In this document: in pieces, positions 1 through 35,539 of the stretch
Layout: every line of letters begins with the position of its first letter
Position numbering within the stretch: the stretch's first letter is position 1
Notes under the pieces: model-generated
Told to the model about the DNA's origin: nothing
What the model saw: only the letters and a program-made list of their open reading frames with translations
The model's database searches: none
Position numbers and translations under genes: made by a program
Origin: DASVDK01 sp036381125 [NCBI: Thermodesulfobacteriota bacterium]
Lineage (GTDB): Bacteria > DASVDK01
DNA length: 35,539 nucleotides
Assembly: GCA_036381125.1 (NCBI GenBank)
Contig: DASVDK010000296.1
Coordinates: 1 to 35,539, forward strand
Direction of reading: 5' to 3'

Positions 1-636
1 CAACGTCCCGAAGAGGTCGGGCGGCTGGCCGTGGGGTACCGTGCCGAGGGTCGGCTTGACGCCCACGATCCCGCAGCAGGCAGCCGGGATCCGGATGGAG
101 CCGCCGCCGTCGGTCCCGACGCCGAGCGGCCCCATGCCGGCCGCCACGGCGGCGCCGGCGCCGCCGCTCGACCCGCCGGGAGAGCGTGACCGGTCCCAGG
201 GGTTGCGCGTGATCCCGAAGAGCGGCGCGTCGGTGACCGCCTTGTGCCCGAACTCGGGCGTCGTCGTCTTGCCGACGAGGATGGCCCCCGCGGCTTTGAG
301 GCGCCGCACGGCCACGCCGTCCTCCGTGGGGACGAAGCCTTCGTAGAGCCGGGAACCGAAGGTCGTACGCACGCCGGCGGTCGTCACGAGGTCCTTGACC
401 GAGAAGGGGACGCCGTGGAGCGGCCCGAGCCGATCCCCGCGCCGGACGGCGGCGTCGGCCTCGATCGCGGCGCGCCGGGCCTCCTCGCGCGTGACCGTGA
501 CGAACGCGTTCAGCGACGGCTCGAGCCGCTCGATCCGACGCAGCACCGCGTCGACCACGTCCACGGGCGACAGCCGCCGCGCCCGGATCTCGTCGGCCAG
601 GCGGGTGGCCGGCGTGAAGCAGAGATCGTCGCTCAT
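1..636 (-). CDS. Amidase-signature hydrolase, N-terminal part (cut by window edge)
   Basis: Only the first 212 residues are visible; the C-terminus lies beyond base 1. The protein is an amidase-signature (AS) serine hydrolase, which cleaves carboxamides. The three catalytic residues can be placed: Lys81 in SVKDLV, the cis-Ser157 in PGGSSGGAGAA, and nucleophile Ser180 in TDGGGSIRIPAA. The ATG at 636 follows an AGGAGGG ribosome site at a good distance. It is the last visible gene of the minus-strand sulfonate operon, 40 bases after tauB. Members of this family act on many amides, so the substrate is unknown; an amide or N-acyl form of a C2-sulfonate is only a guess from context. The family is certain, the role is not. 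Confidence 0.93.
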   Translation of the reverse strand, partial: MSDDLCFTPATRLADEIRARRLSPVDVVDAVLRRIERLEPSLNAFVTVTREEARRAAIEADAAVRRGDRLGPLHGVPFSVKDLVTTAGVRTTFGSRLYEGFVPTEDGVAVRRLKAAGAILVGKTTTPEFGHKAVTDAPLFGITRNPWDRSRSPGGSSGGAGAAVAAGMGPLGVGTDGGGSIRIPAACCGIVGVKPTLGTVPHGQPPDLFGTL

Positions 637-676
637 GGTGAACCCTCCTGTACGTCCGCGCGCCGATCGCCGCGGC

Positions 677-1462
677 TCACGCCTCCTCCTCGCCCCAGAT
701 CAGGCGCAGCACCTTCTCCCGCATGGCGACGAACTCCGGCAGGGCCTTGACCGACCGGCTGCCGGCCTGCCCGGCCTGCCGCCCGAAGGGCGCCTCGATG
801 CGGGCGATGATCCGGCCCGGCCGGGGCGACATGACGATGATCGTCGTGGCGAGGTAGACCGCCTCCTCGACGCTGTGGGTGATGAGGAAGACGGTCTTCC
901 TCGTCGCCTTCCAGATCTTGAGGAGCTCGTCCTGCAGGTGCTCGCGCGTGAGCGCGTCGAGGGCGCCGAACGGCTCGTCCATGAGGAGGATTCGCGAGTC
1001 GTTCGCGAGCACGCGGGCGATGGCGACCCGCTGCTGCATGCCGCCCGAGAGGGTGTACGGCGGCTTGGCCGCGAAGTCGGCGAGCCGGACCATCTCCAGG
1101 TACTCGGTCGCGATCCGGCGCCGCTCGGCCGCGGGCACTCCGCGCATCTTGGGGCCGAACTCCACGTTGTCCCTGACCGACAGCCAGGGGTAGAGCGCGG
1201 GGTGCTGGAAGACCACCCCGCGCTCGTGGTCCGGCTCGGTGATGGGCACGCCGTCCATGAGGACCCGACCCGAGGTCGGGGGCAGGAAGCCGGCGATCAG
1301 CCTGAGGAGCGTGGTCTTCCCGCAGCCGGAAGGGCCCACGACGCAGACGAAGTCGCCTTCCCGCATGGCGAGGCTCGCCCCGGCGACGGCCGTGACCGGA
1401 CCGTCCCTCGTCTCGAAGACGACCGAGACGTCGTCGACCTCGAGGATGGGCCGGCCGGCCAC
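677..1462 (-). CDS. tauB: Taurine/sulfonate ABC transporter ATPase (TauB-like)
   Basis: This 261-residue protein is the cytoplasmic ATPase of an ABC importer. It shows a Walker A motif GPSGCGKTT, the signature LSGGMQQR, Walker B ILLMDEPFGALDA and the switch His in ITHSVEEA. ERGVVFQHPALYPW and a C-terminal FVAMREKVL stretch match the TauB/SsuB branch. The start is GTG at 1462; a GGTAGGAA ribosome site sits about 11 bases upstream. It directly follows the binding-protein gene (12-base gap) and follows the permease gene two back, giving a complete importer in the order C-A-B. Taurine as substrate rests mainly on its TauA and TauC partners; related sulfonates such as isethionate are equally possible. 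Confidence 0.92.
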   Translation of the reverse strand: MAGRPILEVDDVSVVFETRDGPVTAVAGASLAMREGDFVCVVGPSGCGKTTLLRLIAGFLPPTSGRVLMDGVPITEPDHERGVVFQHPALYPWLSVRDNVEFGPKMRGVPAAERRRIATEYLEMVRLADFAAKPPYTLSGGMQQRVAIARVLANDSRILLMDEPFGALDALTREHLQDELLKIWKATRKTVFLITHSVEEAVYLATTIIVMSPRPGRIIARIEAPFGRQAGQAGSRSVKALPEFVAMREKVLRLIWGEEEA

Positions 1463-1474
1463 GGCCGCGCGTTC

Positions 1475-2479
1475 CTACCGCCTGGCCGCCGTCTCGGCGT
1501 ACGTCGAGACCACCGCCTTCTGGAAGGTGGCCAGGTCGGGCGCCGAGCGGATGGTCTTCTGGGTCACGAGGAAGTCGGCCGCGTCCTTGAGGGCCCTGGC
1601 GACCCCGCCCTGGAGGTACTTCGGCGTCACGTGCTCCTCGGCGGTGAGGAACGTCATGGTCTTCATCTGGCGCAGCGCCTCGGCCTCGGGGATGCCGAAC
1701 TCCCTGGCCACGGCCCTGGCCGCCTCCTGGGGCTTCTCGCGGAAGAGCGTGACGGCGTCCGAGAGGGTCTTGACGTACGTGGTGACGACCTCGGGGTACT
1801 TCCGGGCGAAGTCCCTCCGGACGACCGCGACGTCGGCCGTGAGGTAGCCCTTCTCCGCGAGGGCGCGCGAGGAGACGAGGACCTCGCCGCCCGACTCGAG
1901 CATCTTGATCAGCGTCGGCTCCCAGACGAAGCCGGCGTCGATGTCGCCGCGCGTCCAGGCGGCCAGCATGTCGGGCGGCTGCATGTCGAGCACGGTCGCC
2001 TTCCTGGGGTCGAGGCCGAACTCCTTGAAGGCGACGAGGAGGTGGTAGTGCGTGGTGGAGCCGAAGGGCGCCGCCACCTTCTTGCCGGCGAGATCGGCGA
2101 CCTTCTCGACCCCCTTCCCCTTTCGGACGACGAGCGCCTCGTTGTCGCCGATGACGTCGTAGAGCCAGATGACCTCGTACGGGATGCCGCTCGAGATGCC
2201 GATGGCGGCCGGGCTCGAGCCGGTGAGACCGATGTCGACGCTGCCCGACGCCATGGCGGTGTTCACGTCGCGGCCGGAGTCGAACTGCCGCCACTCGATC
2301 TTGACGCCGAGCGCCTTCTCGTGCATGCCGAGGGCCTTGGCGATGATCTCCCCGTTCGGGATGATCTGGTAGGCGATCGTGATCTTCTCCGGCTTCGCCT
2401 GGGCGAAGAGCGGCGACGAGACCCCGGCGGCGACGAGGGTCGCGAGCGCGATGCCGACCAACCAGCGCCAGTGTTGCAT
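1475..2479 (-). CDS. tauA: Taurine-type periplasmic substrate-binding protein (TauA-like)
   Basis: This is a 334-residue periplasmic receptor. A signal peptide (MQHWRWLVGIALATLVAAG...LFAQA) is followed by a type II binding fold. Several stretches match the E. coli TauA family closely: IEWRQFDSGRDV near residue 65, STTHYHLLVAF, and MQPPDMLAAWTRGDIDAGFVW. The ATG at 2479 is preceded by GAGGGGAGG, whereas the longer open frame upstream overlaps the permease and is not used. It lies between tauC and tauB in the same operon. TauA proteins bind taurine and related sulfonates. No taurine dehydrogenase, transaminase or TauD oxygenase is in view, so the physiological ligand may be another C2-sulfonate. 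Confidence 0.92.
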   Translation of the reverse strand: MQHWRWLVGIALATLVAAGVSSPLFAQAKPEKITIAYQIIPNGEIIAKALGMHEKALGVKIEWRQFDSGRDVNTAMASGSVDIGLTGSSPAAIGISSGIPYEVIWLYDVIGDNEALVVRKGKGVEKVADLAGKKVAAPFGSTTHYHLLVAFKEFGLDPRKATVLDMQPPDMLAAWTRGDIDAGFVWEPTLIKMLESGGEVLVSSRALAEKGYLTADVAVVRRDFARKYPEVVTTYVKTLSDAVTLFREKPQEAARAVAREFGIPEAEALRQMKTMTFLTAEEHVTPKYLQGGVARALKDAADFLVTQKTIRSAPDLATFQKAVVSTYAETAARR

Positions 2480-2529
2480 GGGGCGTACCTCCCCTCTTGC
2501 GTGGGCGCGGCGGCCGGTCCGCCGCGCCG

Positions 2530-3360
2530 TCACGCCTTCCCCTTCCACGGCACGAGCCGCCGCTCGGCCACGCGGATGACCCGGTCGAGCACCACGCCGG
2601 TGAGGCCCATGACGATGATCCCCATGAAGATGATGTCCGACCGGAGGAACTTCGACGCGTCGAGGACCATCCAGCCGACCCCCGACGTGGCCGCCACCAT
2701 CTCGGCGGCGACGAGCGTCGTATAGGTGAACCCGATCGAGACCCGCATGCCGGTGAAGATGTCCGGCAGGCACGACGGCAGGAGCACGTACCGGAACACC
2801 TGCCAGCGCGACGCGCCGAGGGAGCGGGCCCCCTGGATCCGCTCCTCCGAGACCCCCCGCACCCCCGCCATGGCGCTCACCGAGAGCGGAGGGAAGGCGG
2901 CCAGGTAGAGGAGCGCGATCTTCGAGGGGTTCTCGATGCCGAGCCAGATGACGAGCAGCGTGTAGTACGCGAGCGGCGGCAGCGGCCGGTAGAACTCGAT
3001 GATCGGGTCGAAGATCGCCTGGACCTTCGTCGAGTAGCCGATGGCGAGGCCGAGCGGCACGGCGGTGACCACGGCCAGGCCGAAGCCGACGAGCACCCGG
3101 TAGAGGCTGTCGGTCAGGTGGGCGAGGAGCGTCGGTCCCCTGTACCCGTCGGTCAGCGTCTCCTGGAACGCGAGCCAGACCGACTCCGGGTGCGGGACGA
3201 ACAGCTCCGGCAGGAGCCGCCACTCGGCCACGACGTACCACGCCAGCAGGATCGCGGCGATCGTCAGAGCGGTCAGCAGCGGTTCGACGCGCCTCGAACG
3301 CCGCGTGCTCGTCATAGGGAGCGACGGCCTCCCGGGACCGGCCGGAGCGACGGCCCGCAC
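2530..3360 (-). CDS. tauC: Taurine-type ABC transporter permease (TauC-like)
   Basis: This is the inner-membrane permease of the Tau importer, about 276 residues with six predicted membrane helices. It carries FDPIIEFYRPLPPLAY and the ATPase-contact loop with ARSLGASRWQVF, both close to E. coli TauC, and ends in VPWKGKA like TauC. Two starts are possible. GTG at 3360 lies one base after the stop of the exporter gene (TGAGGTG), which suggests translational coupling. ATG at 3315 gives a 261-residue protein with a usual N-terminus but has no visible ribosome site. I keep the longer form because all neighbours are coupled. Confidence 0.92.
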   Translation of the reverse strand: MRAVAPAGPGRPSLPMTSTRRSRRVEPLLTALTIAAILLAWYVVAEWRLLPELFVPHPESVWLAFQETLTDGYRGPTLLAHLTDSLYRVLVGFGLAVVTAVPLGLAIGYSTKVQAIFDPIIEFYRPLPPLAYYTLLVIWLGIENPSKIALLYLAAFPPLSVSAMAGVRGVSEERIQGARSLGASRWQVFRYVLLPSCLPDIFTGMRVSIGFTYTTLVAAEMVAATSGVGWMVLDASKFLRSDIIFMGIIVMGLTGVVLDRVIRVAERRLVPWKGKA

Positions 3361-3361
3361 C

Positions 3362-4120
3362 TCATCGTACTAGGAGCCAGAGCCCCGTGGCAAACACGAC
3401 TGTGGTCACCAGGGACAGGAACATGCGCTCCGACAGGCGGCCGTTTACCCGCTCTCCGAGGCGGCTGCCGGCCATCATGACCGGCGCCGCCGCGAGCCCG
3501 AGTGCGAGGTCGCGCGGCGTGAGCGCGCCGGCCGAGACGAGGAGCGGGATCTTCGCCACGTCCAGGACCAGCAGCAGCATCGCCAGCGACGCCACGAAGG
3601 CCGCCCGCGACAGGCGCGGCAACAGGTAGAAGGCGAAGACGAGCCCCCCGGAGTGGGCCAGGATGCTCACCACCCCCCCGCCGATGCCGCAGGCCGACGC
3701 GAGGGCGCGGGAGGTCCCCTTCCGCACGACCCGGTTCACGGCGGCACCGCCCGGGGCCCCCAGTAGCCGCCGCGCCTGCACGGTCGCGAAGGCGAGCGCC
3801 ACGACGCCCATCGCGCGACGCAGCCCCGACGCCGAGGCCGTGGCGACGAACAGCGCGCCGATGCCGATCCCGATCAGGGCGGCGGGGACGAGGACGCGCA
3901 CCGTGGGCCAGTGCCACCGGCGCCAGTGGGCCCGGAGCGTCGTCAGGTCGGTCACGAGCATGATCGGCGCCGTGATGCCGAGGGCCACGCGCGGGTCCAG
4001 GACCGCCGCCAGGAGCGGCACGGATACGGCGCCGCCGCCGAGGCCGACCGCCGACTTGACGAACCCCACGGCGAAGCCGACGAGGGCGACGAGCGCGAGG
4101 AGCGCCGGCTCGACGGTCAC
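3362..4120 (-). CDS. TSUP-family anion exporter (TauE/SafE), probable sulfite exporter
   Basis: This 252-residue integral membrane protein belongs to the TSUP (TauE/SafE) family. It shows two related halves with glycine-rich hairpins: GFVKSAVGLGGGAVSVPLL near residue 20 and ASACGIGGGVVSILAHSG in the second half. It starts at GTG 4120, overlapping the tctA stop by four bases (GTGA). In taurine and sulfoacetate degraders, TSUP proteins are thought to export the sulfite freed by Xsc. Its place in an operon with xsc and pta supports that role here. Uptake of an organic anion is the alternative, since TSUP substrates cannot be read from sequence. Confidence 0.88.
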   Translation of the reverse strand: MTVEPALLALVALVGFAVGFVKSAVGLGGGAVSVPLLAAVLDPRVALGITAPIMLVTDLTTLRAHWRRWHWPTVRVLVPAALIGIGIGALFVATASASGLRRAMGVVALAFATVQARRLLGAPGGAAVNRVVRKGTSRALASACGIGGGVVSILAHSGGLVFAFYLLPRLSRAAFVASLAMLLLVLDVAKIPLLVSAGALTPRDLALGLAAAPVMMAGSRLGERVNGRLSERMFLSLVTTVVFATGLWLLVR

Positions 4121-5613
4121 GACGCGGGACGGCGGCCGGCAAGGTGCCGCTGGAGCGCCGGCCAGGCCAGGAGCGCGATCGACAGCACGACGAGGGCGGC
4201 GCTCACCGGCCGCCTGACGAACACCGTCAGGTCGTTGGCGTTGCTCACCATGGTCGTCAGGAAGTACTGCTCGCCGAGCGGCCCCAGGATGAGCCCGAGC
4301 ACCAGCGGCGGCACCGGGAGATCGTAACGCCGCATGACGAACCCGACGACGCCGAAGAGCATCGTGAGCCAGACGTCCGCCATGTTGTTGCGCAGGGCGA
4401 AGGCGCCGACGACGCAGAGCGCGCAGATGAGGGCGCCGAGGACCCCCGCGGGGATCCGCATGAGCGAGGCGAAGACTCGCGCCGCCAGGAGGCCGATCCC
4501 GATCATGAGCACGTTGGCGAGCAGGAAGCCGGAGAAGATCGTGTAGACGTCGAGCGCGTTGTTCCGGAAGAGGAGCGGGCCCGGCTGCACCCCGTGCAGC
4601 AGGAACGCCCCCATCATGACCGCCGTGGCGCCGCTCCCCGGGATGCCGAGCGTGAGGAGCGGGATCATCGCGCCGCCGGTGGAGGCGTTCACCGAGCTCT
4701 CCGCCGCCGTCAGCCCCTCGAGCGAGCCCTTGCCGAACCGCTCGGGCTCGCGCGCGAACTGCCGCTCGACGCCGTACGACACGAACGAGGACACGGTCGC
4801 CCCGGCGCCGGGTATGAGGCCGATGGTCGTGCCGACCGCCGACCCTCGCAGGAGCGACCACCGGTAGGGCCAGAGCTGCCGGAGCGACGGCAGCGCGGCG
4901 CGCCCCTCCACCCGCCCGTCGACCGGCGCCGGCGCCTCGCCGCCGCCGGCGAGCTGGTCGAGGATCTCGCCGACCGCGAAGAGGCCGATCAGCACGACCA
5001 CGAAGTCGATGCCGTCGCGCAGGATCGGGATGCCGAAGTCGAGGCGCGTGACCCCGTACTGCGAGTCGGTGCCGATCGAGCCGAGCACGATCCCGGCGAA
5101 GAGCGCGATGGCCGCCGAGACGATGGAGCGCGACCCGAGCACGACGACGCTCGCCATCCCGAAGAGCACGACGGCGAAGTACTCGGCGGTCGAGAACGAC
5201 AGCGCGACCCTGGCGAAGGGAGGGGCCGCGAGCGCCAGAAGGAGCGCCGACGCGAACCCGCCGAGCGCCGACGACATGATCGCCATGCCGAGGGCGAGCC
5301 GCACGTGCCCCTGGCGGTTGAGCGGGTACCCTTCCCAGGTCGTCGGCACGCTCATCGGATCGCCCGGGATGTTGAAGAGGATGCCGGTGATGGACCCGCC
5401 GAAGACGCCGCCGGCGTAGATGGACGACAGCAGCAGCAGCGACGGCGCGATGCCCATCAGGTACGTGAAGGGCAGGACGAGGACGACGGCGTTCAGCATC
5501 GTCACGCCGGGGAGCGCGCCGGCCACGACGCCGATCGTGAGGCCGAGGACGATCATGCCGAGGCTGACCGGTGCGAGCGCCGCGGCGAGACCGGCGAGCA
5601 GATCCGCGTCCAT
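4117..5613 (-). CDS. tctA: Tripartite tricarboxylate-type transporter large permease (TctA family)
   Basis: This 498-residue protein is the large membrane subunit (about 12 helices) of a TTT transporter, a secondary importer fed by a periplasmic receptor. Family hallmarks are the N-terminal GVVAGALPGVTMLNAVVLVLP and the repeat-related IGLIPGAGATVSSFVSYGVER, followed by AESSVNASTGGAMIPLLTLGIPGSG. The ATG at 5613 overlaps the tctB stop by one base (TGATG), which sets the start; an in-frame ATG ten codons upstream lies inside tctB. TTT systems carry citrate, aromatic acids and other organic anions. Within this operon sulfoacetate or isethionate is the likely cargo, but this is inference. Confidence 0.95.
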   Translation of the reverse strand: MDADLLAGLAAALAPVSLGMIVLGLTIGVVAGALPGVTMLNAVVLVLPFTYLMGIAPSLLLLSSIYAGGVFGGSITGILFNIPGDPMSVPTTWEGYPLNRQGHVRLALGMAIMSSALGGFASALLLALAAPPFARVALSFSTAEYFAVVLFGMASVVVLGSRSIVSAAIALFAGIVLGSIGTDSQYGVTRLDFGIPILRDGIDFVVVLIGLFAVGEILDQLAGGGEAPAPVDGRVEGRAALPSLRQLWPYRWSLLRGSAVGTTIGLIPGAGATVSSFVSYGVERQFAREPERFGKGSLEGLTAAESSVNASTGGAMIPLLTLGIPGSGATAVMMGAFLLHGVQPGPLLFRNNALDVYTIFSGFLLANVLMIGIGLLAARVFASLMRIPAGVLGALICALCVVGAFALRNNMADVWLTMLFGVVGFVMRRYDLPVPPLVLGLILGPLGEQYFLTTMVSNANDLTVFVRRPVSAALVVLSIALLAWPALQRHLAGRRPAS

Positions 5614-6128
5614 CAGAAGAGGCCCAGCCGGTGGTAGATCCACACGGTCGCGTCGAGGAGCGGCCCCTGGCCGCGCGGCAGCGGGACGTAGACGACCTTC
5701 ACGAACAGGTAGAGCAGCACGAGCGTGGCGGCGACCGCCGAGAGCCCGACCGTCGCGGGCCTCCGGTAGCGCCCGACCCGCATGAAGAGCGCGAGGAAGA
5801 TCGGCGTGGCGAGGACGAAGCCGGCGACCGGGAGGAGCGCGGTGTAGGCGAAGAGGAGGACGACGGCCAGGGTGACGCGACGCCGGTCGACGGCCTCGCC
5901 GTCGGCGCGTCCTCCGTTGCCGCCCGCCGCTTCGCGCCGCCCCCGGCCCCGCACCACCTGGACGATCTTGACGCCCGACAGGACGGCGAGGCCGGCGACG
6001 CCGAGCCGCGGCCAGAAGTCCGGCCCGAGCTGCCCCGGCACCGGGACGATCGGGATGTCGCCCGCCGCGACCCAGAGCAGGGCCGCGGCGGCGACGAGCA
6101 GGACCGGCCCGACGAGCGATCCGACCAT
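5613..6128 (-). CDS. tctB: TTT transporter small permease (TctB family)
   Basis: This is the 171-residue small membrane subunit of the TTT transporter, with four predicted helices: one at residues 3-20, one around 38-55, and two in the second half after a charged linker. GPDFWPRLG is a typical TctB motif after the first helix. The start ATG at 6128 overlaps the tctC stop by one base (TAATG), and the stop overlaps the tctA start the same way. This tight chain suggests translation of receptor and permeases in fixed ratio. The longer upstream frame is inside tctC and is rejected. Confidence 0.92.
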   Translation of the reverse strand: MVGSLVGPVLLVAAAALLWVAAGDIPIVPVPGQLGPDFWPRLGVAGLAVLSGVKIVQVVRGRGRREAAGGNGGRADGEAVDRRRVTLAVVLLFAYTALLPVAGFVLATPIFLALFMRVGRYRRPATVGLSAVAATLVLLYLFVKVVYVPLPRGQGPLLDATVWIYHRLGLF

Positions 6129-7093
6129 TACCTGGCCTTGAGCCCGAATTCCTTGACGTACGCGTTGAGGACGTTCTCCTGCTCGCGGATCCACGCCGGG
6201 AACTGGTCGGGCCCCATGTAGCTGTCGGGACGCATGTACCAGTCGGCCGCGAACTTCTTCCACTCGGCGCTCTCCATGGCCTTGCGGAACGCCTCGGCGA
6301 GCGTCCTCAGCCGGTCGGGCGGCGTGCCGGCCCTGGCCACGATCCCTCGGAACTGCGGCAGCTCCACCTCGAAGCCCAGCTCGCCGGAGGCCGGCACGTC
6401 GGGGAAGGCCGGATGCCGCCTGGCCGCGAAGATGATGAGCGGCTTGAGCTGCTTCGCCTCGAGGAAGCTCTTCACGTCGCCCGCCTGCTCGTAGAGGACT
6501 TCGTTGTGACCGCCGACGACCGCCGCGTAGCGCTCGCCCGGCTTGGGGTACGGCACGACGGTCATCGGGAAGCCCCGATGGCCGAGGTAGCGGACCGTGA
6601 GGTCGTCGACGGTGCCGAAGCCGGTCGTCGCCACGCGCAGCTTGCCGGGGTTCGCCTTCGCGTGCGCGAGGAGCGCGTCGATCGTCTGGAAGGGGCCGTC
6701 GGCCTTCACGAAGAGGAACGAGTCGGCGACCTGCGTCCGGACGACCCAGGCGAGGTCGTCGACCTTGTAGGAGGCGAGCCCCAGGGCGATCGTGCAGAGC
6801 GTGTCCATGATGTACGTGGCGACCTGGTAGCCGTCCGGCCGGCCGTTCAGGATCTGCGCGAGCCCGGTGTTGCCCGAGCCGCCCGGGACGTTCACCGCCG
6901 GCAGCGCGACGCCGAGGTGGGGCTGCGCGAGCTGGGAGAGCTGGCGCGCCATCGAGTCGGCCCCGCCGCCCGGTCCCCAGGTGACGACGATCTCGACCGG
7001 CCGGGTCGGGTACTTCTCCTGCGCAACCGCCGGTCCGCTCGCCACGAGAGTGGCCGCGGCGGCCGCCGCGAGGGTCCTCCGCGTTCGTGTCAT
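6128..7093 (-). CDS. tctC: TTT transporter periplasmic receptor (TctC/Bug family)
   Basis: This 321-residue receptor has a signal peptide (MTRTRRTLAAAAAATLVASGPAVAQ) and then YPTRPVEIVVTWGPGGGADSM, the first ligand-binding loop of Bug proteins. The second typical loop, FGTVDDLTVRYL, follows in the middle, with DVPASGELGFEVE later. It has no lipobox, so it is expected to be free in the periplasm. The ATG at 7093 has an AAGGAGG ribosome site and overlaps the pta stop by four bases. It feeds TctAB next door. The ligand is unknown; a C2-sulfonate carboxylate such as sulfoacetate fits the operon. Confidence 0.94.
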   Translation of the reverse strand: MTRTRRTLAAAAAATLVASGPAVAQEKYPTRPVEIVVTWGPGGGADSMARQLSQLAQPHLGVALPAVNVPGGSGNTGLAQILNGRPDGYQVATYIMDTLCTIALGLASYKVDDLAWVVRTQVADSFLFVKADGPFQTIDALLAHAKANPGKLRVATTGFGTVDDLTVRYLGHRGFPMTVVPYPKPGERYAAVVGGHNEVLYEQAGDVKSFLEAKQLKPLIIFAARRHPAFPDVPASGELGFEVELPQFRGIVARAGTPPDRLRTLAEAFRKAMESAEWKKFAADWYMRPDSYMGPDQFPAWIREQENVLNAYVKEFGLKAR

Positions 7094-8082
7094 CGGGCGC
7101 CTCCTTTTCCGCGTGCCTGCAGGGCGCCGATCGCAGCCACGGTCACGATGTCGTCAACCTGGCACCCTCGGGACAGGTCGTGCATGGGCTTCGCGAGCCC
7201 CTGGATGACGGGGCCGATCGCCTCGGCCCCGCCGAGCCGTTCGGTGATCTTGTAGGCGATGTTGCCGGCGTCGAGGTTCGGGAACACGAAGACGTTGGCG
7301 CGGCCCGGCACCGTCGAGCCGGGGGCCTTGCGCCGCCCGACCGCCTCCACCCAGGCGGCGTCGAACTGCAGCTCGCCGTCGATGTCGAGGTCCGGGCGGG
7401 CCGTGCGGGCCCGGGCCGTCGCCTCGCGCACCTTCGTGACCGCCTCGTGCTCGGCGCTCCCCTTCGTGCTGAACGACAGCATGGCCACGACCGGCTCCTC
7501 GCCGGTGAGGCGCCGGTGGGTCTCGGCCGACGAGAGGGCGATCGTCGCCAGGCCGGCGGCGTCGGGGTACGGGACGACCGCGCAGTCGCCGTAGGTGACG
7601 ACCCGCCCGTCCGGCAGGGCCATGAGGAAGACGCTGCTCGCGAGGCCCACGTCCGGTGCAAGCCCGATCACGTGGAGGGCCGCCCGGAGGACGTCGGCCG
7701 TGCGGCTCATCGAGCCCCCCACGCAGGCGTCCGCCTCGCCCGTCCGCACGAGCATGGCGCCGAAGACCAGCGGCGCGCGGACCGCCTCGCGGGCCTGCTC
7801 GGCCGTCATCCCCTTCGCCCGCCTCAGGTCGTGGAGGATCGCCGCGAACCGCTCCGCCCGGGGATCGGTCGCGGGATCGATCACGCCGACCGACGAGGGG
7901 TCGACGCCGGCGCGCCGCAGCGCGCCCGGCTCGCCGAGGAGGACCGGTCGCGCGATCCCCTCGCGCGCCAGGACGAGGGCCGCCTCGACGACCCGCGGGT
8001 CGGCCGACTCCGGCAGGACGACGCGCGCCGAGAGCGCCGACGCCGCCCGGCGAATCCGGTGGACGACCGGCGAGAGGCTCAC
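7090..8082 (-). CDS. pta: Phosphate acetyltransferase, short form
   Basis: This 330-residue enzyme converts acetyl phosphate and CoA to acetyl-CoA and phosphate in the cytoplasm. It is the short form without the N-terminal P-loop domain. The PTA/PTB fold is clear from DACVGGSMSRTADVLRA, LSFSTKGSAEHEAVTKV, the LQFDAAW segment, and VFVFPNLDAGNIAYK near residue 260. The start GTG at 8082 overlaps the preceding ligase gene by four bases. In sulfonate degraders Xsc yields acetyl phosphate, and a co-transcribed Pta passes it to acetyl-CoA; that is the evident role here. No acetate kinase is in the window. Confidence 0.95.
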   Translation of the reverse strand: MSLSPVVHRIRRAASALSARVVLPESADPRVVEAALVLAREGIARPVLLGEPGALRRAGVDPSSVGVIDPATDPRAERFAAILHDLRRAKGMTAEQAREAVRAPLVFGAMLVRTGEADACVGGSMSRTADVLRAALHVIGLAPDVGLASSVFLMALPDGRVVTYGDCAVVPYPDAAGLATIALSSAETHRRLTGEEPVVAMLSFSTKGSAEHEAVTKVREATARARTARPDLDIDGELQFDAAWVEAVGRRKAPGSTVPGRANVFVFPNLDAGNIAYKITERLGGAEAIGPVIQGLAKPMHDLSRGCQVDDIVTVAAIGALQARGKGGAR

Positions 8083-8972
8083 GGCCGGCCCCGCGGTCCG
8101 GCCGAGAGCCCCAGTTCCCGAAGGACCGGGCCGATCCGCGAGGGGACGTCCACGACGCGCGCGCCGCCCCTCGCCAGGGCGGCCATCTTGGCGGCCGCGC
8201 TCCCCTTCCCGCCCGACACGATGGCGCCCGCGTGCCCCATCCGCTTGCCGGGGGGGGCCGCCTGGCCGGCGACGAGCGCGACGACCGGCTTCGACATCCG
8301 CGGGACGTACTCGGCGGCCTCCTCCTCCATGCCGCCCCCGACCTCGCCCACGAGCACGATCGCCCGGGTCCGCGTGTCGGCCTCGAAGGCCCGGAGGACG
8401 TCGAGGTGGCTCGTCCCGTTGACCGCGTCGCCGCCGATCCCGACGAAGGCCGACTCGCCGAACCCGTCGCGCACGAGGTTGAGGCAGACGAGGGTGCCGA
8501 GGCTGCCGCTGCGCGAGACGACGCCGATCTCGCCGGGCCGGAAGATGTTGTCGGCCCAGGCCGGCATGATGCCGACGAAGGTCTCGCCCGGCGTGACCAG
8601 GCCGGGGCAGTTCGGTCCCACGACGCGCGCCCCCGCGTCGCGCGCCTCGGCGAGGACGGCCATGACGTCGTGCACCGGAATGTGCTCGGTGAGGACGACG
8701 ACCAGCTTCACGCCGGCGCCGATCGCCTCGAGGGCGGCCCCCTTCGCCGCCATCGGCGGCACGAAGAGGACCGACACGTCGACCGGACCGGCGGTCACGG
8801 CGTCGCGCACGCTGCCGAAGACCGGGACGCCCGAGACCGACTGGCCCGCCTTGCCGGGGCTCACGCCGGCCACCACGCGGGCGCCGTACTCGAGCATCCG
8901 CTCGGTCCAGAAGGAGGCCTCCCTGCCGGTGATCCCCTGGACGAGGATGCGGGCGTCGCGCCGCAGGATCAC
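8079..8972 (-). CDS. ADP-forming acyl-CoA ligase, alpha subunit (SucD-like)
   Basis: This 297-residue subunit carries the CoA-binding Rossmann domain and the ligase domain of the succinyl-CoA synthetase family. QGITGREASFWTERMLEYG and GVSPGKAGQ match the CoA-binding half, and RMGHAGAIVSGGKGSAAAK contains the phosphorylated histidine (His247). The start GTG at 8972 overlaps the beta-subunit stop (GTGA). Because it lies between an acylating sulfoacetaldehyde-type dehydrogenase and pta, the pair probably makes sulfoacetyl-CoA from sulfoacetate, CoA and ATP, instead of the single-chain AMP-forming SauT known in Cupriavidus. Succinyl-CoA or malyl-CoA ligase activity cannot be excluded by sequence alone. 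Confidence 0.9.
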   Translation of the reverse strand: MILRRDARILVQGITGREASFWTERMLEYGARVVAGVSPGKAGQSVSGVPVFGSVRDAVTAGPVDVSVLFVPPMAAKGAALEAIGAGVKLVVVLTEHIPVHDVMAVLAEARDAGARVVGPNCPGLVTPGETFVGIMPAWADNIFRPGEIGVVSRSGSLGTLVCLNLVRDGFGESAFVGIGGDAVNGTSHLDVLRAFEADTRTRAIVLVGEVGGGMEEEAAEYVPRMSKPVVALVAGQAAPPGKRMGHAGAIVSGGKGSAAAKMAALARGGARVVDVPSRIGPVLRELGLSAGPRGRP

Positions 8973-10099
8973 GACCGCTGCCTCGCGGCCTCGACGGCGG
9001 CCCTGACCGCGTCGTCCATCAGGTCGCAGGGGGTGATGCCGAGCCGCGCCTTCACGAGCTCGATCGCCCGCGCCTCGCCGGTCCCGTGGATGGAGAACGC
9101 GACCGGGAGGCTCGGCGCGAGCGCCTCCCACCCGGCCAGGAAGCCCTCGATGATCACGTCGGTGCGTGCGTAGGCGCCGCAGAGGTTCACCAGGAGGCTC
9201 TTCACGCGGGGGTTCGCGAGGACGAGACCGAGCGCCTCGGTGGCGCGCCGGTAGTTCTGGCCGCCGATCTCGAGGAAGTTGGCCGGCCGCCCGCCGAAGT
9301 GGGCGACCGCGTCCATCGTCGCCATGGTGAGCCCCGCGCCGTTGGCGAGGACCCCCACGTCGCCGTCGAGCTCGACGAAGAGGAGCCCCTGCTCGGCCCC
9401 CCGGCGCTCGAGCTCGGTCCCGGCGTGGGCCGGCTTCGGCAGCTCCGGGTGGCGGCCGACCGCGGCGTCGTCGATCACCACCTTCGCGTCGAGCGCCACC
9501 ACCCCGCCTCCCGGCTCGAGCGCGAGCGGGTTCACCTCGACCAGGTCGGCGTCGGTCGACCGGTAGACGGCGTAGAGCGTCGAGAGGAGCCGCGCGACGC
9601 CGGCGGCCGCGGGCCCGAGGCCGGCGCCGCCGAGCGCCGCCTCGGCCTCCGCGACCTCGAGCGGACGCCGGATGTCGAGCGGGCGCTGGATCACCGCGCC
9701 GGGCCGGACGGCGAAGGTCTCCTCGATGTCGACACCGCCCTCGGTCGAGAAGAGCAGCACCGGGCAGCGGCGCGCCGCGTCGGTCACGACGGCGGCGTAG
9801 AGCTCGCGCGCGATGTCGACCCGCGCCTCCACGCGCACCGCGTCCACGCGGAAGCCGGACACGTCGGATCCCAGGAGGTCCTGCGCCGCGACCCGGGCGT
9901 CGTCGGGAGTCGCGGCGAAGCGGATCCCCCCGCCCTTGCCTCGCCGCCCCGCCGGGACCTGGGCCTTGACGACGACCGGCCGCCCGACGGCCCGGGCGGC
10001 CTCGGCCGCCTCGTCGGCGGTGGTCGCCCTCGCCCCGCCGGGGACGCGTACGCCCGCCCGGGCCAGGATCGCCTTTGCCGCCCCTTCCTCGAGGAACAC
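8969..10099 (-). CDS. ADP-forming acyl-CoA ligase, beta subunit (SucC-like, ATP-grasp)
   Basis: This 376-residue protein is the ATP-grasp subunit that pairs with the SucD-like protein encoded next. An N-terminal ATP-grasp region has VVVKAQVPAGRRGKGGG and, later, DLVEVNPLAL; the C-terminal ligase domain has VGVLANGAGLTMATMD and PANFLEIGG. It starts at GTG 10099, three bases after the dehydrogenase stop, using a GGAG inside the end of that gene. Its length is a little below the usual 386-398. The role inferred from context is an ATP-dependent sulfoacetate-CoA ligase. The reaction is reversible in this family, so sulfoacetyl-CoA could also be cleaved to gain ATP. Confidence 0.9.
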   Translation of the reverse strand: MFLEEGAAKAILARAGVRVPGGARATTADEAAEAARAVGRPVVVKAQVPAGRRGKGGGIRFAATPDDARVAAQDLLGSDVSGFRVDAVRVEARVDIARELYAAVVTDAARRCPVLLFSTEGGVDIEETFAVRPGAVIQRPLDIRRPLEVAEAEAALGGAGLGPAAAGVARLLSTLYAVYRSTDADLVEVNPLALEPGGGVVALDAKVVIDDAAVGRHPELPKPAHAGTELERRGAEQGLLFVELDGDVGVLANGAGLTMATMDAVAHFGGRPANFLEIGGQNYRRATEALGLVLANPRVKSLLVNLCGAYARTDVIIEGFLAGWEALAPSLPVAFSIHGTGEARAIELVKARLGITPCDLMDDAVRAAVEAARQRS

Positions 10100-10102
10100 G
10101 CC

Positions 10103-11545
10103 CTAGCTCCCGTACCGCCGGAGGTAGTCGCCCCAGAGCGCCTCGTCGGTCGGCTCCTCGAGCGGGATCGGGCGCGACACCAGGGTGTAGTTGAGGAAGT
10201 GGGTGTAGGTGAGGTTCTCGTTGATGGAGTCGCCGCCCCAGATGCCGCAGGCGAGCGTGAGGGTGAACCTGAGCCCGTTGTCGAAGGCGCCGCCGTTGCC
10301 GATGCAGTGTGCCTGGTTCACGAGAACGCGGCCGACCTTGATCGTCACCGACTCGGCGAGCCGCCGGACGTGCTCGTCGTTCCGCGTGTGGATGCCGCAG
10401 GAGTGCCCCTTGCCCTGGTAGTCGAGGATGCCCGCCACGGTGCGGATCGCCTCGTCGAACTCGCCGTACCGGTAGAGCGTGAGGACGACCGACAGCTTCT
10501 CGCCCGAGAAGGGGTAGGCCTTCCCGTAGCCCGTCTCCTCGACCATCAGGAACGCGGCCTCCCTGGCCTCCGGGCTCGTGAGCCCGGCCAGCTCGGCGAT
10601 CCGGGCCGGCGGCTTCGCCACCACCTCGCGGTTGATGGCGCCGTTCGTCCACATCACGGCCCCGAGCCGCGCCTTCTCCTCGGGGGTGCAGAGGTAGCCC
10701 CCCTGCCTGCGCAGCTCGGCCACCATCCGGTCGTAGACGCCGGCCTGGATGACGAGGGCGTTCTCGGAGGAGCAGGAGGTCGCGTAGTCGAAGGTCTTGC
10801 TCTTGCGGATCTTCACCGCCGCCGACGCGAGGTCGGCCGTCTCGTCCACGATGACCGCCGCGTTGCCCGTGCCGGCCGAGACGGCCGGGCGGCCGCTGCG
10901 GTAGGCCGAGCGGACCTTCGGCTGCCCGCCGGTGACGAGCACCAGGTCCACCTGCTTCATCAGCTCGTCCCCGAGGGCGCGGGAGCGCTTCGGGTTCGGG
11001 GCCTTCAGCACCTGCACGATGTCGAGCGGCGCGCCGACCTTCTTCAGCTCCTCGTGGACCAGGCGGACGACCTCGAGGCAGGTCTTCTCGCCCGAGGGGT
11101 GCGGGGAGAGGACGATGGCGTTGCGCCCCTTGAGGACGCACATGATGTTGTGGACCGGAGTCGCGGCCGGGTTCGTGAGCGGGACGAACGCCCCCACCAC
11201 GCCGATCGGCTTGGCGATCTTGACGAGGCCCCGCGCGGGGTCCTCCTCGACCACGCCGACCGACTTCGCCCCCGTGAGGTCGCGCATCGTCCCCTTGGTC
11301 TTGCGTCGCAGCTTCGAGACCTTGTCCTCGAGGCGGCCGAGCCGGCTCTCCTCCCACGCCATCCGCCCGAGCGCCTCGGCGTTCGCGTAGCCGGCCCAGG
11401 CGGCGCCGGCCACGACCGCGTCCGTACGCGCCTGGTCGAACGTCTCGAACTCCGCCTGTGCCGCGCGCGCGCGGGCGACGAGGTCGCGGACGTACTGCTG
11501 CTCGTTCACGTCGAGAACCGCCGTCCCGGACACCGTCGTCTCCAC
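10103..11545 (-). CDS. sauS: CoA-acylating aldehyde dehydrogenase, probable sulfoacetaldehyde dehydrogenase (SauS-like)
   Basis: This 480-residue enzyme belongs to the CoA-acylating aldehyde dehydrogenases. The NAD-binding region contains PIGVVGAFVPLTNPAATP, and the catalytic Cys258 lies in FDYATSCSSENALVI. GHSCGIHTRN and ACGIWGGDSINENLTY are typical of the acylating group. The GTG at 11545 has an AGGAGG ribosome site seven to eight bases upstream, and the long open frame further upstream is antisense and rejected. SauS of Cupriavidus reduces sulfoacetyl-CoA to sulfoacetaldehyde; adjacency to xsc, pta and a CoA ligase makes this the best assignment. Acetaldehyde or another short aldehyde is the alternative. 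Confidence 0.88.
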   Translation of the reverse strand: METTVSGTAVLDVNEQQYVRDLVARARAAQAEFETFDQARTDAVVAGAAWAGYANAEALGRMAWEESRLGRLEDKVSKLRRKTKGTMRDLTGAKSVGVVEEDPARGLVKIAKPIGVVGAFVPLTNPAATPVHNIMCVLKGRNAIVLSPHPSGEKTCLEVVRLVHEELKKVGAPLDIVQVLKAPNPKRSRALGDELMKQVDLVLVTGGQPKVRSAYRSGRPAVSAGTGNAAVIVDETADLASAAVKIRKSKTFDYATSCSSENALVIQAGVYDRMVAELRRQGGYLCTPEEKARLGAVMWTNGAINREVVAKPPARIAELAGLTSPEAREAAFLMVEETGYGKAYPFSGEKLSVVLTLYRYGEFDEAIRTVAGILDYQGKGHSCGIHTRNDEHVRRLAESVTIKVGRVLVNQAHCIGNGGAFDNGLRFTLTLACGIWGGDSINENLTYTHFLNYTLVSRPIPLEEPTDEALWGDYLRRYGS

Positions 11546-11556
11546 CGTGCTCCCTC

Positions 11557-12864
11557 CTACCAGTAGGTCAAGGCGTCCCGATAGATCCCCTTGAGGTCGT
11601 CCATGGTGATCTCGCGGGGGGCGTTGTGCAGGAGTCGCTTCTGGGGAAACGACCCCTCGGCCAGCGCGTCGATGTCGGCTTCCGAGTACCCCACCTCCCG
11701 CAGGCCGTTCGGCATGTGGGTCGCCTTCATGAGCCTGATGATGGTGTCGGCCAGGAGCCGGCCTGCGTCCCGGAGGTCCACGTCGGTCGTGTCGGCGCCG
11801 AGGAGCCCCGCCGCCTCGATGTGGCGCTCCGGGCAGGCCGGCGCCGTGAAGCGGAAGACGGCCGGCGCGTTCAGGATGACCGACATGCCGTGGGGGACCA
11901 TCGGCTTGGCCGGGTAGTCCTTCGCCCGGAAGTCGCGCACCATGCCGGACACGGAGTACGACATGCCGTGCGGCGCGTGGCAGCCCGCGTTGCCGAAGCC
12001 GATGCCGGCCAGCGTGGCCGCGAACATCATCTGCTCGCGCGCCTCGACGTCGTTCGGGTCGTTGACCGCCCGGACGATGTACCGGCCGGTGAGCCGCATC
12101 GCCTCGGCGCAGGCGATGTCGCTGTACGGGTTGGCCCCCTGCGAGGCCGGCCGCTGCCTCGGCTGGGCCGACCGGGCCCGCCTGGTGAAGGGCAGCGCCG
12201 TGTACGACTCGACCGAGTGGCAGAGGACGTCGAAGCCGCTGCACGCCACCACGGTGGCCGGCATGGTCTTCGTCACGGTGGGGTCGATGAGGCCGAGGAC
12301 CGGCCGGATCCGCCTCGACACGATCCCGGTCTTCGCGTGCATCGACGTGAGGTCGAAGATCGCGATCGGCGTGCACTCGGACCCGGTGCCGGAGGTGGTC
12401 GGCACGGCGATCAGCGGCTTCACCGGGCCGGGCACCGGCTTCGCCTTCCCGATGGGGGCGTTCACGTAGTCGAGGAAGTCGGCCGGGTACGTGGCGTAGA
12501 GGTTCGCCGCCTTGGCCGTGTCGATCACCGACCCCCCGCCGACGGCCACGTACCCGTCGAACTTCCCCTCCGTGGCGAACGCCGCCGCCTGCTTGAACGA
12601 CGCGTCGGTCGGCTCGACCGTGACCTGGTCGTAGAGGATGACCTCCACGCCGGCCCGGGCGAGCGACTCCTGCACGACGGCGACGTGCTCGGTCTTCGCC
12701 AGGTTCGCGTCGGTGAGGAGCATGACGCGCGTCATGCCGTGCACCTGCGCGTCGTCGCCGATCTCCCGGAGCACGCCCGGACCGTACTTGACCGCGTTCG
12801 CGTCCACGGAGAAGGCCGTGTCGCCTCCCTCCGCGAATGCGTAGTACCCGAATCCACAGGCCAT
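11557..12864 (-). CDS. Iron-type alcohol dehydrogenase, hydroxyacid-oxoacid transhydrogenase branch
   Basis: This 435-residue protein is a group III (iron-type) alcohol dehydrogenase. It resembles the ADHFE1 hydroxyacid-oxoacid transhydrogenase branch: [11 protein letters not shown] at the N-terminus, [19 protein letters not shown] for NAD binding, [14 protein letters not shown], and metal ligands in [12 protein letters not shown] and [14 protein letters not shown]. The ATG at 12864 has a GGAGG site. It sits between xsc and the acylating dehydrogenase, so it may interconvert isethionate and sulfoacetaldehyde, feeding Xsc. That substrate is inferred only from context; a transhydrogenase handling 4-hydroxybutyrate-like acids is the alternative suggested by homology. 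Confidence 0.85.
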
Positions 12865-12909
12865 GGTGAGGGCCTCCGTCCGCGAGGCCGGGCTCGGGCC
12901 CGGCCCCGC

Positions 12910-14622
12910 CTATTGCCTGTACCTGGGGAGGTACCGGACCGGCTTCTTGAGGGCGTCGCGGCGGAACGGATCGGCCAGCTCCTCGCCGTCCACCATGATG
13001 TCGAGGACCGTCGGCCGCCCCGACCGAAGCGCCGCGGACACGGCGTCGCGCACCTCGCCCGGGTGCTCGATCCGGTGTCCGTCGGCCCCCATTGCGCGCG
13101 CGACCGCCGCGAAGTCGGGGTTCTTCAGATTGGTCCCGATGAAGCGGTTGTCGTAGTAGTCGATCTGGTTCTTCTTCTCGGCGCCCCACTGCATGTTGTT
13201 GAAGACGCAGGCGACGACCGGGATGTTCTCCTGGACGGCCGTGATGACCTCCTGCAGGCTCATCCCCCACGCCCCGTCGCCGACGATGGCCACGACCGGG
13301 CTCTTCGGCTCGGCGACCTTGGCGCCGAGGGCGGCCGGGTAGGCGAAGCCGCAGTTGCCGAAGGAGAGCGCCGCCAGGAAGCGCCGCGGCCTCTCGAACC
13401 CGAGGAAGCTGTTGGAGGTGGAGCAGACGTTGCCGATGTCGGTCGTGACGATGGTGTCGGGCGTGAGCGCCGCCGCCAGCTCCCTGAGGGCCCGCTTCGG
13501 GCTCATCGGCGTGCGCGACGAGGACGCCAGCTCGTCGAGCTCCTTCTGCCACTTCGCGTTCTCGGCCGCCACGAGCGCCCGGCGCTCCGCATCGGGCCTG
13601 CGCGCGCCGCCGTCGAGCGCCGTGAGCCGCGAGAGGATCTCCCGGGCCGCCTCCCTCGCGTCGCCCACGATGCCGCAGGCGATCGGCTTGGTGAGCCCGA
13701 GCTGCCGGTGGTCGATGTCCACCTGGATGATCTTCGCGGTCTTCGGGAAGTAGTCGAAGCCGTACTGGGGGAGCGTCCCGAAGATCGACAGCCGGGTGCC
13801 GAGGGCGAGGACCACGTCGGCCTTCGAGATGAGCTGCATCGCCGACTTCCACCCGCAGTAGCCGAGCGGGCCCGCCATGAGCGGGTGCGACGCCGGGAAG
13901 GCGTCGTTGTGGAGGTAGGACGTCACGACCGGCGCCGTGAGGTACTCGGCCAGGGCCTTCACCTCCGCGATGCCGTCGGCGATGACGACCCCCTGCCCGG
14001 AGATGATCACCGGGAACCTCGCGTCCTTGAGAATCCGCGCCGCCGCGTCGAGCGACGCGGCGCCGCCCGGGCCCCGATCGGCCCACCGGTACTGCTCGGG
14101 CCTCAGGATCTCGGTGTCGATCTCCGCATAGAAGAAGTCGCGGGGGATGTCCACCTGGGCCGGGCCGCGCTCGGCGATCGCGATCCGGAACGCCGTCCGG
14201 ACCGACTCGGCGATCCGGTCGGGCCGCGGCACGCGCACCTGGTACTTCGTGATCGGCTGGAAGATCGGGAGCTGATCGGTCTCCTGGAAGCCGTTCGTCC
14301 CGACCATCGTCGTCGAGGCGGCCGGCGAGAGCATGACGACCGGCGTGTGCGCGTGGTACGCCGCCGCGATCCCCGTGACCATGTTGGTGATCCCGGGGCC
14401 GTTCTGGGCCGTGCAGACGCCCGGCTTCCCCGACACGCGGGCGTAGCCGTCGGCCATGTGCGCCGCCGTCTGCTCGTGACGGACCGGCAGGAATCGGATC
14501 TCCGCCTTCGGGAAGATGTCGAGGGCGTCCATGAACGCCGACCCGACGATCCCGGTGATCACCTCGGTCCCTTCGGCGCGCAACTGCTCGACCAGCGCCT
14601 CGCTGGGGCTCATCACTGGCAT
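12910..14622 (-). CDS. xsc: Sulfoacetaldehyde acetyltransferase
   Basis: Xsc is a thiamine-diphosphate enzyme that cleaves sulfoacetaldehyde with phosphate to acetyl phosphate and sulfite, breaking the C-S bond. The 570-residue protein has the N-terminal cofactor Glu (Glu50 in RHEQTAAHMADGYAR), the middle domain with SYLHNDAFPASHPLMAGPLG and LGTRLSIFGTLPQYGFDY, and the ThDP-binding GDGAWGMSLQEV followed by NNMQWGAEKKNQ. The C-terminal PFRRDALKKPVR is typical of Xsc and not of acetolactate synthase. The ATG at 14622 follows GGGAGGAAG. It is slightly shorter than most Xsc (about 590-600). It is the first enzyme gene after the regulator. Confidence 0.95.
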   Translation of the reverse strand: MPVMSPSEALVEQLRAEGTEVITGIVGSAFMDALDIFPKAEIRFLPVRHEQTAAHMADGYARVSGKPGVCTAQNGPGITNMVTGIAAAYHAHTPVVMLSPAASTTMVGTNGFQETDQLPIFQPITKYQVRVPRPDRIAESVRTAFRIAIAERGPAQVDIPRDFFYAEIDTEILRPEQYRWADRGPGGAASLDAAARILKDARFPVIISGQGVVIADGIAEVKALAEYLTAPVVTSYLHNDAFPASHPLMAGPLGYCGWKSAMQLISKADVVLALGTRLSIFGTLPQYGFDYFPKTAKIIQVDIDHRQLGLTKPIACGIVGDAREAAREILSRLTALDGGARRPDAERRALVAAENAKWQKELDELASSSRTPMSPKRALRELAAALTPDTIVTTDIGNVCSTSNSFLGFERPRRFLAALSFGNCGFAYPAALGAKVAEPKSPVVAIVGDGAWGMSLQEVITAVQENIPVVACVFNNMQWGAEKKNQIDYYDNRFIGTNLKNPDFAAVARAMGADGHRIEHPGEVRDAVSAALRSGRPTVLDIMVDGEELADPFRRDALKKPVRYLPRYRQ

Positions 14623-14666
14623 GAACTGGCTTCCTCCCTGTTCGACGTGACGGTCGCGGACACGCG

Positions 14667-15461
14667 TCAGGATCGGCCGCGGCCCTCGCGCGACGCCTCG
14701 AGATACGCGCCGAGCTGGTCGGCCGCGGCGCGGAGATCGCCGAGGTGCTCGCGGGCCCTCGCGAGCGGCAGCCGGGCGCTCGGCGCCGAGACGGCGAGCC
14801 CCGCCAGCACCTTGCCCCGCCCGTCCCGCACCGGCACGGCGACACAGCAGACCCCGGCCAGGAACTCCTCGTTGTCCTCGGAGTGGCCGCGCGCCCGCGT
14901 GACGGCCAACTCGTCCTCGAGCCGGGCCCGGCTCGTGAGCGTGTTGCCGGTGCGAGGCTCGAGCGCCGCCACCATGAGGAGCCGCTCGCGCACCGCCTTC
15001 GGGGCGAAGGCGAGGAGTAGCTTCCCGATGGCGGTGCAGTGGATCGGCACCCGGCTGCCCGGCTTGAGCTCCATCCGCAAAGGCCACGACGACTCGACGC
15101 GCTCGAGGTACATCACCTCCCCCCCGTGCAGGACGCCGAGGTTCACCGTCTCGCCGAGCCGCTCCGAGAGCCGCTTGAGCACCGCCCGCCGGTTGCGGTG
15201 GACCGGAGCGGTCCGCAGCGCGTTCAGCGCCAGGCCGTCGAAGCGGCCCGCCACGACGTAGCGGCGCGCGAGGGGATCGCGCTCGATGAGCCCCTCCCCT
15301 TCGACGAGGGCGGCGAGGCGGTGCACCGTCGCCTTGGGCAGGCCGACCGCCCGGCTCAGCTCGGCCAGGCTGAGCGGCGCATCGGCCCCGGCCACGGCCG
15401 CGAGGATCCGCAGCGCCCGCACGACCGGCGAGTCAGCGGGGGATCCGTTTGTTCCACTCAC
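14667..15461 (-). CDS. IclR-family transcriptional regulator of the sulfonate operon
   Basis: This 264-residue regulator has an N-terminal winged helix-turn-helix (LSLAELSRAVGLPKATVHRL, residues about 31-50) and a C-terminal IclR effector domain with YLERVESSWPLRMELKPG, HCTAIGKLLLAF and the cysteine pair in GVCCVAVPV. It starts at GTG 15461. It lies 44 bases upstream of xsc on the same strand, so it probably heads the operon and controls its own promoter. Two GAAC/GTTC palindromes around that promoter are likely binding sites. The effector could be a C2-sulfonate or an intermediate, which the sequence cannot show. Confidence 0.93.
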   Translation of the reverse strand: MSGTNGSPADSPVVRALRILAAVAGADAPLSLAELSRAVGLPKATVHRLAALVEGEGLIERDPLARRYVVAGRFDGLALNALRTAPVHRNRRAVLKRLSERLGETVNLGVLHGGEVMYLERVESSWPLRMELKPGSRVPIHCTAIGKLLLAFAPKAVRERLLMVAALEPRTGNTLTSRARLEDELAVTRARGHSEDNEEFLAGVCCVAVPVRDGRGKVLAGLAVSAPSARLPLARAREHLGDLRAAADQLGAYLEASREGRGRS

Positions 15462-15463
15462 CG

Positions 15464-15476
15464 GAACGTCTCGTTC
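15464..15476. promoter_or_regulatory. Palindrome GAACG-TCT-CGTTC, candidate IclR operator 1
   Basis: A perfect 5-bp inverted repeat with a 3-bp spacer lies three bases upstream of the iclR GTG start, downstream of the likely promoter. GTTCC/GGAAC half sites also occur just inside the gene (15451-15467). It shares GAAC/GTTC half sites with the palindrome at 15528-15540, though with a different spacing. A site here would block transcription start or elongation. Confidence 0.5.
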
Positions 15477-15489
15477 TGTTCACTGGATC

Positions 15490-15519
15490 AGCATGGAGTA
15501 CGGCAGCGGGCCGTGTCAA
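15490..15519 (-). promoter_or_regulatory. Candidate sigma70-type promoter for iclR and the sulfonate operon
   Basis: Read on the minus strand, a consensus -35 box TTGACA (15514-15519) is followed after 18 bases by CATGCT (15490-15495) as a weak -10. Start of transcription would be near 15483, giving a leader of about 22 bases before the iclR GTG. Only the -35 is strong. It is the only good promoter seen ahead of the 15-kb minus-strand gene run. Confidence 0.5.
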
Positions 15520-15527
15520 CGCTTTTC

Positions 15528-15540
15528 AGAACGTGGTTCT
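15528..15540. promoter_or_regulatory. Palindrome AGAAC-GTG-GTTCT, candidate IclR operator 2
   Basis: A perfect 5-bp inverted repeat with a 3-bp spacer lies just upstream of the -35 box of the iclR promoter. Its centre is 64 bp from the centre of the other palindrome, close to six helical turns. An upstream site next to the -35 is where IclR-type activators often bind. Confidence 0.5.
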
Positions 15541-15570
15541 TTCGCTGCGTCGCGGCCCGAGGCGAGCCGG

Positions 15571-15593
15571 CGTCCGACGCGCCTCGTCGGACG
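15571..15593 (-). terminator. Hairpin downstream of the SDR gene
   Basis: A perfect 9-bp inverted repeat (CGTCCGACG / CGTCGGACG) with a 5-base loop starts about 33 bases after the SDR stop. It lacks a T-run, so factor-independent termination is uncertain. Its place between the SDR gene and the iclR promoter suggests it separates the two transcripts. Confidence 0.4.
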
Positions 15594-15625
15594 GGGCGTC
15601 TCGAGGCGGGCGGCGCGACGCCGCG

Positions 15626-16414
15626 TCAGATGCCGCGCGTCGTGCCGCCGTCGATGGCGATCGTGGTCGCGGTGACGTAGGTGTTGCGCGGGGAGGCGAG
15701 GAAGGCGATCAGCGGCGCGACCTCCTCCGGCGTGGCGAATCGGCCTGCCGGGATCTCGCGCAGGAACGCCTCGCGGGCGGCCTCGCGGCTGATGCCGGCG
15801 ATCCTCGCCCTGGCGTCGACGAGGTAGTCGAGCCGGCGCGTCTGCATCGGCGGCGGGCTCACCGCGGTGACGAAGACGTTCTCGGCCGCGAGCTTGCGGC
15901 CGAGGCCCTTCACGAAGCCGTTGAGGCCGGCGTTGGCGACGCTCGACGGGAGCGCGTCGGGGTCCGGGTCCCATCCCCGGTGCCCGTTGACGCAGACGAT
16001 GCGGCCGAAGCCGTTCGCCCTCAGGTACGGCAGCGCCGCGCGGGTCACGCGCACCTGGGCGAGGAGCTTGGACTCGAGGCTGAAGACCCAGTCCTCCTCC
16101 TCGAGGTCGAGGAACTCGCCGCTCCTCGCGGCGCCGAGGCTGTTGACCAGGATGTCGAGCCCGCCGAGCCGCCCCACCGCCTCGCCGACGGCTCGCTCGG
16201 CCTCGGCGCGCGTCGAGAGGTCGGCCTGCACCGTGACGACCGGCCTGCCGGCCGCCGCGGCGATCTCGGCCGCCGCGGCGTCGAGCGCCTCCCGACCGCG
16301 CGCGATGATCGCCACCCGCGCGCCCTCCGTGGCGAGGAGCGTCGCCGCCCCCTTCCCGATCCCCATGCTGCCGCCCGCGACGATGGCGCGGCGTCCTGCC
16401 AGGCCGAGGTCCAT
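15626..16414 (-). CDS. SDR-fold protein lacking the catalytic Ser-Tyr-Lys
   Basis: This 262-residue protein has the Rossmann fold of short-chain dehydrogenases/reductases. The cofactor loop GGSMGIGKGAA (residues 14-24), the DILVNSLG segment and the C-terminal YVTATTIAIDGGTTRG are all present. The active site is not standard: the serine position reads VNGHRG (Gly144), and the usual YxxxK reads S157SVAN161, so Tyr and Lys are replaced by Ser and Asn. The ATG at 16414 has GGGAGG. It may bind a nucleotide without classical dehydrogenase chemistry, or use a different mechanism. It is upstream of the regulator and probably a separate unit; a link to sulfonates is not shown. Confidence 0.88.
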   Translation of the reverse strand: MDLGLAGRRAIVAGGSMGIGKGAATLLATEGARVAIIARGREALDAAAAEIAAAAGRPVVTVQADLSTRAEAERAVGEAVGRLGGLDILVNSLGAARSGEFLDLEEEDWVFSLESKLLAQVRVTRAALPYLRANGFGRIVCVNGHRGWDPDPDALPSSVANAGLNGFVKGLGRKLAAENVFVTAVSPPPMQTRRLDYLVDARARIAGISREAAREAFLREIPAGRFATPEEVAPLIAFLASPRNTYVTATTIAIDGGTTRGI

Positions 16415-16473
16415 CTGCCCCTCCCGATCGTCTCGTGGGGCTCGGTCGCACGCCCGAGCCAGCTCCCTCGACG

Positions 16474-16502
16474 AGGCTAGGGTGTGGCCGGGGTCCTGTC
16501 AA
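16474..16502 (-). promoter_or_regulatory. Candidate promoter for the SDR gene
   Basis: On the minus strand, a consensus TTGACA (16497-16502) and TAGCCT (16474-16479) are separated by 17 bases. The start would fall about 50 bases before the ATG at 16414. The -10 matches only three of six positions. Confidence 0.4.
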
Positions 16503-16572
16503 ACCGCGTGCTACTCACCTGTCGCGAAAGCCGTTGCGCCGATGGCGGCCGGCCGGGTAGACTCGCGGCGCC

Positions 16573-17565
16573 ATGAGCCGCGACCCGTCGACGGAGGCCG
16601 ACGACCGGGCCCTGGCCCGAGGCGTGGTCGATGCGCTTGCCGCCATCACCACGGTCGAGATGCGCCGGCACGCCTTCCTCAGGCGCCTGTCGGGGCTCGA
16701 GGCGCCGGAGGCGGCGGCCCTGCTGAACGGCGTCGTCCAGCTCGCCGTCGACCGGCACCGGGCGGCCGCCGCCCTGGTCCCCCTCGTCGGCGACCTGCGC
16801 GGCCTCGCCGAGGCGCTCGGGCAGGCGCGCATGGCGGCCGTCGTCGACGCCGCGCGGCGGACCGGTCGCGCCGACCTCCTGCGGCTCCTCACCAGTCGGA
16901 CCGCACGGCGCGCCTACGACGGTGCGCCCGAGACCGGCAGCACCTCGGGCCCCGCGAGCCTCCCCCTCGGCTGGCGCACGCAGCTCGGCCGGACCGGCTC
17001 TCGCGATACGCTCGACCGGCTCCTGTACGACCAGCAGCCGACCGTCATCGAGAACCTCCTCCGGAACCCCCGCTGTACCGAGCGCGAGGTCGTGCGGATC
17101 GCCGCACACCGCCCCACCTCGGCCGGCGTCCTGGCCGTGGTCTTCCGGCACCCGAAGTGGATCCAGCGCTACCAGGTGAAGCGGGCGCTCGCCCTCAACC
17201 CGTACGCCGCGCCCTCGCAGTCGATCGGGCTCTTGCCGTCGTTGCTCACGCAGGACCTCGAGTTGATCGCCCGCGACGAGACGCTGCACCACGACGTCGC
17301 GTCCGCCGCCGCGGCGCTCCTCGCCGCCCGCGGCATCGGCGCGCCGCCCCCGCGCGAGCCGGCACCGCCGCCGGTCCCCCCCTCCCCCGACGACGAGGCC
17401 GGCGAGACGCCGTACGACGAGGAGGACGGCGGCACGATCGAGGCCTCGCCCGAACTCAAGGCCGCCCTCGAGGCGGCCCTCAGGGACATCGAGGCGGTCG
17501 AGGCGCTGGCGGACGCCGCGGGCGAGGCGGCGGCGAAGGGGGGGCCGACGCGCAGCCGCGACTGA
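16573..17565 (+). CDS. Conserved helical repeat protein of unknown function
   Basis: This 330-residue protein is not assigned to a known function. Residues about 1-130 and 150-260 are rich in Ala and Leu and look like HEAT-type helical repeats, for example LYDQQPTVIENLLRNPRCTEREVVRIAAHRP and HPKWIQRYQVKRALALNPYAAP. A low-complexity Pro- and Asp/Glu-rich linker follows (about 265-290), then an acidic, Ala-rich C-terminal helix. There is no signal peptide or membrane segment, so it should be cytosolic and perhaps a scaffold. A possible TAGACT -10 box at 16558-16563 lies so near the ATG that the mRNA may be nearly leaderless. It is divergent from the SDR gene. Confidence 0.8.
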   Translation: MSRDPSTEADDRALARGVVDALAAITTVEMRRHAFLRRLSGLEAPEAAALLNGVVQLAVDRHRAAAALVPLVGDLRGLAEALGQARMAAVVDAARRTGRADLLRLLTSRTARRAYDGAPETGSTSGPASLPLGWRTQLGRTGSRDTLDRLLYDQQPTVIENLLRNPRCTEREVVRIAAHRPTSAGVLAVVFRHPKWIQRYQVKRALALNPYAAPSQSIGLLPSLLTQDLELIARDETLHHDVASAAAALLAARGIGAPPPREPAPPPVPPSPDDEAGETPYDEEDGGTIEASPELKAALEAALRDIEAVEALADAAGEAAAKGGPTRSRD

Positions 17566-17634
17566 GCGGGGCGAGCCTCTACAATATCCCGACCACACCA
17601 GGGCTCACCGCCCTCTTCCCCGAGAGGACGCTCG

Positions 17635-18648
17635 ATGCGCCGCGACCACCGCCTCCCCCAGGGAACCGTTCACCGTCTGGTCCACGACTCGCGGGTGCTC
17701 GCCGGCAACCCGCTCGACGACCCCACCCGCCGGGAGCTGCACGTCTACACCCCCCCGGGCTGGTCGGGCGACCAGCACCTCCCGCTGCTGGTCGACCTCC
17801 CCGGCTTCGGCAACTCCGGCCTCGGCCACACGGCGTGGAAGGGCTCCGGGGAGAACGTCCCCGAGCGGCTCGATCGCCTGATCGCCGAGGGGGCGATGCC
17901 GCCGGTCGTCGTCGCCTTCCCCGACTGCTCGACCAGGCTCGGCGGCAACCAGTACCTCAACAGCGTCGGCACGGGACGGTACGCGGACTACCTGGTCGAG
18001 GAGATCGTCCCGTTCGTGGAGGAGCGGTTCTCGTGCGGCGGCGCGGGCCGGCGCGGCTGCTTCGGCAAGTCCTCCGGCGGCTACGGGGCGGCCTGGCACG
18101 CCATGCACCACGCCGACTTCTGGGCGGCCGTCTCGATCAACTCGGCCGACATGGCGTTCGAGGTCGTCTACCTGCCCGACTTCTACCCGGCGCTGGACGT
18201 GCTGCAGCGCTTCGAGTGGTCCATCGAGCGGTTCTTCGTCGACTTCGAGTCGAGGCCGAAGGTCTCGGGGGCGGAGCGGGCCTGCCGGATGTTCCTCGCG
18301 ATGAGCGCGTTCTACGATCCCGACCCGACGGCATTCCGGAGCATGCGGCTCCCGGGAGACCCGTACACCGCGGAACTCCTCCCCGAGCGGTGGGCGAACT
18401 GGCTGCGCCACGACCCGGTCGTCCTGGTCGACCAGAACGCGGCCGCGCTCCGCGCGTTGAAGGCGATCTGGCTCGACTGCGGCAGCCGCGACCAGTTCCG
18501 GATGCACTACGGCATGCGGCGCTTCCACCGGAAGCTCGAGGCGCACGGGGTGCCGCACGTCTACGAGGAGTTCGACGACGACCACACCGACATCGACTAC
18601 CGGATGGACCGGTACCTGCCCTTCCTGGCGCGGGCGCTGTCGACCTGA
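17635..18648 (+). CDS. Esterase of the esterase D/Fes-like alpha/beta-hydrolase family
   Basis: This 337-residue protein is a putative serine esterase (PF00756-type alpha/beta hydrolase). An N-terminal strand region RRELHVYTPPGW leads to LLVDLPGFGNSG. The nucleophile elbow is CFGKSSGGYGA (residues about 142-152), the likely acid lies in WLDCGSRDQF, and the His in FDDDHTDIDYR. No signal peptide is seen, so it acts in the cytoplasm. GAGAGGAC upstream of the ATG serves as ribosome site, and a TACAAT box (17580-17585) may be its -10. The family includes S-formylglutathione hydrolase and enterobactin esterase, but the substrate here is unknown. Confidence 0.87.
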   Translation: MRRDHRLPQGTVHRLVHDSRVLAGNPLDDPTRRELHVYTPPGWSGDQHLPLLVDLPGFGNSGLGHTAWKGSGENVPERLDRLIAEGAMPPVVVAFPDCSTRLGGNQYLNSVGTGRYADYLVEEIVPFVEERFSCGGAGRRGCFGKSSGGYGAAWHAMHHADFWAAVSINSADMAFEVVYLPDFYPALDVLQRFEWSIERFFVDFESRPKVSGAERACRMFLAMSAFYDPDPTAFRSMRLPGDPYTAELLPERWANWLRHDPVVLVDQNAAALRALKAIWLDCGSRDQFRMHYGMRRFHRKLEAHGVPHVYEEFDDDHTDIDYRMDRYLPFLARALST

Positions 18649-18652
18649 GCCA

Positions 18653-18673
18653 GCGGCGTAGCCGCAGTGTTTT
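18653..18673 (+). terminator. Short GC hairpin with T-run after the esterase gene
   Basis: GCGGC-GTA-GCCGC forms a 5-bp hairpin four bases after the esterase stop, followed by AGTGTTTT. The stem is short but GC-only, and the T-run is in the right place for a factor-independent terminator on the plus strand. Confidence 0.35.
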
Positions 18674-18676
18674 CCA

Positions 18677-18701
18677 TGGGGTCAGGTCTTTCCATTTGCC
18701 A
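18677..18701 (+). repeat. 25-bp REP-like repeat, single copy
   Basis: This 25-bp unit begins TGGGGTCAGGTCTTTCC and ends ATTTGCCA, preceded by a partial unit (TTTTCCA). It matches the tandem pair at 23734-23783 except at single positions. It lies downstream of the esterase and does not code for anything recognisable. Repeats of this kind are common in some high-GC genomes and are thought to be spread by REP-associated transposases. Confidence 0.75.
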
Positions 18702-18734
18702 CGCCCCTCGGCCGGGTCCACCCTGCGTCCCCGC

Positions 18735-18758
18735 CCAACCCGGTCCGGACCGAGTTGG
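18735..18758. repeat. 24-bp near-perfect palindrome
   Basis: CCAAC, one base, CGGTCC | GGACCG, one base, GTTGG: eleven of twelve base pairs match about a single centre. It lies in the convergent gap between the esterase and the form II coxM. CGGTCCGGA recurs at 18767-18775. It could be a hairpin terminator for both strands, or a binding site for a dimeric protein. Confidence 0.55.
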
Positions 18759-18945
18759 AGCTCGGCCGGTCCGGATGCGGTCACCCGGCCAGCGTGGCTC
18801 CGGCAACCGACGCATACCTGTCGGTTTCCACCAGGACGCCGGCCCCGGATACGACGCGCAGGAAGATGCTCGGCGTCGTCCTCACGTGGGGAGCCATACC
18901 GGCGCTACGGCCGTGCGTCGAGCTACGCATCGGCACCGGACATGC

Positions 18946-18982
18946 CGCCGGCCGGCCCCGCGCGTGGCGGAGCCGGCCGGCG
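18946..18982 (-). terminator. Inverted repeat downstream of form II coxM
   Basis: CGCCGGCCGG and CCGGCCGGCG form a perfect 10-bp stem with a 17-base loop, about 31 bases after the coxM stop. There is no T-run. It is a plausible end point for the coxSLM transcript. Confidence 0.4.
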
Positions 18983-19013
18983 CCTCGATTGGCAGGAACG
19001 CGGAGCGGGGGGC

Positions 19014-19880
19014 TTACGCCCGGGCGCGCTCGGCCGCGGTCCGCAGCGCGCGGCCGGCGAGGACGGTGGCGAGGTGGACCCGGTAGTCGCCCGAGGCGTA
19101 CACGTCGCCGAGCGGGTCCCTGATCGCCTCGGCCACCTTGCGTACGGCGGCCCCGACGGTCGCGTCGTTCACCGGCTGTCCCCGGAGCGCCTGCTCGGCC
19201 GCCGTCGCCCGCACGGGGGTGCCGGTGGCGCCGCCGACGACGAGGCTCACCTGCTCGCACGTCCCGCCGTTCACCGTGACGAGCGCCGCGACGCCCACCA
19301 CGGCGTAGCCCGAGGCGGGGTGCTTGTGCTTGACGTACGCGCCGCCGGTCCCCTTGCCGTACGACCGCACCGACACGGCCGTGAGCAGCTCGTTCGGCTG
19401 GAGCGAGGTCGTGAAGAGGTCGGTGAAGAAGGCGTCGGCCGCGATGTCGCGCGTGGCCCGGCCGTTCGAGGCGGTCATGGTGGCGCCGAGGGCGAGCATG
19501 ACGGTCGGGTAGTCGGCCCCCGGGTCGGCGTGGGCGAGCGAGCCGCCCACGGTCCCCCGGTTCCTCACCTGGAGGTCGCCGATCTGCGCCGCCGCCTCGG
19601 CGAGGATCGGGCAGTGCTGGGCCACCTCCCCGGAGGACACGACCTGCGCGTGGGTCGTGAGCGCGCCGATCGTCAGCGCGCCGGCCCGGGCCTGGATGCC
19701 CTTCAGCTCGGCGAGGCCGCCGATGTCGATCAGCGCCGGCGGCGAGGCCAGCCGGAGCTTGAGCACCGGCAGGAGGCTGTGGCCGCCGGCCAGGAGCCTG
19801 GCCTCCCGGTGCTGGCCGAGGAGCGCCGCCGCCTCGGCGAGGGTCTTCGGGCGGTAGTACTCGAAGCTCGCGGGGTACAT
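19014..19880 (-). CDS. coxM: CO dehydrogenase-like medium (FAD) subunit, form II cluster
   Basis: This 288-residue subunit binds FAD and passes electrons from the iron-sulfur subunit to the respiratory chain or another acceptor. FAD loops typical of the xanthine oxidase family are [14 protein letters not shown] (residues 31-44) and [16 protein letters not shown] (about 110-125). The C-terminal domain has [10 protein letters not shown]. It starts four bases after the coxL stop. Its partners are the CoxS and CoxL proteins of the same minus-strand operon. Because CoxL is of form II, the substrate need not be CO. Confidence 0.93.
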
Positions 19881-19884
19881 GGGC

Positions 19885-22236
19885 CTAGCTCCCCTGCGCG
19901 TCGCGGATCGCGCGCCAGATCCGCTCTGGCGTGAGCGGCATGTCGACCTTCTTCACCTTGAACGGGGCGAGCGCGTCCATGACGGCGTTGTACACCGTCG
20001 GCGTGGAGGCGATCGTCCCGGTCTCGCCGATCCCCTTGACGCCGAGCGCGTTCACGGTGGTCGGCGTCTCGGTGGCGCCGAGCTCGAATCTCGGGAAGTG
20101 CTCGGCCTTCGGCACGGCGTAGTCCATCATGGAGCCGGTGAGGAGCTGCCCCTGGTCGTCGTACCGCGCCCCCTCCCAGAGCGCCTGCCCGACCCCCTGC
20201 ACGATGCCGCCGTGGATCTGCCCCTCGACGATCATCGGGTTGATGACCTTGCCGCAGTCGTCGACGGCGACGTACTTCGCGAGCTTCACCTCGTACGTGT
20301 CGGGGTCGATCTCGACGACGGCGATGTGCGCCCCGAAGGGGTAGACGAAGTTGGGCGGGTCGAAGAAGGCCGACGCCTCGAGCCCCGGCTCCATCCCCTT
20401 GGGCAGGTTCCAGGCGACGTTCGCCATGAGGCAGACGTCCTGGATGGTCTTGGCCTTGGACGGCGAGCCCTTCACGAAGAACTTCCCGTCGGCGTAGTCG
20501 ATGTCCTCGACCGAGGCCTCGAGGAGGTGGGCCGCCACGGCGCGCGCCTTCTCCTTGACCTTGCGCGCCGCCTGGGCGAGCGCCCCGCCGCCGACCGCCG
20601 TGGTGCGGCTGCCGTACGTCCCCCACCCCATCGGCGTCTGGGCGGTGTCGCCGTGGACGACCTGCACGTCCTCGATCGGCACGCCGAGCTCGGACGAGAC
20701 GATCTGGGCGAAGGTCGTCTCCTCCCCCTGCCCGTGGGGGCTCACGCCGACCATCACCGACACCTTCCCGGAGGGATGGAAGCGGACGATGGCGCTCTCC
20801 CAGAGGCCGCCGCCGAAGCCGACGGCGCCGGCCACGGACGACGGCCCGAGGCCGCAGATCTCGGCGTAGGTGCAGACGCCGATCCCCATGATCCTGCCGG
20901 CGGCGCGCGCCTCGGCCTGCTGCTTCCTGAGGCCCTGGTAGTCGGCGAGCTGGAGCGCCTTGTCGAGGGCGGCCTGGTAGTTGCCGCTGTCGTAGACCAG
21001 ACCGGTCGCGACGGCGTAGCCGTCCGTGAAGGGCGGGATCAGGTTCTTTCGCCGCACCTCCACCGGGTCCATCGACAGCTCGCGCGCGAGGAGGTCGACC
21101 ATCCGCTCGACCAGGAAGGTCGCCTCGGGACGCCCCGCGCCCCGGTACGCGTCGACCGGCGTCGTGTTGGTGAAGACGCCGTAGACGTCCTCGTGGATGT
21201 TCTTGATCGTGTAGACGCCCGAGAGCATCAGGCCGTGGAGGATCGTCGGCACGCCGGTCGAGGCGGTCGAGAGGTAGGCGCCGAGGTTCGCCCACACCTT
21301 CGCCCTGAGGGCGAGGATGGTGCCGTCCTTCGTCGCGGCCAGCTCCACCTCCTGGACGTGGTCGCGGCCGTGGATGGTCGCCTTGTAGTTCTCGCTGCGC
21401 GTCTCGGTCCACTTGACCGGCCGCCCGACCATCTTGGACGCGAAGACCGCCATCGCGTCCTCGGGGTAGTGCGGGATCTTGCTGCCGAAGCCGCCTCCGA
21501 CCTCGGGCGCGACGACCCGCACCCGGTTCTCGGGGATGCCGGTCGTGAGGCCGAGGAGGAAGCGCACGATGTGCGGGTTCTGCGAGGTGACCCAGAGGGT
21601 GACCTCGTCGGTCGCCGCGTCGTACTTCGCCAGCGCGGCGCGCGGCTCCATGGCGTTCGGCACGAGGCGCTGGTTGACGATGGTGTCCTTGACGACGACG
21701 TCCGCCTGCTTGAATGCGGCCTCGACGTCCCCTCCGCTCACCTTCCAGTGGAAGGCGAGGTTCTTCGGCGCCTCGGCGTGGAGCTGCGGCGCACCGGCCT
21801 CGGTGGCCTTGACCGCGTCCACCACCACGGGGAGCGGGTCGTAGTCCACCTGCACGGCGTCGGCCGCGTCCCGGGCGAGGTAGCGGTCGGTGGCCACCAC
21901 GACGGCGACGGCGTTGCCGACGTAGCGCACGGTGTCGACGGCGATGGCCGGGTAGGGCGGCGTCTTCGCGTCGCTGTTGGGCACGACCCAGGCGCAGGGC
22001 ATGTTGCCCATGCCCGCCGCCTGCATGTCCTTGCCGGTGTAGATGGCGAGGACGCCCGGCATCTTCGCCGCCCTCGACGTGTCGATCCGCCTGATCCTCG
22101 CGTGGGCGTAGGGCGAGCGGACGACGGCCATGTGGACCATGCCGGGCTCGACCATGTCGTCCGTGTACCTCGCCTGGCCGGTGAGGAGCCGCGGGTCCTC
22201 GCGGCGCTTGACGGGCGTACCGAAGATCGTGGCCAT
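19885..22236 (-). CDS. coxL: Molybdenum hydroxylase large subunit, form II CO dehydrogenase-like
   Basis: This 783-residue protein is the molybdopterin-cytosine-dinucleotide subunit of the xanthine oxidase family. Molybdenum-cofactor segments include [32 protein letters not shown] and [16 protein letters not shown]; the catalytic glutamate is in [13 protein letters not shown] near the C-terminus. The active-site loop is AYRGAGR (residues 363-369), the form II signature, with Gly366 where form I has the copper-binding Cys. The order S-L-M is also typical of form II. Slow CO oxidation has been proposed for some form II enzymes, but the true substrate is unknown. Confidence 0.93.
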
Positions 22237-22239
22237 GGC

Positions 22240-22710
<471 letters not shown>

Positions 22711-22753
22711 CGATCGCCCTCCTCGCGTATCGAGAACTGCGTTTTAGACTGCC

Positions 22754-22783
22754 AGTATGCGCGTCAGGCTCGCGGCAAGTCAA
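22754..22783 (-). promoter_or_regulatory. Candidate promoter of the form II coxSLM operon
   Basis: On the minus strand, TTGACT (22778-22783) and CATACT (22754-22759) are separated by 18 bases. Five of six and four of six positions match the sigma70 consensus. The start would be about 35 bases ahead of the coxS GTG. Confidence 0.45.
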
Positions 22784-22906
22784 CTCCGTCGGGCCGGCCG
22801 GCCTGGCAGGCCCGCTCACGGTCCCGATTCCCTTCGACGCGTCCGAGGCCGGTCGACTTCCAGTCCGGGCGGGCTGTCCGGCAGAGCTACCCCTCTCGCC
22901 CCTGGC

Positions 22907-22935
22907 ATGACAGGCAAGCGCTCGTACGGTATCCT
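22907..22935 (+). promoter_or_regulatory. Candidate promoter of the small secreted protein
   Basis: ATGACA (22907-22912) and TATCCT (22930-22935) are separated by exactly 17 bases. The ATG of the gene follows at 22961 behind a GAGAGGAGG ribosome site, so promoter, leader and ribosome site are all well placed. Confidence 0.55.
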
Positions 22936-22960
22936 CCACCCGCGAGAGGAGGAATCTCCG

Positions 22961-23191
22961 ATGACGCGGATTCGTACCCGGTTGGCAGGCGCCGCGCTCG
23001 GCGGACTCCTGATCGTCGCGGGCGCGCCGGCATGGGCGCAGGACTCGGCCGGACTTGGCCTCGCCCTTTCCCCGACCGTCACCCTCTTCGGCGGCTACGC
23101 GTTCTTCGCCACCGCCGACCCGACCATCGAAGGCACCGACATCGAGTACACGACGCACAACGCCGAGTTCGGCCTGCGGCTCGCCTTCTGA
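22961..23191 (+). CDS. Small secreted protein with an outer-membrane-like C-terminus
   Basis: This 76-residue protein is not recognised. A signal peptide ([27 protein letters not shown]) leaves about 49 mature residues. They start with [17 protein letters not shown] and end in AEFGLRLAF, that is, alternating beta-strand-like sequence with a terminal Phe, as in outer-membrane barrel proteins. A whole barrel is too large for this length, so it may be an internally shortened relative of a porin-like protein or a small self-assembling protein. A strong ribosome site and promoter and a hairpin after the stop argue that it is a real gene. It runs opposite to coxS and coxG on its two sides. Confidence 0.72.
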
Positions 23192-23202
23192 GCTACCGCG
23201 TC

Positions 23203-23232
23203 GGGGCCGGCCGTCACCCGGCGGCCGGCCCC
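23203..23232. terminator. Bidirectional hairpin between the small secreted gene and coxG
   Basis: A perfect 11-bp GC stem (GGGGCCGGCCG / CGGCCGGCCCC) with an 8-base loop covers the convergent junction. It starts 12 bases after the plus-strand stop and overlaps the last codons of coxG. It has no T-run, but its position and strength suit a shared terminator. Confidence 0.55.
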
Positions 23233-23669
23233 TCGATCCTCGCCCGCACGCAGTCGAAGAAGGCGGCGGTCAGCTTCTGCGTGACGCCGCCCATCAGGCG
23301 AGCGGCGACGCTGGCGATGGTCCCCGAGACGGAGACGTCCGTGGTCCAGACGAGATCGGTCCCCCCGGAGGCGTTGTCGGTCAGGACCATGCCGCTCTCG
23401 GCGTCCATGGCGCTGCCGGGCGCGGTGCCGTGGGCCTTCATGCGCGCGCGGTTCGGCGCGTCCAGCTCGAGCCACTCGACGTCGGTCGTGAAGCGCGCCC
23501 TGACGGTGCCGAAGCCGATCCCCGCCACGGCGCGGAAGCGCCGGCCCGGCTCGGTGACCTCGAGCGTCTCGAGCCCCGGCACGCACTGGCTCACCCCTTC
23601 GGGGTCGGTGAGGAAGCGCCAGACGGTCTCCCGCGGCGCGTTGATGGTCACGGCCCCTTCGAAACGCAT
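23214..23669 (-). CDS. coxG: CoxG-type SRPBCC protein
   Basis: This 151-residue protein has the SRPBCC (START-like) fold of the CO dehydrogenase subunit G family. It begins [20 protein letters not shown] and continues with [17 protein letters not shown], the family signature. [27 protein letters not shown] lies in the C-terminal half. ATG at 23669 has GGAGG eight bases upstream; a longer frame upstream lacks one. In Oligotropha CoxG is linked to membrane attachment of CO dehydrogenase. It is the only coxG in view, placed near the form II genes but separated from them by the small secreted gene, so it may serve either enzyme. Confidence 0.92.
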
Positions 23670-23733
23670 CCCCGTGCCCTCCACGTCGCAGGGTCCAGCG
23701 TCGCACGAGAGGCCGGACGACCGCAACCACCCG

Positions 23734-23783
23734 TGGGGTCAGGCCTTTCCATTTTCCATGGGGTCAGGTCTTTCCATTTTCCA
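23734..23783 (+). repeat. Tandem pair of 25-bp REP-like repeats
   Basis: Two head-to-tail 25-bp units (23734-23758 and 23759-23783) differ at one base (C at 23744, T at 23769). Each begins TGGGGTCAGG and ends CCATTTTCCA. The same unit occurs at 18677-18701. They lie between coxG and the TetR gene and encode nothing recognisable. Confidence 0.8.
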
Positions 23784-23841
23784 TTCCGTCGCCGCGGTTG
23801 GCCCGGCGGCCGGTCCCGGCGGCCGGCCCCCGCGGCAGGGC

Positions 23842-24462
23842 CTAGCCTCCCCGGCGAGGCATCGGTGAGGCGAGGGTCGCCACGGCGAGGCCGCCGAGGA
23901 GCGCGTCGGCCACGCCCCCGGCCTGCGCGGCCAGGTCGGCGTGCGCGCCGGAGAGGACCCAGGCCGTGGCGACCTGGTCGAGCGTCCCGTAGACCACGTT
24001 GCGGGCGAGGCGCGGATCGACGTCCGGGCGCAGGACGCCGGCCGCCTGGCCGTCGGCGATGATCCGGTCGAGGACGGCGAAGTAGCTGCGCATCACCTCG
24101 CTGATCGCCCTTCGCATCTCCGGGTCCACCTGACGCAGCTCGATCTGCGTGACCGTGGCGAAGGCGCGATCGGCCGCGAGGCTCTCGAGGTGGTCGGCCA
24201 CGAAGGCGCGCAGCCGCGCGACCGGGTCGGCGAGGCGCCCCTCGTCGGCCGCCCGGCGCGCCACCATCCGGCCGAGGCGCTCGCGGAAGAGGCTCACCAG
24301 CAGGTCCTTCTTGTTCCGGAAGTAGAGGTACACGGTGCCGTTGGCGACGCCCGCCACCTCGGCGATGCGCGCCATCCGGGCCGCGTGGTACCCCTGCTCG
24401 GCGAAGACGGCCACCGCCGCGTCGAGAATCGCCCGCTCCTTGTCCCCGGTCCGCCTGCGCAC
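23842..24462 (-). CDS. TetR/AcrR-family regulator (FadR-like)
   Basis: This 206-residue protein has the N-terminal TetR helix-turn-helix: [44 protein letters not shown] (the residues from about 11 to 54, of which [19 protein letters not shown] is the core). The C-terminal part resembles the fatty-acid-responsive group of TetR regulators. It starts at GTG 24462 and is divergent from an acyl-CoA dehydrogenase gene, with a pseudo-palindrome between them. The likely role is repression of that gene, released by an acyl-CoA. This is inferred from the arrangement; the ligand pocket cannot be read from sequence. Confidence 0.9.
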
Positions 24463-24483
24463 GGTCGCCTCCCCGTGATTTAA

Positions 24484-24513
24484 TGGACGACTCGTCAGTC
24501 AATCTGGTATCCT
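24484..24513 (+). promoter_or_regulatory. Candidate promoter of the acyl-CoA dehydrogenase with TetR operator
   Basis: TGGACG (24484-24489) and TATCCT (24508-24513) are 18 bases apart. A perfect GACGA-C-TCGTC palindrome (24486-24496) overlaps the -35 and spacer. Wider symmetry (TGAC/GTCA-like half sites, 24484-24500) resembles operators of FadR-type TetR regulators. A repressor bound here would block this promoter. Confidence 0.45.
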
Positions 24514-24593
24514 GTTCTATCAGGAAACGGGCGCGGAGGGAAGCGCCGCGAGAATCGGGCTCTCGGGCCCTGCTTCACACAAGAGGAGTCCCC

Positions 24594-26504
24594 ATGACCG
24601 CCAACCGCATGCACGTGACCAGCGAGGAGGAATCCCGGCAGGTCGCCGAGCAGGCGCGCCAGAGCGAGTGGGAAGGCCGCGGCTTCCTGCGCGACCTCTT
24701 CCTCGGCCGCTTCGACGTGGGGCTCATCCACCCCTTCCCCGCCGGCGCCCCGGAGCGGCCGGAGTTCCGCGAGTTCTACGATCGGATGGAGGCCTTCCTC
24801 AAGACCGTCGACTCGGCCGCGATCGACCGGACCGGCGAGTACCCGCCGGAGGTCATCGACGGGCTGCGCCGCCTCGGCGCCTTCGGGATGAAGATCCCCA
24901 CGGAGTACGGCGGCCTTGGCCTCTCGGTGCACGAGTACTGCGCCGTCATGGAGATGATCGGCAGCTACGACGGCAACATCACGGCGCTCCTGTCGGCGCA
25001 CCAGTCGATCGGCGTGCCGAAGCCGCTCACCCTGTTCGGTACCGAGGCGCAGAAGCGCCAGTACCTGCCCCGCTGCGCGCAGGGCGCCATCTCGGCCTTC
25101 GCCCTGACCGAGCCGCACGTGGGCTCAGACCCGGCCAGCCTCTCCACCACCGCCGTGCGCGACGGCGAGTACTACGTCCTGAACGGCGAGAAGCTCTGGT
25201 GCACCAACGGCACCCTGGCGGAGCTGCTCGTCGTCATGGCGCGCGACCCGGAGACGAGGAAGATCAGCGCCTTCGTCGTCGAGACCGCCTGGCCCGGCGT
25301 CACCGTCGAGTACCGCTGCCGGTTCATGGGGCTCAAGGCGCTCGCCAACGGCGTCATCAGCTTCACGAACGTCCGGGTGCCGAGGGCGAACCTGATCGGC
25401 GAGGAGGGCAAGGGGCTCAAGATCGCCCTGATCACGCTCAACACCGGCCGGCTCACCCTCCCCGCCATCTGCTCGGGGCTCGCCAAGCAGTGCCTTCGCA
25501 TCACCCGCGGCTGGGCGGCGGCCCGCTCCCAGTGGGGCGCGCCGATCGCGAAGCACGAGGCGATCGCCCATCGCATCGCGGACATGGCCGCCACCGCCTT
25601 CGCCATGGACTCGATCTGGAAGCTCACGAGCCAGCTTGCCGACCGGGGCGGCTACGACATCCGGCTCGAGGCGGCCGCGGCCAAGGAGTGGAACACGGTG
25701 CGCGGCTGGGAGCTGATCGACCAGACGCTCCAGATCCGCGGCGGCCGCGGGTACGAGACCGAGGCCTCGCTCGCCGGCCGGGGCGAGACGCCGATCGGCG
25801 TCGAGCGGATGATGCGCGACTCCCGCATCAACCTCATCTTCGAGGGGTCGAGCGAGATCATGCACCTCTTCATGGCCCGCGAGGCGGTCGACACCCACCT
25901 CCAGGTGGCGGGGGCCATGATCGACCCGAAGAAGACGCTCGCCGACAAGCTCGCCGCCCTGCCGAAGATCGCCGGCTTCTACGCCGGCTGGTACCCTGGC
26001 CTCTGGCTGCGGGGGGTCCGGGCCGGCTCGCAGTACCGCGAGTTCGGCCCGCTCGGCGCGCACCTCGCCTTCGTCGAGCGAAGCGCGCGCAAGCTCGCGC
26101 GCGAGACGTTCCACGCCATGGGGGTCTACGGCGCGAGGATGCAGCGCAAGCAGGCGTTCCTCTTCCGCGTCGTGGACATCGCCATGGAACTGTTCGCGAT
26201 GGCGGCCTCGGTGAGCCACGCCCACGCGCTCGCGGGGCGGCCCGAGGGGGAGCGAGCCCGGACGCTCGCCGACCTCTTCTGCCGCAACGCGCGCCGCAAG
26301 GTGGCGGGCCTCTTCCGCGCCCTCTGGCGCAACGACGACGCGCGCAAGACCCGCGTGGCGGCCGACGTGGTGGCCGGCCTCGACCGGTGGCTCGAGGCGG
26401 GGGCCTTCGACCTCGGGCTCTCGCCCGAGGCGTTCGAGGCCAGGCCCTTCCGCCGGGCCGCGCGGACGCCGGCGGAGGCCGGTGCGGGCGCCGGCCGGAG
26501 CTGA
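24594..26504 (+). CDS. Acyl-CoA dehydrogenase, VLCAD/ACAD9-like, about 636 residues
   Basis: This flavoenzyme makes the first double bond in fatty acyl-CoA beta-oxidation. The N-terminal helical domain includes GLRRLGAFGMKIPTEYGGLG; the FAD/substrate loops are AFALTEPHVGSDPASL and GEKLWCTNG; and the base-bearing segment LIFEGSSEIMHLF holds the glutamate used by most members. The protein is 636 residues, longer than the usual 380, with an extra C-terminal helical domain from about 450 as in VLCAD and ACAD9. ATG at 24594 has AAGAGGAG. It is divergent from a TetR-type gene. Chain-length preference is not visible, and no other beta-oxidation gene is in the window. Confidence 0.93.
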   Translation: MTANRMHVTSEEESRQVAEQARQSEWEGRGFLRDLFLGRFDVGLIHPFPAGAPERPEFREFYDRMEAFLKTVDSAAIDRTGEYPPEVIDGLRRLGAFGMKIPTEYGGLGLSVHEYCAVMEMIGSYDGNITALLSAHQSIGVPKPLTLFGTEAQKRQYLPRCAQGAISAFALTEPHVGSDPASLSTTAVRDGEYYVLNGEKLWCTNGTLAELLVVMARDPETRKISAFVVETAWPGVTVEYRCRFMGLKALANGVISFTNVRVPRANLIGEEGKGLKIALITLNTGRLTLPAICSGLAKQCLRITRGWAAARSQWGAPIAKHEAIAHRIADMAATAFAMDSIWKLTSQLADRGGYDIRLEAAAAKEWNTVRGWELIDQTLQIRGGRGYETEASLAGRGETPIGVERMMRDSRINLIFEGSSEIMHLFMAREAVDTHLQVAGAMIDPKKTLADKLAALPKIAGFYAGWYPGLWLRGVRAGSQYREFGPLGAHLAFVERSARKLARETFHAMGVYGARMQRKQAFLFRVVDIAMELFAMAASVSHAHALAGRPEGERARTLADLFCRNARRKVAGLFRALWRNDDARKTRVAADVVAGLDRWLEAGAFDLGLSPEAFEARPFRRAARTPAEAGAGAGRS

Positions 26505-26515
26505 CGGCGCCCGCG

Positions 26516-26540
26516 CCGGGGCACGGCTTGACGGCCCCGG
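26516..26540 (+). other. Inverted repeat between the acyl-CoA dehydrogenase and coxD
   Basis: CCGGGGC and GCCCCGG form a 7-bp stem with an 11-base loop. It has no T-run, so it may be a weak terminator. A TTGACG in the loop (26528-26533) could be a -35 for coxD, with CAGACT (26551-26556) as a poor -10. Confidence 0.3.
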
Positions 26541-26565
26541 ACCGGGCGACCAGACTTGAGGGAGG

Positions 26566-27468
26566 ATGCGTCCCGAGATCCGCAAGATCCGCGACGCCAT
26601 GGAGGCGGCGCACTACGTCACGGACGCGCCGGTGGCGACGGCCGTCCACCTCGCCGTGACGCTCGGCCGGCCGCTCCTCATCGAGGGGCACGCCGGCGTC
26701 GGCAAGACCGAGGTCGCCAAGGTCCTCGCCGCGGTCCAGCAGACCAACCTCATCCGCCTGCAGTGCTACGAGGGCCTCGACGCCGCGCAGGCGCTCTACG
26801 AGTGGAACTACCCGAAGCAGCTCCTGCGCATCAAGCTCGAGGAGGGCGACGGCCGCCCGGTCGAGGCCCGCGAGGCCACGATCTTCAGCGAGCCCTTCCT
26901 GCTGAAGCGCCCGCTCCTGCAGGCCATCGCGCAGCCCGGTCCTCCCCCGGTGCTGCTCATCGACGAGATCGACCGGGCCGACGAGGCGTTCGAGGCGTTC
27001 CTGCTCGAGATCCTGTCCGACTTCCAGGTGACGATCCCGGAGGTGGGGACGATCCGCGCGGCGCGGCCGCCGCACGTGGTCCTCACCTCGAACCGGACGC
27101 GCGAGCTGACCGACGCCCTGAGGCGCCGCTGCCTCTACCTCTGGATCGACTTCCCGGCCCTCGACAAGGAGGTCCGCATCATCCGCGCGCGGCTGCCGGG
27201 GGTGAACGAGCGGCTCGCGGTGGAGATCGGCCGCGTCATGCAGCGGCTCAGGCGCGAGCGGCTCGCCAAGCTGCCGGGCGTGGCCGAGACGCTCGACTGG
27301 GCCGCGGCGCTCGCCGCGCTGCACGCCGACCACCTCGACGCCGACCTCGTGACCGAGACGCTCGGCTGCGTCCTCAAGGACGCGGACGACGTGCGGAAGG
27401 TCGAGCGGCTGCTCGCGACCGGCGGCGTCGCGGCCCTCGTCGGGACCGACGGCGATGGACGCCCCTAG
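26566..27468 (+). CDS. coxD: MoxR-type AAA+ ATPase CoxD
   Basis: This 300-residue AAA+ ATPase has Walker A GHAGVGKTEVAK (residues about 41-52), Walker B VLLIDEIDRADEAFEAF and sensor segment LTSNRTRELTDALRRRC. MoxR-type ATPases act with VWA-domain partners as maturation chaperones. In Oligotropha, CoxD is needed to build the copper-sulfur-molybdenum centre of CO dehydrogenase. The purine-rich GAGGGAGG ends right at the ATG, which is unusually close, but the N-terminus matches relatives. coxE overlaps its end by 14 bases. It is the first gene of the form I cox run. Confidence 0.94.
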   Translation: MRPEIRKIRDAMEAAHYVTDAPVATAVHLAVTLGRPLLIEGHAGVGKTEVAKVLAAVQQTNLIRLQCYEGLDAAQALYEWNYPKQLLRIKLEEGDGRPVEAREATIFSEPFLLKRPLLQAIAQPGPPPVLLIDEIDRADEAFEAFLLEILSDFQVTIPEVGTIRAARPPHVVLTSNRTRELTDALRRRCLYLWIDFPALDKEVRIIRARLPGVNERLAVEIGRVMQRLRRERLAKLPGVAETLDWAAALAALHADHLDADLVTETLGCVLKDADDVRKVERLLATGGVAALVGTDGDGRP

Positions 27469-28633
27469 GCCGCGCAGCCTCGACGCCGCGGTGGTCGCGT
27501 TCGCGGCCCGATTGCGCGCCGAGGGGCTCGAGCCGCCGGCGGGGCACGCGCTCGTGGCGCTCCGGGCCCTCGAGGCGGTCGACGTGGCCGACCGCGAGGA
27601 GACCCGCCTCGCCCTGCGGGCGGTCTTCCCGTCCCGGCCCGAGGAGCTGCCGATCTTCGACCGGGCCTTCGACCGCTTCTGGGCGGCCCGGCCGCCGCGC
27701 ATGCCGGCCGTCAACGAGGTGCCGCTGCCGCCCGACCGGCGCGACCCTCCGGTCGCGCGGACGGACGGGGCGCGAGCCGAGCCGCGCGTCCTCGCGGGGC
27801 TCGCCCCGCTCGCCGAGACGCTCAGGGAGTGGGCCGAGGGGGAGGCCGCGGAGGACGACGACGCCCGACTCGACACGGCGGCCCTCTCCGACATCGAGGT
27901 CGTCGCCGAGAAGGACTTCTCCACGTTCACCCCCGACGAGCTGCCGGCCATCCGCCGCCTCACCCGCCGGCTCGCCCGCCGCCTGGCCGGGCGGCTCGGC
28001 CGGCGGCGGGTCGCCGGCCGCCGCGGGGCGGTCGACCTGCGCCGGACCCTGCGGCGGAACCTGGGCAAGGGCGAGGTCATCGAGCTGGCCTACCGCCGGC
28101 GGGCGCCGCGGCCGCCGCGCCTCGTCGTGCTCTGCGACGTGTCGGGGTCCATGGACCTCTACAGCCGGTTCCTGGTGCAGTTCCTCCACGCGCTGGCCGG
28201 CGCCTTCGCCGGGCTCGAGGTGTTCACCTTCTCGACGCGCCTGACGCGCGTGACCCCCTGCCTCAGGGCGCGGAGCTTCGCCCAGTCGCTGGCGGCGCTC
28301 GCGACGGTCACCGACTGGTCGGGCGGTACGCGCATCGGCGAGTGCATCGACCGGTTCGTGCGGGAGTGGGGCCGGCGCCACCTCGGCCGCCGCACGGTCG
28401 TGATCATCCTGAGCGACGGCTGGGATACGGGGGACCCGGACCTCCTCGCCGGCGCCCTGTCGGCCATCCGGCGGCGCGGCTCGCGCCTGGTCTGGCTCAA
28501 CCCGCTCCTCGGCCAACCCGATTACGCGCCGGAGACGCGCGGCATGGCGGCGGCGCTGCCGCTCGTCCACGCCTTCCTGCCGGCGCACAACCTCGCGAGC
28601 CTCGCGCGCCTCGAGCGCGCGCTGCGCATCTGA
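27455..28633 (+). CDS. coxE: VWA-domain protein CoxE
   Basis: This 392-residue protein is the partner of CoxD. A variable N-terminal half is followed by a basic Arg-rich stretch (about 165-200) and a von Willebrand A domain. The metal-ion site is visible: DVSGSMDLYS (DxSxS), the Thr in WSGGTRIGE and the Asp in ILSDGWDTGDPD. CoxE-type proteins are thought to deliver or present the enzyme to the AAA+ ATPase while the metal centre is made. The ATG lies within the end of coxD, so the two are translationally coupled. Confidence 0.93.
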   Translation: MDAPRPRSLDAAVVAFAARLRAEGLEPPAGHALVALRALEAVDVADREETRLALRAVFPSRPEELPIFDRAFDRFWAARPPRMPAVNEVPLPPDRRDPPVARTDGARAEPRVLAGLAPLAETLREWAEGEAAEDDDARLDTAALSDIEVVAEKDFSTFTPDELPAIRRLTRRLARRLAGRLGRRRVAGRRGAVDLRRTLRRNLGKGEVIELAYRRRAPRPPRLVVLCDVSGSMDLYSRFLVQFLHALAGAFAGLEVFTFSTRLTRVTPCLRARSFAQSLAALATVTDWSGGTRIGECIDRFVREWGRRHLGRRTVVIILSDGWDTGDPDLLAGALSAIRRRGSRLVWLNPLLGQPDYAPETRGMAAALPLVHAFLPAHNLASLARLERALRI

Positions 28634-28647
28634 CGGGAGGACCACCC

Positions 28648-29721
28648 GTGCACGATCCCCTCGACGAACTCGACCGACTCGCCCGCACCGAGCGCCGCGT
28701 GGCGCAGGCCACGCTCGTCGACACCCGGGGCACCACCCCGCGCAAGGAAGGGGCGAAGATGTGGGTGGGTGAGGCCGGTCGCCTCGTTGGCTCGGTCACC
28801 ATCGGCGGCTGCGTGGACGCGCGCGTCGTCGAGGCGGCCGAGGCGGCCCTCGCCGAGGGGAGGCCGCGCCTCGTCGCCGTCGACATGGGGGCCGAGGACG
28901 CCTGGGAGATCGGCCTCTCGTGCGGCGGCACGGTCGAGGTTTTCGTCGAGCCGATCGCGCTCGAGCCGGGCAGCCCGACGCTCGACCTCACGCGCCGCCT
29001 GCGGGCCAACACCGAGGCGGGCGGCCGCGCCGCGCTCGTGACCTCGCTCGACGGCGGCGGCCGGTTCCTCCTCTACGAGGACGGCCGGCGCGAGGGGAGC
29101 CTCGGCGACCCGGCGCTCGACGCCGCCGCCGTGCCGGTCGCCGCCGATCTCCTGCGCCGGGGCGCCTCCCGTACGATCGACCTCGGCGCGGGCCGGCGCG
29201 TCTTCGTGGAGAGCCACGGGCCGCGCGCGACGCTCGTCATCGTCGGCGCCACCCACGTCGGCGTGCCGCTCACGTCGCTGGCCAGGGTCATGGGCTTCCG
29301 GACCGTCGTGGTCGACGCCCGCCCGCGCTTCGCGACGCGCGAGCGCTTCCCGGACGCCGACGAGATCCGCATCGGCATCCCCTCGGAGATCGTCGCCGGG
29401 ATGCCGCTCACCCCCTCGACGGCGCTGGTGCTGCTGGCGCACGACTACAAGTTCGAGCGGCCGGTCCTCGCCCACGCGCTCGGGACCGAGGTGGGCTACA
29501 TCGGCATGCTCGGCAGCCGGCGGCGAGGCGCGGCCGTCAAGCGGCTCCTCGAGGAGGCGGGCGTCGCGCCGGCCGCACTCGAGCGGATCCGCGTGCCGAT
29601 CGGGCTCGCGCTGGGGGGCGACTCGGCGGCCGAGATCGCCCTCGCCATCCTTGCCGAGATCCAGGCGTCCAGGACCGGCGCCAGCGCCAGGCCGCTGGCG
29701 TCGGTCGGGGCCGGGCGATGA
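28648..29721 (+). CDS. coxF: XdhC/CoxF-type molybdenum-enzyme maturation factor
   Basis: This 357-residue protein belongs to the XdhC/CoxF family, which binds molybdenum cofactor and helps sulfurate and insert it. The N-terminal domain has GSVTIGGCVDARVVEAAEAAL and the cysteine motif SCGGTVEVFVEPI (residues about 91-103). The C-terminal Rossmann domain has ATLVIVGATHVGVPL and EVGYIGMLGSRRR. The start is GTG at 28648 with GGGAGG seven bases upstream; the larger open frame upstream overlaps coxE. The next gene overlaps its stop by four bases. A second family member is found downstream of coxL. Confidence 0.92.
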   Translation: MHDPLDELDRLARTERRVAQATLVDTRGTTPRKEGAKMWVGEAGRLVGSVTIGGCVDARVVEAAEAALAEGRPRLVAVDMGAEDAWEIGLSCGGTVEVFVEPIALEPGSPTLDLTRRLRANTEAGGRAALVTSLDGGGRFLLYEDGRREGSLGDPALDAAAVPVAADLLRRGASRTIDLGAGRRVFVESHGPRATLVIVGATHVGVPLTSLARVMGFRTVVVDARPRFATRERFPDADEIRIGIPSEIVAGMPLTPSTALVLLAHDYKFERPVLAHALGTEVGYIGMLGSRRRGAAVKRLLEEAGVAPAALERIRVPIGLALGGDSAAEIALAILAEIQASRTGASARPLASVGAGR

Positions 29722-30755
29722 CCCCCCGCGCGGTGGGACGCGCCGCCGCCTCGGCGGCCGCACTGCGGGGCCGCGTCCTCTGCCACGACGTCCGCGGGGC
29801 CGACGGCCGCGTGGCGGTCGCCAAGGGGACGCTCATCGACGACGCCGCGGCCGCCGCCCTCCTGGCCGCCCCGTGGCCCGAGCTGCACCTCCTCGACCTC
29901 GAGCCGGACGACCTGCTGCAGGAGCCGGCCGGCGGACGCCTCGCGCGCGCCGTGGCGGGCGACGGCGTGGCGGTCGCCGGCTGCACGGCCGGGCAATGGA
30001 CCCTCGAGGCGACGCGGCGCGGCCTGCTGCGGGTGGACGTGGACGCGCTCGAGGGGGTCAACGCCATCGAGGGGATGGCGGTCTTCACCCTCTTCGACCG
30101 CCAGGTGGTCGACGCGGGCGACGTCGTCGCCCGCGCGAAGGTCACGCGCCTCGCCGTGGGCGCCGGCCTCGTGTCGGCCGCGGAGGGGCGCGCCGGGGCG
30201 GCGCGCGGGCTCGTCCGCGTCCTCCCCTTCCGGACGCACCGGTTCGGCGGCGTGTCGGCCGAGTCGCTCGACGAGCGGGGGCGCGCCCGCTTCGAGACGG
30301 CGCTGGCCGAGAAGGTCGCCTGGTTCGGCTCGTCGCTCGTGGGCGTCCGGCACGCCGGCGACACGGCCGGTGCGGCGGACGCCATCGGCGGCCTCGTCGC
30401 CGAGGGGGCCGACGTCGTCGTCGTGGCCGGTGCGGCGGCGCTCGACCCGCTCGATCCGGTCTACCTCGGCCTCGAGCGCCTCGGCGCGCGGATGGAGCGG
30501 CACGGGCTGCCGGCCCACCCGGGGACGCACCTCTGGCTCGCCTGGCTCGACGGCCTCCCGATCCTCGGCGTCCCCGCGTGCGGGATGTTCTCGCAGGCCA
30601 CCATCGTGGACGTGGTGCTTCCGCGGCTCCTCGCGGGCGAGCGGGTCGGCTCGGGGGAGCTGGCCGGGCTCGGCCACGGCGGCCTCCTCACGCGAGAGGC
30701 CGCGTTCCGCTTCCCCCGGTACCGGGCCGCGGGCGAGCGGGGACTCCTCGGGTGA
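29718..30755 (+). CDS. MoeA-like molybdopterin-binding protein
   Basis: This 345-residue protein resembles the MoeA/MogA molybdopterin-binding proteins but is divergent. An N-terminal region with LRGRVLCHDVRGADGRVAVAKGTLI is like the part seen in MoeA-related proteins next to molybdenum hydroxylases. The C-terminal domain keeps the layout of the molybdopterin-binding fold: GADVVVVAGAAALDPLDP where MoeA has GGTSxGxxD, and LPILGVPACGMFSQ where MoeA has GLPGNPxS. The usual Ser/Thr is lost, the Asp is kept. It overlaps coxF by four bases. A role in making or inserting the cofactor for CO dehydrogenase is inferred; the chemistry may differ from MoeA. Confidence 0.8.
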   Translation: MTPRAVGRAAASAAALRGRVLCHDVRGADGRVAVAKGTLIDDAAAAALLAAPWPELHLLDLEPDDLLQEPAGGRLARAVAGDGVAVAGCTAGQWTLEATRRGLLRVDVDALEGVNAIEGMAVFTLFDRQVVDAGDVVARAKVTRLAVGAGLVSAAEGRAGAARGLVRVLPFRTHRFGGVSAESLDERGRARFETALAEKVAWFGSSLVGVRHAGDTAGAADAIGGLVAEGADVVVVAGAAALDPLDPVYLGLERLGARMERHGLPAHPGTHLWLAWLDGLPILGVPACGMFSQATIVDVVLPRLLAGERVGSGELAGLGHGGLLTREAAFRFPRYRAAGERGLLG

Positions 30756-31129
30756 CCTACGGCGCCGCGCTCCTCTCGCACTACCGCGCCCCGAGGAACT
30801 TCGGCGCGCTCGAGGACGCCGACGCGACCCACGAGGAGCTGAACCCGCTCTGCGGCGACCGCATCCGGATGTCCGTGCGCGTCCGCGACGGGCGGCTCGA
30901 CGCCGTCCGCTTCCGGGGCGACGCCTGCGCGATCGCCGTCGCGTCCGCCTCGATCCTGACCGAGCTGGTCACCGGGCTCGCGGCCTCGCAGGCCGAGGCG
31001 ATCGGCGACGCGGCCGTCCTTCCGGCGCTCGAGACGGACATCCCCCCCTCGCGCCTGCCGTGCGTCCGGCTGCCGATCGAGGCGCTTCGCGGCGCGCTCC
31101 GCTTGACGCTCGGGGCGGGGAACCTCTAG
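30752..31129 (+). CDS. sufU: SufU/IscU-like iron-sulfur cluster scaffold
   Basis: This 125-residue protein is a NifU-N-type scaffold on which [2Fe-2S] clusters are assembled. It shows HYRAPRNFGAL at the N-terminus and all three conserved cysteines with the Asp: NPLCGDRI, GDACAIAVASASIL and RLPCVRLPIEAL. GDACAIAVASAS and the RxPC..LP segment are closer to SufU than to IscU. It starts at GTG 30752, overlapping the preceding stop (GTGA). No cysteine desulfurase is nearby. Its place just before coxMSL suggests it supplies the two clusters of CoxS. Confidence 0.9.
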   Translation: MTYGAALLSHYRAPRNFGALEDADATHEELNPLCGDRIRMSVRVRDGRLDAVRFRGDACAIAVASASILTELVTGLAASQAEAIGDAAVLPALETDIPPSRLPCVRLPIEALRGALRLTLGAGNL

Positions 31130-31132
31130 GAT
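31103..31132 (+). promoter_or_regulatory. Candidate internal promoter for coxMSL
   Basis: TTGACG (31103-31108) and TAGGAT (31127-31132) are 18 bases apart, ending at the sufU stop; an overlapping TATAAC lies at 31132-31137. A 98-bp gap follows to coxM, the longest gap in the form I run, so a separate promoter for the structural genes is plausible. Confidence 0.35.
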
Positions 31133-31227
31133 ATAACTCCGTTTGCGTGTCGCGCCAGCGCGCGCTCCCTGGCATCGCCCTCCCGACGCGACCGGCACCA
31201 CCCACCCCTCGCGTGAGGAGCCCGGCG

Positions 31228-32121
31228 ATGATCCCTCCCCGCTTCGACTATCACGCCCCGGCGAGCCTCGACGAGGCGCTCTCCCTGCTCGCGCAGTACG
31301 GCGACGACGCCAGGGTGCTCTCGGGCGGCCAGAGCCTGATCCCGCTGCTCAAGCTCCGGCTCGCCTCCCCGCGCGTCCTGGTGGACATCAACCGGATCGC
31401 GCCGCTCGCCCGCCTCGAGGAGGCCGACGGCTCGCTCGTCATCGGCGCCCTCGTCCGAGAGGCCGACCTCGAGACCGCGGCCGCCGTGCGCGCGCGCTAC
31501 CCGATCCTCCTCGACACGGCCGGCGTCATCGCCGACCCGCTCGTCCGCAACCTCGCCACCGTCTGCGGCAACGTCGCCCACGCCGACCCGGCCAACGACC
31601 ACCCGGCCACCATGCTCGCCGTGGGCGCCGAGGCGGTGGTCGTCTCGCGGCGCGGGACGCGGCGGATCCGCGCGGCCGACCTCTTCACCGGCCCGTTCAC
31701 CACCGCGCTCGCGCCGGACGAGATCCTCGCCGAGATGCGGGTGCCGACGCCGCCGGCGCTGAGCGGCGGCGCCTACGTGAAGCTCGAGCGGAAGGTCGGC
31801 GACTTCGCCATCGCGGCCGTCGCGGCGCAGGTCACGCTCGGGGCCGACGGGACGTGCCAGCGGGCCGGCATCGGGCTCACGAACGTCGGCCTCACCCCCA
31901 TCGAGGCGCGGCAGGCGGCCTCGAGCCTGATCGGCCGGCGCCTCGACGACGCCGCCGTCGCCGAGGCCGCTCGCCTCGCCGCGGATGCGGCGGAGCCGAC
32001 GGCCGACCATCGCGGGAGCGTCGAGTACAGGCGGGACCTCGTGCGGGTCCTCACGGCGAGGGCGCTCCGCCGCGCCGCGGCCCGGGCCGGCGCGGACGGC
32101 ACGACGGCGCAGGCGGCCTGA
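31228..32121 (+). CDS. coxM: Aerobic CO dehydrogenase medium (FAD) subunit, form I
   Basis: This 297-residue subunit binds FAD. The two FAD loops are [15 protein letters not shown] (residues about 32-46) and [17 protein letters not shown] (about 111-127). The C-terminal part has [19 protein letters not shown], typical of CoxM. ATG at 31228 has GAGGAG seven bases upstream. It is followed after 13 bases by coxS and then coxL, the M-S-L order of form I clusters such as that of Oligotropha. It hands electrons from CO to the quinone pool. Confidence 0.95.
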
Positions 32122-32134
32122 GGAGGACGGGGCG

Positions 32135-32620
<486 letters not shown>

Positions 32621-32645
32621 GATGGCCGGCCGGGAGGCACGTGAG

Positions 32646-35015
32646 ATGTCGCTGCCGCCGACGCCACCCGAGATCGGAGGGATGGGCCACCCGGTGAAGC
32701 GCAAGGAGGACGAGCGCTTCATCCGGGGCAAGGGCACCTACGTGGACGACGTGCACCTTCCGGGCATGCTCCACCTCGACATCGTCCGCAGCCCCTACGC
32801 GCACGCGACGATCAGGCGGATCGACGCCTCGAAGGCGCTCGCCATCCCGGGCGTCCTGGCGGTCGTCACCGGCCAGGACCTCGCGAAGCACAACCTCCAC
32901 TGGATGCCGACCCTCATGTCGGACACGCAGATGGTGCTGCCGACCGACCGGGTCATGTACCAGGCGCAGGAGGTGGCGGCCGTGCTCGCGGTCGACCGCT
33001 ACGTCGCGGCCGACGGCGCGGCGGCGGTCGAGGTCGACTACGACCCGCTGCCGCCGGTCGTCGACCCCTTCGAGGCGCTCGCGCCGAACGCGCCGGTGCT
33101 TCGGACCGACAAGCCGGGCCGGCGCGACAACCGGATCTGGCACTGGGAGGCGGGCGATCGCGAGGCGACCGACCGGCTGTTCGCCGAGGCGGGTCTGGTG
33201 GTGAAGGAGCGGATGCACATCCCGCGCATCCACGTCGCCTCCATCGAGACCTGCGGCTGCGTCGCCTTCTTCGACAAGGCCAGGGACAAGCTCACCGTCT
33301 GGATGACCACGCAGGCCCCGCACGCGATCCGAACCGTCTTCGCCCTCGTGGCGGGTCACGTGGGGCTCGCGGAGCACAAGATCCAGATCATCGCGCCGGA
33401 CATCGGCGGCGGCTTCGGCGGGAAGGTGCCGGTCTATCCCGGTTACGTCATCGCCGTGGCCGCGTCGGTCCTCACCGGCAAGCCGGTCAAGTGGATCGAG
33501 GACCGGATGGAGAACCTCCAGGCCGACTCGTTCGCCCGCGACTATCACATCGAGGGGGAGCTGGCCGCGACGGCGGACGGCCGCATCACCGGCATGCGCG
33601 TCAAGACCCTCGCCGACCACGGCTACACCGACGCCGCGGCGAACCCGTCGAAGTTCCCCGCCGGGCTCTTCAGCATCTGCACCGGCTCCTACGACATGCA
33701 GGCCGCCCACGTGCAGGTCGACGCGGTTTACACGAACAAGCCGCCCGGCGGGATCGCCTACCGCTGCTCCTTCCGGGTGACCGAGGCGGTCTTCGCCGTC
33801 GAGCGGCTGGTCGACATCATGGCCCACACGCTCGGCATGGACCCGGCCGAGTTCCGGTTGAAGAACTTCATCCGCCCCGAGCAGTTCCCCTACCGGTCGC
33901 CGCTCGGCTGGGAGTACGACAGCGGCAACTACGCGGGGGCGCTCCGGCTCGCCATGGAGAAGATCGGCTACGCGGAGCTGCGCCGCGAGCAGGCCGAGAA
34001 GCGCGCCCGCGGGGAGCTCATGGGGATCGGCATCAGCAGCTTCACCGAGATCGTCGGCGCCGGCCCCTCGAAGCACTTCGACATCCTCGGCATCAAGATG
34101 TTCGACTCGGCCGAGGTCCGGATCCACCCGACCGGCAAGGCGATCGCGCGGTTCGGCACCAAGTCGCAGGGCCAGGGCCACGAGACCACCTACGCCCAGA
34201 TCCTGGCCCAGGAACTCGGCATCCCCGTGGCCGACATCACCATCGAGGAGGGGGACACCGACACCGCCCCCTACGGCCTCGGGACCTACGCGAGCCGCAG
34301 CACCCCCACGGCAGGCGCCGCGGCGGCGATGGCGGCGCGCAAGATCCGCGACAAGGCCCGCCGGATCGCGGCGCACCTCCTCGAGGCGGCGCCCGAGGAC
34401 CTCGTCTGGAAGCCGGGGCGCTTCTCCGTGAAGGGCCTGCCGTCCCGCTCGACGACGATCCAGGAGATCGCCTTCGCGGCCTACACGAACCACCCGGAGG
34501 GGATGGAGGCCGGCCTCGAGGCGACGCACTACTACGACCCGCCGAACCTCACCTTCCCCTTCGGCAGCTACGTCTGCGTCGTCGACATCGACAAGGGCAC
34601 CGGGGAGGTGAGGGTCCGGCGCTTCGTCGCGGTCGACGACTGCGGCAACGTCATCAACCCCATGATCGTCGAGGGGCAGATCCACGGCGGCCTGAACATG
34701 GGGCTCGCGCCGGCGCTCTACGAGGAGATCCGGTACGACGAGCAGGGCAACATCCAGGGGGGGAGCTTCATGGACTACCTCGTGCCGACCGCCGTGGAGA
34801 GCCCGAGGTGGGAGACCGCCAGCACCTGCACGCCGTCGCCGCACCACCCGCTCGGCGCCAAGGGGGTCGGCGAGTCGGCGACGGTCGGCGCGCCCCCGGC
34901 CATCGCCAACGCGGTCGTCGACGCCCTCTGGCACCTCGGCGTCCGCCACATCGACATCCCGATCACCCCGCACAAGGTCTGGCAGGCGCTCAGGGCGCGC
35001 GGGGTCACCGAGTAG
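32646..35015 (+). CDS. coxL: Aerobic CO dehydrogenase large subunit, form I (Mo-Cu site)
   Basis: This subunit oxidises CO to CO2 at a molybdenum-copper centre. The form I active-site loop AYRCSFR is present, with the copper-ligating Cys374. Other signs of a true CO dehydrogenase are IAPDIGGGFGGKVPVY, TEIVGAGPSKHFDILG, SQGQGHETTYAQI, DTAPYGLGTYASRSTPT and HHPLGAKGVGESATVG, which holds the catalytic Glu. I chose ATG 32646 (789 residues) because GGGAGG lies eight bases upstream. ATG 32622, one base after the coxS stop, would add eight residues. The protein resembles Oligotropha CoxL over its whole length. It is the best functional call in the window. Confidence 0.96.
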   Translation: MSLPPTPPEIGGMGHPVKRKEDERFIRGKGTYVDDVHLPGMLHLDIVRSPYAHATIRRIDASKALAIPGVLAVVTGQDLAKHNLHWMPTLMSDTQMVLPTDRVMYQAQEVAAVLAVDRYVAADGAAAVEVDYDPLPPVVDPFEALAPNAPVLRTDKPGRRDNRIWHWEAGDREATDRLFAEAGLVVKERMHIPRIHVASIETCGCVAFFDKARDKLTVWMTTQAPHAIRTVFALVAGHVGLAEHKIQIIAPDIGGGFGGKVPVYPGYVIAVAASVLTGKPVKWIEDRMENLQADSFARDYHIEGELAATADGRITGMRVKTLADHGYTDAAANPSKFPAGLFSICTGSYDMQAAHVQVDAVYTNKPPGGIAYRCSFRVTEAVFAVERLVDIMAHTLGMDPAEFRLKNFIRPEQFPYRSPLGWEYDSGNYAGALRLAMEKIGYAELRREQAEKRARGELMGIGISSFTEIVGAGPSKHFDILGIKMFDSAEVRIHPTGKAIARFGTKSQGQGHETTYAQILAQELGIPVADITIEEGDTDTAPYGLGTYASRSTPTAGAAAAMAARKIRDKARRIAAHLLEAAPEDLVWKPGRFSVKGLPSRSTTIQEIAFAAYTNHPEGMEAGLEATHYYDPPNLTFPFGSYVCVVDIDKGTGEVRVRRFVAVDDCGNVINPMIVEGQIHGGLNMGLAPALYEEIRYDEQGNIQGGSFMDYLVPTAVESPRWETASTCTPSPHHPLGAKGVGESATVGAPPAIANAVVDALWHLGVRHIDIPITPHKVWQALRARGVTE

Positions 35016-35018
35016 CCG

Positions 35019-35539
35019 ATGGACGCCCTCGACGCCGCCCAGGCGCTGCGCGGCCGGGGGGTCCCCTTCGCCCTCGCCACCGTGGTGCGGCGCGAGCCGC
35101 CCGTCTCGGCCCGGCCCGGGGACAGGGCGGTCGTGAGCGCCGACGGGAGCCTCGAGGGGTGGGTCGGCGGCAGTTGCGCGCACGCGGCGGTCGTGACCAC
35201 GGCGCTCCGCGCGCTGGCCGACGGGACGCCGCGGCTCCTCGTGCTCGACCCCGCGCCCGGCGCCGAGCGGCGCGCCGGCGTCGAGGTGTTCCCCATGGCG
35301 TGCCACAGCGGCGGGACGCTGGAGATCTACGTGGAGCCCTTCCTGCCGCGGCCCCGGCTCGTCCTGATGGGCGCCTCGCCCGTCGCCGAGACGCTCGCCC
35401 GTCTGGCATCGGCCGTCGGCTACCGGGTCTTCGTCCTGGACCCCGTGGCGACCCGCGAGCGATTCCCGGACGCCGAGGCGCTGTTCGCGGACCTGCACGC
35501 CGAGGCGCCGTTCGGGCCGGGCGAGACCTTCGTCCTGGT
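35019..35539 (+). CDS. XdhC/CoxF-family protein, N-terminal part (cut by window edge)
   Basis: About 173 residues are visible before the window ends. The N-terminal XdhC domain shows RREPPVSARPGDRAVVS, GWVGGSCAHAAVV and ACHSGGTLEIYVEP, and a Rossmann domain begins with LVLMGASPVAETLARL. The ATG at 35019 is three bases after the coxL stop. It is the second XdhC-type gene around coxMSL, as CoxF and CoxI are in Oligotropha. It probably helps insert or sulfurate the cofactor of CoxL. The cysteine motif (CHSGG) differs from the SCGG of the first copy. Confidence 0.85.
   Translation, partial: MDALDAAQALRGRGVPFALATVVRREPPVSARPGDRAVVSADGSLEGWVGGSCAHAAVVTTALRALADGTPRLLVLDPAPGAERRAGVEVFPMACHSGGTLEIYVEPFLPRPRLVLMGASPVAETLARLASAVGYRVFVLDPVATRERFPDAEALFADLHAEAPFGPGETFVL

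What the first reader, a model, noticed from the sequence alone, without database searches (positions are those of the whole stretch)
1..15461. A complete C2-sulfonate operon: import, CoA activation, C-S cleavage, sulfite export and regulation in one strand run
xsc, pta, a SauS-like acylating dehydrogenase, a two-subunit CoA ligase, a TSUP exporter, two importers and an IclR regulator are consecutive, mostly with 1-4 base overlaps. Each step from sulfoacetate to acetyl-CoA plus sulfite has a candidate gene. Homologues of single steps are known; this full gene set in one operon is, to my knowledge, not a standard layout.
Basis: partly seen in the sequence, partly recalled or inferred. Interest (0 to 1): 0.85.

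Follow-up and report, generated by a model that had tools for sequence, protein, structure and literature searches.

The report
Sulfoacetate and isethionate breakdown operon
A run of fifteen bacterial genes looks able to import two-carbon sulfonates and break them into ordinary acetyl-CoA and sulfite; most of the recipe recurs in other microbes, but it includes an unexpected enzyme, related to a human metabolic enzyme, that may feed isethionate into the pathway in a new way.

Summary
In detail: 15 minus-strand genes (15461 to 1) encode IclR, Xsc, an iron alcohol dehydrogenase, SauS, SauC, SauD, Pta, TctCBA, a TauE/SafE protein, a TauCAB-like importer and a cut amidase. Xsc and SauS pass NCBI's curated cut-offs; SauC is of the SauS-linked type, though SauD also passes the succinate-ligase alpha model. 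Import, CoA activation, reduction and C-S cleavage of sulfoacetate are well supported by homology. The layout is not unique: 17 of 80 sampled SauS loci also hold xsc with sauCD, and 6 of 80 add pta and TctA. It is a variant of the known SauSCD/SauXYZ route with Xsc in place of isethionate sulfolyase.
The iron dehydrogenase carries both inserts that define hydroxyacid-oxoacid transhydrogenases (HOT). HOT-type genes lie near xsc or sauS in at least four HOT lineages, including a haloarchaeon with sauS-HOT-xsc-pta consecutive, and one substrate-pocket residue is shifted in those lineages. I propose that HOT oxidises isethionate to sulfoacetaldehyde, possibly using a 2-oxoacid instead of free NAD+. 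This is inference: HOT is rare (3 of 80 SauS loci), the window enzyme's closest relatives are not xsc-linked, and nothing is assayed. Host: probably Chloroflexota.

The parts
14667..15461 (-). IclR-family regulator, first gene of the run (GTG start)
   Evidence: Pfam IclR_C 151 bits, HTH_IclR 54 bits; no NCBIfam equivalog reaches its cut-off
12910..14622 (-). xsc, sulfoacetaldehyde acetyltransferase (ThDP enzyme, C-S cleavage)
   Evidence: TIGR03457 equivalog 836.1 bits, cut-off 676.4; PRK07525 838 bits, cut-off 620; ThDP GDG...NN motif from residue 448
11557..12864 (-). iron-containing alcohol dehydrogenase of the hydroxyacid-oxoacid transhydrogenase (HOT) type; proposed isethionate oxidation; not named in the finding
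   Evidence: Pfam Fe-ADH 151 bits; no NCBIfam equivalog passes, SarD 206 of 700 needed; the annotated plasmid relatives at 41-46% identity are named hydroxyacid-oxoacid transhydrogenase; both HOT inserts and metal ligands D212, H216, H299, H325
10103..11545 (-). sauS, CoA-acylating sulfoacetaldehyde dehydrogenase
   Evidence: NF047625 equivalog 637.9 bits, cut-off 600; Cys258 in the TSCSSEN motif; inside the 73-row SauS set that holds all activator-linked rows, branch 100/99
8969..10099 (-). sauC, ATP-grasp subunit of a proposed ADP-forming sulfoacetate-CoA ligase
   Evidence: ATP-grasp_2 158 bits; below the cut-offs of SucC models (314.5 of 370, 285.9 of 375.6); the 11 best plasmid relatives, 52-56%, all come from SauS-bearing Azospirillum, Indioceanicola and Rhodococcus records (adjacency to sauS read in L001, L002, L003, L008), the next is 39%
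8079..8972 (-). sauD, CoA-binding subunit of the ligase
   Evidence: TIGR01019 361.8 bits, subfamily cut-off 353.2; it also passes the succinate-CoA ligase alpha equivalog NF004230, 354.9 of 336, so the model alone does not separate it from SucD; phosphohistidine-type motif GHAGA, His247
7090..8082 (-). pta, phosphate acetyltransferase
   Evidence: TIGR00651 355.7 bits, cut-off 311.2
6128..7093 (-). tctC, solute-binding protein of a tripartite tricarboxylate transporter (SauXYZ-like role)
   Evidence: Pfam TctC 109.5 bits
5613..6128 (-). tctB, small membrane subunit
   Evidence: Pfam TctB 69 bits
4117..5613 (-). tctA, large membrane subunit
   Evidence: Pfam TctA 460 bits
3362..4120 (-). TauE/SafE (TSUP) membrane protein, proposed sulfite exporter
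   Evidence: Pfam TauE 107.9 bits
2530..3360 (-). TauC/SsuC-like ABC permease
   Evidence: best PRK10160 TauC 253.7 bits, below cut-off 342
1475..2479 (-). TauA/SsuA-like sulfonate-binding protein
   Evidence: TIGR01729 taurine binding 289.1 bits, just below cut-off 304.25; SsuA subfamily TIGR01728 178.5, above cut-off 163.5
677..1462 (-). TauB/SsuB-like ABC ATPase
   Evidence: PRK11248 TauB 288.9 bits, below cut-off 357
1..636 (-). amidase-signature protein, cut by the window start; role unclear
   Evidence: Pfam Amidase 256 bits; none of the 25 NCBIfam models shown reaches its cut-off, gene incomplete

Best explanation
The run is a catabolic operon for two C2-sulfonates that meet at sulfoacetaldehyde. 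Sulfoacetate enters through the tripartite transporter, is activated to sulfoacetyl-CoA by SauCD with ATP, and is reduced by SauS to sulfoacetaldehyde. Xsc cleaves sulfoacetaldehyde with phosphate to sulfite and acetyl phosphate, Pta makes acetyl-CoA, and the TauE-type protein exports sulfite, under IclR control. A second sulfonate, most likely isethionate, enters through a transporter (the ABC importer is the candidate) and is oxidised to sulfoacetaldehyde by the HOT-type iron dehydrogenase. Shown here: gene content, order, strand, family membership and recurrence. Inferred from characterised relatives: the reactions of Xsc, SauS, SauCD and Pta. Inferred from gene association only: isethionate as the HOT substrate, and the substrates of both transporters.
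For: Xsc and SauS pass curated equivalog cut-offs. SauC is of the SauS-linked type: plasmid relatives drop from 52-56% to 39% at the edge of that set. xsc lies with sauCD in 17 of 80 SauS loci, and with pta as well in 15 of 80. Azospirillum and Indioceanicola plasmids hold IclR, pta, TctCBA, sauS, sauC, sauD and xsc (in Indioceanicola xsc is on the other strand). HOT within about 8 kb of xsc or sauS recurs: in 8 of 11 SauS-bearing Actinomycetota genomes examined, in Halomarina sp. PSR21 as sauS-HOT-xsc-pta-CoA-transferase, and in genome G277, there with xsc only, no sauS seen. In a control set of 20 HOT loci that I picked from a draw of 396 Actinomycetota genomes, 1 lay near xsc (Fisher p 0.002-0.005, not corrected for kinship). 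The linked label needs at least 4 changes on the HOT tree. Residue 295, four before a metal ligand, is Cys in the window and Thr in the three other linked lineages, and V/V/V/L in their sisters, the only such column of 435 (expected 0.047, P 0.045); by my count from the metal ligands it is FucO Leu259, which lines the substrate pocket (passages of PMC10324492). Thr or Cys is found in 12 of 13 HOT genomes with xsc and 3 of 69 without.
Against: No activity, expression or growth was measured. HOT is found in only 3 of 80 SauS loci, and 15 of the 17 loci with xsc and sauCD lack it. The window HOT's closest relatives are not near xsc: 0 of 4 Actinomycetota loci (56-60%) and 0 of 20 Chloroflexota loci (46-62%, several on short contigs). 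The window has Cys, not Thr, at residue 295, and one Chloroflexota genome without xsc (G985) has Cys too. G235 has xsc but a Val-type HOT; G211 and G159 have Thr without xsc. Neither a flavin oxidase that could re-oxidise D-2-hydroxyglutarate nor a taurine aminotransferase or dehydrogenase is among the window genes scanned with Pfam. SauD passes the succinate-CoA ligase alpha equivalog.
Confidence: 0.6

Rival explanations
1. The operon degrades sulfoacetate only; the HOT-type enzyme works in reverse, reducing surplus sulfoacetaldehyde to isethionate for excretion or redox balance, like the SarD/TauF-type reductases.
For: In Bilophila a reductase, TauF, makes isethionate from sulfoacetaldehyde (passage of PMC12890257; that SarD/TauF are iron-containing dehydrogenases and that HOT reactions are reversible is recalled).
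Against: Two importers and Xsc in one run favour consumption of sulfoacetaldehyde. HOT is next to an MFS symporter in seven linked loci (L009, L016, L105, L107, L108, L112, L170), but not in L014, and the same pairing occurs in unlinked HOT loci. The window enzyme is far below the SarD cut-off, 206 of 700 bits.
Confidence: 0.2
2. HOT, SauS and SauCD form a 4-hydroxybutyrate branch (4-hydroxybutyrate to succinate semialdehyde to succinyl-CoA to succinate) that merely shares an operon with xsc and pta.
For: Mammalian HOT acts on 4-hydroxybutyrate (passage of PMC5125639). The closest solved structure to SauS by sequence is a CoA-acylating succinate-semialdehyde dehydrogenase, 8cei, 328 bits. SauD passes the succinate-CoA ligase alpha equivalog, 354.9 of 336.
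Against: SauS passes the sulfoacetaldehyde equivalog cut-off, and SauC fails both SucC cut-offs. SauS-SauCD cluster with xsc and without HOT in 15 of 17 loci. In Halomarina HOT lies between sauS and xsc, and no SauCD was among the genes scanned there.
Confidence: 0.1
3. The main use is taurine or N-acyltaurine: the ABC importer and amidase bring in and hydrolyse the substrate, an aminotransferase elsewhere makes sulfoacetaldehyde, and SauS-SauCD run backwards to make sulfoacetate and ATP as overflow.
For: The binding protein scores 289 against a taurine cut-off of 304; the amidase is adjacent; SqwD-SqwKL run in the oxidative direction in fermenters (passages of PMC11489063 and PMC12890257). 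A promoter-like site just before tauC leaves room for separate control of these genes.
Against: No taurine aminotransferase or dehydrogenase among the window genes scanned; a TTT importer of the SauXYZ kind and Xsc argue for uptake. TauA- and TauC-like genes were not seen in the 80 SauS loci at the thresholds used. The amidase is incomplete.
Confidence: 0.12

Closest known systems
Bilophila wadsworthia SauS-SauCD with SauXYZ (Liu et al. 2023, not held; known here from passages of PMC12890257 and PMC12625764)
   Same: ADP-forming sulfoacetate-CoA ligase in two subunits, acylating sulfoacetaldehyde dehydrogenase, tripartite transporter for sulfoacetate
   Different: There sulfoacetaldehyde is reduced to isethionate and cleaved by the glycyl radical enzyme IseG; here Xsc plus Pta are the candidates, and no radical enzyme is among the window genes scanned
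Cupriavidus necator H16 sau cluster, sauST with SauU (Weinitschke et al. 2010, not held; known from passages of PMC12625764 and recall)
   Same: Sulfoacetyl-CoA and sulfoacetaldehyde as intermediates; Xsc and Pta as final steps in the aerobic route (recalled)
   Different: SauT, an AMP-forming single-chain ligase (recalled), and an MFS importer there; a two-chain ADP-forming type and TTT here
sauSCD plus TTT cluster of an Arctic sponge symbiont (OTU3, PMC12625764, passages read)
   Same: sauS with sauCD and TTT in an organism whose bins also hold xsc and pta
   Different: The passages read do not place xsc, pta, exporter or HOT in that cluster
Azospirillum and Indioceanicola plasmid clusters (L002, L003, L008)
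   Same: IclR, pta, TctCBA, sauS, sauC, sauD and xsc in about 12-16 kb
   Different: No HOT, TauE or Tau-type ABC genes listed there; a molybdenum oxidoreductase set instead
Halomarina sp. PSR21 plasmid cluster (L115)
   Same: IclR, sauS, HOT, xsc, pta, TctABC
   Different: Class III CoA-transferase where the window has SauCD; TRAP transporter where the window has an ABC importer; archaeon
Hydroxyacid-oxoacid transhydrogenase, ADHFE1/cd08190 (PMC5125639, passages read)
   Same: Iron-type dehydrogenase with both defining inserts
   Different: The known substrate is 4-hydroxybutyrate with 2-oxoglutarate; here the neighbours point to isethionate

Membership tests
Xsc (TIGR03457) | score over curated equivalog cut-off 676.4 | tested here: met
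   836.1 bits
Xsc (TIGR03457) | phosphate-dependent release of sulfite from sulfoacetaldehyde | not testable with these tools
   needs enzyme assay
SauS (NF047625) | score over curated equivalog cut-off 600 | tested here: met
   637.9 bits; in the 73-row set with the activator-linked rows, 100/99
SauCD, ADP-forming sulfoacetate-CoA ligase | SucCD-type pair adjacent to sauS | tested here: met
   sauS-sauC gap 3, sauC-sauD overlap 4
SauCD, ADP-forming sulfoacetate-CoA ligase | distinct in sequence from succinate-CoA ligase | tested here: inconclusive
   SauC: SucC cut-offs not reached, identity gap 52% to 39%. SauD: passes the SucD equivalog NF004230, 354.9 of 336
SauCD, ADP-forming sulfoacetate-CoA ligase | activity on sulfoacetate, not succinate | not testable with these tools
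   needs enzyme assay
SauT route (C. necator) | AMP-forming ligase next to sauS | tested here: not met
   no AMP-binding domain among the genes of the run
Bilophila sulfoacetate route | isethionate sulfolyase (glycyl radical enzyme) for C-S cleavage | tested here: inconclusive
   none among the window genes scanned with Pfam, Xsc present instead; the rest of the genome is not held
HOT (cd08190) | 19-residue insert between helices 5 and 6, and 13-residue insert between helices 8 and 9 (PMC5125639) | tested here: met
   about 18 and 12-13 residues present; three non-HOT dehydrogenases lack the first and lack or shorten the second
HOT (cd08190) | transhydrogenase reaction with 2-oxoglutarate | not testable with these tools
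   needs assay; the AlphaFold2 model was too poor to use
Taurine ABC importer TauABC | equivalog cut-offs of TauA, TauB, TauC | tested here: not met
   289 of 304, 289 of 357, 254 of 342 bits
SarD sulfoacetaldehyde reductase (NF050025) | equivalog cut-off 700 | tested here: not met
   206.2 bits

The most novel reading that the evidence does not exclude
HOT-type iron dehydrogenases were recruited at least four times, in bacteria and in a haloarchaeon, as isethionate:2-oxoacid transhydrogenases that feed Xsc. Isethionate would be oxidised to sulfoacetaldehyde with an internal cofactor and a 2-oxoacid acceptor, D-2-hydroxyglutarate being returned by a flavin oxidase (a candidate lies beside HOT and near xsc in Sciscionella marina, L112), and a small polar residue at pocket position 295 would mark the sulfonate form.
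Probability: 0.3. Interest if true: 0.72.

Novelty: new variant of a known kind. Interest (0 to 1): 0.5.

Why it matters
Sulfoacetate and isethionate are products of taurine and plant sulfosugar breakdown, so their aerobic sinks matter for the sulfur cycle. The window joins what look like both inputs at one cleavage enzyme in one operon, in what is probably a high-GC Chloroflexota lineage. If the HOT step is right, it gives a second kind of isethionate dehydrogenase beside the known flavoprotein (recalled), a physiological role for a bacterial branch of the ADHFE1 family, and a sequence mark for finding it in genomes.

Tried and rejected
Whole-genome context: no genome is held for the window, so D-2-hydroxyglutarate dehydrogenase, acetate kinase, taurine genes and the rest of the amidase could not be sought.

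Structure: one AlphaFold2 job on the HOT-type protein with four sequences gave mean pLDDT 56 and was not used.

Residue test: my first permutation returned p = 0.986, because L162 had been merged into a 28-row lineage whose majority residue is Val. I replaced it by the sister-contrast test (P 0.045). That test was chosen after seeing the pattern, so it is exploratory. The genome counts that followed were partly blind: a copy with Thr or Cys in 12 of 13 HOT genomes with xsc, against 3 of 69 HOT genomes without a match at E 1e-100 (38, 31; residues; Fisher in 121). Ten of the 13 came from the SauS search, kin are not independent, and several of the 13 also carry a Val copy; within the Actinomycetota draw alone it is 3 of 4 against 2 of 38. 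G043, G147 and G266 (all Val) and G338 (residue not readable) were not searched for xsc and are left out. An earlier Fisher entry had one genome too few and was redone in 119; the count of 58 xsc-free genomes used in 118-119 grew to 69 when the unread copies were read.

Rows dropped: the HOT tree left out L006 (a 286-residue piece, best match 32% to the Halomarina protein), rows with internal stops and duplicate proteins; the residue table also left out L074, L099, L100 as non-HOT.

HOT and MFS pairing was considered as a sulfonate mark and rejected, since unlinked HOT genes on Rhodococcus and Mycobacterium plasmids have it too.

Rfam found nothing; the promoter and terminator scan gave one site of each kind, none decisive; inverted repeats upstream of iclR were not followed up.
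Full report
Observation. Gene calling and family scans confirm one minus-strand run from 15461 down to the window start: iclR, xsc, an iron-containing dehydrogenase, sauS, sauC, sauD, pta, tctC, tctB, tctA, a TauE/SafE gene, tauC-, tauA- and tauB-like ABC genes, and an amidase cut by the window edge. Gaps range from -4 to +50 bases; six of 14 junctions overlap. No terminator-like site lies on that strand in 1-16600, which is weak evidence; one promoter-like site ends four bases before the chosen tauC start. The finding's gene list is right but omits the dehydrogenase at 11557-12864 and the amidase.

Enzyme identities. Xsc scores 836 bits against a curated cut-off of 676, and SauS 638 against 600. 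SauC is below the cut-offs of both succinate-CoA ligase beta models. SauD passes the alpha subfamily model and also the succinate-CoA ligase alpha equivalog (354.9 of 336), so by model alone it cannot be told from SucD. On plasmids the 11 best SauC relatives (52-56%) are all from SauS-bearing Azospirillum, Indioceanicola and Rhodococcus records; in the four of these regions that I read, sauC is adjacent to sauS. The next relative is at 39%. Expected catalytic motifs are present: SauS Cys258, SauD His247, the ThDP motif of Xsc. The ABC genes resemble TauABC but all three miss the equivalog cut-offs, so 'sulfonate-type importer' is as far as the evidence goes.

Recurrence. At the thresholds printed, 40 of 80 have sauC or sauD, 17 have the AMP-forming sauT, 2 only a CoA-transferase and 21 none of these. 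Of the 80, 20 hold xsc within the stretch: 17 with sauCD and 3 with sauT. Fifteen of 80 hold xsc, sauCD and pta; six of 80 add TctA (L025, L026, L029, L030, L069, L072). Many stretches are cut by contig ends, so these are lower bounds. Azospirillum and Indioceanicola plasmids show the same core, with xsc on the other strand in Indioceanicola, and a Rhodococcus plasmid shows pta, xsc, sauS, sauC, sauD, IclR and a TauE/SafE gene. In a tree of 91 SauS proteins the window's row lies in the 73-row set that holds all activator-linked rows (and 6 others), apart from 18 rows without activators (branch 100/99), as a deep branch of its own. The gene set is therefore a recurring arrangement, not a unique one.

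Known work. Passages of PMC12890257 and PMC12625764 describe SauCD, SauS and SauXYZ in Bilophila wadsworthia, where isethionate and a glycyl radical enzyme complete the route, sauST in Cupriavidus necator, and a sauSCD cluster with TTT in a sponge symbiont. Passages of PMC11489063 describe SqwD-SqwKL running in the opposite, ATP-yielding direction. The primary papers are not held.

The overlooked enzyme. The dehydrogenase passes no NCBIfam equivalog. Its nearest annotated plasmid relatives, 41-46% identical, are named hydroxyacid-oxoacid transhydrogenase. PMC5125639 (passages) states that all HOT proteins carry a 19-residue and a 13-residue insert absent from other members. The window protein has inserts of about 18 and 12-13 residues at these places, while three non-HOT members lack the first and lack or shorten the second. 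Halomarina's protein has the first but not the second. Metal ligands D212, H216, H299 and H325 are conserved.

HOT is linked to sulfonate genes repeatedly. I examined 30 genomes with SauS (30 of the 80 loci), 11 of them Actinomycetota by title. Nine of these 11 have a HOT at 44% identity or more, and in 8 a copy lies within about 8 kb of xsc or sauS; in the ninth (G010) xsc is on another contig. In L009 (Acidothermales) pta, xsc, IclR, HOT with two MFS transporters, sauS, sauC and sauD fill one 14 kb contig. On a Halomarina sp. PSR21 plasmid, sauS (677 bits), HOT, xsc (701 bits), pta and a class III CoA-transferase follow each other on one strand, with TctABC on one side and IclR and a TRAP transporter on the other. 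Genome G277 has MFS-HOT and xsc about 8 kb apart, with no sauS seen. As a control, of 20 HOT loci that I picked from a draw of 396 Actinomycetota genomes (46 with HOT), only that one lay near xsc. A tree of 60 dehydrogenases puts the linked actinobacterial copies in one starred clade (8 of 9 rows linked, the ninth being G010), the window in another, Halomarina and G277 in two more; the label needs at least four changes. In Sciscionella marina a flavin/iron-sulfur protein of the D-2-hydroxyglutarate dehydrogenase kind (that name is recalled; Pfam gives FAD-oxidase_C, FAD_binding_4 and Fer4_8) is divergent to HOT (L112); HOT genes elsewhere also pair with such proteins.

A pocket residue. Comparing each linked lineage with its sister, one column of 435 changes to the same class in all four: residue 295 (Cys in the window, Thr in the other three; Val or Leu in sisters). 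Shuffling within conservation bins gives 0.047 expected and P = 0.045. By my count from the metal ligands it is FucO Leu259, which lines the substrate pocket (passages of PMC10324492). Among HOT genomes searched for xsc, 12 of 13 with xsc and 3 of 69 without have a copy with Thr or Cys there. Exceptions: G235 (xsc, Val), G211, G159 and G985 (no xsc; Thr, Thr, Cys). The 13 are biased to the SauS search and kin are not independent, and the first version of the test failed (see Tried and rejected).

Against the HOT reading. Only 3 of 80 SauS stretches hold HOT. The window's HOT is closest to Chloroflexota copies (up to 62%, 31 of 400 genomes with a copy) and to four Actinomycetota copies at 56-60%. 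None of 20 Chloroflexota loci and none of these four lies near xsc (L205 has only a weak ThDP-enzyme match, 35%, 99 bits), and none of the 31 Chloroflexota genomes has xsc at E 1e-100. So in the window's own lineage HOT may have joined the operon recently, and its specificity may not have shifted fully.

Host. Chloroflexota is likely; phyla without a locus here could not be tried.

Print check. In the open-licence library, 'isethionate' with 'hydroxyacid-oxoacid transhydrogenase' gave 0 papers, and 'isethionate', 'iron-containing alcohol dehydrogenase', 'sulfoacetaldehyde' gave 0. Subscription papers were not searched.

Verdict. A real gene run, a new variant of a known kind for sulfoacetate, with an uncharacterised HOT-type step that most likely adds isethionate.

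Noticed in passing
window 19014-22710 and 31228-35537: Two sets of molybdenum hydroxylase genes (FAD, iron-sulfur and molybdopterin subunits) with CoxG, MoxR-type AAA, CoxE-type VWA and XdhC proteins and a TetR regulator beside the sulfonate operon; the gene at 35019-35537 was not scanned.
   Followed up: no
L005 9932-12598; L115 10757-17906; L015 and L017: In two haloarchaeal plasmids and two Chloroflexi MAGs SauS lies with a CoA-transferase instead of a ligase: perhaps a third way to activate sulfoacetate.
   Followed up: partly
L038, L043, L047, L048, L050, L059, L065, L077 and other rows: A separate SauS-like clade of 18 rows, mostly Anaerolineae, Spirochaetota and Oscillospiraceae, without activator genes by the queries used; function unclear.
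   Followed up: no
L107 5150-7890; L014 14885-16366: CobS/CobT-like AAA and VWA genes between xsc and HOT in two actinobacteria.
   Followed up: no
L002, L003, L008, L108, L170: Molybdopterin oxidoreductase-like genes near xsc, perhaps sulfite oxidation in place of sulfite export.
   Followed up: no
window 12910-14622: The best solved-structure match of this Xsc by sequence is BbmA (8x3x, 256 bits); no chain named Xsc appears among the 60 of 149 shown.
   Followed up: no
L055, L068, L082, L087: MAG contigs labelled Bordetella parapertussis carry sau clusters and group with other betaproteobacterial MAGs; the labels look doubtful.
   Followed up: no
window 16573-17565 and 29718-30755: Two long open frames with no Pfam match at E 1e-5.
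   Followed up: no
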